This document shows, one piece after another, positions 1 through 64,000 of a stretch of DNA of 64,000 nucleotides. This stretch comes from Anthopleura xanthogrammica. Its lineage: Eukaryota > Cnidaria > Anthozoa > Actiniaria > Actiniidae. The translations under genes and the position numbers were made by a program. Numbering within the stretch: position 1 is the first letter of the stretch; every line of letters begins with the position of its first letter. Location of the stretch: assembly GCA_964019055.1 (NCBI GenBank), contig OZ025213.1, positions 10,076,583-10,140,582 of the forward strand, in the 5' to 3' direction. A model generated the notes under the pieces. It saw only the letters and a list, made by a program, of their open reading frames with translations. It ran no database searches and was not told the origin of the DNA.

Positions 1-3000
1 TAAATCTCAAACTACTTTGATGGAGAAAGAAACTTTTATTTTTCAAAGTCTTCCAGGCACTCAGCAGTTTGCTACAGTGACACTAAAAAGTGGATCAGAT
101 TTCAGAGCGCCTCAGAATCTAAGCTTAAGCGTAGGTACTCTCGATCTCAAAAACGGTGTTCTCTTACGAGGAAGATTTATCGATATCAAAACACAGAACT
201 TGCTTATAGGCAGAGGGGCTTCGTTATCTACCAGTAACATCATTGCTGTCAAAAGATACAAAGGAGAAGGAATTTCATCTGCTAATGGTGGATCTGGTGG
301 TGGTCATGGTAGTACAGGTGGATTCTCTAGCGGCATGGAAAGAGGAGGGGCAGCCTACGGCACTATTTACAACCCTTTTTATCCTGGAAATCCTGGTGGA
401 GATGGACGTTATTCAAATTCTGCTGGAAAGGGAGGTGGAGTGATCAAAATAACTGCAGAATACGTCTGGAATAACGGTTTTATATCTGCAAATGGTGGGA
501 GCGCGTCTACTGGTTCAAATGCTGGCGGTGGAAGTGGAGGAAGTATATCTCTTCAAGTAACAGGATTGCTCAAGGGCAGTGGAACAGTTTCTGCAAATGG
601 TGGTAAAGGAGAAGGATCAGGTGGTGGAGGGGCAGGTGGTCGAGTTTCTGTACATCTCAGTGGCAAATATATCTTCATTGGTAAAGTTGAAGCGTTAGGT
701 GCTCTTATGTCTACGCCTCATCGATCTGGAGGACCGGGAACTGCATACATTGAAGACGTACGATATAAACTACCTTTCAATCAAATACATATAGATAACC
801 AAGGACAAGATCTTAAATATGTCACCTTAGACGAAAGCATTTCCAAATGTGAATTTGATGAAGTGTACATGCGTAATAAAGCTTCCTTAAGATTAGCCGT
901 TGGTTCTCATGTACATCGTGAACTTTTAATTAGAAAACTTCATGGTGACCGGAAAGGCCTTATTCATGCCTATGCAAATCACACAGTACACATTGAATCA
1001 CAGCTATCCGTTTCGAAGCCACCAGTTAATATCAAGGTAGAGAGCGGGGGTGAAGTAGTAATGGCCCTAAAGTCGTACGTTGTTGGTAACTCTAACATTA
1101 CAGTAGACTTAAATGGAACACTGTCGGGAGTTCGAGAGCTTTACATCACTCAAAATAGAGTTATCAAGCTTAATAGGGCAGCCCATACTTCCAAGGGAGG
1201 CAATTCCCCAAGTACCTTTCATTTCTCTGTACTTAAGCTGTACAGTGGCAGTTCATTCACTATGGAAGATATAACCGCGGTTAGTATTGTAGTTGGAAAT
1301 CTGAACATTAAATACAGGGCGACATTATCTGGATATCACTTTGATATTCTTGCCTCGACAATAGACATTGAGACTGGTGGCCTTCTAAGCTGCGCAGGAG
1401 ATAACAAGGCACGTAAAGCGGTACCACCAAAAGCAAATTCTATGCTTCCAGTTGGTGCCGGTGCTGGACATGCAACCGCAGGGGGTAGTGGAAGCGGTGG
1501 CCTTGGTGGTCCCTATTATGGTTCACTCTTTTATCCAAAAGATCCTGGAAAATCTGGAGGTAAAGGAACCAACCGAGCCTCGGGAGGCAATGCTGGAGGA
1601 TACGTAATCATAAAAGCCGGTTCTCAAATTATCAATGATGGTGTAATAACTGTAGCAGGAGGAACTGCTGCAACTGGAAGTGGGGCTGGAGGTGGAAGTG
1701 GAGGAAGCTTGCTTTTGACTACATATTTGTATACAGGTAAAAATAATAACAATGTCAATGTAAACAAAACCTTTTAGAAAAAAAACTCAGAAAAAAAGGT
1801 GGTCACATCAGACGAAATAGCTAAGGAGTTGTTGCAAAAGAAATTATCGATTATTCAGACACGATGTTATAACCGCTATCCTTGAAGTGCGACCCGCAAC
1901 GTTTCTAATTGATGTCTCGTTTGCAAACTAGCATTTCGACGGCCGTTTTTGAAATAACTTGATAAGAAAAAAATTAAAATAAAAAAACGGAATTCAAGAT
2001 TTTAATCCTCTAATCGCCTGAAATCTTTAATTCAATCTAAAGTTTCTCTCAAAAATCTAATTTTTCTAGTTTTGTTCTTTGATTGACGGCCGTGGAAATA
2101 CTAGTTGGTAAACAAGACAACAAATTTCACGGATAATTATAAGTGTCTTTAAAATTCAGGAAATGCTGTAGTATGCTGTAGTATGCTGTAGTATAAACAA
2201 AGCCGGAATTTTGTTATGATGAAAAAATGTTTTTTTTTAGGATCTGGAGTGGTCAGCTCAAACGGTGGTGATGGAGGCGGCATTGGAGCAGGTGGTGGTG
2301 CGGCCGGTCGAATAGCAATCTATGCAACATTATTCACATATCGAGGATCATTCTTGACATATGGAGGTACGTCTACACAGGGTTCCCATGGAGGACCAGG
2401 TACCTTGTTTGTAAGGGATATACGTTCATTGCGCCCTTATTCCATGCTGCGCATAGATAATTTGATGCGGTCACTTAAGGATACCGTTATACTAGATGAA
2501 GTTAATAGAAACTCTTACGAATTCTCAGAAGTTGTTATTTTGAGACGTGCTTCTTTAACCATGGTTACAAAGAATAGGAAAACGTCCTTGAAGATGGATA
2601 GACTAAAGGGGGACAGAACGGGTCTCTTGTTTGCTCAAAATAACCATACCATATTCCTTGAAGCTTCTAATACAGCTCATAGTGTTTCTAAACCCGCTGT
2701 TAACTTACGGATTGATGAAGGCGGAGAAATGGTGTTTGGAGCTTCTTTATACATCATAGGAGATGGTGCTCAGGGACTTAGCCAGTTACTAGGAGATTCA
2801 TCTTTCATTTTGAATGGTCGATTGACTGATGCAGCAAATCTCTACATTAGCAAGAGTTTAAAGGTACGTTTTGGTAGCCACGGACATTCATCCGACATAA
2901 TTAATGGCAAGCAGGTAATTACATCCGCTGGCAGTTTTTCACTGGCAAAGCTAGAAATACAGGATGGTGCCGAAATGTTCTTTGACTATTCTGCTGGAAT

Positions 3001-6000
3001 ACGATGTACAGTTGGTGTAATTCATATGAAGTACGGCTCAAAAATAATTTCTGACAGATATGACGTTCGATTGACTACTTTGCTGATGGAAGCAGGCAGC
3101 CAGATGACGGCTTCTGGTTATATAAGGCCTACACCGGATGTCGGCCCTACTATTCCAAGCTCTTGTTTAGGATCAGGAGGAAGTTACGGAAGTCGTGGTG
3201 GAAAAGGTAAGCTCAAACAACCATCTGCAAATAACAGTAAGAGCAATAAGAGTAACCATTAGGATAAAGATGTATTTTTGGGCAAGATGTTGTCATAAAT
3301 TGGATTGATACGTAGTAGTTTGTTTCGAGTTTATAAACCTTAGAGAAAAAACTCAAAAACTTAGAGGAAAAGAGAAAAAACGATCTGTTTAATCTTTAGT
3401 TGCTGTTTTTCGTAATGTTTTTAATAATAAGTCATTACTTTTAAATTTGGAAATAAGTAAGAAAGTATTTTTTTTCAAGGGCACAGAGGAGATGTAAAAG
3501 CACCTTACGGAACATTGTTTAATCCTGGTGACTATGGTTCGCACGGCTGTCCGGGACATTCAGATGGTGGGAAAGCTGGCGGGGTGATGCATATCAGTGT
3601 AGGTGACGAGCTTTATCTGGATGGAACACTTGAAGTAAACGGTCAGAGCGCAAGCTCGGGTTCAAACGCTGGTGGAGGAAGTGGTGGAAGCATATTGATA
3701 TCAACTGGTCGCTTCAATGGTCATGGTACGCTTAGTAGCAACGGAGGGAATGGCAATGGTGCTTTGTCAGGAGGTGGTTCTGGTGGCAGACTCGCAATTT
3801 ATACTCGTGCCAGCAAAAATAAATTCCTAGGTGTTTACTCAGCAGTTGGAGGTCAAGCAAATAAAGAACTAGCCGTATATTCTGGCGGTCCAGGCACAGT
3901 CTATCTTGAAGACATAAGAAATGATAAGCCGTATAGCCAGTTAAGAATTGATAACAAAAACCGACCTTGGTCCCACTTTGTTACACTTGACGAAAGCCGC
4001 CTTAAATCATATACCTTTGATGAAGTACATTTGTTTAGAAATTCTTCAATACACATGATAGAAAATGGCGAGTACCTTAATTTGACGATCAACAAAATAG
4101 TTGGCGACCGAACTGGCCTGGTTCACATGCACAGAAAACAGTTACTTAAGGCAGAGTACAAACCAACATCCTTCACTTTAACAAGGTAAATAGTTAATTT
4201 CCAATCGTATCCTTTTTGAAAAAAAGTTTGTGTTAAAACTTTTTATTCTTATTTTTGCTCTTTTTACAAATAATGACGATATAACGATGAGAATGTATTT
4301 GGTTAAGGCTAACAAATCATTATGCACGATGCCCCACTGTACTGTTGGCATACAAGTACTAGAAGGATTCTGGACTCTCTATACGCGCAACCTAAAATTT
4401 TGCACGGACTTTACGATTTTTTGCAATTAAAAGTATTTTCTGAAAGCTAAAAACTGAAAACATCCATAGTTTTTTGAAAATATATTCACAATGTTCATGA
4501 TTTCAGAGATTTAAAAAAATTGCTTTAAACGACATTCGACCATGCTGCATTTGCAAAATTTTCGGACTTTTAGAAATTCATCAACATCGCTTAAAAACAC
4601 ATTAGACTCTGGAGATAATAAACTCCCAAAACCGTGTCTCAGATTTCAATAACTATTTACAGTCTATATTAGATCAGCCGCTATTTCGTATCAAATTTGT
4701 ATGATAGAGTTTTGGATGTAAACCGTTAAAAACCAAGCGATATAATTAAAAAAATCGCAGACACCTTTATGTTTATCATGATCAAATGATTTATCAGCTA
4801 GCTTTCAAAGTTTGTTTTATTTATTTATTCAGTTTTATTTTTAAATTTCGCTGCATGGGCAGGGCAACCCCACAAAGTTTGGGTCCGATCCGATTAAATC
4901 TGAATAAACTGGAACATTTTAAACGAGCAAATTTGCCTCTCTACAAACTCCGAGAAAAACACGGTTATCATATCTTTGTTTTTGTTTTTACGATTTCCAC
5001 AGAACTGCAGCAAACTTTAGGCTTGACAACGAATCTGCAGCAATTATGGCAACAACAGTTAACATAGTTGGACTTGCACAAGTAGCATTCGTTTGGAATG
5101 GAAGACTTATTAATGTTCGGCATCTGCGTTTAGCGCATGGCCGTCAAATCAAAGTGGACTGGCATGCTCATACCGCAGGTATTCGTGATGGAGTGTACGG
5201 ATTTATCGATCCTGATGGCAGCTTTACATTTGCTTCACTTGAGTTTGGCAGCGGTACTGTTATCAAATATCCTCCTCCAATGGGAGTACACATAACTGCT
5301 GGATTTTTGGTAGGTTTTCAAATATTCTGGTCTTGAAACAAGATACAAATGCATTTATTTTAAGAAAAAAATACTTTGAAATTAGTTATTAGTAATACCT
5401 TCTATTAACAGACGTTAGGACGTAAATCCTTCATCGGATTAAATTAATTACATTTTATTTGAACACGATGTCATTTAGTTTAATTCTTAAATACTCTTTG
5501 ATATCTTCTTATAGGACATTAAATTTAACAGCCGCTTTGAAGCAGAATATTTTGAAATCGAAGCGACAGATTTTTATCTTGAACCGGATGCTGTGCTTTA
5601 CTGCAAGGGACGTGGCTATACATCTACAACATCAGGATCTGGTTCGCATTCATTTAATGGTGGTTCAGGTGCAGGACATGGTACTGTTGGAGGAAGTGGT
5701 GGATCAGTTACTGGAGGCAAGGTCTACGGATCAATATATGAACCAATACTTCCAGGTGCCCGTGGTGGATGGGGCCCCATTGCACAAGGTAGTCGAGGAG
5801 GTGGCCGAATAAGAATTAAAGTCGGCTACGCTTTCATTCTTGATGGAATTTTAAACACCGATGCCGAGGATGTACTTGCCGATTCAGGTATGAACTCCCT
5901 AAAAACAGTTTTTAAAGAGTTATATGCTCATTAACTCACATAATAATGAAGTACCGGTTCTTTTTTCAGCCAGTGGAGGTGGGAGCGGAGGAAGTGTATG

Positions 6001-9000
6001 GATTAATACAGGGTACTTGCGAGGGCATGGTAGCGTGCTAGCAACGGGTGCAGCTTCTAATATTCATAGATCGGCTCGAGGAGGTAGTGGTTCAGGTGGC
6101 CGCATCGCTGCTCACATTCAAATGAAGGATGAATATCGAGGAAGTTTTTATGCTCTTGGAGGCGTTGGGTCTGGGAATCAACATGGTGGGTCAGGAACCG
6201 TTTACATCGAGGAAGCAAGAGGTAATAAGTTCTATCGTCGATTGTACATAAATAACCAAAATGCAAAGCCAATGAAGGAGTTCAAACTGGATCAAAGAAA
6301 CCCGCGATCTGTTAGATCAAATGGCACCGAAGAAAATAGTGCTGACTATGCATTTGATGAACTAATGCTTGAGGGACAGGTACGAACATTTTTCTTTGAC
6401 ACACGTTTTCTCGTTTTTTTTGGAAATATTTCTGGACTTCTATACTTACTGATACTTAAATTAAACGTACTTGGAATGACTACTTTGAAAACATTTTTTT
6501 TTTCGTATTAAATATATTTTTTTCAAACTTAAAACTTTTTACCCTGAAACAACCTATTAGAGTATAGTTTTCCACACAAAAAATGTTTTTAAGCACTAGA
6601 ACTGCAAATACGTTTCTTTTCTGATGTTCTGTGTTCCGTAGTTATGACCTGACCAGGGTAAGGACCCAATGTTATTGACTTTAGTTCGTGGATGTGCGGG
6701 AGTATTGCTTATGGACTCAATACCTGGGTGTCTGTTAAATTCGGTATTAATCATTTATTGTTTGTACTTTAATGAAATGAAAGATAATGGGGTTTTTGTT
6801 TAATTAAATATGAAATAAATAATGGTGGTACTGATGTTGTTTTTTTTTTCTTGTTTTTTTTTTTTCAATTATAGGTTTTATTCAGGATCGCAAGCTCAAG
6901 TTTAAAGCCTTCAGTTACAATACACACGGTTATCAGTGATGGCCTTTCAACCATGCACATTCAACGGCAACATAAGTTTTTCATCGAATACGACGAAGTG
7001 ACAATGAGACGTTCGTATCCTCCAATAAACTTTAAAGTTGATTACGAGGGAGAGCTGTTTTTAGTGCCAGATTTTCATGTTTCAGGTTTAATAAACCCTG
7101 CTTTAGAACTAAATGGCCGAATCACAGGGGTGTCTAATCTTACCATAACGGAGAACAGACTGTTTGCTGTAGGGTGGAATGCCAGCAGTGCGCTAACAAA
7201 AAAAGGCAATTACACAGAGGAACCTGTTGATGGGCAGCTTGCCTTTGGAGTTTTAATATTGGAATCAGGCTCACGACTTCGCTTTGAAAAGAATATTAAT
7301 TTGGAAGCAGACACTCTACATATGAGAAAGAACACACTTTTATCAGGTAGTCCAATCGTTATGACTTGTGGGGAAATGCTCCTTGAAGGAGGATCAAACA
7401 TAACGACTATAAGACAAGGCCCTAAAGCTGGAAAAGGAACATCGCCAGGAATAGCACTAAACAATGTTGGTTCTGGAGGAGGCCATGGTGGCCAGGGGGG
7501 TCCTAGTGTTTATACTAAGGGCAGCGTCGGCTACGGATCTTACGTATATCCAGTGCATCCAGGAAGTGGAGGAGGAGGATCAAATGGAGGAAGAGGAGGA
7601 AGCACAATTAAGGTAGTTGTCGCGAATCAAGAATCAAATGTAGCGATAGTACACTCGCTTTTCACCTCTTGGGTCTCGTGCACCATTCCTGACCCTCGGT
7701 ATCACATAGGAATAGTATTTGTTGGCAACCCCTTTATTTCAGTTATTTTTTCGTTTTTCTTCCTCCGAAAGCTAAATTCTAATCTGATCTGTAATGTTTA
7801 TGTAGATTTCTTGTCCAATTAAGTTGAGGTTTTGTTTTTTTGAGGGTTTTTTTCTTTGTTTTTCCTTTTCTTTATGAAATATTTATCAAAACATGAACAT
7901 TTTCCTTTTTTCACAGATGGAAATAACGCGATCATTTCATCATGATGGAGTTATCGAAAGCGACGGCGACAATGGCAAATCTAATAGCGGTGGTGGTAGC
8001 GGTGGTAGTGTTCTCATCAAGGCTACACAATTCTCAGGACACGGCAATATATCAGCAAACGGAGGTAACGGGCATGGCAAAGGTGGTGGTGGAGCTGGAG
8101 GCCGGATTGCCGTACATGTTTCTTGGCTAAGGGAGTACGCAGGGATGTATACAGCTTATGGTGGCTTTGGTTTCAAAGCCGGTGCGTCTGGTACCGTCTA
8201 TTACACCGATACCAACAGTGGTTTGTCTCATCGACCTGTAATTAAGGTTAAAGGAAACAAAACTGAGTATGGCGACGGATTTAGAAAGCTTATCATCGAT
8301 AATCAAAACAGAAATCCTGATCTGGCAACAATTATTATTAACGAAAATACTTCATATTATGAAGTAGATGAACTCGAGGCCAAGAACAACGCCGTACTTC
8401 ATATACATGGGGATCATGCGGTCTTAGTTGCTCATAAGTTCTCCGGTGATCGGACTGGCCTTCTGCATTTAAGAAGTGGACAGAAGATGTTCGTAGAAGT
8501 TGTTGAGTCAGAAAAAGGTTACACTGTTGCGCCGGTTAGCTACAAAGTTGAAAAAGGAGCAGAAATAGCTTTTCCTTCCTCTCTAACTCTTCTTGGAAAA
8601 CGCTGTACCTTTGCTGGGTTTGTTGTCGGCGTATACGACTTGATAGTAGCAGAGGGATCTGATGTTGTGTTTTCGTCAACTACGCAAACCGGAATCAAAG
8701 AAAACGGTACATTCCAAGTTCTTACGTCACCGGGGAATATTACATTTCCTGAAGTTTATGTGCAAAAGGGATCCCGTTTAGAATTCTCAAAGATTACGGA
8801 ATCGCTAGTTTTTACTGCACTTATCTTTAGAATTAAATATCACAGTTTGGTAAACATGAATCACGGAGAAATCGATTCTGCATGGGTCTGGCTTGAAAGC
8901 GGTGGCCAGTTAGTCCTCGAAGGCACTGGTTATCTTAATGAATCTGGCCCAGGAAGAGGAAGTACTAATAGAAATGTTGGTACAGGAGCAGGGCACGGAG

Positions 9001-12000
9001 GACAAGGGGGGGCATACCAACCCAGCATGATTGGAGGAATTCCGTACGGATCTGTATATCGCCCATTGCATTTTGGAAGTGGTGGTGGAAATGGACAGGG
9101 CCGTGGTGGCTTTGGTGGTGGAATTCTTCACTGGCGAATAGGACAAGAAATTGAACTTGATGGATTAATAACTTTGCGAGGATTAAATGGCTCTGGAGTG
9201 GATTCAGGAGGGGGAAGTGGTGGTAGTATTCTTATTGAATGTACAAATATAACTGGTTATGGAGAAATAAACGTTCAAGGGGGATACGGCCAAGATTTAG
9301 GATCAGGAGGCGCTGGTGGTCGAATTGCACTACACGTTAGTTTTCGTCACAAGTTCGCTGGAAAGTACCTAGCTTACGGAGGTTTAGGAAAATCTATAGC
9401 TGCAGCAGGGACGGTTTACGTAGAAGAAACAGCCCGAGGTCCCCAATACGCACTTTTGAAATATGACAAGAAAACTAATACATCACATATTGTTGCCACA
9501 CACAGGTATCTGGAAGTTGATAGTAACAACTGTAAAACAAAATGGAATACTTTACTTTTAGAGAGCGAACATATTTCTTACGAACTAGAAGAGCTTTATC
9601 TCACAAGGTATTCTAATCTTCAAATAAGACATCCACCAGGTTCCCCCAAAGTTAGCGTAATTATTCATCGTTTTCTTGGGGATGGTACTGGTCGCTTTCA
9701 CATTCGAAAAAATCAAACTGTTTATGTTGAAGTGGTGGAATCTGAGACAAATGAAACTGCTCCACCTTGTAATTTCCAAATTGATGAGGATGCTGAAATT
9801 GTCTTTCCAAGTAAGGTGGACATCCGTGCTATGAAAAACATAATCGAGGGAAGAATAACCGGTGTCCATGATCTTGCAATAGCAAATGGTGGTTACCTTG
9901 AAGTAACATCTACGACGGAAACTGCTCGCATCGAAAATCGCCATTATATTGAAATCAATAAAAAGGGGAATTTCTCTTTTGGAACTGTAACAGTGAAACG
10001 TCATTCGAAATTGACTTTCAATCGTGTTAACTATCCTTTGATATTGCGTTGTGCTGAGTTTCGAATCAAGTATGAGGGTGCGGTTACAATCAACTATGGA
10101 TCTTTTTATTCTGCTTATGCATGGATAGAAAGCAAAGGAACGTTGGTGCTAGATGGCAAAGGTTTCGGAGCAGAAAGGGGACCAGGTAAAGGAAGCACAG
10201 TAAATAAAATTGGATCTGGCGCAGGACATGGTGGTGATGGCGGAAAATCTGAGTGGTCAAATGGAGGTGTACCCTACAATTCAGTATACTCCCCAGTTTT
10301 ATTTGGCAGCGGTGGAGGTAACGGTCAAGGTGCTGGAGGTTCTGGCGGTGGTAAGCTTTATTGGGATATTGGGCAAAGACTCGAAATCAACGGTTTTCTC
10401 TTTAACAGAGGAACTAATGGTACTGGTACAAATGCAGGCGGCGGCAGTGGAGGAAGCATTTTGATCAAGGCAACAAATATGACAGGTAAGGGCGAAATAG
10501 CTGTCCAAGGAGGATCTGGAACAGGTATTGGAGGTGGAGGGTCTGGAGGGAGAGTTGGAATACATTGCAGGTGGAGGTACTCGTATATCGGCAAGTTCCT
10601 TAATCATGGAGGACAGGGAAGCAAATACGGTGGTGCAGCTGGAACTATTTATATAGAACAGAACTATCGACCACTAGAGTACAGAGAGTTGAAGTATAAC
10701 AAGAGATTGAATGCAACTTTAATGTCGGTTGACCACACTTATGTTTACATTGACAACGCTGGCTATAATGTCTTAGGAGCCACAATGATAATGGAAGAAG
10801 GATCAACTTACTACGAATTCGATGAAATGGAGCTCTCAGGATACTCAAGGCTACTTTTATACAAGCCAAATATAATCAATGTAACAGCAGTTGTGCATAA
10901 GTTTATCGGAGACAAGACAGGACAATTTCATCTTCGGAACGGTCAAAGAATATTTGTGGAGGTTGTTGAGTCTGAAACCAACAGAACTGAAGCTCCTTGT
11001 GGATATCGTATAGATGTTGGCGCAGAAATTATTTTGCCATCAGATTTTCATATCTACGGAACAAGAATGCACATAGAAGGTATGATGACTGGAGTTCATC
11101 ATTTGAAGGTTTCACATGGTGTGAATATTACCGTTTATTCTACTACTCAAACAGCTCGCATCGAAAACCGAGAATATGTTTTCATATCTCAGCCAGGGAA
11201 TTTATCATTTGCGTCTCTAATTGTCAAACGAAGTGGAATAATTGAGTTCAGAAAAATAACAGACTTTTTAAAGGTTTCGTTTAACGAATTTACGATCAAA
11301 TATGGAGGATTGGTTAACATGAACCAAGGCGAAATATCATCATCGTTTACATTTCTAGAAAGTCATAGTTATCTTGTACTTGATTGGAATGGACATTCCT
11401 CCGAAAGCGGCCCTGGAGCTGGCAAAACCATTTCTTATAATGGCAATAGAATAGGAACTGGCGCAGGACATGGAGGGGACGGCGGAAGAAGTGGTGGTCA
11501 ACCTTATGGATCTGTTTATCGACCTAAGAAACTTGGTAGTGGAGGGGGGAATGGCCAAGGATCGGGAGGAAGTGGTGGTGGAAAATTGCTGTTGTATGTT
11601 GGTAAAAGACTGGAGATGAATGGATATATTTATGCGAGAGGAGGGGACGGGACTGGTACAAACGCAGGTGGCGGTAGTGGAGGAAGTATCGTAATACAAA
11701 CAACAAATATTACAGGACATGGCTTGATATCTGTTATTGGAGGACGATCTACTGGGCAGGGTGGCGCTGGATCTGGTGGGAGAATCGCAATTCACTGTCG
11801 ATGGCGCTACAGCTTTTCAGGAGTAATTAATTTCCATGGTGGAATAGCCTCAAGTAATACTAACAGTGCTCCAGGGGGTACAATGTATAGGGAACAAAAT
11901 TTTAAACCTTTAGAATATCGACACCTGAAGTACATGAAAGAAACAAATACATCTGTTATGGCCGTCGATAACACGTTTTTACATATTGACAATGCTGGAC

Positions 12001-15000
12001 GCGATGTACCCGGTGCTACAATGCTTATGGAGGAAGACACTCTGTTTTATGAATTCTACGAATTGGTTCTGACTGGCTATTCGCGTTTATTAATCTACCA
12101 TCCTGACGATAAGAAGAATGTGAGCCTCGTTGCTCATAGTTTTGTAGGAGATAGAACTGGACAGCTCCGGATAAGAAAGAACCAGATCATATATGCTGAA
12201 GTGGTCGAGTCTGAAACAAATCGCACTGAGGCTCCTTGTAGTTTTATTTTAGATTTAGGAGGAGAAATCGTGCTTCCTTCAGAGTTTCATGTCCATGGCA
12301 TAAATACCATCATCAATGGAAGAATGACTGGCGTACATTTCCTTTTTGTAGAAGACAGAGCAAGTCTTACTATTTCAAATACAGCACAAACAGCCCGCAT
12401 AGAAAACAAAACATACGTTGATATTACCGAACCAGGCAACAGCTCATTCGCTCACATAGTCATCAAAAACGGAGGCGTTTTAAATTTGGTTCGCGGTGCT
12501 GGTGTAGAGCTTTCGGTTACCTCTACTTTATTTGAAATTCAATATGAAGGATTAGTCATTGTCAATCATGCTGAATTCTACTCGACATTTGCGAAGTTAG
12601 AAACGAATGGTGTTGTCCGTCTTGACAGTGCTGGGTACGATGGATCTTCAGGTCCTGGTGCTGGTAGATCTTATCAAAGAGGGGCAGGTGGCGGGCATGG
12701 GGGGCAAGGTGGATCATCATCTGTCGGCCAGTCTGGAGGGAAAGCTTACGGGTCAGTTTACAAACCTAGAGAGCTCGGTAGTGGTGGTGGGCCAGGCACC
12801 CTTGACTCCGGTGGTAAAGGTATGTTTGACCTATAGTTTTGCGTAAAAAACGGCATTTTTCTATTTACTCTCATTTTTTTATTTTAGTCTACTGATTATG
12901 CGTGGATAATGATATAATATTATTTTTGAATTAGGCGGTGGTTGTCTCTTATGGATAGTAAGCAAACATCTACACCTAGATGGGCTCATTACTGCTCGGG
13001 GGCAGGATGCGACAAATACCTATGGAGGCGGAGGGAGTGGCGGGAGTGTACTTGCAGAAGTCATGAACATAACGGGCCACGGGGAAATAAATGTTGGCGG
13101 AGGCCATGGAAAAGCTGGAGGAGGCGGAGGTGCTGGAGGAAGAATCGGAATACACGTTAATTTTCAAAATAATTATGGAGGTAAAAAATAACAAAAAATA
13201 TATATATTTCGCTATTCTTACATCCCTTGGGAAACAAGACAAGGGAAATGAATAATTAAAATTTCACTAGGAATAGGTCATGAAATAAGGTCAAATAATA
13301 TTCTGTAGAAAAAATATCATAGTATTTTTTTCTCTTAAGTATTTTTTTTTCTTCCAAAATTCAAGGTACATTTCGTTCTGTTGGTGGATTGAGTAACAGT
13401 ATGGTATATTCAGGGGCAGCAGGTACCGTTTACAAGTACGAAAGCAGACGAGGTCCACAATATCGAGAGCTAAAATACAACCCGAACGGAAACTTTTCAT
13501 ACTTTAAGCCTCAGCATTCAAAGGTCAAGGTCGATAATGAACAAATTAATGTTGCTACTCCTTCGATAATAATGGAGGAAGATACAGTTTTCTACGAGTT
13601 TAACGAAATGCAAGTAAGTACATTCAGCTTTCCATTAAATCAGTTGTTGCAGAAATTGGGGACTAGGCCATGATTAACGCTAAAAAGTAAGAGTCCTATT
13701 AAATTACGAAATTTATTTTCTTGGCATACTAAAATCTCTCTTGAATTTGAACTTTTTTTCTGGATGTTTATTGATATATTTTTTTTCGCTCCGTTTTTTC
13801 AATGTTAATACAAGTGAACTATTATGAGTATTTCAGATCCAGTTGGTATAGGTAGTTGTTTAGCGGCCAACGTATTTGAAATTTCCAAACTTTTCAGCAT
13901 ATCACAGATTTATCTCAGTCATAATTGAGCAAGAATCTGGAATATGGCTCGCATGCAGTTTAAGAAATATTATTATTTGACGTGAGCATGTATTATGCTT
14001 TTTGACCAATCAGAGCGCGCGTAATATCAAAGTTATTTTATAACATACATTAAAAAATTAATTGTTTTTTATGTGTGGTGCTATAGGGCGACCGTTATTA
14101 ATAATCGTAATCATTAGTGTCTATTTTACATTACAGGTTGAACATCATTCAACTCTAATTTTCTACCACCCCAAAAGAGCCAGGAATGTCACTGTAATCG
14201 CACACGAAGTAACCGGAGATAAAACCGGCAGCATAAAGCTTACGTTAAGGCAAACACTGTATGTGTTCGTGGTTGAGTCAACTCATACATACATGGACGC
14301 ACCTTGTGGTTTTTTCGTCGATGAGTATGCTGAAATAGTTTTCCCTACAGAAGTCATTATCAGAGGCGAAACGACAATCATCAAAGGTACTATCAAATTA
14401 GGTTTTTTAAGAACGTGAAATATAATTTAAGCATAATATTTTATTGTATTTAATACATTAATAGTCACTTCACTCAATGATATGACATTGGCGGTGGAGA
14501 CGGGGGCCAAGAAATAATAACCTCCACCCCCCCCCCCCCCCAATTTCATGATTGCCTTTTCATTTTTTAAATAAACTCCAGCTTTTAAGTACAAGCTGTA
14601 TAGTTTATAAAGGTGGAGCTTGAACATATTCTTTTTTAAGAATTTGACCACGTTTTATTGTTGGTATAAACACTGATATAATCACGTGTTTTAACGATTA
14701 GAAAAGATTATGATTTCATTCTTAGGATACATTTAACTTTGTTAAATTTAATTGACCATCAATTATTTCATTTATCCTTTTTTTTCTGACGATAATTTTT
14801 TTTATCTAACCTTTCAGTTTTTATGATTATCTTTTAGGAAGGATGACGGGTGTTGAGAAGTTGGTAATTGAGCGTAATGGATACATCGAATTCTCCGCCA
14901 CAGCACACACCTCTAAAGTTGAAACAGAAACAAAATGGCACCTTGATAACCCTTTTATGCCTTTTACCCCTGGTCTCATAGACATTCCATTGGCCATCGT

Positions 15001-18000
15001 CAACAATGATGGCATTATGAAAGTGAAGCTAACACCAGTTGAGGCACTGGTCAATATTGCTGATCTGACGATAAAGAAAGGTAATGGCACTTAAAACAGC
15101 ATCAATTGGTAATTACTGTTTCATTTACTATAGTTTACAGACTCTCATGTATTTATATCATATATTTTGTAGGAGGTAAACTCATGATTGAAACAAAATA
15201 CATCAGTATTAAAGGCAATGATCTTGTAGTAGAAAGTGGTGGCATCATCGATAGTACTGGAGGTGGTTATCCAGCAGGACAAGGTCCAGGAGCTGGTACA
15301 GGATCGGCCGGAGGATCGTTTGCCTCAGCTGGGGGTTTAGCAGCTCCTGAAAGACAATATGGCTCGTTGTTTTTGCCCTCTCAACCCGGTAGTGGTGGTG
15401 GATACGGTGCAGGAGGAGCATGGTTGGAAATAAACACAGGGAGCACTGTTGCCGTTGATGGTATAATTACTAATAACGGAAAGGGCGGTGGAACGAACGG
15501 CGGTGGAAGTGGTGGAACAGTAAACATCAAAACTGTTTTTCTAAAAGGATATGGAACTGTTGAAGCCAGTGGAGGTAATGAAGACAAGTAAAGTATTATA
15601 TTCCGGATAGAGTCTTCTTTCTAGTTATTGAATGTGCTGTTAATCTAAGTATTTGCCTGAACTTGCAACCATTTGTAACTATTTTTTACTTCCATTTAAG
15701 GTCGCAGCTCAAGAGGTGGTGGATCCGGAGGTCGCATTACAGTTATTTTAACCAAGGCTTTCATTTTCCGAGGCAAACTTGCTGCTGTAGGTGGCGAGAG
15801 CTCTAGTTCAAATCATGGCTCTCCTGGTACCGTGTATATAAAGACTTCTATTGGGGATGATGTTTACAAACTTTTGTGCGTAGACAATCAACACCGAGAT
15901 GAAAAATTCAAGCTGATTTTGAACGAGCCAGGAACTAATGAATATCGCTTTAGTGAGGTTAGACTCTTGAGAAAAGCAGTCGTGGCTGTAAATGCGGTAA
16001 GTAAATTGATTTCCGTACCGTATTTGTTTGACATACAATTCCCTACTTTCACATTGCTCGTAATACATTGCGGGAGGGGGGGGGGGGGGGGTAGAGATAA
16101 ACAGGGTAAAAACCGCACATATTTTGCTAAAGACTGATCAGACGATTTAGCAAGTACGTCTTGTGATATGAAAATATGTATTTTTTATCACTTTTTTAAC
16201 ACTAAACTTCGTGATGTTCTGAATGTGGGGAAAATAATTCAAAATGATCTATTCGATGAAATAACTATCAAATTCATATGTTTTGGAGCGGCTAACCCCC
16301 AACCGCAACGAATTATGGGCAGTATGCAAGTAGAAAACTATATGATTACCTAATTTAATAGACCTTTCCCAAATTCGCTTACGTGACCACCAAACATGCA
16401 ATGTCTGTAATTCAAAGTTGAACTTGATGTGTGATTTACTATATTTGATTAACTCCAGCTTATAATTATAGACGTTGTTGCGTGGCCATTCACCAGTTTC
16501 GAGAAAGGTTTATTGGGCTGGGTTTCAATGATTTTTCATATGATATAACAAGGAACTGTAACGACGCAGCTAATCCATGAAAAGCTGCAGCGTTTGTTGA
16601 TGCTAATCTTTATATTACTTAAGGATTTTATTGTTTCATGAATAGAAATCTGGAGTGGTTCCGGTATTACACGTTATAAAGGCTACAGGAGACCGAACGG
16701 GAGTCTTTTACGTAAACCCAGGAACACGGATACACGTTGATTCAGAAAGCATTCGAACTCAAGCACCTGTTAACTTTGAAGTCAAACAAAAGGGAGGATT
16801 AGTGTTGCCCTTGTTAACGGTTCTCGCTGGATCAAGAACACCAGTGTTAAATATTGAAGGTCATCTGTATGGTATCGAAGAGCTGCGCGTTTCCAAGAAC
16901 TTGATTGCAAGGTTTGGATTATCTGGACGATCCTCCTGCTTTGGTTGTGGTGTATCCACTCCAGCATCGGTTGGTCATTATTGGATTCAAAAGGTGCAAG
17001 CAATGCAAGGCGCAAATGTAGAAGTTTTAAGTAACTCAAAGGACGTTAAATCACAGACGGTCGTCTTGTACATAAAACAAATGGAATTAAAAGGCACTGG
17101 CAGAATAAAAGCAGACGTGATAAACATGATTACCGATTTTATGAGTGTGGAATATGACGCTAAAGTAGACACTTCTTCTCGAGGATACCCTGCTTATAAT
17201 GGGCCTGGATATCGTAGTGAATGTAGTTCTTCTGTTGGTGCTGGGCATGGAGGTGTTGGCGGATATGGTGAACTCTGGGGCTGTTCTAAATGCAAGCAAA
17301 ATGGTAAGTACATTCACTGTTCTAACTTTTTTCCTTAATGACAAATAAGATTTGTTGTAAATAAATTTATTGTGCGTTTGTGTCCGTAACGTTCGGAATC
17401 GGTGGATTATGCTGTGAATTGTTTGAGAACTATATTGAATTTTTACTACTTATTCCTATTTCATATATTAATTTTTATTTGATATTTATTTTAATTTTCT
17501 ATTTATTATCTTAACATGACAATGTTCTTGGTATTAGGCGTACCTATACAAATCTAAGTTTAAAATTGATATAAGCACAATTATGTTACCATTACTTATA
17601 AGTATCTTTGTTTATTTTATAGGTCAAAACACCGCTTATGAGGACCCTTGTACTGCGAGTATGGCTGGAAGTGGGGGGAGTAAATCAGGTGGAGGAGTCA
17701 TTTATGTAACAACCGAACGCCTTATGGAGCTAGATGGTTCTTTAGATGCAAATGCATATAGCTATGCAAGTGCTGGTCAAGGGGGTGGAAGTGGAGGAAC
17801 GATATCAATTACAGCAAGGTATGTATTTCTACATGACAACATATCTTACATATTCTGATTTAAAGTCTGGATCCCATTGACATACTCTGCCATAATTGTA
17901 ACTTTAATTGTATCATATACTTTATCCAACTTTAAAAGAAGTGACGATTGCTGTCTAGTAAAGCAGTATCACTTCGGTAACATTCGATTTCTCCTAATTT

Positions 18001-21000
18001 CATAGATATTTCGAAGGTCATGGGAATTTGAAGGTTCAAGGAGGGAATGGCGCCTATCGTTCTCATGGTGGACAATGGCATAATGGACATTGGCTTTGTT
18101 ATCAGTATTATCAAGGTGGAGGAGGAGGTGGTGGGCACATACGTCATTTCTCACCTGAAGCAGTAAGGAGAGACATACTATTACACAGATATGTAGCTGG
18201 AGGTCGTCCTAGATCTGGAAATGGAAGAATATGCGCAGACGGAAACAAATGTAATGGGCATGGAACCTGGTCAACGATATCAGAAACTTGCGTATGCTCC
18301 TCAGGATACTACGGTGTCAGTTGTGCATACTATTGCGATCCTATGACAACTTGCTTGAAGCACGGTTTTTGTTCCAATTCTGGTGGGTGTATTTGTAATG
18401 AAGGATTTGTGGGGTACCACTGTGAGCATCGATGTGATCGTGAAAAAAGTTGCAGTGGAAAGGGACGTTGCGCCGTCACAGGACAATGTATCTGCGATCC
18501 TTGTTACCATGGTGATAAATGTCAATATCAATGTTCTGGAAGTGGTATTTGCGTTGCCAATACATGTAAATGTAGCCCTTGCTTCATAGGCACATACTGC
18601 CATTCCGAGTGTTCTGATCACGGAAAGTGCATGAATACAACGTGCCACTGTTCCAAAAACTGGAAGGGTCAATTCTGTGAAATACCTATGTGCCCTAATG
18701 ACTGTTCAGGGAATGGCGTATGTAATAGTGCTCTCTTGAAATGCGAATGTGATCCAGGTTGGGGTGGTGATGATTGCGGTATACCTGATTGTCCAGGTGA
18801 ACCTAGCTGTTTTGGACGAGGCGAATGTAAAGAAGTTAAAAAAGGTATCACTGCTTGTCAAAACTGCTCTAAAGGATGGATGGGTCCAGCATGTAATGAT
18901 CCATGCCTATATGGTATACAACAGCCCATGGATAGTGGGATATGTAGCTGTGATCCATGTTGGGCCGGCCAGGGATGTGATTCGCTATGTATGGGACATG
19001 GAACGTGCAAGTCGAATAAATGTGTTTGTGATCCATTGAGTGGCTGGCGCGGGGAGGTGTGCCAAATCCCAGGATGTCCTGGTATAAGAGAGGACTGCAG
19101 TGGCAATGGCGAATGCAATGGTGCAACACGTGAATGTGCTTGTAATGAAGGCTGGACTGGTGTTGGTTGTCACATTCCCGATTGCCCCGGAGCACCAGAC
19201 TGTTATAACCGTGGATTCTGCAATACTACACTAAAACCCCCTTCATGTACGGGTTGTTCACATGGATGGATGGGGCCAGGGTGCGCTGATCCCTGCCTTT
19301 TCGGAGAACAATTACCACCAGGCAGTGGCATTTGTAAATGCTGGCCTGGATTTTCAGGGGTAGGATGTAACAGCGAATGTTCAGAACATGGCATGGTGGT
19401 AAATGATATATGTATATGTAATGATGAATGGCGTGGAACACTTTGTGATAACCCAGGCTGTCCTGGAATTGGAGCAGCCTGTAATGCGCACGGCGACTGC
19501 AACGCAGCAACTCACGAGTGTACATGCCGCGAGGGCTGGACAGGAAGAGGGTGTGAGATTCCTGACTGCCAAGGAGATCCTAACTGCTTTAACCGCGGAT
19601 GTTGTAATACTACATATGATCATCCAGTTTGTACGAGCTGTTTACAAGGCTGGATGGGACCAGGGTGTGGAGATCCCTGTTTACATGGACAACAGGTTCC
19701 AATGGACAGTGGAAACTGTGTTTGTGAAGCTGGATGGGTTGGCGTCGGCTGCAATAGCGAGTGTTCTGAACATGGAAATGTCTTAAATGGTACATGCAAG
19801 TGCGATGCAGGTTGGCGAGGAAAATACTGTGAAGTTCCAGGGTGCCCAGGTATAGCTAGTGACTGTAGTGACCATGGGGAATGTAACAGTGGAACCCATT
19901 CTTGCATCTGTCAAAACGGCTGGAGAGGAGATGGATGTGAAATACCAGACTGCCCAGGGGATCCAGACTGCAACAACAGAGGTTTCTATTTCTACTTGTT
20001 TTTCTTGAAAAAAAATGTGAACTTAATTTTTGAACTTAAAAAAAATCTTAATTTTAATTCTGTTGTATTTAGGCCATTGTAATTCAAGCTACAATCCCCC
20101 GGTGTGTACCAACTGTATTAAAGGTTGGATGGGACCAGGATGCGGAGATCACTGCACCCATGGTGTTCAAGTTCCAATGGATAGTGGTAATTGCAAATGT
20201 AAACCGTGCTATTCCGGAAGTGGTTGCGATATGGAGTGCTCCAAACATGGGAGATGTGATGGCGAGAAATGTGTTTGCAACCCACTCTTAGGATGGCGTG
20301 GGTCCGTTTGCGAAGTTCCAGGATGTCCAGGAGTTGGTGAAGACTGTAGTGCTCATGGGGTTTGTGACAGTGCTAACCACAAATGTATATGTGACCCAGG
20401 TACACTGATATTCATTTTAATTAATATATAAATAAATAAGAATTAAATAAATGAAAAATAATACGATTATAAATTGGTATTTTGGCAACATCACAGAGTG
20501 GCTATTTATACGTCAAAATTTTCACAGTGGCTATTGAGTGAAATTGTCACATAACTTATGCAAAAATACGTAAATTTTAATTTTAATATGCTTGTTATCC
20601 TTTAGTTTAATTTAACAACAACAACCGCAACAACAACAACGACTATATAGCTGATATATGCAAACCTTATGTACTTAACATATATATTGTACCAATTTTT
20701 GAAATCTATTTTTAAGGCTGGAAGGGAGTAGGATGTCACATACCTGATTGTCCTGGAACACCCGACTGCTTTGGCCGTGGGTTTTGTAATGGGACAGGAC
20801 GACAAACCCCTCGTTGCACTGGTTGCAAAATGGGCTGGATGGGCGAAGATTGTAACCAACTTTGTGTGCATGGTAAAGCTAAAAATGGACTATGCAATTG
20901 CGATGCTTGTTACTCTGGAAGTGGGTGTCAATTTGAGTGTTCAGGCCACGGTGAATGTATACAAGGAAAGTGTCACTGCGATCGGTTGCCTGGCGATGCA

Positions 21001-24000
21001 TATGTTGGTGATAAGTGCGAGCTTCCTGGTTGCCCAGGTAAAGATGGCAAATGCAGTGGTAATGGATTTTGTAATATGAAACTCAGAAGGTGTGAATGTT
21101 ATCCTGGTTGGGCTGGTGATGGATGTGATGAATTTGACTGTCCGGGTAATCCTTCGTGTATGGGACATGGTCATTGCAGCAACGAGTATCCACGAACATG
21201 TAATTGTTTCCCAAAATGGGCTGGCGAAGCCTGTGGTATTCCGTGTATTCATGGTGTGAACTATGGTAACTCATCAGGATGTATTTGTGATTCTTGTTAC
21301 TCTGGTGTCGGCTGCGATTTGCTGTGTTCTGGAAATGGGCAATGTCACAATGGTTCTTGTTTCTGCCAGCTAGAAAAAGGTTTTAAAGGAAAAACATGTG
21401 CGATTCCAAGCTGCCCTGGCTTTCCACTGGACTGTAGTGGTCATGGCACTTGTAACAAAGCTAACTTAAAATGCACCTGTGACCCAGGGTGGACTGGTAT
21501 CGCGTGTCACATGCCTGATTGCCAGGGAAAACCTCCGTGTAACAATCGTGGTATTTGTCAGCCGCCACTATATGATGGTGCTCAGCCTATCTGCGCTTGT
21601 AAAAGAGGCTGGGCTGGCGTAGCCTGTGAGCTTCCTTGCATTCATGGCAACACAACCAAAGAAGGCAAATGTGAATGCGATCCTTGTTACGATGACAAGG
21701 GATGTCAATTCATGTGTTCAAATCACAGTACCACATGTGTTAATGATAATTGTGACTGTGGATTTGATGGCTGGCGAGGACCTTATTGTTCAGCTAAAGG
21801 ATGCCCTGGGCATAAGGTTGACTGCTCTGGTCATGGTCAGTGTTTGACTTCGTCTGGCACATGCATATGTGAACCTGGATGGAAGGGTAAGTATAAATAT
21901 TTCACTATAACTCGTGCTCTCTCGTTTTTAAAGAAGCTTTCTTAAACTTATAATTCGACTTTTATTTCTTTTGAATTTTAAAGTATCTACTCGTAGATTT
22001 AAATTGTCTGCAAAGTGCACGAGAAAGCACATAATTTGTATTTTTGACAACGGGAAAACGACGTGGATGTCTTATCGCGAACGAGTGAGTCAACAACCGA
22101 GTCAGCTACATGATATGAAAAATGAGTGAACAAAAGCAATATCACTCCCTTACTGATAATTTGTTTGATTCATGTTTTGAATCTATACAATAACTCAGAA
22201 TAACTCTCTACAGTTTACCGTGAACTCATATTGTATTTCGAAAATAAAGACGAATTGCTAGAGAGTTTTTTATTTGTACTTTTGAAGATAATGCATGATT
22301 ATTTACACCAACTTATAATTCGAATCCCGGCTTGAACTCATAATTTCAATGCGCTTCTCATTATTCTTATTTAGTATAAATACAAAGGTGATTATACAAA
22401 ATCGCGCGCTCTGATTGGTTTTCTATCTCGGATTATCAGCCGATAATCACCTTTTCGGACAAAATGGCTGTCAGCGTGACCGTCGCGCTTTTAAAAAATA
22501 AAATATTTTCACTTTCAATGTTGTTTCCTTCTTTCTTTTTTGAAATAATCACCTTTTTATTTATACTAAAACAATTATTCACCTCAAGCTCAGTGGTTAT
22601 CGATGAATATTTACCTCGCAGCTCGAAGACTCGCCGCTCGGTAAATATTCATCGATAATCACTTCGCCTTCGGCGAATAACTGCTAAATATTACTTGTAA
22701 CATTTTTACTGTAATCGATTTAAACAAAACCGTTTTAAAACTTCAAAATTAATACTTTAATTTTGTTTAAAGGAATGGGATGCGAACTACTTGATTGCCC
22801 TGGAGAAATAAACTGCAACGGCAGAGCAATTTGCATACCTGCTAAACCTCCATACTGTGGTCCGTGTCAGCCTGGATGGGCTGGCATAGCTTGCGAAACC
22901 CCATGTGTTAACGGAAGTCAAAGTAAGACTAATCCTAGAAAATGTGAATGTGACTTCTGCTTTACGGGTATAAGCTGTGATCTCATGTGCTCTGGAAAGA
23001 ATGGTACGAAATGCATTAATGGCTCATGTGACTGTGGATTTGAAGGATGGAGAGGAGATCGCTGTGAAAATGTTGGATGTCCTGGATGGAGTACTGATTG
23101 CTCTGGACATGGAACTTGCAATAGTGCTACTAGGCAGTGTGACTGCAATCGAAATTGGAGAGGTATTGGCTGTGAAATACCTGATTGCCCGGGTGGACCA
23201 AATTGTAATGGCAATGGAAAGTGCATATCCTCAAAGATACCTTACTGCAGTTGTAGTAAAGGATGGATGGGTTCTGCTTGTGAAATTGAATGTGCTCATG
23301 GAAAAGTACGGCGTACAGCTGACGGCGGTTTCATTTGTGAATGTGAAAAGTGCTACAATGGAATTTCCTGTAACTTGGAGTGCACTGGAAGAGGGAATTG
23401 CACGAACGGAAAATGCGACTGCGGTTTTGAAGGATGGCGTGGACCCGCGTGTGAAACGAAAGGATGTCCTGGATGGAAACGCGACTGTAGTGGACATGGC
23501 TCATGCATATCCTCCCTTGGAATGTGCGTTTGCCGACCGGGATGGGGCGGACGAGGGTGCCATATACCTCAATGTGCTGGTGGAGGAAACTGCAGTGGGC
23601 ATGGTATTTGTGACGGTGAAAATCATGATCCTCCTATTTGTGTAACTTGTGATCCAGGGTATATGGGAGATGACTGCGGTACACCTTGTGTCAATGGAAA
23701 TGTAACAAATAACGTAAATGGACAGTTATGCTCATGTGATAGTTGCTTTACTGGACGTTCGTGTGACAAAGAGTGTGATTCCCATGGTAAATGCATACAA
23801 GGTCAATGTAAGTGTAGCAAAGGATGGCGAGGAGTGAAATGCGAGACTGTAGGTTGTCCTGGTAAAGGAACTGATTGCAGTAACCATGGAGTGTGTTTAA
23901 GTGCAACCCAAGAATGCGATTGTTTTAAGGGATGGAAAGGAGAAGGATGTGAGAAACCAGATTGCCCAGGTACACCAGATTGCGGAAATAAAGGGGATTG

Positions 24001-25799
24001 CGATGGAAGCTTCGCACCACCCGTTTGTGTGAACTGTACAAATGGCACAATGGGACCAGGCTGTGATCTACCTTGTATTCAAGGTACTGAATACCCACCC
24101 CAGTCATCCATTTGCAAATGTATTCCTTGTTTTCATGGCTTTGCGTGTGATATCGAATGTTCTGGAAAAGGTTATTGTAACTCATCTAAATGCATCTGTA
24201 ACCCTGGCAGTAAAGGAGAACTTTGTGAGCTACTGGACTGTCCAGGAGAGCCTGAATGTAGTAGTCATGGTGTCTGCATTATGCAATCAGGGACTTCTTT
24301 TCCCGAATGTCTTTGTGATCAAGGTTTTGATGGAAGTGACTGTAGTAAACTTGTGTGTCCAGGAACTCCGATGTGTAATAACCGTGGTAACTGTACGCTT
24401 GTCAAAGGAGTACCCAGCTGCCAGTGTCAAAACGAATTTCAAGGCAGTTCATGTGAGAAATGTAAACCCCGTTACACCGGATCTAATTGCGAGCTTTGCG
24501 TTACAAATTACATTGGATGGAATGACAAATGTGATATTTTTTGTGTACATGGTTACGCAACAGGTCCTAATGCTGACGTGTGTACGTGTTACAATGGCTC
24601 GGTAAATGGCCACTGGAATGGTTCAACATGCGAAGAATGCGCAAAAGGGTACGCCATGTCAGATTGCAAAATATGTGATGGAACTCATGTGGGGGAGAAC
24701 TGTAGGGTCGACTGCGTAAAAACAAATGCCTTGTACCGCGATTCACGAGATGGTGATGGGGCTACTGCAACAAATGAAGTCCGTCCTTTCTTAGATTGTT
24801 TAAAGCGTTTTGATAATGGAACAGTAACAGCATGGTTTGGTTACGAAAATAAGAATCTGTTCAATGTTTATATTGATGTGGGACCGGACAATCGCTTTAC
24901 TTGGCCATACCCTGAAATTGTGCCTGGTGGACTACTCGGTTTTGTTAAACGATCAAGTGGCATTGCCTCAAGCACCGTAATACCCCTTAAATCATTGAAT
25001 TATAAGCAGCCAACAAAACTTCTTCCTGGAAAACATCATCGTGTTTTCAGCATGAGGTAAGCAATTGAAAATTTCTGGCAAATTTTACATCACCTGTCAA
25101 CGCCCTGGCTTATCTGGATCTTTAATTCGAGACGTCTGTTGCGATTGGAGATCTGAAATCTGCAATCTAAGACCGAGAACAAGCGCAGGTCATTGCGCTG
25201 GAAGGTGGTAGTATTATTTGGATATTTACTTTCCTTCATATCTTAACCAACTAAATGCCCTGAATTAATTTTGTTCTCAAATTTCAGATTTCAGAACTCC
25301 GACCGACAATGTTTTTTTAGATGTTATTGTTACGTTTTAATTTTAATACATTTATTGATTGATTCTAATGTTATTTTATTTTAGAGTTGACAATATGTTG
25401 CCGTTGGTCTGGGTTCTTGCAAATCCTCCATCAAACAAGCGACTGTTCATTTACGTCAATGCTTCGAGTATGAACTACCGAGAATGTAACATTTCCAAGA
25501 ATAATGTGAGTTGATAACTTTAATTTACCATACAGACATTTACGTGAAATACGGCCGGCAGTTTTAAACATAAGTTAATTATTAAACTCATAAAAGTAAG
25601 CTTGTTTAACAGAAATACGCTAAGAGCTATAAATCCATGGAACTCTTTGTCTGGTTATAAAGCAGTTTTCGTATGAATCTAATCAAACTCATGTAGATAA
25701 TTCATTTTCAAGTTTGGAGTCGGAGTGAATAATGAACTCAATATTCGAATATTAAATTAACTAATGGTTCTAAGGGGATACGCTTGGACTGTTTTGACT

Positions 25800-25860
<61 letters not shown>

Positions 25861-28800
25861 TAATAGTAATAATGAGAATAATAATAATAATAATTTTATT
25901 AATTCTAATAACAATAAGATTTCAAACTCGAGTTTAAAACCCTATAATGAGCATTAAAATAGACTGCCTCGAAGCTTAGAGATCAGCAAATTATATACGG
26001 TTTTCCAAAATAAAAAAATGCCTATGTATGGTAAATACAATTTCCGTTTTTAGTTTGATTGGATCTCTATATATACCTTTTGATAACTAAAATATTTTTT
26101 TAACAGCGCAACCAAAACTATCACCAATGTGTATGCCGAGACGGATTTTGGGGAAGAGACTGTGCAAACACCTGTCCCGGAGGATCACAATCGCCATGCT
26201 ATGGAAATGGAATATGCAACAAGACTTCCGGATCATGTATTTGTGATATAAACTGGCGTGGAAATAAATTTTGTAATGAATGCTCCATTGGCTGGTACGG
26301 GAAAGACTGCTCCGTCGTTCTAAAAGCAAATAATCGAACCTCAAGTGCTTTTGGCTTAGGGAACTTTATCACATTTGATGGAGCCATGTATCGATTCTTT
26401 GGAAATGGTGAATATTATCTATTTGTTGCCGAGTACGGTTCGCTGGAAGTCCAAGCTCGCATGGTGTCGTGCTACTCTTCAAGCTCCTGCATCAATGCCG
26501 TAGCACTGAATATTAGTAGAACAACCATTTTGATTCATGGACGGTTCAAAACCTCTGGTGAGCCAGTAGTGCTTGTTAATGGGCAAGAAACTCATTCCTT
26601 AACGGCTGTGTTTGGTCCCGAAGAAGATAAGTTAGTTTTTAGTCGAACTTCCACACTCAGATACAGATTTGAAAATACTTATGGACTGCGACTTGATGTG
26701 AGGCTATATGACCGTTACATGGACATCAAAATACACCTAAAAAATGATACATCTTGCCTGAAAAGCAAGGGGCTCTGGGGAAACTGCAATGGAGTCTTTT
26801 TTGATGACTTTACAAGTAAAATTAAAAATTCAGTTAAAAGCCTTAACGTATCGCAGTATTACATTCACGAAGTCTACGGCCCTTCATGGAAAGTACCTTT
26901 GGAAAACAGTCTTTTTACGTATAACTTTAATCGTTACCGTGAGCAGCGTAATCTTAAAGGAGGTGGATATGCCCTGTTTTTAAATAACACCGGTGTACAA
27001 ACAGGAGAAATATTCAGTTTTTCAGCATCTGACATAACCATAGAATTCTTATTGAAACTGGAAAAAGAAAATGGAACAATCATTTCCTATGCTACGATGG
27101 AAACCTTTGCAGTAGTGCTTTCAAGCAGGAAAGTTTTTCTTCAATATTCAAGCACAGACTTTGACACATTAATTTCTTTGGACATTGGGAAATACTATCA
27201 AGTAGCTTTGGTGTGGTCAAGTAAATTCAAAATTTTACACTTTTATATAATGGACAATGATGGTGCAATCCGAAGTCGCAACTTTCCCATTAACACCAAT
27301 TTCAATATCTTCGAACCAGGTGGAGTGTTAGCTTTAGGTTACTGGGCTCCTTCTCCTTCGGGACATCGTGGGATTCATCCCAGTACTGGATTCGTAGGCG
27401 AGATAGATGAATTACGTATATGGAATGCAAAACTTCCCTCGTTCGCTGTCTCTTCTAACTGGCAAAGAAATGTTGGGTGCAAAAAGATACCAGGTTTAGC
27501 AAATTTGTGGAAGTTTAACGAGGGGCAAGGCAACGTTGCTCATGACTGCATATCAGGAGTTCACATGCTTATGAAATACCCGATATGGCAAAACATTTCT
27601 TGGGTATTTTCATCCGTCGAAATTCCGTTGTTTTCATACGACACCCTTACTGTATACAGTACCAGGTTTGAAGAATATCTGGCCTTGAAAGACGCTAAAC
27701 GCCAATGTGAAAATGTAATATCGAAGTCAATCCTCACAAAATCGCTGTCATTCCAAAATGATTCAACATTGTCCTTCTTTTACCTCACATGTTTGCATTC
27801 AGTAACAAGAACCAATGAATTAAGTAGTGCTTACTGGATTGCTATGTCTATATCCGACTTCTACTCCACATTATTGCCAAAGTCAAGATGGTATGCCAAA
27901 ACATTTTGTAAAGAAGTCAATAGATATAATTTCCCTGAATGGATTGGTCCTACCTGCAATACCTATTGTCAATTTGGAGTAAGAGATCCTTCAAATTATA
28001 TTCATTGTCAATGCAAGAATGGCTTTTTTGGAGTAAGTTGCTCAATGGAATGCCCTGGAGGTTACGTTCGCCCTTGCAATGGATTTTCTGTTTCATGTGA
28101 CCGTCTTACAGGCAAATGCGAATGTCCTGTGACAGCAAATCGATCTAGCGATTGCACCAAATGCGACCTTGGTTGGACATCTAGAGACTGTTCCGTAGCT
28201 ATAGCTAATACCATGAATTCCTCTGTCAAACCGTTTTGTCAAGGATTTGGTTCAGGCTACTATTCTACCTTTGACGGAATATACTATAACTTTGGAATTT
28301 TTGGAGAATATTACATCCTAGATACTCCTGAGCTTTCGGTGCAAGTGCGACAGATTCCGTGCAGTAACGAATCCTTTTGTATATCATCTATTAGTGTGAA
28401 GACCAAAGAAAAGTCCCTAACCATCCGAGCTCCTTTTACTGAGGAACAAGCACCTCTTCTTTGGATTTCAGGAAATCGCACACTTGCTACTTCAGGAGAC
28501 TTAGGAACAGGCTATAATTTCCAAAAAACACGACCTGATACTTATGAGGTGTCAAATACCATCATGTCAAGAAAGCATAATTCAGTTAAAATCACGTTAT
28601 GGGGACGATACCTGTCCTTCGAGCTAGTAGTAGATCGGAATCTTTGTTTCAAGGAGTCTGGTTTATGTTCGTCATGTGACAAAGATATGACTAATGACTT
28701 CAGTAATAGAAATGGTACATTGCTTTGGGGACAAAATGCAACACAAGCTATTGTTACACAAAGTCAAAGAAAACGTTGGGAGGTTTCGTCAGTCAACTCT

Positions 28801-31800
28801 CTGTTTATATACAATACAACATCTTACCACGAGCAACGAGAAATAACAAAATCAGGATACTGCTTAGCTTTTGATGGAACTACAACGTTTACCAACAATG
28901 TTGGCTTTTATCAAGATACAGACTTAACTCTTCAGGTAATACGAAATATCTTGCCAAGATTTTGTGTGTATCCATGCACCGACTCATCCATTGTATTGAT
29001 ACATTCCATCCATTCATTCGGTTAAAAAAAATATTTTTTAACGTTTTACATGTCAAAGCCATTTATATATGCAAAGTAATTTCAATCGCTTGAATACTCA
29101 TTATCTCTCTCCATACATATTTTTATATACGCAGATTTTTGTCAAAATCCAAACTGTTGGTGGAACAATCCTATCGTATGCTACGGACGAAACATTTGCT
29201 ATAGTTAATGATGTCACCATTAAAGTTTATTTTGGCCCGAATTTCTTTGACACGGGAGAAGGATTAGAACCAAACAGATGGAACCTATTATCAGTAGTAT
29301 ATCGGCGAGAGCTAGGTAAGCTTCATTAACATAGTTTACGCTTTGAATTTGTTTGTAGATTTATATATTATTTTAAGGTGTTGTTAATAGCCACGTTATG
29401 TTTTAATGTGTTTCTGTTTCTATAGGTATTCTGGCTTACCATCAAATGGACAGGAAAGGTAAAATATTTACAAGAGAGTTCTTAATTGGAGCTGGCCATT
29501 TCTTATCAGGTGGATCACTATGGTTAGGAAAGTGGTACATAACCAAGACAAATATACAAGGAGTGCCGGTTAAACCTTTTAGAGGAAATATTGATGACGT
29601 TAGAATATGGAGTACGGACCTTAATGCTGTTCAAATCAAGCACAGTGTTCAACGCATACAAAGTAATACCTTTAATGTACTCACGTCATACTGGCTTTTT
29701 GATGAGGGTGAAGGCCATGCCATCAAAAACGAAGTACCCGGAAGGTTTCCATTCTCCTTGCCTACTGTATCAAGCCGAAGACCTAGTTGGCAATTTTCAT
29801 ACGCTATTGATAGTCCACCAGATGTACGAACGCACTTTAGTAGTAGTAATGAAGATAAAAGTAACGCAGAGAAGCTTTGCCGACAAAACATCTACAACCC
29901 GAAGCTAATGCCTATATTCCAACAATATTTGAGCCAGGCGCAATTGCTCTTCTATTATATGGCATGCCTAAATACAGTGCAATCTACTAGTGGAGAAAGT
30001 GTATCATACAAAACAGTAACGGCATTAACAGATGACTTACAAAAACGTTTTGATCTAAAAACATCACCAGCGAAACAGCTGTGTCACGAAATTTCTCATT
30101 CAACCTGGATTGGGCCAAATTGTGATATCCAATGTATCTTTGGCAAAGCGGATGTTCAGAACACTAGTATTTGTGTTTGTGAACATGGATACTGGGGAAA
30201 GAACTGTGCGAATGAATGTCCTGGTGGCGTCTTACTTCCCTGCAATTCTCATGGGAAATGTAGTACAATATCCGGAAGATGTGACTGCGAACTTAATTGG
30301 AGAGGAAGTAATGACTGCAGTGCCTGTTCTCCAGGCTGGACTGGCAATGACTGCTCCATCGCTGTATCAAAGAGACATTTTCCAACGTGCTCAGGTTTAT
30401 CTGGAGGACATTTTACCAGCTTTGATGGTGCACACTTCAACTTTCTTGAGGTAGGGGAGTTCTGGTTTGTCCAAAATCCGGCATTCCGTGCTCAAGTCAG
30501 ACAAGTACCCTGTGCGGATGGATGTTCAAGGTGCATTAATGCCATCGCCTTTGCATATCAAGACCTTTGGCAAGTTGCCATCCATGCTTCAACTGACGGA
30601 GGTGAAGTCCCTGTAGTGATTCATGGTGGTAAAATGGTTAACTTCCTTTCAAAGAAAATATCATTTGATAGTAATACTTATCTAGAATACAGATCTTCGA
30701 ACACATTTCTCTTCGTAAGCAAACTGATCGCGTTGACTGTTCATATGCGTTTTCTTGATCAAAGAATCGTCCTTAATCAGCGTATTCAAGGATCCTTGTG
30801 CAAAGGACAGGGAGCACTTTGCGGAAACTGCGATGGCAATATAAACAATGATCTATATGGAACCAGGCTACAAAATGCATGGGCCGTAAGAAAGGAGGAC
30901 AGTTTGTTTGTCTATAACTTTGGTAAGGCCGAGGAACTGCGGAAACCTACTGGGGCTGAATTTGGATTGAAGTTCAACGCTGTTGGGGTCTCAACTGATT
31001 TAATCCCTAATATTTTTACCAATAACTATGTTACCATTGAACTACAAGTTTACGCGGAATCTGAAAAAGAAGGAACGCTTTTTACGTACAGTAAATCTAC
31101 TTCATTTGCCTTGTACCTCAACGATACTATTATGCTACGTATTGGTGCAAACGTTTGGAGTACGAGCCTTATACCTGAGATTAAAAAATGGAACTACCTG
31201 TCGTTTGTATACTATCGGCCGACTGGCGTGCTGAACCTCTATTTAATTAACACAGCTGGCTCGATTACCTATGAAACAATGACTCTACCTTTCGGACTTT
31301 TCACTTCGCAAGGAACTATTACAGTTGGGCAATGGTCACCAGGTTATACTGACCAAGAGGTAGAAGAACTTAAAGGGTTCATAGGATATATTGACGAAAT
31401 TCGAATCTGGAATAGAGAATTTACAATTTCTGACATACAGCAACACTGGCATCTTAACGTACAGCGTAGCGCTTCTCATCTGGCTATACTTTGGAAATGC
31501 AATGAAGGACAAGGTAGCACTGTTCATGATCCGATATCACGCGTACATTTGTATATCCCTGAAAAGACAAATGCTCCTGCATGGGTGCACAGTTCTGCTA
31601 ATGTAGATATTTTCGCCATCTCAACGACTATTAGCTTTGCAAATTCATCATTTCAAGACACCGCAAGTACTTGGTGTAAAGACAACGTTGAAAAGTCTCC
31701 TGTCGGTCAAGCATGTGCTGGTTTAGGCAGCGGCACCACAGCTTTTTACTTTAGAAGTTGCATGAGACTGATCTCCAGCTACGGTTCCACCGCAAAAGGA

Positions 31801-34800
31801 ATCGATGTTGTCATCGCCTTTGCAGACGCTTGCCAAACATCATTGAATTTGAAAGATTGGCCAGGAAAACAAATGTGTAACTACAAAGTGTTTAAAAACT
31901 CTCCCCTTTCTCCTTGGGTCGGTGTTAAGTGTGATTTCTCTTGCACTTTTGGTCATGCTGATACATCAGGTGAAGGATGTATTTGTAATCCATCGTTTTG
32001 GGGAATGAATTGTGATCAGGTATGTCCAGGAGGCCCTGTTAATAGTTGCCATGGCCACGGTATGTGCTCTGTAAAAACTGGCAAATGCAGCTGTAATTAT
32101 AAATGGCTTTGGAAAAGGGATTGCAGTCAGTGTGCGCTTGGATACCATGGCAAAGATTGTTCAATATCTATTACGGGATCACAAGCGATTGGAGTAGGAT
32201 CAGTTTCTGGTAATGGTCATTTTATAACTTTGGATGGACTTAAAATAAACTCTCAAGCAGCAGGCGAATTTTATGCATACGTATCACAACGCTTGAGGAT
32301 TAGCGTACAAATAAGGCAGGTTAGAAGCGGGGGAGGAGTTGCTGTTAAATGTGCAAGGTTCAGCATTGGAAACACCAGATTGGCAATACACACGAGCTAC
32401 GGATCAACGAGATCTATTGTAATGACTGTCAACGACAAGAGAATAAATACAAAGATTGCAATAAAGTTTGGTTCGTCAGGCTTTATATTCCATAGAGTGT
32501 CTCATGAGAAATTTACAATCGTTGGGCCTGAAAGTTTTAAAGTGGAGCTGTATCATCGTGGTTCACATATGGACATAGCAATGACTATGGATAAAACTGC
32601 CTGTGCTGATGCTTGTGGCTTGCTTGGACAATGCGGATATTCTAAAGCGTTAAACTGTTCGCTAAATGGCATTCGAAGCTTGCACAATTTATCCCTTGTA
32701 ACGCAAGACGTCATTGACAATTTTATTGGCAAATGGACTGTTCCAAAACGTAAAAGCGGCTTTACGGAAATTTTAGAAATTGCTGGAGAAGCTCAAGTCA
32801 TCACTGGAGCTGGAAGTTGTTTGCTGTTTAATCAAACGGCAATCGTGACGCCACCACTTGTAGATATTTTCATCGAAAACCATGTCACTGTCCAGTTTTA
32901 TATTAAAGCTTATGATCCATTTCATTATGGTGGAACTATCATATCTTTCGCCCGAAACGACACATTCGCTGTAACACTTAATGGAACTTTGAGATTGCAC
33001 TTTGGTTTAAAAACATTTAATACCAATATAGCGCTGGAGAAAATGAAGTGGAATCAGATCTCACTTGTCTATCGCAAAATCTCTGGCTTAATACAAATAT
33101 ATGTTATATCATCTACAGGAACAGTAACATTTAGAACATTTGGCATTGGAAGAGGTGCTTTCCCTAAAGGCTGTACAATAGGCATAGCTGTATGGCAAGT
33201 AACTACAGTGAATTCGGTTATCCCAGGTTTTGTTGGAATGATTGATGAACTTGTAATTTGGAAAAGACGTTTCGACTATGTCATGATTCAACAGTATTGG
33301 CAAGTTAATTTAAAGGCTTCTTTTTCCGGAATTGATTCCTTATGGAAATTTAATGATGGAATGGGTTACACTGCTAAAGACTCTGTAGGATTGCATAACT
33401 TCGAACTAGCTCGACCCCCTTGGAACACACCAGTATTTATATCTTCTGATTTAAATCTGCAACTAGGAAGCAATGATACAGAAGCAGTGTTTTCTAACAA
33501 GACTCTCGAAAACATTGCAAAGACAGTCTGTTCGAATATCTTTTTGTCAAGTACCTTCAGTGAACAGTGCGCAAACAACACGGGAAATACTGGATTTTAC
33601 TATCAAGATTGTTTGACTGATGTTGCAGCTACAGGAACGTTGAATGCTGCCATTGGAGCAACCGTTTCTATGGCAACAGAGTGTCGGTCTGCTTTAAACC
33701 TTACTTACCTTCCCGGACAACAGCTTTGTAATATGTTTCCCGATCATCGCTACGGAGATTGGGTAGGCAATAACTGCAGTATGAGATGTGTCAATGGCGT
33801 CTTTAGAAACAACAAATGCATTTGTGACACTGGCTACTGGGCTGCAGACTGCTCAGTGGAATGCCCAGGGGGAGCTGCTAATGCTTGCAATGGGCACGGA
33901 GAATGCGATTTAAATACTGGTACATGTATTTGTGCTCCAAACTGGCGAGGCGATGACAAATGTAAATCTTGTTCCAAAGGCTGGATTGGCCATTCTTGTT
34001 CCATAGCTGTTTCAAACCCTGTGAAAAACACCACGATAGCCAGTACATCAACTCAAGTGTGTAACATTTTAGAAAATGGATTTGTTGCGGGATTTGATGG
34101 GTCCATGTTTACCTTTAGTGTGGTTGGAGAATTCTTAATGATCTCTTCGTCCAAGTTGGAAATTCAAGTTCGTCAAGTACCATGTTATTCTGATACTGTG
34201 TGCCTAAATGCACTTGCATTTTCGTATCGTGATATCAAACTCAGTGTTCATGCACCTTATGCTACAAACCAGGTTCCAATATGGCACGTGAACGGATACG
34301 TTTTTAGAGATGAACATGCTTATGAGTTGTTACAAGCTGGAATCGTAATTCATGAAACATCTGTGAAGACAAATACTATTGATATTGATGGACAAGTTAC
34401 TTTAAAAATAACGTTTTATGATCGTTACCTGAGCATCGAAGCAAAATCTAAATTGAAAGTCTGTGCTACGTTTAGAGGCTTATGCGGATCATGTAAAAGT
34501 TACATCAAAGACAATAATGTTACCACAAGTACCAACAACAGCACTTCTCCAAAAGTGGATTCAGTTCTGTCGGAGTTGCAGAAAGTGAACAGATCGAAGA
34601 CAACAGTTGATGATATTGTCAAGAAAAATTTCAAAGTAACAACTAAGGAGGGAGACGACTCAGGTTCCATAATAATTCTTCAAAAGAAAATACACAAGGA
34701 GAAACGAATTGTTTACGGTGGCATCTACTGCCTGAATTTCAATTTTTCTGCAGTTGTATCAGATCACGTGACAAACTTGTTTCGTAACAATAGTGTCACT

Positions 34801-37800
34801 ATACAGCTAATGTCAAAATCATGCGATCCTTATACGTGCGGCGGCGTTATTTTGTCGTACGCAACAAGTACTACCTTTTATATCAGCAACCATGGTACAG
34901 TCAAAGTCGGTATAGGAATTCACGTTTATGACACTGGTCTAGTAACGGACTCCAATAAATGGAACATGATATCCGTGGTATTCGTTCGCGATAAGCTTAA
35001 AATGTCTGTATACCTAACTAACTGTTTGGGGCTTGTGCGGTTCAAGAGTTTCATAATCAAGATAATTCCGTTCAAGGATGGAGGGACATTAGCTATTGGT
35101 CTTTGGCAGCCATCCTCTGGAGCTGATAGTGTGAAGGTAAATCATGTATTTAAAGGAGAAATAGACGAAGTTAATGTTTGGAATAAAGCCTTTGACTATG
35201 TTATGATCAAGCAAAGTTGGTCAGCAAATATTCAAGTTAACGCGCCTTCGCTTACTGGTTTATGGAAATTCAATGAAGGAGAAGGAGTGATGGCCAAAGA
35301 TTCCCTTCACGAAAATGATCTGTTTTTCCCTCAGTATCCTTTAAATCCACCTATTTGGATTTTCTCTGATGCGCCAATAGATCTTGTCCTTGGAACAAAT
35401 TTGAATAAGCAAAACAAGACAATAGCGTCAGTTGCTCAGCAAACCTGTCATAGTTTTATATTTTCTGGTCATATCTACAAAGCGTGCTCTGATTTGGGAA
35501 ATGTAACATTGCAATTCTATTTGCGGGCTTGCGTTTCATCAATTGTAAAAACAGCCGAAACCTCTGAAAGTATGGATATTATCATAGCTTTATCAGACGT
35601 GTGCCAAATCAACCTGAATCTTACTGAATGGCCAGCTAAATCTCTTTGCAATGCCTTTCCTGAAAGAGATTTTCCGAAATGGATCGGAAGAAATTGCTCA
35701 ACGCCTTGTATTTTTGGAAAGCCTACTACCACTGATTCAGAAATTTGCGAATGTGATAAAGGCTACTTTGGGAAAAACTGCTCTGGGATTTGCTACGGCG
35801 GAGCAGCCAACACTTGCAATCGACATGGCCAATGTGACAGAGAAGCAGGGAAATGTCATTGCGATATCAATTGGCGTGGAAGTGAAAACTGCACAGCATG
35901 CTCACCTGGATGGACTGGGAGTGACTGTTCCTTTGCCATAACAACGATAGTGACGAATGGTAGAGTGAATAGCGTAGGAGGCATTTCATCACGTGGTCGA
36001 TTAACAACCTTAACAGGCCTGAGCTTTGATGTTCAATTAACGGGAGACTTCTATCTTATTTACTCACCTCAAGTTTCGGTCGAAGCACAAGTGAGAATAG
36101 TGCCTTGTTACCGAGAGTTCTCTTGTATAAATGCAATTGGTATACGTTTGGTTGAGCATACAGTTGTCATCCATGGACCTTATACGTCCGTCGGTAGAGC
36201 AGTCATCTGGGTTGACAACCAAGAGCTGGACATTGACAGAAGGCCTCCAACATCAGAAACAGACGGTTTCTCCATTGCTCGTGTATCCAGTAATCTATTT
36301 GAGTTTAAATGTCCTCTCCTTACTATTTCAATACGTATCCATGGTCGGTACTTGGCCTTAGGTTTAACAGTTTCTCCGACTGTTTGCAATAACTCGACTG
36401 GACTATTGGGTAACTGTCGTGATGACTACCTTATATCCCTACAGCGTTTCGGAGCATTTTCTAATTGTTCAAAAACTGAATCTAGCCCTAAAGACTACGA
36501 GTCAAGAACTATCAACTCAAGCATCCATCAAACTGATACATCAACAATCGAGCATCTATTGCTGAAAATGAAAGTTAGAGCCTGTCATCGTGGAATATTG
36601 GTCAATTCTTATAAAAGCTATAACGAATACCCGGAAGCAAACAGTGCATACGCCTTGTATTTCGAAAATTCAGCTCTACTGTCATCAACTTCGTTTTACA
36701 AAACGTTTCTTACAAATGACATATCCATCGACTTTATGATCAAGGTTCATCACCATGGCGTTATCCTATCGTACTGTAAAACAAATACGTTTTTCATCAC
36801 GAGCTTCGGCGGAAACCTTACAATGTATTTTGGAGACGATGTATTCCATACAAACATTAAGATCGAAACAAATGTGTGGACGCAAATAGCTCTTGTTTAC
36901 AGGAAATTGACAGGCTATGTTCAAATTTACTACTTCACATCTACTGGAATTATTCACAGATCTGACTTCAGAACACGGTTTGACATTTTTGAGCCTGGTG
37001 GTGTGATTGCTTTAGCAGGTTGGATACCATCATTGAATGGCTCAGGACCGCAGCCAACATCCTCGTTTTTTGGGCTTATTGATCAAATGCGGATATGGAA
37101 TCACCATTTTCATCCAGCTGTTATCCAACAAATACGTAATCGAGAATTTCTTGTCAAAGCCAAAGAACTCAAGCATGCGTGGAGATTTAATAAAGGCGAA
37201 GGACTTGATGCTATTGATACAACTGGTGACATCGAGATGGTTATGACAACCCCACCATGGCGACAGCCAAAATGGAAGTACTCAGACGCAAAATTAGATA
37301 AACCTTTTTACAAGAAAACGCCTTCTTACTCGTTCAAGAATCGATCTATACAGGCGAAGGCGGAGGAATTTTGTAGCAAGCTTTTGATGCATCGTTCGCT
37401 GAAGGAACATTGTGGAGGACTTGGTACTGGTATTAAAACATTTTATTACAGATCTTGTTTAAGAAAAGTAGCGCTCACCGGTAAATTGGAAATGGTCCTA
37501 GAAATTATTATTGATTTTTCGGATTATTGTCAGAACGTATTAGTCCTGCCCACCTGGCCAGCGCAATTTCTGTGTAATGAATTTCCAAGTCTTGATTTTC
37601 CAATATGGTTTGGACCAGCTTGCGAAGAAAAGTGTGTATTTGGGCATTGGAATTCTCAAAGTGGCTGCGTTTGTGACAAAGGGTTTTGGGGAAGCGACTG
37701 TTCAAAGGTTTGTCCTGGAGGTGCAAGGCAGCCATGCAATAATCATGGAGTATGTGATCAAAAAACAGGATTGTGCATATGTGAAGTGAATTGGAAAGGA

Positions 37801-40800
37801 ACACCAACATGCTCAGGTTGCTCAACTGGATGGACTGGTGGTGACTGTTCTTTAACTAAATCTATATTGTTATCAAGTGCAAATGTAGTTTCCATGGTTT
37901 CAGGAAGTGGACAGCATATTACATTTGATGGCAACAGTTTCCCGTTCTTGTATCCAGGAGAATTTACACTCATCTCAAATTCTGCCTTGCAAATTGTACT
38001 TCAAGTTCGTCAGGTTCCGTGCAATATGCATTCCATTTGTGTTAACGCTGTGGCTTTCAGGGTTGCCAATACAGTGGTATCGTTCCATGGTCCTTATACT
38101 TCGAGTGGAAAACCAGTTATTTGGGTTAACAATCACAGGATACTGCTTAATCAACCAGAAACATTTGTAGGACCAGTTGTTCAGGGAGTCAAGATATCAA
38201 TTGTATCCCGTCACCAATATGTGTTGTCATGGCAAGAAATTTTCAAAATCTACATTCGACTTCAGGGACGATACCTTACCGCCAAAATTGCTGTGAATAA
38301 ATCAGTGTGTGAAAACTCTACGGGTATCATGGGATCTTGTGACAAAAATCCTAATAACGACTTTTATGGATTAAGCATATCAAACGCTACACAAAAAGAC
38401 ATCAACGTACAGCTAATGAAGCAACATCATGTTGACGAAAGAAATAGCATGTTTCAATCGAATGGCGGCAATTATAAAGAGACTAAAGTGCCAAATGGAG
38501 CTATGTATGCCCTTTTATTTAACAACAGCGGAGCCTCAACAGGACAACTATTCAATGGATTTCCAGAACATTCTGATAAAACAGTAGAGATTCTTTTTAA
38601 ACCTTTTAAACAAGGTGGAACTGTTTTGGCCTACTCATTTTCAAAGACATTTGCACTTAGTATTGACTATACAATCAGGATGCATTTAGGAACGTATGTC
38701 ATCAATACTGGTATTGTTGTTGCAATCGGCCAATGGAGTCATGTGTCAATTGTGTGGCATATCAAGACAAACATTTTAGAGATTTATCATTTCGACTTTC
38801 ATGGTAGCTTACAACGAAGACTTTATTCTTTCTTTGAAAACCCTTTTCCAAGTGGTGGAGTTCTTTCAATTGGACAGTGGGAACTTTCTCCGGGGGATAC
38901 AGAAAAAGTAACAGACGCTGTATTTTGTGGTATTGTCGACGAAGTGCGCATTTGGAAGAGAGCCTTCGATCCGGTACTTATTCAACAGAATTTGGGTATG
39001 AATGTTTTACCATCAGATCCAGGCATATCTGCTTTATGGAAGTTCAACGACGGCGAGGGTAACGTTGTTCATAACTTAATCAGTGACGAACACTTACTTC
39101 TACCTCTGACACCATGGAGACAACCAACATGGGTATATTCTGACGCCAATGTAAAAATCAATGTTAGTTTATCCGAGGATCCCTTTTACACCGTGTTTCC
39201 AAGCACTGCGTTTGAAATTAAAGCCAAAGGTCTGTGCTCATATATATTTAACCGGACACAACTGTTTTCATCTTGCAAAACTCTTAAGTCGGAATTAGAA
39301 TTTTACCACTTGGTATGTTTACAGAATGTTGGAGCAACAGGTGATTTGGGAGCCTCTCTGAGTGCTGTTCTCACATTTGCGGACCACTGCCAAGAAGCAT
39401 TAATTCTTTCACATTGGCCAGCACAGAGACTATGTAACGATATTCCAGGAATCGCCTTCCCTGACTGGATTGGTGAGAAGTGCGATGTGAAATGCGTCTT
39501 TGGTAAAGCAAACCACTTAGATAAAAATGTTTGTAAATGCGACAATGGATATTGGGGAGAAGAATGTGATAAGACTTGCCCAGGAGGTATTTTACATCCA
39601 TGTGGTGATCACGGATACTGCGATAATCTATCTGGGGAATGCAAATGCGATATTAATTGGGATGGTAACGAAAACTGTACTTCATGTAGCCAAGGTTGGT
39701 ATGGAACAAAATGTCAATATGCCTTTAGCCCAGAAATAGCAAGAAAGAACGAGAGTGTGGCAGTTGCATCGATAATTGGACATGGATATTACACCACGTT
39801 CAATGGGGTCAGTTATACAGTCGAGTCTAAAGGCGAGTTTTTCCTTTTGCGGTCAATGATAAACAATTTTGTCGTCCAGCTACGCCAAGGAATTTGTATT
39901 CAGCAAAAGAAATATTATCCAATTTGCACAGTTGGCTTTGCTTTTACTTACAAGAACTTAAATGTTGTAGTGCGTGCACCCTTTACCACAGTCGCAAGAC
40001 AAGCAACCATAAGACCATTGGTATGGGTAAACAAGCATCTGGTAGCTGTAAACCACCTCACAAAACTTTCTTCTAATTTCAACATGACGCGGATTTCTAG
40101 CCTTTCGTATTCCATCACCGGCCCCCATGGTCTTAAGTTTGAGCTTCGAGTGAGTAATAGTCTCTCTGTAACGTGTTCCATACCGCAATTTTTATGTGCT
40201 AATTCATCTGGTTTGCTTGGTTCCTGTTCACTGCCAACTGGAAACGTTTTTAACAATAATTATGTAGATAAAAACGTAAAAGCATTAAAAAGTCAATCTG
40301 CCATTCAAGAATCAGAGTCACTGTTCGTATACAGGTACATGAACTTTAGAGAGCCCCGGCAACTAGAAGGAAGCGGATTTAACCTTATATTCAGAGACAG
40401 CTTCGTGACTTCAAAGCCTATGTACCTACAAAACGTGGAAATACTTACCTTGGAAGTTTTGGTGAAAGTCTACTCATTTGGAGGAATCATTCTTTCATAT
40501 GCTCACGACAATTCGTTCGCCATTATAAATGAAAGGACTTTGAAAATATCTTACCGTGGTCAAGAATATATTACTGGGCTAACGTTAGAAATCCAAGAGT
40601 GGAATCAAATATCTTTGGTGTTCAATCAGTTCCTAGGTACATTGAAAGTATATCTCTTTAATTCACTTGGCACAGTTAAGATTCGTGTTTTCAAACTGGA
40701 CACTAAAGTCTGGAGTCAAAGTGGGGTACTCGTGCTAGGACAATGGCAGTTCACGAAAGACAATGCTATACCTCCAAACTCAAGCTTCTTTGGTGAGATT

Positions 40801-43674
40801 GATGAAATGAGGATTTGGAACAGAAGAAGTAATGTTGATCTTGTGAAGGATGGCTGGAAACTAAATGTAAGACCCGATTTGTATAAGGATCTGCTGCATT
40901 TGTGGAAGTTAGACCAAGTAGAAGGTGGTGTGGTTAAAGATATTGTCGGGAGCTGTCATCTTTACTTCAAAACGTTCCATAAGCCTCAATGGGGGTTCTC
41001 AGGCTCCAACATGGCTACACAGAACCGAGATGAAGTGACGTTTCCTAACAGTACATTCAAACGAAAAGCCAAATCGTTTTGCTTCGCCGTGATACTTTCT
41101 GGTCCATTGTTCAAAAACTGTAAAGCACTCGGAGACGGAATTGCCCAGTTTTTCTATACCAACTGTTTATATGAAGCCAGCATTTCCTTGGATCATCAAT
41201 CTGCTATCTATTCGGTTACATCATTTGCCGACTATTGTCAAGCAGCTCTAAGGCTCACAGATTGGCCTGCACAAGAACTGTGCAATCTATTTCCCGAAGA
41301 AAGGTTTCCTTTTTGGATTGGTAAGCAATGCGGAACGTCGTGTATTTTTGGTTATCCCGTTATATCTACAAATTCTACGGATGAGTTAAGGTGCAAATGT
41401 GAAGAAAGTTATTGGGGTGGAAACTGTCAATATCTTTGTCCTGGAGGCCTACACAATACATGTAATGGACATGGAGTTTGTGATGCTGCAAACGGTTTTT
41501 GTAGCTGTGAACCACATTGGAAAGGTGGTGAAAATGAAACAATCAACTTTTTCCAAAATGCCCTACCGTGTTCAAGGTGTTCTGAAGGCTGGACTGGAGG
41601 TGATTGCAATATCGCCGTAACAGCTAATATCTCTGATAATGGACTATTGATTAACTATGGAGACCCTCACTTCACAACTGTGACAGGGGCTAGCTATAAC
41701 CTTGAAACTCCGGGTCCCTTTCTTCTAATTAATACAACCAATATCACCGTGCAAATTTTACAAGTTCCTTGTAATAACAGAGTCTCTTGTCGGCGAATCT
41801 CAGAACTGACTTTGAAAACAACATCATTTAAGTTATCTGTCAAGGCGATTGATTTATTAACTGTAGACACACTGTTGACTGCTGAAAGCAACAAAGAACA
41901 CCCGCTTTCACAATCCAAACAATGGAGGAATCTTACTACGGATAAACTATCGTTCTATCGCTGGCCAACACCTAATATCCTGGAAATAGTATTACTTGGC
42001 GATGAGAAAATTAATATCTTGTTCTATAACGGAACCCTTGGAACCGCCATTGAAATTCCACATCATAAAAGTAGCCTATCAGATGGACTAAGTGGAACTA
42101 GTACAGGACGCTGGATAACTAATTTACAGTCTGAACAAGCGGTTGTCAATTCTTCTATTTTGAATCAAGACCTTATAGATAGAACTCTGTCAGCTCGAGA
42201 AAGACTATCTTTAGACGATAACATTTTGGCAAGTACATATTCTAAACATTATTTCAATGGTGCTGGGTTCATGCTTGGCTTCACTGACAACCATCTTTCG
42301 ATTGATGCAAGCGGAACATTTCCGACCCTTGATGAATTTACTATCGAGCTGTGGGTTTGCCTTGTCAACAAGAATTCGGATATATATAAACTTTGTTCGT
42401 CCATTAATGAAACACAAAACGTTACTCATTTTCCAACAACAGAGCAACATTCTCTGTTTTCGATTAGTAATGGAATTGATGATTTTGCTCTTCTCTACAA
42501 CGGGGAAGTCGTTGTGTTATGGAATGATCGAGAACTGCAAACGGGGCTATCCGTAAATGAAGGGGAATGGACGCACCTGACCATAACATGGAGAGCAAAC
42601 GATGGTCGTATGCAAGTGCTGAAAACCACTTCAAAAGCAAGTTACAAATCTGTCAAGTACGGAGTGCAAATGGGTGGCAAACTACAGCTGGTTGGTAAAC
42701 TGGTACTTGGTAAATATCTTAGGGGAACTGAAACTTTTAAAGATTACAATCTAAGAGGCGCATTGGATGAGTTACGTATGTGGCAGTACGCTAAAACCGA
42801 AGAAGAAATTTCAAAATTAATGAACTTCAAGTTTGACTACTATATTGATGGCCTTGTTCTTAGTATTCCATTTGATGAAGGATTTGGGAAGACTGTTGGT
42901 GCTTTCGTGTACAACCTAATGGAAGAAGGTTCTCTTGAAACCAGTGGGACAAACCAAAGCAATGTTAAAATAATACATCTTGAGGCAAACGAAGAAGGTC
43001 CACCACCTAGATGGTTACCATCAGGTGTACTGTCAACTCCATTAACCAACTACAGTCTAGTTTTCTTTAACCAAAGTCTGCGAGAAGAAGCGTTCAACCT
43101 TTGTCATAAATGGTTCTATAGTGGAATTGTTCAACAGCTTTGCAGTTCTCGGCTTGTGTCACAAGCAAGATTTCATTTTGAGGCCTGCCTTGCAGACATC
43201 GCTGATGGTGGCAGCATTTCGCATTACAAGCTTTCAATAAGTTTATTTGGTTTCTATTGCCAAAAAGTCCTCGATATCGAAGAATGTAAGCTGTATGGAA
43301 CATATGATGCATTCCCTCCCTGCTATAAGGAGGCATATGATACTGATTTTCCGATTTTCTTGGTTACCATAACGACGGCCGTGATTGTCGCAACAGTCAT
43401 TCTTTGTTGCTGCATAATATGTTGCTGTCGTAGAAGAAAAAGAAAGGACAAGCAAAAGAAGGAAGTGTATGTCGAAGAGCCTTCAGGTCACAATTACACA
43501 TTTGGTGCTGCAGAATATCCTTATGGCAATCAAGACGAAATGGAGTTAAATTCATTGGGAGTTGAGATTCAAATAAAAACTGAACTACATGACGATGAAC
43601 TGCCAAACGGAGAAACCAACTTGGTACTCAACTTGCATGACGATGAAGAGGAGGATAGTGAAACGAAAGTTTAA
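1..43674 (+). CDS. Giant single-pass membrane protein: Gly-rich repeats, EGF array, nine EGF-VWD-LamG modules (5' partial)
   Basis: Twenty-four exons join with GT-AG borders and matching phases; the summed coding length from base 2 to the stop is 35,814 nt, exactly divisible by three, giving 11,937 residues in the window. The frame is open at the left edge, so the N-terminus and signal peptide lie upstream. Order: Gly-rich repeats (to ~18,225), EGF-like array (18,226-24,716), FGYEN-type domain (24,717-25,505), nine EGF/VWD-like/LamG-like/Cys-rich modules (26,107-43,347), one membrane helix (43,348-43,428) and a cytoplasmic tail. Most introns are phase 1 or 0. I infer a surface adhesive or matrix-like protein. 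I do not recognise a named orthologue. It could be more than one transcript, but no internal terminal exon or start is evident. Confidence 0.85.
2..1736 (+). CDS. Giant gene exon 1 of window (partial): Gly-rich repeats
   Basis: Open to the window edge in this frame. The donor is ACAG|GTAAAA, phase 1. It encodes a first Gly block, the GGRVSVHL strand region, an IDNQ motif, a degenerate GDRKGL motif near 945-962 and a second GAGAGH block near 1,456. Confidence 0.85.
1911..2121. mobile_element. Foldback (MITE-like) element in intron 1
   Basis: Bases 1911-1946 and 2086-2121 are imperfect inverted copies of about 36 bp, both containing ACGGCCGT. They enclose about 140 bp of AT-rich sequence without coding content. 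Confidence 0.7.
2163..2192. repeat. Three copies of a 10-bp tandem repeat
   Basis: Unit ATGCTGTAGT repeated three times just before the acceptor of exon 2. Confidence 0.9.
2241..3206 (+). CDS. Giant gene exon 2: Gly-rich repeat
   Basis: Acceptor TTTTTTTTAG, phase 1 in and phase 1 out (GAAAAG|GTAAGC). Starts GSGVVSSNGG, has GGGAAGRIAIY, LRIDN, YEFSEV, GDRTGLL and GSGGSYGSRGGKG, which matches the repeat order of exon 1. Confidence 0.9.
3480..4185 (+). CDS. Giant gene exon 3: Gly-rich repeat
   Basis: Phase 1 in, phase 2 out (ACAAG|GTAAAT). It completes the block YGTLFNPGDYG, then GGGSGGSI, GGGSGGRLAIY, IDNKN, YTFDEV and GDRTGLVH. Confidence 0.88.
4186..5002 (+). other. Intron of 817 bp
   Basis: AT-rich intron with no supported coding content. 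The short open frame from about 4,786 only reads into the next exon in the wrong frame. Confidence 0.8.
5003..5309 (+). CDS. Giant gene exon 4: beta-rich part of a Gly-rich repeat
   Basis: Acceptor TTCCACAG; phase 2 in, phase 0 out (TTTTG|GTAGGT). Begins R-TAANFRLDNESAAIM, equivalent to APVNFKVDEGAEIVF of the other repeats; contains WNGRLINVRHL. Confidence 0.85.
5515..5887 (+). CDS. Giant gene exon 5: Gly block
   Basis: Acceptor TTATAG, phase 0 in, phase 1 out (TCAG|GTATGA). Encodes DIKFNSRFEAEYFEIEA, then GAGHGTVGGSGG and YGSIYEPILPG. Confidence 0.87.
5970..6379 (+). CDS. Giant gene exon 6: Gly block to YxFDE motif
   Basis: Phase 1 in, phase 0 out (ACAG|GTACGA). Contains SGGGSGGSVWI, GGSGSGGRIAAH and YAFDELMLEGQ. 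The phase-0 exit after this last motif recurs at exons 10 and, approximately, 14. Confidence 0.88.
6380..6874 (+). other. Intron of 495 bp
   Basis: No coding content seen. T-rich tract just before the acceptor ATTATAG. Confidence 0.75.
6875..7612 (+). CDS. Giant gene exon 7: Gly-rich repeat
   Basis: Phase 0 in and out (ATTAAG|GTAGTT). Starts VLFRIASSSLKPSVT; carries FKVDYEGELFLVPDF, LNGRITGVSNL and GSGGGHGGQGG. The usual GDRTGL motif is decayed (VISDGLSTMHI). The 304-bp intron that follows shows nothing of note. Confidence 0.85.
7917..12819 (+). CDS. Giant gene exon 8: four Gly-rich repeats in one 4.9-kb exon
   Basis: Acceptor TTCACAG, phase 0 in, phase 1 out (TAAAG|GTATGT). It holds four uninterrupted repeats; the GAGHGG-type blocks start near 8,979, 10,212, 11,454 and 12,680, so the period is about 410 residues. 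Recurrent motifs are GGGSGGSI, GGRIAIH, YEFDEM, GDRTGQ, VEVVESETN, PSEFHI and YGSVYRP. Neighbouring repeats are cut by introns that are absent here. Confidence 0.92.
12935..13180 (+). CDS. Giant gene exon 9: Gly block
   Basis: Acceptor GAATTAG, phase 1 in and out (GGAG|GTAAAA). Reads GGGCLLWIVSKHLHLDG, GGGGSGGSVL and GGAGGRIGIHV with no stop. It continues exon 8 and joins exon 10 in frame. Confidence 0.88.
13366..13613 (+). CDS. Giant gene exon 10: linker to YEFNE motif
   Basis: Phase 1 in, phase 0 out (CAA|GTAAGT). Encodes GTFRSVGG, GAAGTVYKYE, YRELKYN, VDNEQ and FYEFNEMQ. Confidence 0.88.
13614..14136 (+). other. Intron of 523 bp with a dispersed-repeat motif
   Basis: Holds ACCAATCAGAGCGCGCG near 14,005-14,021; its exact reverse complement occurs in the intron near 22,405-22,425. 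Otherwise AT-rich and non-coding. Confidence 0.75.
14137..14386 (+). CDS. Giant gene exon 11: GDKTG segment
   Basis: Acceptor ATTACAG, phase 0 in, phase 1 out (CAAAG|GTACTA). Encodes VEHHSTLIFYHP, VTGDKTGSIKL, VFVVEST and DEYAEIVFPTEV. Confidence 0.88.
14387..14837 (+). other. Intron of 451 bp with a C15 tract
   Basis: Contains a run of 15 C at 14,527-14,541. A similar G16 tract lies at 16,076-16,091 and a C14 tract at 51,004-51,017, all in introns. No gene is seen. Confidence 0.8.
14838..15080 (+). CDS. Giant gene exon 12: MTGVEKL segment
   Basis: Acceptor CTTTTAG, phase 1 in and out (GAAAG|GTAATG). Encodes GRMTGVEKLVIERNGYIEF and ends NIADLTIKKG. Confidence 0.88.
15173..15574 (+). CDS. 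Giant gene exon 13: Gly block
   Basis: Acceptor TTTGTAG, phase 1 in and out (GGAG|GTAATG). Encodes GGKLMIETKYISIKG, GPGAGTGSAGG, YGSLFLPSQPGSGGG and GGGSGGTVNI. Confidence 0.88.
15701..15996 (+). CDS. Giant gene exon 14: GGRI to FSEV segment
   Basis: Acceptor TTTAAG, phase 1 in, phase 0 out (GCG|GTAAGT). Encodes GGGSGGRITVIL, GSPGTVYIK, VDNQHR and YRFSEVRLL. Confidence 0.88.
15997..16645 (+). other. Intron of 649 bp with a G16 tract
   Basis: G run at 16,076-16,091; the rest is AT-rich and non-coding. Confidence 0.75.
16646..17303 (+). CDS. Giant gene exon 15: last complete GDRTG segment
   Basis: Acceptor GAATAG, phase 0 in, phase 1 out (AATG|GTAAGT). Encodes ATGDRTGVFYV, APVNFEVKQKGGLV, IEGHLYGIEEL and GAGHGGVGGYGE. 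Unlike the other repeats it has extra cysteines (CFGCG, WGCSKC). The next intron (319 bp) is non-coding. Confidence 0.88.
17623..17818 (+). CDS. Giant gene exon 16: Gly block
   Basis: Acceptor TTATAG, phase 1 in, phase 2 out (CAAG|GTATGT). Encodes GQNTAYEDPCTASMAGSGG, MELDGSLDANA and GGGSGGTISITAR. Confidence 0.87.
18006..19981 (+). CDS. Giant gene exon 17: end of Gly-rich zone and first 18 EGF-like units
   Basis: Acceptor TTCATAG, phase 2 in, phase 1 out (AGAG|GTTTCT). The Gly-rich zone ends at about 18,225 and EGF-like units begin (CxCxxGYYGxxC type). By hand I count about 18. From ~18,690 they fall into a four-unit pattern starting with (G/M)CP, with starts near 19,072, 19,459 and 19,843. 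Confidence 0.9.
20073..20399 (+). CDS. Giant gene exon 18: EGF-like units
   Basis: Acceptor TATTTAG, phase 1 in and out (CCAG|GTACAC). Encodes GHCNSSYNPPVC, GWMGPGC, CYSGSGC, GWRGSVC and opens the next unit. Confidence 0.9.
20717..21886 (+). CDS. Giant gene exon 19: EGF-like units
   Basis: Acceptor TTTTAAG, phase 1 in and out (AAGG|GTAAGT). Starts by completing an EGF cut in exon 18 (GWKGVGCHIPDCPG). It holds about 12 EGF-like units with the same four-unit order. The short intron before it carries an ACAACA-rich simple repeat near 20,618. Confidence 0.9.
22370..22570. mobile_element. MITE-like element with ~26-bp terminal inverted repeats
   Basis: Left arm about 22,370-22,395 and right arm about 22,545-22,570 are near-perfect inverted copies (TTTAGTATAAATA... 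and its complement). The interior repeats GATAATCACCTTTT and has no transposase frame, so it is non-autonomous. Confidence 0.75.
22593..22662. repeat. Strong hairpin, 23-bp arms
   Basis: Bases 22,593-22,615 pair with 22,640-22,662 with one mismatch around a 24-base loop. Weaker pairing extends outward, suggesting a second foldback element abutting the first. Confidence 0.8.
22773..25056 (+). CDS. Giant gene exon 20: last ~20 EGF-like units and start of FGYEN domain
   Basis: Acceptor TTTAAAG, phase 1 in, phase 2 out (TGAG|GTAAGC). EGF-like units continue to ~24,716, the last ones being irregular (CKPRYTGSNCELC, NGHWNGSTCEEC). From 24,717 comes a domain with FLDCLKRFDNGTVTAWFGYE, VGPDNRF and LLPGKHHRVF. 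Confidence 0.9.
24717..25505 (+). other. FGYEN-type domain spanning exons 20-21
   Basis: About 154 residues after splicing, with the order C-x3-F/GT-x-AWFGYEN, VGPDNRFTWP, QPTKLLPGKHHRVF and LPLVWVLANPP. I recall a similar 'HFGYxNxN ... GxxNxF ... QPTxFxPG ... WxL' beta-sandwich pattern from surface proteins of bacteria and other organisms, but cannot name the family with certainty. Confidence 0.6.
25385..25505 (+). CDS. Giant gene exon 21
   Basis: Acceptor TTTTAG, phase 2 in, phase 0 out (AAT|GTGAGT). Encodes R-VDNMLPLVWVLANPP and ends NISKNN. The 121-nt exon keeps the frame between exons 20 and 22. The 328-bp intron before it shows nothing. Confidence 0.87.
25506..26106 (+). other. Intron of 601 bp with (TAA)n microsatellite
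   Basis: A clean TAA/ATA repeat at about 25,800-25,856 continues imperfectly to ~25,910. No coding content. Confidence 0.9.
26107..27939 (+). other. Module 1 (EGF-VWD-LamG-Cys)
   Basis: First of nine modules. It lacks the WIG-x2-C lead-in, since exon 22 opens directly at QCVCRDGFWGRDC. The VWD-like part has VQARMVSC in place of VQVRQVPC, and GLWGNC at its end. Confidence 0.85.
26107..28935 (+). CDS. Giant gene exon 22: module 1 and the start of module 2
   Basis: Acceptor TTAACAG, phase 0 in and out (TTCAG|GTAATA). Module 1: paired EGF-like units with GFWGRDC and CPGG; VWD-like part from FITFDGAMYRF; LamG-like part from about GGYALFLNNTG to VGEIDELRIW; Cys-rich tail. Module 2 starts near 27,940 (WIGPTC) and is cut inside its LamG-like part. 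Confidence 0.92.
29135..29315 (+). CDS. Giant gene exon 23: middle of module 2 LamG-like domain
   Basis: Acceptor TACGCAG, phase 0 in, phase 1 out (CTAG|GTAAGC). Encodes IFVKIQTVGGTILSYATDE and ends WNLLSVVYRREL, aligning with the uninterrupted copies in exon 24. Confidence 0.9.
29426..43674 (+). CDS. Giant gene terminal exon 24 (14.25 kb): modules 2-9, membrane helix, tail
   Basis: Acceptor TCTATAG, phase 1 in; stop TAA at 43,672-43,674. One uninterrupted frame of 4,749 codons. The WIG-x2-C boundary of each module lies near 30,106, 31,915, 33,760, 35,680, 37,606, 39,466 and 41,314, a period of 603-642 residues. Each module has: CVFG and GYWGxxC, a CPGG-x4-CNGHGxC EGF, GWTGxDCS; a VWD-like part (GEFxL, VQVRQVPC, GLLGSC); a concanavalin/LamG-like part (GGxILSYA, WNQISLVY, FxGxIDEVRIW, LWKFNEGEG); and a tail (FYYRSCL, SFADYCQ, WPAQxLCN). 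Confidence 0.95.
31915..33759 (+). other. Module 4, VWD-like part missing its cysteine pair
   Basis: At VQVRQVPC-x4-5-C this copy reads VQIRQVRSGGGVAVKCA, so one of the two conserved cysteines is lost. The rest of the module is normal. Confidence 0.75.
33760..35679 (+). other. Module 5 with a charged, Asn/Ser/Thr-rich insert
   Basis: Between the VWD-like and LamG-like parts (about 34,500-34,700) lies a low-complexity hydrophilic stretch with NNST and KVDSVLSELQKVNR, much longer than in modules 1-4. Confidence 0.8.
41314..43347 (+). other. Module 9, divergent terminal module
   Basis: The only copy that starts its VWD-like part with the canonical YGDPHF (about 41,660). Its LamG-like part is longer and reads TIELWVCLV and ALDELRMW. 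Its Cys-rich tail leads straight into the membrane helix. Confidence 0.85.
43348..43428 (+). other. Transmembrane helix with cysteine clusters
   Basis: Twenty-seven hydrophobic residues beginning FPIFLVTITT and ending CCCIICCC, followed by RRRKRK, a typical stop-transfer signal for type I topology. The cysteines at the inner face are possible palmitoylation sites (inference). Confidence 0.95.
43429..43671 (+). other. 81-residue cytoplasmic tail ending ETKV
   Basis: Basic start, NYTF and YPYGN tyrosine motifs, acidic end (DDEEEDSETKV). The last four residues fit a class I PDZ ligand (x-S/T-x-hydrophobic). Confidence 0.75.
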
Positions 43675-43996
43675 ATCATGGCGTAGTGCCATTAGTGGAA
43701 TGGTGACTGCTAATGTATGCAGCAGTCAACACTGATTGTTCGTGTGTTTTACAACAAATTTTGTGTGATTTTTACTACGTATATTCTATCCATTTGATTG
43801 AACTTGAACTTTAATTTTTTCTATCAACTATAAAATTCAATAATATAGTCCACCAATATTTTCAAGCATCTATATTGCTCAGAGGAGGATCTAGGGTTAT
43901 ATAACCGTATGCATTGCGAGTGAAATATATCATTTTTCAATTTAAAAAGCTGAAATTAATATGTTCGAAATTGAAAAAGAAAATCAATTTTACTTA

Positions 43997-44002
43997 AATA
44001 AA
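43997..44002 (+). terminator. Candidate polyadenylation signal AATAAA
   Basis: AATAAA 323 bases after the giant gene stop codon. A second AATAAA lies at 44,779-44,784. Which one is used cannot be seen. Confidence 0.5.
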
Positions 44003-44371
44003 TTGTATGTCATACCTTTAAAAGATATATGCATTCTAGATTCTTCAAGAAATTTAGAGATGCTCAAAACTCTGGAGTACTTTAGAGTACTGTCAGGTTT
44101 AGTAAAGGTCCTACAACTTGCTACTTTAGCTGCTTTTATTTGCCATGATGTCTTTATTGAATGCTAAAGCAACACTGACTTTACTATTAGTATTAGTAGT
44201 ATTAGAAGTATAATTACAAAATGTGCATATCCCGTCCCGCATATCCCGCAAAGGCAGTTGGGATAGTCCTAGATCCTCCTCTAAACATTTACTTATCTTT
44301 TACAGTTATTTTGAGTGTTGATTAGCTATAGCGTCATGACACACCAACTTATTACTTAGTTGGAAAAGCGT

Positions 44372-44531
44372 ATCTAAATACAACGAAGTGTTTGTGTTTT
44401 TTAGATTCTTTTGAAAAATTTGATTTATTTTCTAATTGCTGTATTTTTAAGGGAAATCTAAATACAATGAAGTGTTTGCGATTTTAAAGATTTTTTTCGA
44501 AAAATTTGATTTTTTTAAATGCTATATTTCG
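44372..44531. repeat. Diverged ~85-bp tandem duplication
   Basis: Two adjacent copies, each beginning TCTAAATACAA(C/T)GAAGTGT and containing GAAAAATTTGATTT; starts at 44,372 and 44,457. Confidence 0.75.
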
Positions 44532-47354
44532 AGGTAATTTACGACTTCTATTAATCAATAGTAAAAATATAACAGTAACATTGAACAAAAATTTTATTTT
44601 CTAAAGATTACTAATATTAAGCTTGTCATAAAAATGAAGACTTTTTTGTCCACACTATTTACTTTTTTTAAAGAAACTATAGTTTATATATCAAATCTTT
44701 TTCTTGCTAAAACTTGCATTTTATATATCAAACAATATATACTACTTTTGTGTGAATTTAATGATTATTATGTTTAACAATAAATTTCAACATAAGACAC
44801 TTAAGCGTAGCTATTTAATTTTGTTTTTGTTTGTTTGTTTTTTTTGTTTGTTTTTTTGTTTATTTTTGTTGGGTCTAGTCTAAGGCCTTATACTGTTAAA
44901 TTATTTCACCTGTTCGAAAAACGGAAGACCATTTTCAGTTATTGATATTTTCTAGGTACTACTGATGTCGAAGGAATTATATAACAGAGTTTACGAAATG
45001 ACTGCGTTGACAGTGCAACCAACCCCCCTCCCCCAAAATTCTACTAAAAAAGTATCATCACGGGTTGAGATATCCGCTGTGATGCAACGAAGAGTATATA
45101 GGCATTTTGTACGACACATGCGCACAAAAATAGTTCTTTGGCGCCAGTTTAAGTTTGAGTGAAGACGGACTTTTGAATGGCGATCTAGACGGGGGAAAAT
45201 TATCACAAATTTGAGAGATTAATATGAAAAGATGACCTGCAGCACAATCATCCTGGTCAGTCATTATTGGATGTCACCCTGCCAGAAAAATTTGCTGCAT
45301 GCTTCTGAGAACCAAGGGCGTTTTCGAGATAATCTCATTTAATGGTCGATATAAGTTTTCAAACTCAGATTATATTTTTATTGGTCTAAAATGAAGAAAT
45401 ACTGCTTATTAGTAGGTCAAAGTCCATAAAAAATCTTTACATAGTCCGGCGATGGCCTACTTGGTCGATTTATTGCAATTTTGAAACACAAAATAGAAAA
45501 ATAAAAAGCTTTTGAAACAAATATCAACTTCTTAACATTTACCAAACAACAACAAAAAAACACCTGATAGCTTTTGAACCGTTGGAATGTTATACTTACT
45601 TTTGAACATAGGAGGCTCCAAAGGGGTTTCATTGGAAAAATAAAAATAAGTTCAACTGTTCGCCGATTGTCGACATTTTACTGACACTCTTTTTAAACAT
45701 TTTTTAAGGCGAGCAATTTTCCACATAGAAATAAATTGCTGAGCATCTGCTTGCAACTTTTGAGACGTGTGTTACTTAAGTGGAGCATTTCCGCTTGCGC
45801 AGATGGAAGCATGGTTTCATATTTTACCCCATAGAATACTGACAGATCTTGCTGAGAAAAAAAGCCAGCATATTTGAAAGTACTTGACCTGATCAAGAAA
45901 TAGGAGAGGAATCTTTAATTGCAGGGACGTGGAATGATAATCAATTAAGATTAAGCTTAGTATTGGGTGCGTACAAGAGCTGAGAGCAGATTTAACAAAT
46001 ATCATACACCTTTTTCATAAAGCTATATTCTTGCTTATGTATTTTAGACAAATGTTTTAATGAAATCATTACTTTCATGCAAAAGGGAATGCTAGAATTA
46101 GCAATCTGGCCAAATTTGAAAAAAAGAGCACCAAAGTTTGCAGAGCTATAAAGGTTTGAATTTTAAAGGATTGGTGTGGAAAATGCACTCCTGGCCTTTT
46201 TGGCCTCGTTTTCATTTTTTTCTAAGTTTAAAATATTAATAACTCCTTAATGGTTAATGTTACCTAATACTTTAATACTGCATAGTTCTGCTTATTGGTA
46301 GTATTTACTTTCATGTGGGGGTGTTTGATTATTTGTAGACATTCATTTTCTTGTTTTAGGCTAATGAGATGGCGGCCATTATGATAAAGGTCAATACGCT
46401 TAGGTTTTCGATATGTAGTGAGAAGTGAATCACCATTCGCAGCTATTTTAAGCTTAAGATGGATATAACATCACTGATCTTTATGTTTTTGAATCTCTTA
46501 AAAATATTTAAGGTGGATGGTTTCGATATACAAAACTCTTGTAAAGCACTTCTGGTTGATTGATTGATTAAGTTGTATTACTTTCTCGAAATGGAGAAGA
46601 ACAGAAAAGAAACAGATCTGAAATTGATCTGTTTATTGTCCTTTGATCATTTGCCAATTCTGCTCAAAGGACTATTAGCACGTAATATTATACTTCAAAT
46701 TATATGACCTTCTAGGAGTTATTTATTACTGAACTATGAAGCACTGCGTATTTTGCTCAGACGTCCATCGAATGCGCTTCTCTTCATTCGATCAGGACAC
46801 TACACCACTTACTGTTAAAAGATATTTTAGCTGCCCATTCGTAGGTAGGTCCATCTTATGGTCTTAAATTAAATCTTATAAAAATAGTGTGTTTTGCACG
46901 ATTTTTGATTTTTTAGTTTGTCTAATTTTTTTATTTGTCCATTTATTTATTCTGATTTCGGGAGTGATCTGTTCGGATATTTCTTCTCCTACATGCAATC
47001 TGATTCGTTAAATTGATGCCATTATTTTAAATCCATGTTGTGCAATTTTGTCTGAAATAAATTCAGGGAATAATTTTCAAAATAAGGGCCACAGTATTTA
47101 GACAACAATTGCACTCCATGCAGTTCAATTATCAGTATAAGATTAATGTCCAGCGCTATTCCTTGCGCATCTGCGACACGGAGAACTCCAGCATCTCAGG
47201 TGTATTTTATTATTTTTTTTTTTTACTTTCAATGATGCTTCCCAAAATTGAACACAAATGTGGTTTAGGCATTTCCTCGTTATCAATTTCCTAACCTCTG
47301 CACTTTATAATATGTAAGCAGGGACTAGAAGATCTTCATATCCGCTCTATAGAC

Positions 47355-47449
47355 ATGAACCACAAGTGCATTGTTCAGACATGGGCTGCAGTTGTAATTG
47401 TATTCTTGGTTCTAAAAGAGAGCAAAGAAAGTGAACCAGACCCCTTGGG
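47355..47449 (+). CDS. VWDE-like: VWDE-like exon 1: signal peptide
   Basis: ATG at 47,355 followed by a basic residue and a hydrophobic run (CIVQTWAAVVIVFLVL). Donor TTGGG|GTAAGT, phase 2. I chose this start because it gives a signal peptide; the upstream frame is open only back to the putative acceptor-like TAAGCAG. Confidence 0.75.
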
Positions 47450-48209
47450 GTAAGTTTCTTCACGGTATCTTCTATATATACTAGAGATTAAATTTTTTTA
47501 AAACCACACGAAATTAAGAAGAAAAAAACATATATAACATAAAAAATTATACATATAAAAAAGGCTTATCAATCGAAAATTGTTAGATATAGTGTATATA
47601 TGCAGTTTATAGTCCATATCCCCCAAGTCTGTCAGCTTCATGCTAATAAGAAAACAAAATAGAAACCGTGACGCAAGCCAACTTTTTATATCATAACATT
47701 GAACATTTTAATTTTTTTAGTTTATTGCGTTTCGCAGACTGTCTCGTTATATCCATATATCTTTTATCAAATTTTTTTTCTCTTGAGGCTTATAATTTTC
47801 TCATTTGAGTCTCCATAGCGAAAACGACGTTCCCGTTCACCTAGGGCTTCTCACAGTTTTGTTTATTCATCTTCTTATAGAGGTAACGTGTGTTCTGTGA
47901 CTAAAATAAGGTCAAGCAGATTGAAACGTCTTGTGTGGCCTTGGTGCGATCCAAAATATTCATCTGAAGATGAGCTAGAGTTTTGCAGGTAAGACCCGGT
48001 TTAGACGTCGAATTTCACATGTGCCGAATCTAATGCACATGAGCAAAACATGAATTAATCTGCATTAGAGTTGGCACATGTGTGACGTCTAAATCAGGCC
48101 TAAGAGATGATAATGACTCGGATACGGATATATTTGTATAAATGAACCTTTTTTCAACCGAATGCCCCATAAGGCAAACTCGTGGATATACGATACGATT
48201 CAGTGACGA

Positions 48210-48261
<52 letters not shown>

Positions 48262-51200
48262 GTTTATTTAAAAACGTGTCGCCCAGGAGCTTTAAGAGCT
48301 ATATGTAATATATGTATATACAGCGATTTGCAAAAATTCTGCAAAACTCAAATATACCAATATATCAATATATTACGTAAGGTATTATGCTTCTCTGCAA
48401 AAATTCACATTATAAAGTGCCTTGGACCTCCGTTGGTGTACGTCAATGTAAACCTCAATTTACAAAAATTCTTCAAAATTGCTAGGCTAGGCATTATCCC
48501 ACATCGAAAAGTGAAGCTCTTATTTCTTATATTCTTCTTCGTAATTTCTCAAGTTTCTAGCTCATGAATATTTTGGTTGAAAGTTTACATAATATTAATT
48601 CCTATATGTTCTTGTTTTTAGACATTACTATACATTTGAAAAAGATTGGTATTGGGAAGAAGAAAGGAAGAAAGAGACTTACACTCACTACTACTGTTGC
48701 CCAGGATGGCTCAAAAGTGGACGTCACTGCTCAATACGTAATGCGTTATGATGATAAAGAATGTACTGACCGTCTTACACAGAAAGTCGTGTAACACGAA
48801 TCATTAAAAGTTTAAGTCTAAATTAATATGATCTCTATTCAATCATTTTCAGAGCTTTGTTATACATTCGAAAAGCCTTTTCTTTTGACTCATGTTGACT
48901 CTGAGTAATATGAGAATATATCTAGCAGTGACATAACGAGTTTAGATGGTGATAGTACAATCATTTCTAATTCAATCATTTCCTGGTCATGTAAAAGAAA
49001 TTGACTAACACGTGAAAATCTCTATTTTTTTCTTATTTTCTTATAGGTGATCCATGCCCCAAAGGAATAGAAAACTGTACCGGTATTTCAATTGATATAT
49101 TGTAAGCCCAAGCTATGTATTATACTTCGTATTATAGGTAGGAGAGATATAAAAGACAAAGAACACTGTAATTCAAATATAATTTATTAATATTTTTTTT
49201 TAGTATTTCTTAGTATACTTCCCATATATGACTTCTTCTAAGTATAATCATACATAGCTTGGGTTACTTATGTTGTAATTAACTTCAAAGCGCAGCACAC
49301 AAACTATGCATTTTTATTGCCTTTGCTGATCATTGAACAACTCACCTCATGTAGAATCTGTACTGAGAATATTGTCAGATGTGTCATAGGCACTTGTCGT
49401 GTACTTATGGCTTATTGTCGAGCAATATATTTATTACCAGATACTGAGATTGAGCTGCCTGTGTTCAAACTCAATTGACCTATTTCACTATGACGTCACA
49501 GCTTGTCTACATGGATAAGTATAATAGAAATTTAGGTTAAATCTCCTTTCGTTTGGAATATTTAGTGCAATATTTAGGTGCTCTAACTTTCGACTATATC
49601 ATGAACCAAACTTGCTGCTATTTTGTCCCCTCTGGCGACCATGATCCCAAAACAATAGATTGTTTTGATGTGACGTCATAGTGAAATTGGGCAATTAACT
49701 CGAACGTGTTGTACAATTTTTTTTGTAGATTTCCCGATCAAACACGTTCCTAAGCCATCTGTGTCATACCGAAATGACTATGCTGTGCCCAAGGTTGAGA
49801 TGGTTTGCAGTTTTGACTTTCCTGTGTGGAAGAACGTCTCATACCTGGTTGAATGGTATGGAAGAACAACTAAACCTGTCAAGAAAGACACGTGGTGTGT
49901 TCCAGACCAGCCAGCAGATGATCAGAATGATTGTACTCGAAGGCAAAGTTCCATTGTACTTCCAGACCACTTTGCATTAGGCGACACGGTGAGATTTCGT
50001 TAGCCAGTATAGCCTCAGGTGCTACGTAAGTTGCTCGAGCTAGAAGTTTAATGAAAGAGAAAGTAAGATAAAACAAAAGCATCAGCCAGTAGTGTTTAAA
50101 AAAATAATTTCAATATTTTAAAATATTTGCAATATTTTCAAAATTAATGCAGTTCAAAACAAACTCCAGTTTCAAAAGGCCTTATAATAGACTCATTTTC
50201 GCCAATATCGTCCGAATATTTTAATGACCATTGAGTTCGTTATCCAGATGTGTTTACTTTTTCTTTTTATCTCATTATTATTGTCTCAGCTATGGTGCAG
50301 ACTTTTTATGAAGTTTTCGACAAAAAAGACAAATAAGTGGACAGCAACAGGAAAAGACAGTAATCAGTACTACGTGGGAATCGAGGTATCAACAGCTTCT
50401 TCAAACATTGGAAAAATTCTCACTTGGAAATATTTACCTTTCTTTAACTGGTTAAAAATTTCCAGGTTTCTCCACGTCATGTGATCGTCAAAGAATGTAA
50501 CGTAGCAGAGAACATAACAGTTACTTTAAGACCAACTGTTCCTATTTTACCCGCCATGAACGTCCCTGGATCTGACAGTGTAGTGGTGTCTGTGTTGATA
50601 CCCCAAAAGTACAAAGCACAAAGACGACAAGCTGCAGTTGACAAATGCCAAGTTGAACTCAAGACACAAGACATAACTCGTGGTAAAACAATCACAATTA
50701 GAGGAATCTGTGACAACCAACAAGATCAAAGACAAAGCTTCTCCTTTCGTTTCAAACCGCAAACCATGAGCACCAGTTGGTCAGATCTGGATAACTATCA
50801 AATGCCAGCTGTCAAGGTAGGCTATGCTAGATCAGAAACTCGAGGCACCGTTTTCAATTATAAAACATTTAAAAGATGACTGTTATAATTTTGTTATTAA
50901 GGTTACAGTGGATAACACAGAAACGCGCCTGTGTCTAACTACCACCGATCCTATTTTGTTTACATTTGACCAAAGGTAAATTTCTAATTTCTTAATTCTT
51001 TGTCCCCCCCCCCCCCCAAATTCTGTATTGTCTTTAATTTTAACAAAAAATATTTCGTGTATCAAATAATGGAAGACAATATACGCCAGCGAATTACATT
51101 GACGTAAAATAAGATAGATAGATAAATAAATAGATATATAGTTTATTGATTCAGCTATAACAACCCGTAGGTTAAATTAATGCAGTATTTACAAATTAAA

Positions 51201-51531
51201 AATACTAAATTAAGACTATTTAGACTAAGGAAAGAGAAAGTAAGAACAGATGACTATAAAGTAAAAATGCGCCGAAAATATATGTATAGACACTAGGAGC
51301 TATAGACACTAGTATAGAGTATAGACACTAGGACACTAATATAGAACATAAAAAAAACTAATGGTTGATACACTAATGATAAAACTTATGTAGCTCATTG
51401 TCCTTTTTCACTGAAATTTCTTGATATCTAAAAACCTAAGAACTATAAAACTGCATGCGCCAAAAAGTACAACTATACCCTATGCAAAACTTACTACAGA
51501 AGCCCAGCAATTATTATTATTATTATTATTA

Positions 51532-51571
<40 letters not shown>

Positions 51572-54500
51572 TATCCGATCGACACCGAAACGTCCGCTCT
51601 ACTCTTTAATTTCCATTACACTATGTACTTCTAAACCTTTAGTTATAAACATTTCAATATCGTAAATTGTTGCAGAAAATTTTTCTATAACGAGCTGGGG
51701 GATTATGTCATGTACAGTAACCAAGCCAAGAAAGTCCAGGTAAAATGACTACTGAGAAGGTGATTGGTTGTTTCGGTTTCTAGCGTTGAAAAGCTACTCT
51801 AACCTAAGTGCATTGATAATATCCCCTAATTCCTTTTCTCCACAGGTTCATGTTCGTCTTTGGATATGTACTGGACAAATGACCTGTGTATGTGGTGCAG
51901 CAATACGAGAGGGAAAAGACGTCATAGTGATAACTATGTGTAACAAAATGAAAGATTCAGTGCCTACAATACTAAGGACTTTCAAACGAAGTCCTGGAAG
52001 GCTATCGAAAGGAATACAAATCACTATGAAGATTAGTGGCGCATCATAAGAGCAAGAGGTAAACTGAACAAATGTCTATGACTCAGAACTCCTAAGAAGG
52101 CAATAATGATTTTAATAATTAAAATGATAATTAAAAGTCTTATTTTGTCTTACCATGCTTCTTTATCATATTTGCAGGTAATACTGTCTTCGGGCATCAG
52201 AGTCTCAGTGGAACGTTCTGGAAGGTCACTGGATGTTCGTATCAATGCACCATCTACTGACAAGGGACACGTTTTGGGGCTTTGTGGTAATTATAACGGT
52301 GATAAGAAAGACGATTTTAGCAAGGGAGGCGATGGTAAAGCTCATGTTGATGAAACACAATTTGCAGCAAGCTGGCGGTAAGACAATGACACAGTTTTTC
52401 TCATTTTTCTGGCCTTATATCACTTAAAACCCCAAATAATAGAAAATGATCATGATGAGACATGCACAAAGACATGTACAAAGATAACGACAAATTTGCT
52501 TTTAATTATTATCTTCACAGCCTTATGGAAGACAAGAGCTTTTTTGAGATTTTACCACAGCAAGAACAAGAAGAGGAAGTTGAACAAGGAAGATCCTGCT
52601 ATTGTGGCATCGAAGGTGAAACAAAACAGGATGAAAGATGTGATGACAACGCAAACCTTTTCACAAGAATCGACGCTACTCAGATAGAAGTACTCAACAC
52701 TCAAATAAATGACCAATCACAGTTCGGCATGAAAAGATCTGTAGACAGTCACTGGTATAGTGATGACATCATTGATCACGTGGAACGTAGCTACTTTGTG
52801 GATGATCCTCATGTACAACTCGCTGTAAACCGAATACGAAACAAGAGATCACCAAGAGAAGTCATACCTGAAGATGAGGCAACCGAGTATTGTAAAACAC
52901 GTCTTGAAGAAACAAAAGCAGGACAGACATGCAAGGAGATGTCGGGAACAAACTTGAACAATGCCATGATACAGTGTGTAAACGACCTAAAGGTAAAGTT
53001 GGTAATAATAATATGATGTTTATAAAAAAAACGACTTATCATATTCATTTTTAATGAAGATATTGATTTCTGAAGGATATATTTCAAAAGCAGTGTTAAA
53101 GCAGTGCGTACCATGCTTTCTGACGTCACACATGGTTTGGTACGGGCCTCCCACATTGATTATTCGTACATGTGTTTAGGTTAACAAAGCAAGATGCAGG
53201 GTTTTTGATCTACTTGGTGGGACTAGCTTTTGAAAAGGCTCTCGGAAACCATCTTCCTTAATCAGGACCGACAGGTTTATTAGTATTCTGTATATCTGAT
53301 ACAGAATACTAAAATAGACCTATAAGTATATTCTGTATATCTGATGATACCGAACACTACGTATTCTGTATCATATAGGGAATATAAATAAGCTGAGCTG
53401 TATTGGGTTTACAGTGTTCTCATGGGACTCCATTCGTGCACTTTCATTGGGTCTCACCCTAATGAATTAGTAATGAATATGATAATATAATATGTATGAT
53501 TAGAAGAAATCGAATATTCAAATATGTTTGTTCATATATTGACACTTTTAGCTGACAGGAGACAAGACATTTGCAGTGATGGCATTTGAGACCATGAAGT
53601 ACATATGTGAAGATAACACATTAAAGAACCTCTCACTCTACACTCATACTGAAAGTGGTGAGTTAATCCCTCCCAGAGAGGTAGTAAAAGACTTGTGTCC
53701 CTCAGACTGTAGTGGACATGGCAAGTGCAAGAACAGAACCTGTATATGTGATGAAGGCTTTACTGCACTGGATTGTTCCATGCAGATTAATTCAGTTCCT
53801 GAGTTGTTGGGGTAGGTAATGAGGATTTTTTACACACCATTGAATGGAATATTACAGTTAGTAAGTATTGCAAGTTTGTATACCAGCATTTACGATGGCG
53901 GGCTCTGTGACATACGAGAGCGTCCTTGCAAGAAAACCAGTCTTTTGGGACAAAATTTCATGGCTTCACAGAATCTGACTTGTCATATACAAGAAGTAGA
54001 GGTACGCTGATAGTGCTTAAATAAGAACCACAACATTTTAGAATAATTGTTTTTTTGAGCCATCTCTTACGTAGTCTTACAACCGTAAAATAATCCATCT
54101 AACGGGTCTTCTGTATTTAAGGTTTATCTATAAGGAATGGGATATTGTATCATCAAAAAGTGACTAATATTTGCCAGGGACTCATAATTAGTCTGAGAAG
54201 ACTTTGATTGAATGAGAAGCTAATACGTCTGTGCGCTGATTATCCTAGGTTTACCCAGGTATCTGGTCTCCTCGTGGAATTCCTGTCACATCACAAGGAA
54301 AAATGACTGATCTGTTTGGTGTTCAGTGCACCCTGCCTGAACCACCGACTAGATTCGATGACTACGAACACGAGGGTACCCCTGCTGGGGGACTTTTGAT
54401 CTCTGTTTCTAATGATGGTTTCAATACAAGTGTTCAACGACTGCGCCATGTGACCTACGACTCAAAGTGCATTAACTGCAGTAAATCAGGGACATGTGAA

Positions 54501-57500
54501 TTTAAGGTAAATGAAAATACTTGATAAACTTTTTCTTTTGAATAAATCCAAAATATATACACTCCTTTGAGCATAAAATTACCTATACAAATTAAGATAT
54601 CCATAAAATAAGTAAATTAAAATCGGAGCGAGTTACAAAGCCGTGACTCTCATTTCAAATGGGAATATAACTCTAAGCTGGGCATGGTAACAACGCCACA
54701 TTATTTTTTAATTGTAGACTTGTTTCGAAAGTGACTTCTGCCCTAAATGTGTTAATATTGTTGCCATAATTAATTATAGCATGAGGTTCGAAAACCACCT
54801 CGAATTTTTATCGAAAACTCAGATAACCTCTGGTCATGTTCTACGTTACTGCACGTCTTACTCAGGGATCTAAGGGAAGTTTAGCGTGTTTGGTTTTGCG
54901 GAGAGAGGGAAAACCGGAGAGCGCGAAGAAAAACTCTCCAATCAAGGGAGACGCGACAAACTCTACGCATATGCGATGTCAAGTCCAGGAATCAAGTAAA
55001 ACACATTTCTTATTCGGTACATTCATTTTGTATTCTTTTTTGTTATTGTTCATATTAGGCCAATTCATGTTTAATCAGCGGGCACTGTTTTGCCGCCAAT
55101 GAACCAAACCCACGTGACTGGTGCCAGCATTGTTGGCCAGATGCTAACCAAAATGCTTGGACAAGTAGAAAAAGTATGTGCTTTTGAAAAATGTGGTTCA
55201 TCAAATCCTAACCCATTACTAACATAACAAATGGAAAACTACAATCCACAGATAATCAAGCACCAAAGTTTTCTTCAAAGTCCACGTATTATGCCTTACA
55301 AGGAGAGAGAATCGTGATACAACTGAAAGCAAAAGACCCTGATAACCGTCCCATAACATACTCTGTACTCAGTTCTACAGCTAATGGCTATACACTCACT
55401 TCATCTGGTTTATTGACATGGAAGGTGACATCCAATCAGAATAAAATGTTTACCTTTCAAGTGACTGACGAGTGTGGGGCGTTTGATAGAATAAATGTCA
55501 CAGTACATATAGTTCAGTGTCCGTGTCTCAATGGTGGCAAATGTGTACCCCACCCCTACCACCCACGGGGATCTGGATTATACCAATGTCTGTGTCTCAG
55601 TGGAACAGGTGGAGAACGGTGCCTGAAAGTTTGTTCTGATGCTAAATGTGAGTATCGAAAGTTACTTATTTTTAACAAGAAAAAAGGGTGGCATAAAACA
55701 AATGAATTATTTCCAATTAAACTTTGATGGATCTGGTACATTGTGATTTTAATTCAAGGTCCTCGTGGTCTCAAAGGGATACATATAGGGTCAACCAAAC
55801 TCGAAGTGCATTGGCTCAAACCTATAGACATGAAGTCTGTTGATTACTATTTCTTAAAGGTAACAGTGGATAATCTTGGTATATAGATAAGTCTTTTGTG
55901 GTATACAAACAAGACTCTCTTGGGATTCAACTTGTTCGCTTTCTCATTCTCGACAAAAGGGTCACTTTTCATTTTGCACTATTCATGCAGTTCTTACTTA
56001 GATTTCATGCTAATGAGCCTGAAAGAAAAGTATCGTAGGTCAAAAGAAACTAGTGGATCAAAACCTTAAAATAAGCGAAAAATTCTAGAATACGTTGGTC
56101 CTGAAAATAATGGGAGGTGCGCTTCGGCGATAGCGACTGATGAAGCGTTGTTTATATATATGACACGAAAATATACAAAATATTTATAATGTAATTAAGA
56201 AAAGAAAGGTGTGACCATACACGTCACGTTAAAGTTGAGTTAAAGTTTCGATGAATGATCACGGTAGAATCATATTAAGTTTTTTTGTGTTTTATTTAGC
56301 AACAAATGTTGATAATTATACCCAAGTGACTTAAGTATATATTCATCCTAAAAGTTGTTATTTTTTGTTTGCAATAACAAGTTAGTGTTATGATAGTTTA
56401 AAAACACGGGTTAAAGTTTACTTTTTTTAGATATCTCAACAAATTTTGTATAAGTTTCGACCACCCAAGTGTCTGAGTTGATTCGTTACTGATCAAAGTA
56501 ATTTATCAGCATGTGACTGGCCAAGTTGACAATAATGTTCAAAATATTCAATGACGTAGCCGTTATATTACCATAAGTTCGAAATCCTTAATAGTATATT
56601 ATTAGTACTTTTAATATATTTATTTCATGTTTTAACAATGGCTATCAATCTGTACAGCACGGTGACACAAACAGAGGACTCTGGATAGACAAAGTGTCAA
56701 AGGATGTCACAACCAATACATTGACCGGTCTGAAGAAGTTTACGAGTTATCGTGTTGTTCTATCGGCAGTTAATTCTAACGGAGAAAAAACGATAGAAAC
56801 AGTGGTCAAAACTGGTGAAGATGGTAGGTGATGTAGTATCGTAGCTTTTGTCTTTGAAAGATTATTGAAATAAGAGATATAAACATCAGCTATAATAGAT
56901 TATAGTGGTTCTAGTGTTCCTTGGTGATGTGAACTCAGTTATTATACCTCGTATGAATTCTCAAACTTATCACTAACTGTTGTCTTTTTCATGTTTTATC
57001 TTGTTATCTTCAGTACCTGACGCAGCACCAGTCATCACTGACATCTCTCCAGTCAGATATGACACCATGAAGGTCAAGTGGTCACCCATACCAGAAGATC
57101 AACGGAACGGTATCATCAGAGGCTATAAAATCTACTACAAGGAATTGCTGTATCCCAGAAACAAAAGAAAAGTTTTTATTGTTAGCGGAGGTGATGTGAC
57201 CAGTACGATGGTGGCTGGACTTAAGTCATACACTGAGTACTGTGTTAAGATGTCTGCGTTTACCAGTAAAGGAGAGTATCCTGACTGGGAAAGAAAACGC
57301 TGCAAAATAGTCAAAAGTAAGAAATGAATGTAGAAGAAATAAGTAAGGAATAAAGTTAATGAACGCAAATTAAAGTTACGTCATTAAGGAATAACATTTG
57401 AGTAACATCGTTATAACCCACCCACCCTAGTCAAACTCATATAATTCAAATATTTGAAAATGACTTAGGCATTGTTTTCCACAGCTCCCTCGCTTCCTAT

Positions 57501-57789
57501 CAAAGTACAAGCTAAAGTCATAAGTATGACTGAAGTACTTCTGAATTTCGTGAGACCAGAGCACTCGGTCCAATCCAATAAAGGGCAAGTGGATTACGGA
57601 AAAGTAAAAGATGAGTTGAAGATGAAGAAAGTCTGCGACGGTTCTTCATGTGTCATTGATAACCTTGAGAAAGACACCATGTACTACTTCAAGGTGATTG
57701 GATATTTGTACCAGAAAGGAGAAACTCCATCATATACTAAGATAAAGACTTCCATAGAAGAGGTAGTTAATGTGTTACTTTTCTTTTAA
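47355..57789 (+). CDS. VWDE-like: VWDE-like secreted protein: signal peptide, EMI, VWD, EGF, three FN3
   Basis: Twenty-one exons join in phase to about 1,367 codons. Order: signal peptide (MNHKCIVQTWAAVVIVFLVL); EMI-like domain ending YYCCPGW; a region like the VWDE N-terminal half (CSFDFP, LGDTLWCRL); VWD domain (TTDPILFTFDQR, VHVRLWIC, CVCGAAIREGKDVIVITMC, LGLCGNYNGDKKDDF); Cys/acidic linker with RNKRS; EGF (CPSDCSGHGKC); GLCDIRERPC segment; YDSKCINC; CFAANEP; EGF (CPCLNGGKC); three FN3. These follow the order known for VWDE (von Willebrand factor D and EGF domain-containing protein). An in-frame TAA interrupts exon 10. The 3' end may have a further exon if the donor at 57,763 is used. Confidence 0.82.
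47881..47988 (+). CDS. VWDE-like: VWDE-like exon 2: EMI, first half
   Basis: Acceptor CTTATAG, phase 2 in and out (TGCAG|GTAAGA). Encodes GNVCSVTKIRSSR and LVWPWCDPKYSS. Confidence 0.75.
47996..48102. mobile_element. Short foldback element, 8 bp after a splice donor
   Basis: Arms around GGTTTAGACGTC ... CACATGTGCC and GGCACATGTG ... GACGTCTAAATC pair over about 40 bases with small gaps. No coding content. Confidence 0.75.
48209..48268. repeat. (AATC)n tetranucleotide repeat ending in AGTTTATT
   Basis: Thirteen AATC units (48,209-48,260) directly followed by AGTTTATT. Read on the minus strand this is AATAAACT plus a tandem tail, like the 3' end of a LINE or SINE. Confidence 0.8.
48622..48737 (+). 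CDS. VWDE-like: VWDE-like exon 3: EMI, second half
   Basis: Acceptor GTTTTTAG, phase 2 in, phase 1 out (ATAC|GTAATG). Encodes HYYTFEKDWYWEEE and YYCCPGWLKSGRHC, the hallmark end of an EMI domain. Confidence 0.78.
49047..49082 (+). CDS. VWDE-like: VWDE-like exon 4 (36 nt)
   Basis: Acceptor TTATAG, phase 1 in and out (ACCG|GTATTT). Encodes R-DPCPKGIENCT, continuing the cysteine pattern after the EMI domain. Confidence 0.65.
49102..49270. mobile_element. MITE-like inverted repeat
   Basis: Arms 49,102-49,126 and about 49,241-49,270 are inverted copies sharing CCAAGCTATGTAT. They start 20 bp after the exon-4 donor. Confidence 0.75.
49472..49697. mobile_element. MITE-like element, 28-bp inverted repeats
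   Basis: Bases 49,472-49,499 and 49,670-49,697 are inverted copies sharing ATTTCACTATGACGTCAC. The right end is about 30 bp upstream of the exon-5 acceptor. Confidence 0.82.
49729..49988 (+). CDS. VWDE-like: VWDE-like exon 5
   Basis: Acceptor TTTTGTAG, phase 1 in, phase 0 out (CACG|GTGAGA). Encodes FPIKHVPKPSVSYRND, VEMVCSFDFPVWKNVSY and ends HFALGDT. Confidence 0.82.
50290..50385 (+). CDS. VWDE-like: VWDE-like exon 6
   Basis: Acceptor GTCTCAG, phase 0 in and out (CGAG|GTATCA). Encodes LWCRLFMKF and ends YYVGIE; joined to exon 5 it reads LGDTLWCRL, typical of VWDE. Confidence 0.78.
50466..50816 (+). CDS. VWDE-like: VWDE-like exon 7
   Basis: Acceptor TTTCCAG, phase 0 in and out (CAAG|GTAGGC). 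Encodes VSPRHVIVKECNVAENI, LRPTVPILP and IRGICDNQQDQRQSF. Confidence 0.85.
50902..50975 (+). CDS. VWDE-like: VWDE-like exon 8: start of VWD domain
   Basis: Acceptor ATTAAG, phase 0 in, phase 2 out (CAAAG|GTAAAT). Encodes VTVDNTETRLCLTTTDPILF and FTFDQR; the usual DPH is DPI here. Confidence 0.8.
50976..51675 (+). other. Intron of 700 bp rich in simple repeats
   Basis: C14 tract (51,004-51,017), a GATA/AATA repeat ending in AGTTTATT (51,111-51,147), near-repeats of ATAGACACTAG around 51,285-51,340, and a TTA/ATT microsatellite (51,511-51,566). Confidence 0.85.
51676..51739 (+). CDS. VWDE-like: VWDE-like exon 9: VWD
   Basis: Acceptor TTGCAG, phase 2 in, phase 0 out (CCAG|GTAAAA). Encodes R-KFFYNELGDYVMYSNQAKK, the G-x-(Y/F)-x-(L/M)-Y strand of a VWD domain. 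Confidence 0.8.
51846..52058 (+). CDS. VWDE-like: VWDE-like exon 10: VWD, with in-frame TAA
   Basis: Acceptor TCCACAG, phase 0 in; the good donor AAGAG|GTAAAC at 52,059 gives 213 nt and phase 0 out, matching exon 11. Encodes VHVRLWICTGQ and CVCGAAIREGKDV. Codon 52,047-52,049 is TAA, three codons before the donor. Confidence 0.8.
52178..52377 (+). CDS. VWDE-like: VWDE-like exon 11: end of VWD
   Basis: Acceptor TTTGCAG, phase 0 in, phase 2 out (GGCG|GTAAGA). Encodes VILSSGIRVSVERSG, LGLCGNYNGDKKDDF and ends FAASWR. Confidence 0.87.
52521..52992 (+). CDS. VWDE-like: VWDE-like exon 12: acidic linker with dibasic sites
   Basis: Acceptor TTCACAG, phase 2 in, phase 0 out (AAAG|GTAAAG). Encodes LMEDKSFFEILPQQ, CYCGIEG, GMKRSVD, RNKRSPREV and ends CVNDLK. 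RNKR fits the furin consensus R-x-K/R-R. Confidence 0.85.
52993..53551 (+). other. Intron of 559 bp with a palindrome
   Basis: TAGTATTCTGTA at 53,281 pairs with TACAGAATACTA ending at 53,311. TATTCTGTATATCTGAT recurs about 40 bp later. No gene. Confidence 0.8.
53552..53811 (+). CDS. VWDE-like: VWDE-like exon 13: EGF
   Basis: Acceptor TTTTAG, phase 0 in, phase 2 out (TTGGG|GTAGGT). Encodes LTGDKTFAVMAFETM and the EGF CPSDCSGHGKC...DCS, ending NSVPELLG. Confidence 0.85.
53887..54001 (+). CDS. VWDE-like: VWDE-like exon 14
   Basis: Acceptor TACCAG, phase 2 in, phase 0 out (AGAG|GTACGC). Encodes G-IYDGGLCDIRERPC and SQNLTCHIQEVE. Confidence 0.83.
54249..54506 (+). CDS. VWDE-like: VWDE-like exon 15
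   Basis: Acceptor ATCCTAG, phase 0 in and out (TAAG|GTAAAT). Encodes VYPGIWSPRG, LFGVQCTLPEPP, LISVSNDGFNTS and YDSKCINC. Confidence 0.85.
54507..55058 (+). other. Intron of 552 bp
   Basis: No repeat or coding content recognised. The short open frame from 54,836 overlaps the next exon in the wrong frame. Confidence 0.65.
55059..55173 (+). CDS. VWDE-like: VWDE-like exon 16
   Basis: Acceptor ATATTAG, phase 0 in, phase 1 out (AAAA|GTATGT). Encodes ANSCLISGHCFAANEPNP and WCQHCWPDANQNAW, the conserved Cys segment after YDSKC. Confidence 0.82.
55252..55647 (+). CDS. VWDE-like: VWDE-like exon 17: cadherin-like stretch and EGF
   Basis: Acceptor TCCACAG, phase 1 in and out (AAAT|GTGAGT). Encodes NNQAPKFSSKSTYYALQGE, VTDECGAFDRINV and the EGF CPCLNGGKC...CLC...GERC. 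Confidence 0.87.
55759..55859 (+). CDS. VWDE-like: VWDE-like exon 18: FN3 no. 1, first half
   Basis: Acceptor TTCAAG, phase 1 in, phase 0 out (AAAG|GTAACA). Encodes C-PRGLKGIHIGSTKLEVHW and VDYYFLK. Confidence 0.75.
55860..56657 (+). other. Intron of 798 bp
   Basis: AT-rich; nothing recognised. Confidence 0.7.
56658..56823 (+). CDS. VWDE-like: VWDE-like exon 19: FN3 no. 1, second half
   Basis: Acceptor TGTACAG, phase 0 in, phase 1 out (GATG|GTAGGT). Encodes HGDTNRGLWIDKV, LTGLKKFTSYRVVLSAVN and NGEKTIET, the F-G strands of an FN3 fold. Confidence 0.78.
57014..57316 (+). CDS. VWDE-like: VWDE-like exon 20: FN3 no. 2
   Basis: Acceptor TCTTCAG, phase 1 in and out (AAAA|GTAAGA). Encodes VPDAAPVITDISPVRY, VKWSPIPEDQRNGIIRGY and LKSYTEYCVKMSAF. 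Confidence 0.87.
57485..57789 (+). CDS. VWDE-like: VWDE-like exon 21: FN3 no. 3 and possible stop
   Basis: Acceptor TCCACAG, phase 1 in. Encodes TPSLPIKVQAKVISMTEV and LEKDTMYYFKVIGYL. Reading on reaches TAA at 57,787. A GAAGAG|GTAGTT donor at 57,763 is also possible, which would mean a further exon. Confidence 0.75.
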
Positions 57790-58086
57790 TTTTCAAAAGC
57801 AGGGAAAGGCAAAGCCAAGGAGGGAAAGAAGGGGAGAATCGATATTTCTGCGTTGATAAAATGTGCGTGATTGTCAAATCTTCCATAACAAAAAAATTAC
57901 AAAGACTTTTGAGGCCTTGGCAAGAAAAACGCTGGCCAGGGATACATTAAGTAGGCAATATGATATAAAGGAAGGCGTAGTATAGCTGTTTGTTTTTAGG
58001 AGTGATTGTTTTATTATCATTTCGATTTTACCCTTTTTTCGGTGCATTAGCCTGATAAAAAGACATGGCCTTATTACGACTCAGAA
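57790..58086. other. Short gap between convergent genes
   Basis: Nothing coding. It holds the minus-strand polyadenylation signal described next. Confidence 0.7.
58010..58015 (-). terminator. Candidate polyadenylation signal (minus strand)
   Basis: TTTATT on the plus strand reads AATAAA on the minus strand, 72 bases past the minus-strand stop at 58,087. Confidence 0.5.
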
Positions 58087-58351
58087 TTACTTAGAATGGT
58101 TTTGATAAACAAAGTTGAGCGCGCACTCATGTAAAATTGAGTCATATTTGAATCCCCAAAGAACTTGCACAATGAAGGGATTTTCTCTCCTATTATTCAC
58201 AATAAATATAAATCTAGATCGATAGCCCACCGAAGATGCTCCAAAGGCAGGTATGTCAGGGAGAGTGATGTACACGTTAGTGAGATTAGCTGAGCCGGTA
58301 GACAATTCATCGGTTGACCCACTTAACCCGTGACGCCCACAGTAAGCGGTT
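58087..58351 (-). CDS. Minus-strand gene, terminal exon
   Basis: Acceptor TTTCTACAG, phase 2 in; stop TAA. Encodes TAYCGRHGLSGSTDELS and ends FVYQNHSK. Confidence 0.55.
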
Positions 58352-59652
58352 CTGTAGAAAGAGAAACATTATCATATTACATCATTCTAATCACAAAGTA
58401 TTTACATTTTCAGGTTTCTAAGATGTTGAGACTGAATGCTGAAACACCGGTACCCCTGTCTAGAGGAAACTGACTGTGGAAAGGATTTCGAATTCTCAAT
58501 TGGAAAATAAATGTCATTATAGACCAATAATCAAACACTGATTAGTAATTGAAAACGTCGCGATACACTTGTTTATTTGCAGTCGGAAAGCGTTACAAAA
58601 GATTATTCTATTATACAATGTAATATAATTTGCTTGATATGGAAATGTTTTGTGTAATTCTCAATTTTATAAGTTTCAAAATGGTTGCGCATGCTTTAGA
58701 TTTAACTGCTAATTGACTTGTTGTTAACAAGGGCACCAAGACCGATAAATTGGGTAGATAATTTGTGATTTTCTTCATATAAATGTCGATTGACCAATAA
58801 ATATTACTTATCTGATCTCTTGCCTTTCTCCGTTGTGTTATAAGCGTTATGTGTACTCCAGTACGCTACGATCGTTTACTGCTGTATTCGCCGTACAAGC
58901 TAACGCAGTCGCGCAGTAATTAGCCATTTCAATTATTAATCAGTTAAGTAAAGTAAATTCGCGTTCAACCCTCTAAAGGAAAAGGGGTAGGAAACCAAGC
59001 TTGTTTGCCCGTCTGATCATATAATTGGATGAGATCAGGTTAGTTTGTTTTGGCACACCTATGACATATTTGATTTTCTACGATAAGAGCTAATGATCAA
59101 ACTAATTCTGATGATTACATTGACAGTATCAAAGGCTTTTCTTAGATCCAGAAAGTTCAACAGAAGTAATTACTCCTCTGAATGCGATAAGTAATACTTT
59201 AGATGCAAACCACTGTTTTTGGAGACCACAGACTCATTTGCACAGGCTTATAGCCTCGTTTACAAGTCATCTATTCAACGACATCATTAAAAGTCCGCGG
59301 AATTTGTATTATTCAACTTGCACATTCTTGACGTTACTGTTGGCTGCGTATAACAAAACAAAAATTGTCACTTATCACTTACATGGCTACGAAAACTTAA
59401 ATTTTATTATAGTAACCTTACCGTAGAATCTGTTCGACCCCAAAGGTAGGACAGTTAGGATTTCTCCCTAAGTTTAAAGCTGTATTACCGTCTTTGATAT
59501 GGTTACCTGTGATAAACGCACCGTACGTTCTCATTAACGCAGGCCAAAAGGCCGATAATGGCGCCATTGTCCCTGTTGCCTTCTCTCTGAACATATGTCT
59601 ATTGGCTCTTGCAATCACACAAACTGCAGGTGGCACGACCAAACAGTTTTCC
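58087..59652 (-). CDS. Unrecognised minus-strand gene, two exons seen (5' partial)
   Basis: Exons 59,652-59,422 and 58,351-58,087 (minus strand) have consensus borders (TTACAG, TACG|GTAAGG, TCTACAG) and join in phase 2 to a frame of about 164 residues ending in TAA. It includes ARANRHMFREKATG, FWPALMRTYGAF, GRNPNCPTFGVEQILR, TAYCGRHGLSG, VYITLPDIPAFGASS and NPFIVQVLWGFKY. I know no family with these motifs. The phase-2 acceptor means an upstream exon exists, perhaps within 59,660-61,300, but I could not identify it. The two-exon consistency makes chance unlikely; a gene fragment is possible. Confidence 0.55.
58352..59421 (-). other. Intron of the minus-strand gene (1,070 bp)
   Basis: No coding content or repeat recognised. 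Confidence 0.5.
59422..59652 (-). CDS. Minus-strand gene, internal exon
   Basis: Acceptor CATTACAG, phase 2 in and out (CTACG|GTAAGG). Encodes ENCLVVPPAVCVIARANRH through GVEQILR. Confidence 0.55.
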
Positions 59653-60255
59653 CTGTAATGATTGTTATTTGACTACTGTTTAAATAGTGGTGCCCAGGTT
59701 TAGCACGTAATCACCAAACCCGTGAAATAAAAATTGCTTTTTAAGGATGTCCTGGATTTTACATTTCGCCAATCATCTCAAAATCCAAATGTAAAATTTG
59801 AAAACGATTTATTAAACTTTGCAGACCAAATATTTGCTTATAATGATAATTTTTCATATTTCCGCAATCGACTGTAAAAAGTCAAGTCAAACAAAAGTTG
59901 AACTAAACCACAATAATAAAAATAACTTTATTTGACACATAATTCAGAAAGATTGAAACTTATTTACACTGAAGCTGTGATATTAAATTGGAAAGTTTAA
60001 AGATATTATTTGATGCCATTCATTTTTTGAGTAAAATCGGAGCAATTATTTTACATAAAAGTTTTAGAAATTGAAATAATTTCGACTTCTCAGGTCACAA
60101 ATACTGTACATATTTCCTTAACTGATCTGTTAAATATAATTTGAATAAGGTACGTGCTTACATTACCTATTGAAGATTAAATTTCTTACTTACCGCAAAA
60201 TATTTAGAAATTGAATATGTTATTCTCGCATTTTTTTGACTATTAAATTACTAGT

Positions 60256-60705
60256 CGTCGAGACGGTGCTTTTTTAACAGGTAGAATATGGTCCTTTCGT
60301 TAACCTCACGCAACGATAAATAACTGAAGCAATTCATATCAATTGAAAATGTGATAAAGAAAAAAAGTCTATGAAATGTCTTTCCAGCCTTGAAAATAAA
60401 TATTTTCCTTGATCTAATAAACTGAACGGATCTTAGCAAGTCATAATGAATATTTTCACTTTAAGAAACTTTATTTATCGTTGAGACGGAGCTATTTTTC
60501 AACAGGTAGGATGAGATCCTTCCGTTCACCTCACTCAATCGAAAAATAACGTACTGAAACAATCTATATAGATTTAAACATATGGAAAATAGTTGTAAAT
60601 AAAGGCCCTTCTATGGAATAAAATAATTGAAAAAAGTTTTTACGATCTAATAAACCAAGTTGATCTAAGCAAGTGTTAGAACTTACCGCTAAAATTTTAG
60701 AAACA
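60256..60705. repeat. Diverged tandem duplication, ~224-bp period
   Basis: Copies start near 60,256 and 60,480. Shared features in order: TCG-x-GAGACGG, TTTTT(A/C)AACAGGTAG, GATCCTTCCGTT-like, TGAA(G/A)CAAT, GATCTAATAAAC and GATCTAAGCAAG. On the minus strand TTAGCG|GTAAGT and TTTGCG|GTAAGT donor-like sites occur at 60,683 and 60,190. Confidence 0.7.
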
Positions 60706-61019
60706 TTTTTGTCATATTTGAAAGAAAATATCACGAGAAATGAAAGAGACAAATAACATCGCATGACTGGTATTCGAGAGATTCTTATGAAGCTTCTTAA
60801 AACAGGTTGGATATGTAACCTGTCGGCATTTGTAATAGTCATGAAATGGTCATAATAGTAGCAAATTACAGTTAATTGAAATACAGAGAAGCTTTGCCAT
60901 GAAGTGGGGAAATGTTAAAGAATAGCAACCAAAAGCTAGTGCTCAAAAAAACAAATAGCAGATGATTCCTATCAAAGAAAAAAATTATGGCAAGTTGCAA
61001 TGAACCGAATTCAAGAAAA

Positions 61020-61193
61020 ATGAGTGCTTAGACCATGAGTGCTTAAACCATGAGTGCTTAAACCATGAGTGCTTAGACCATGAGTGCTTAAACCATGAGT
61101 GCTTAGACCATGAGTGCTTAGACCATGAGTGCTTAAACCATGAGTGCTTAGACCATGAGTGCTTAAACCATGAGTGCTTAAAGTGCTTAAACC
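61020..61193. repeat. 15-bp minisatellite, ~11 copies
   Basis: Unit ATGAGTGCTTARACC (R is A or G) from 61,020, with the last copy irregular. The repeated frames it gives on the minus strand (STHGL) are a by-product. Confidence 0.95.
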
Positions 61194-61371
61194 ATTTTTT
61201 TTAACAGGTAGATACGTGTCTGATTTACCGATGGAGAAAACACGTAACATGAAATGTTTACTTAAACAGAGGCAGGATAAAATAGCTTACCTAGTTCTGG
61301 TAATCCTTTAGTTGAGAAGGACAGCTACTGAGTATCACAAAAGACACGAAGCAAGAGTCATTGTAGTCGTG

Positions 61372-62091
61372 ATGGGAAGCAAGGCAAATGGTGGCAGCGG
61401 TGGGAGACAAGAGAACAAGCGATGTTCGTTAATCCATGGTCCTCGTTTGTTGACAGTTTTACTGGTAATATCCATGATCCACGTAGCAACAAGTCAGGAC
61501 AATATGAATACTCTTGATCAAGAGATTGGATCTCCAAGATATGCTAAGACAACAGGCAAAACAAACCCTAAATCTAGCAAGGTTTGTAACACCCAGGAAT
61601 GTGCCGAAGCTGCCCAGCAAATCAAAAGTTCGATGAACCTTACCGTGGACCCTTGCGATGACTTTTATGAGTACGCTTGTGGGAATTGGTTGATAAACAA
61701 TCCTTTACAAAATGGTGATGTGACCCACGACATCTTCAGCAAACTTAAACGCGCAAGAAAAAGGTATTTCAGAAATCTCTTAGAGAATAACAGGATAACG
61801 ATCAACGGAGCGAATAGGAACGTGGAGAAAGTACCTATAAAGTTCTACCAATCATGTCTGAACCGGACAGCCATCGAGAGTGTTGGTGACTTACCTCTTA
61901 GGCAAGTTATCAGCGATTTGGGAGGCTGGAGTATGATGGAGGAAGACGGAGTCTGGGACGAGGATAATTGGGACTTTAATGGAACCATTGGTTCCATTCA
62001 CAGGAACTACATATCTCAGAAAGGGCCTTTATTTTCCCTATATGTACAATATGATAAAGTCAGTGACGGTACTGCCAAATTTGCTATCCAT
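61372..62091 (+). CDS. M13 exon 1
   Basis: Starts at ATG 61,372; donor CCAT|GTAAGT, phase 0. Holds the anchor and the PCDDFYEYACGNW signature and ends KFAIH. The in-frame leader before the ATG has no start codon. Confidence 0.9.
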
Positions 62092-64000
62092 GTAAGTACA
62101 GATCAAATTAAAAAAACGTCAATGATGGGTCCAAATCTGAGCGTTTGGATTATGTTTAATGCAATATGTATCTCCCTAATGTAGATCGACCAGCTCAAAG
62201 AAGAAGATCAAGTGAGTGGCCTGTATTTCATATTGTTGTGGGAGGGGTGGGGGAATGCCGGAATAGAAATCTAAAATGGTTCATCCATGGCCAGGAATAG
62301 CGGTCATCCTGAGCCCACTATATGTCAACGAATTTCAACATGATAATTTAAAACATATTTGCCGCCGTCGAAATGATATGTACGGGAAGAAATAGCCTCA
62401 TGTACAAAGCTTTTACAAGCTGCTACAAAGTTGTTTTTTTTATATATATTCTATATGAAACGAAACCCAGGACTGTCAAAACATGTTCCAAACGCTTTAT
62501 CGTTGAGCGAATAATTACAAAAAGAATGCAGAACGTTTCTTTCGTAATTCCTAGCGTGAATTTTGCAGAAATTGGACTTCTGAACGCATAATGGAACCTA
62601 TGTCACGCTATCACGAAGGATTGTGTTTCATATGCATATATAGTTTAACCGACAACCTACAAGCTTTAGTTCTTTGTAGCTTAGATTTATCAAACCACAC
62701 TAAAGCTTCAAAAGGTTGCAAGAACAATGCTTTCTTAGTTTTCAGGGTAAATTTCATGGCAAGTCTGTGAAGAAAATCGGCAATCAAGCGTTCTTCAGGA
62801 ATTGTGATTTTCGTATATATTAACTACACATTCAAGGGGTTGAATTTGATTTGGGCTTTTGAGAGAATTTAAGTATGTGAGATTATATTTGTGGTTCTTT
62901 ATTCACTTGAGACCATTTCTTTGTAAAAATATATTGCCATTTTGATACTCTCATGGTGGCAATCGCTGCGTTACTGCAGGCTCAAATGGCCGCTATTCCC
63001 GGCCATGCAGAGTTTGCTGTCTTACATAGGGACGCACCACGAATCTACAGTGCTTAGCAGCAAGTCAATTTTAATTTCATTTTTTTGTTACACATTTTTT
63101 TCTATTAAATAGCAAATTAAATAACATCAGTTTTTAACAAGAAATTACTATTTCTATTCATTGTAAATTTACGTTTAGGGAACTGCTGCTGAAAAGAAAT
63201 ACATCAAGGATGTTGTGACATTGTTGGGCGGAAGAATAAACATCACCGAAAAAGTTCAAGAGCTTGTCGACTTTGAGACCAAAATTAAAGAAGTTAGTGT
63301 AGTTTTGTAATTTCGTATTCTTCATATTTTGAATTGTTAGTGTATTTTTTCATTGAATCATTAGTTAAATGCAATATTGCTGTAATGATTTAGTATCATG
63401 GTAATTATTCAATATGCTAGAGCCTGACTGGTCCTGAGGAAATTACTCCAAAGAACAAGATTACCCTGAAACAATTACAGCAGCAAGTGCCACAGGTAAC
63501 TATCTACAATTTTTGTTGAAAACATATCAAGTCATCGACCAACTCCACAGCTCTGTTATTGAATATTCTTTAGGACCATAATCATGGCGCAGCAGTCGCG
63601 AGAAAGCCGTATTTTTAGTATGTCACAATACAATACAATACAATAAGTTTATTTGTACCAATAAAGAATAAATAATAGTTTGTAACAATCTTAGCAATCA
63701 ACAAAGCTATAACAATAAGCAAAGCTACGGTACCCACACATCCCAGAATCCTAGTTTTTAAAAGTCGCATGTTTTTGGCTGAGAATATTGCCACAAGGTA
63801 CGTTCTTGTCGTGTTCACGCGAACCTTGTTGTGCGTAACGTTTGTCAACACTGCTAGCAACTTGTGATCAGGGCCATGACAAGGACCATCAACCTAACCA
63901 ATCACGTTTCTTTAATTTGCTAGTTCAACTGGACGAATCACTTGAATAATGTGTTGCAAACCCCTGTTGCTGAGACCGAGCTTATTTATGTTAATGCACT
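61372..64000 (+). CDS. M13 (neprilysin/ECE-type) zinc metallopeptidase, 5' part
   Basis: ATG at 61,372 begins a short basic, Gly-rich N-terminus and a hydrophobic segment (LLTVLLVISMIHVA), a signal-anchor or signal peptide. Then the M13 N-terminal signature: VCNTQECAEAAQQIKSSMN, DPCDDFYEYACGNW, KFYQSCLN. Exons: 61,372-62,091; 62,185-62,211; 63,179-63,292; 63,421-63,495; 63,924 to the edge, all phase 0. The catalytic HExxH, ExxxD and NAYY motifs are outside the window. Family role: ecto- or secreted peptidase trimming peptides. The LPxRxYY motif expected after IDQ was not found. Whether it is NEP-, ECE- or NEP-like cannot be told. Confidence 0.85.
62185..62211 (+). CDS. M13 micro-exon 2 (27 nt)
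   Basis: Acceptor AATGTAG, donor TCAA|GTGAGT, phase 0 in and out. Encodes IDQLKEEDQ; joined to exon 1 it reads FAIHIDQ, matching the conserved IDQ of M13 enzymes. Confidence 0.6.
62284..63009. mobile_element. Element with ~31-bp inverted repeats in the M13 intron
   Basis: Bases 62,284-62,315 and 62,979-63,009 are inverted copies sharing CCGCTATTCC and GGCCATG, about 725 bp apart. No transposase frame is seen between them. Confidence 0.6.
63179..63292 (+). CDS. M13 exon 3
   Basis: Acceptor CGTTTAG, phase 0 in; donor AGAA|GTTAGT (a weak but GT donor). Encodes GTAAEKKYIKDVVTLLGG and VQELVDFETKIKE, matching the M13 'LLG ... LxFExxI' stretch. Confidence 0.85.
63421..63495 (+). CDS. M13 exon 4
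   Basis: Acceptor ATGCTAG, donor CACAG|GTAACT, phase 0. Encodes SLTGPEEITPKNKITLKQL and ends QQVPQ. Confidence 0.83.
63624..63653. repeat. (ACAAT)n repeat ending in AGTTTATT
   Basis: About four ACAAT-type units followed by AGTTTATT, within the M13 intron 63,496-63,923. Same layout as at 48,209 and 51,111. Confidence 0.75.
63924..64000 (+). CDS. M13 exon 5 (cut by the window end)
   Basis: Acceptor TTGCTAG, phase 0. Encodes FNWTNHLNNVLQTPV, the M13 'P-x-FxWxxYLN' position, and runs off the right edge. Confidence 0.83.

Follow-up and report, generated by a model that had tools for sequence, protein, structure and literature searches.

The question raised by this locus was whether the very long frames on the forward strand of a 64,000-nucleotide stretch of Anthopleura xanthogrammica DNA (the window) belonged to a single gene, and what kind of protein such a gene would encode. 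The window covered contig positions 10076583-10140582 of a 290-Mb assembly, and 60 kb of upstream sequence was added and numbered in negative window coordinates. The plus strand held stop-to-stop frames of 4,755, 1,652, 973, 773, and 694 codons, while 20 base-shuffled versions of the 14.2-kb last exon contained no frame longer than 138 codons. Long frames were used to train a dynamic-programming splice model, which was then rerun with mutual paralog support.

Inside the window, the self-trained spliced model consisted of 25 exons with a coding length of 35,872 nt, or 11,957 codons, and ended at a TAA (43672-43674); the original prediction of a single very long frame was thus upheld, and its figures (24 exons and 11,937 residues) proved nearly exact. 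Its starting position 1, by contrast, was the window edge and not the gene end: the curated full gene started at -54372 (a second in-frame Met lay at -54408), spanned ~98 kb with 68 exons, and encoded 22,886 residues. The placing among the largest animal proteins therefore held, but the size had been underestimated by about half because the window cut the gene. GT-AG borders, which the prediction had listed for all its junctions, were all but guaranteed by the splice method and therefore gave no proof of them. The 67 curated introns had a median of 262 nt (longest, 8,589 nt), and all except the first were <1 kb.

The uncurated outcome had 74 exons and 22,977 residues, and it was used for the cross-species junction bridging, codon-position, mass, and hydrophobic-segment results; hand curation gave the 68-exon version. 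Curation took out four features judged to be artefacts of the model: a 24-nt exon at 15625, a 42-nt exon at -47416, a 51-nt intron (2864-2914) inside exon 2241-3206, and three pieces of an acidic simple repeat between -18278 and -17672. A continuation of the gene into VWD/EGF/FN3 exons at 50-58 kb was rejected because the last exon ended in a membrane helix, a tail, and a stop codon. The features in window coordinates were as follows (model, spliced model; bridging, cross-species bridging test):

1..1736, +, exon, glycine-rich beta-helix units (predicted fold); 3' part of a 7,496-nt exon starting at -5759; no Pfam family
2241..3206, +, exon, glycine-rich unit; model, paralog
3480..4185, +, exon, glycine-rich unit; model, paralog, bridging
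5003..5309, +, exon, glycine-rich unit; model, paralog, bridging
5515..5887, +, exon, glycine-rich unit; model, paralog, bridging
5970..6379, +, exon, glycine-rich unit; model, paralog, bridging
6657..6727, +, small, weakly supported exon needed for the frame; neither junction bridged by other species
6886..7612, +, exon, glycine-rich unit; model, paralog, bridging
7917..12819, +, 4,903-nt exon, four glycine-rich beta-helix units (predicted fold); homologs, paralog, AlphaFold (8883-11345)
12935..13180, +, exon, glycine-rich unit; model, paralog, bridging
13366..13613, +, exon, glycine-rich unit; model, paralog, bridging
14137..14386, +, exon, glycine-rich unit; model, paralog, bridging
14838..15080, +, exon, glycine-rich unit; model, paralog, bridging
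15173..15574, +, exon, glycine-rich unit; model, paralog
15701..15996, +, exon, glycine-rich unit; model, paralog
16646..17303, +, exon, glycine-rich unit; model; junction 17303/17623 unsupported
17623..17818, +, exon, first part of last glycine-rich unit; model, paralog, bridging
18006..19981, +, exon, end of last glycine-rich unit and start of EGF zone (~18229); Pfam EGF_TEN 6.9e-59
20073..20399, +, exon, EGF zone; model, paralog, bridging
20717..21886, +, exon, EGF zone; model, paralog, bridging
22773..25056, +, exon, EGF zone, then 'WFGYENKN' linker domain from ~24704; Pfam EGF_TEN 1.6e-43, PDB teneurin matches
25385..25505, +, exon, final part of linker domain; paralog matches both junctions, other species bridge neither locally
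26107..28935, +, exon, first EGF-VWD-LamG-helical unit and the greater part of the second; Pfam VWD 6.1e-23
29135..29315, +, exon, LamG part of unit 2; model, paralog, bridging
29426..43671, +, 14,246-nt last exon, remainder of unit 2, units 3-9, helix, and tail; homologs, Pfam, unit profile
43348..43428, +, transmembrane helix FPIFLVTITTAVIVATVILCCCIICCC; hydrophobicity
43429..43671, +, cytoplasmic tail with RRRKRKDK next to the membrane and ETKV at its end; open frame, homolog tails
43672..43674, +, stop codon TAA; gene model

The protein was ordered as signal peptide, one glycine-rich unit, ~110-aa repeats, ~400-aa glycine-rich units, EGFs, linker, EGF-VWD-LamG-helical units, helix, and tail. 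Besides the three repeat zones claimed beforehand, a fourth, that of the 110-aa repeats, lay upstream of the window. The 22,977-residue version had a mass of 2,469 kDa, with 647 Cys and 266 N-glycosylation motifs, and its two strongly hydrophobic segments were the N-terminal signal peptide and the C-terminal membrane helix. The repeat zones comprised (i) a tandem array of no fewer than 17 repeats, 109/110 aa each, with a 219-aa dimer period and 51% self-identity, (ii) ~30-31 glycine-rich units of ~400 aa each (35 profile hits over the whole protein, partial ones included), and (iii) 27 simple EGF motif matches in the EGF and VWD zones together, with nine EGF-VWD-LamG-helical units spaced by 602-643 residues. 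The 110-aa repeats scored above cut-off in total for both Ig_NOMO (31 bits; cut-off 27.5) and an unrelated viral model (28.7 bits; cut-off 27.1), yet no stretch passed alone for either. Searched against PDB by sequence, 29428-35400 gave no match, and the zone A homolog P0162 gave two hits at E ~0.4. The EGF zone at 22775-25054 matched PDB 9ufe 'Tubular mastigoneme protein' (E 2.4e-6), a flagellar hair protein by its title. The tail end ETKV, which we take to be class I PDZ-ligand-like, had the form S/T-x-hydrophobic, as did that of the paralog and those of 10 of the 15 homologs with a clear near-end helix; the tail end of Pinctada did not.

For the 400-aa unit, no Pfam/NCBIfam family scored above cut-off in the exons scanned (AgmC reached 16 bits against a cut-off of 275), and the glycine-rich profile had no match in PDB by sequence. 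AlphaFold on 8883-11345 gave a confident all-beta model, which was nearest to beta-helix adhesins among the matches listed by Foldseek and had stacked beta coils matching those of solved parallel beta-helices; the 400-aa units are predicted from this model to form a beta-helix. The unit was also found in bacteria: eight loci were confirmed among at least 591 pattern-matched stretches, in MAGs from several groups of uncultured bacteria, titled Auribacter, Phycisphaerae, 'bacterium', Patescibacteria, Desulfatibacillum, Limisphaerales, Lentisphaerae, and Aminicenantes. The unit profile matched long frames in all eight, with 4 to 12 domains per frame; best E values ran from 3e-62 to 2e-197, obtained in a database that was small and with composition-bias corrections that were large. 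It matched none of the reversed sequences at E up to 10.

A paralog on contig C18 was found by a query with exon 7917-12818, which had at least 35 matches, all on the window contig or C18 (29 of the 82 candidates were scored, so the count is a lower bound). Tblastn of an earlier model against C18 gave a colinear chain from residues 37 to 22388, and the part of the chain without matches, between residues 821 and 2697, was the 110-aa repeat zone of the window gene. These repeats occupied a 2,430-codon frame here (contig 10032556-10039845) versus a 650-codon frame in the paralog, which suggests that the N-terminal end lengthened recently. The signal-peptide exon of the paralog matched at a similar distance (h 4772-5422; next match h 13992). 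Of the 67 curated junctions, 53 shared column and phase with the paralog, compared to a mean of 0.07 and a maximum of 2 in 500 random placements. The paralog model had 106 junctions (some surely false), surplus tiny exons, and one internal stop; it borrowed similarity from the window model, and the two were therefore not wholly independent, with splice sites being scored locally. The membrane helix was absent from the paralog model in the mutual-support run and in the codon comparison, and present in the paralog open frame.

Across species, 41 of the 73 junctions of the uncurated 74-exon model (20 of the 26 in the window) were spanned unbroken by frames or proteins from other species, although part of these matches passed through homologous repeats and not strict orthologs. 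Codon positions 1, 2, and 3 differed from the paralog at 33.8, 24.1, and 62.4% of 21,090 aligned codons, respectively, and the excess of the third position over the second was as expected for a sequence that is translated. Junctions 6727/6886 and 17303/17623 had no support from species bridging or from paralog column and phase; the first three junctions upstream, from the signal-peptide exon onward, had no bridging or paralog match, and their basis was unit continuity. From these sequence comparisons, we infer one continuous mRNA for the giant gene.

Relatives were found in several phyla: (i) the zone B query matched 166 proteins at E≤0.001, the organism-labelled ones among the best 120 of the 166 being Dreissena, Ptychodera, and Apostichopus; (ii) the VWD-LamG query matched 41 proteins, the strong organism-labelled ones being Actinostola (two), Lytechinus, Nucella, and Pinctada, and the six weakest, which covered 2-6% of the query at E 1.7e-9 to 6.6e-5, including an alphaproteobacterial LamG protein; and (iii) the zone A query had two homologs. 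The 7,318-residue Pinctada model carried beta-helix units, EGFs, linker, VWD-LamG units, membrane helix, and tail, and it aligned with residues 13904 to 22856 of the giant protein; the order was therefore common to anemone and oyster over approximately the last two fifths. Zone order was the same, as far as the models reach, in Actinostola QZH41_005193 and QZH41_003343, Pinctada FSP39_005732, Lytechinus LOC135154217, the Ptychodera 'uncharacterized' protein, and the Apostichopus 'Tenascin-X'; all listed homologs were shorter than the giant model, and none was named for a studied function. In the C-terminal-region tree (18 rows, midpoint root), the window gene, its paralog, and both Actinostola proteins fell in a supported 7-row clade, and a separate supported 6-row clade was present, whose members we infer to be corals; P0152 and three other rows were on long branches, and their placement is therefore less sure. 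The distribution over sea anemones, molluscs, acorn worm, and echinoderms suggests an old job at animal surfaces. That the whole protein belongs to no named family, as originally proposed, agreed with the domain and homolog searches as far as these reach, and no paper naming it was found by title or abstract start among open-licence papers.

The probable reading is that one gene encodes a single type I membrane protein, ~22,900 residues long (~2.5 MDa), with a rod or tether role. That adjacent head-to-tail genes (a beta-helix gene, an EGF gene, and a VWD-LamG receptor) had been read as one is very unlikely: models P0150 (Lytechinus) and P0148 (Actinostola) do start inside the locus, and the EGF/VWD junctions 25056/25385 and 25505/26107 had no local cross-species bridge, but the paralog kept both these junctions and the zone order, the beta-helix/EGF border fell within one exon (18006-19981), introns after the first were short, and zone borders were crossed by models of an anemone, pearl oyster (Pinctada), acorn worm (Ptychodera), and sea urchin (Lytechinus); moreover, there was one signal peptide and one membrane helix for all zones. 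Several isoforms, i.e., a full-length rod plus shorter membrane forms from internal promoters, would be in keeping with the gene size and with the shorter named models of other species; because no second signal-peptide-like segment was found among the strongly hydrophobic ones of the model exons, this arrangement is considered a real but lesser possibility. In another reading, the product is an adhesive or mucus-like fibre that is secreted or shed, with the helix serving only for display before cleavage. The temporary adhesives of echinoderms and flatworms offer a comparison, and marine adhesives often contain VWD and EGF domains; the basic stop-transfer stretch and the long tails in gene, paralog, and homologs, however, fit a lasting membrane role, and such a fibre appears rather unlikely.

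For the membrane-anchored single chain, the glycine-rich units would stack into a rod of ~200-350 nm projecting from the cell surface, a length based on ~12-19 coils per unit, ~31 units, the N-terminal repeats, and the beta-helix rise of 0.48 nm per coil. The near-membrane VWD-LamG array and the distal tip may bind neighbours, glycans, or matrix, while the C-terminal helix would anchor the rod in the membrane, and the tail could tie it to a PDZ scaffold and thereby to actin. The combination of rod, C-terminal anchor, and PDZ-ligand-like tail suggests a mechanical tether or coat filament, and the protein would then act as a stiff filament of the apical surface comparable to Dumpy in insects and usherin-type links on hair bundles; it is likely to serve as a long tether or coat component of that surface. 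If made as one chain, the protein would rival the largest extracellular animal proteins known, with an architecture of which other animals' gene models showed only pieces and a beta-helix rod whose known counterparts are mainly bacterial adhesins, and it is a testable candidate for the long apical links or coats of anemones. More speculatively, it may represent an unnamed family of giant beta-helix rods predating the cnidarian/bilaterian split, sharing its unit with bacterial surface proteins (possibly by gene transfer) and forming the outermost apical layer or link, several hundred nm long, of invertebrates.

The surrounding sequence contained further elements. Long simple repeats with Asp/Glu runs in one frame lay at -18290 to -17630 (contig ~10058292-10058952), within an intron of the curated giant gene. 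Located 3' of the giant gene was a separate VWDE-like gene (50448-57786, +) with VWD, teneurin-type EGF, Big_9, EGF, and FN3 domains; a cysteine-spaced stretch at ~52.9 kb resembled by eye the helical segment of the VWD-LamG units in the giant protein, and the two genes may therefore share ancestry. A tandem array (61020-61182; 15-bp unit, 10.9 copies, 95% matches) lay just ahead of the first part of a neprilysin-like gene of peptidase family M13 (61312-62181, +; Pfam 1.3e-25).

The comparison was also applied to named systems. Among bacterial filamentous adhesins and secreted repeat proteins, the solved adhesins had 10-11% sequence identity; unlike these bacterial proteins, the giant came from an intron-containing gene of an animal and carried a signal peptide and a membrane anchor, and it differed from a two-partner-secreted adhesin in being eukaryotic, with introns and a eukaryotic-type signal peptide. 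Teneurin likeness lay in the EGF type (EGF_TEN 6.9e-59 and 1.6e-43, both above cut-off; PDB teneurin-2 2.7e-16), but teneurin is a type II protein with its helix near the N-terminus, while the giant had an N-end signal peptide and a C-end helix, and the YD/RHS shell and NHL propeller were absent in the exons scanned (those other than 2241-7612, 12935-17818, 20073-21886, and most upstream ones). VWDE, a secreted protein without a beta-helix array, likewise combines VWD and EGF domains, but the giant had nine VWD-LamG units, a beta-helix zone (as predicted), and a membrane helix. Tenascin has an FN3 array and a fibrinogen-like end, neither of which was matched in the exons scanned (one EGF_Tenascin match was below cut-off). 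Titin-like muscle giants are cytoplasmic with Ig/FN3 arrays, while the giant had a signal peptide and no match to Ig or FN3 domains in the window exons scanned. Dumpy has a C-terminal ZP domain, and no ZP match was found in 29428-43671; EGF-DPY-EGF units were likewise absent from the giant protein, whose EGF zone was of EGF_TEN type and whose later zone was EGF-VWD-LamG. Dumpy is described as a matrix protein of 2.5 MDa with 78 coding exons and a link to mechanical tension, built of EGF-DPY-EGF repeats, with no beta-helix, VWD, or LamG named there (PMC10895422), and it offers the best analogue known for the giant protein. Cnidaria are named among the phyla whose UniProt entries include a considerable proportion of huge proteins (PMC11573180).
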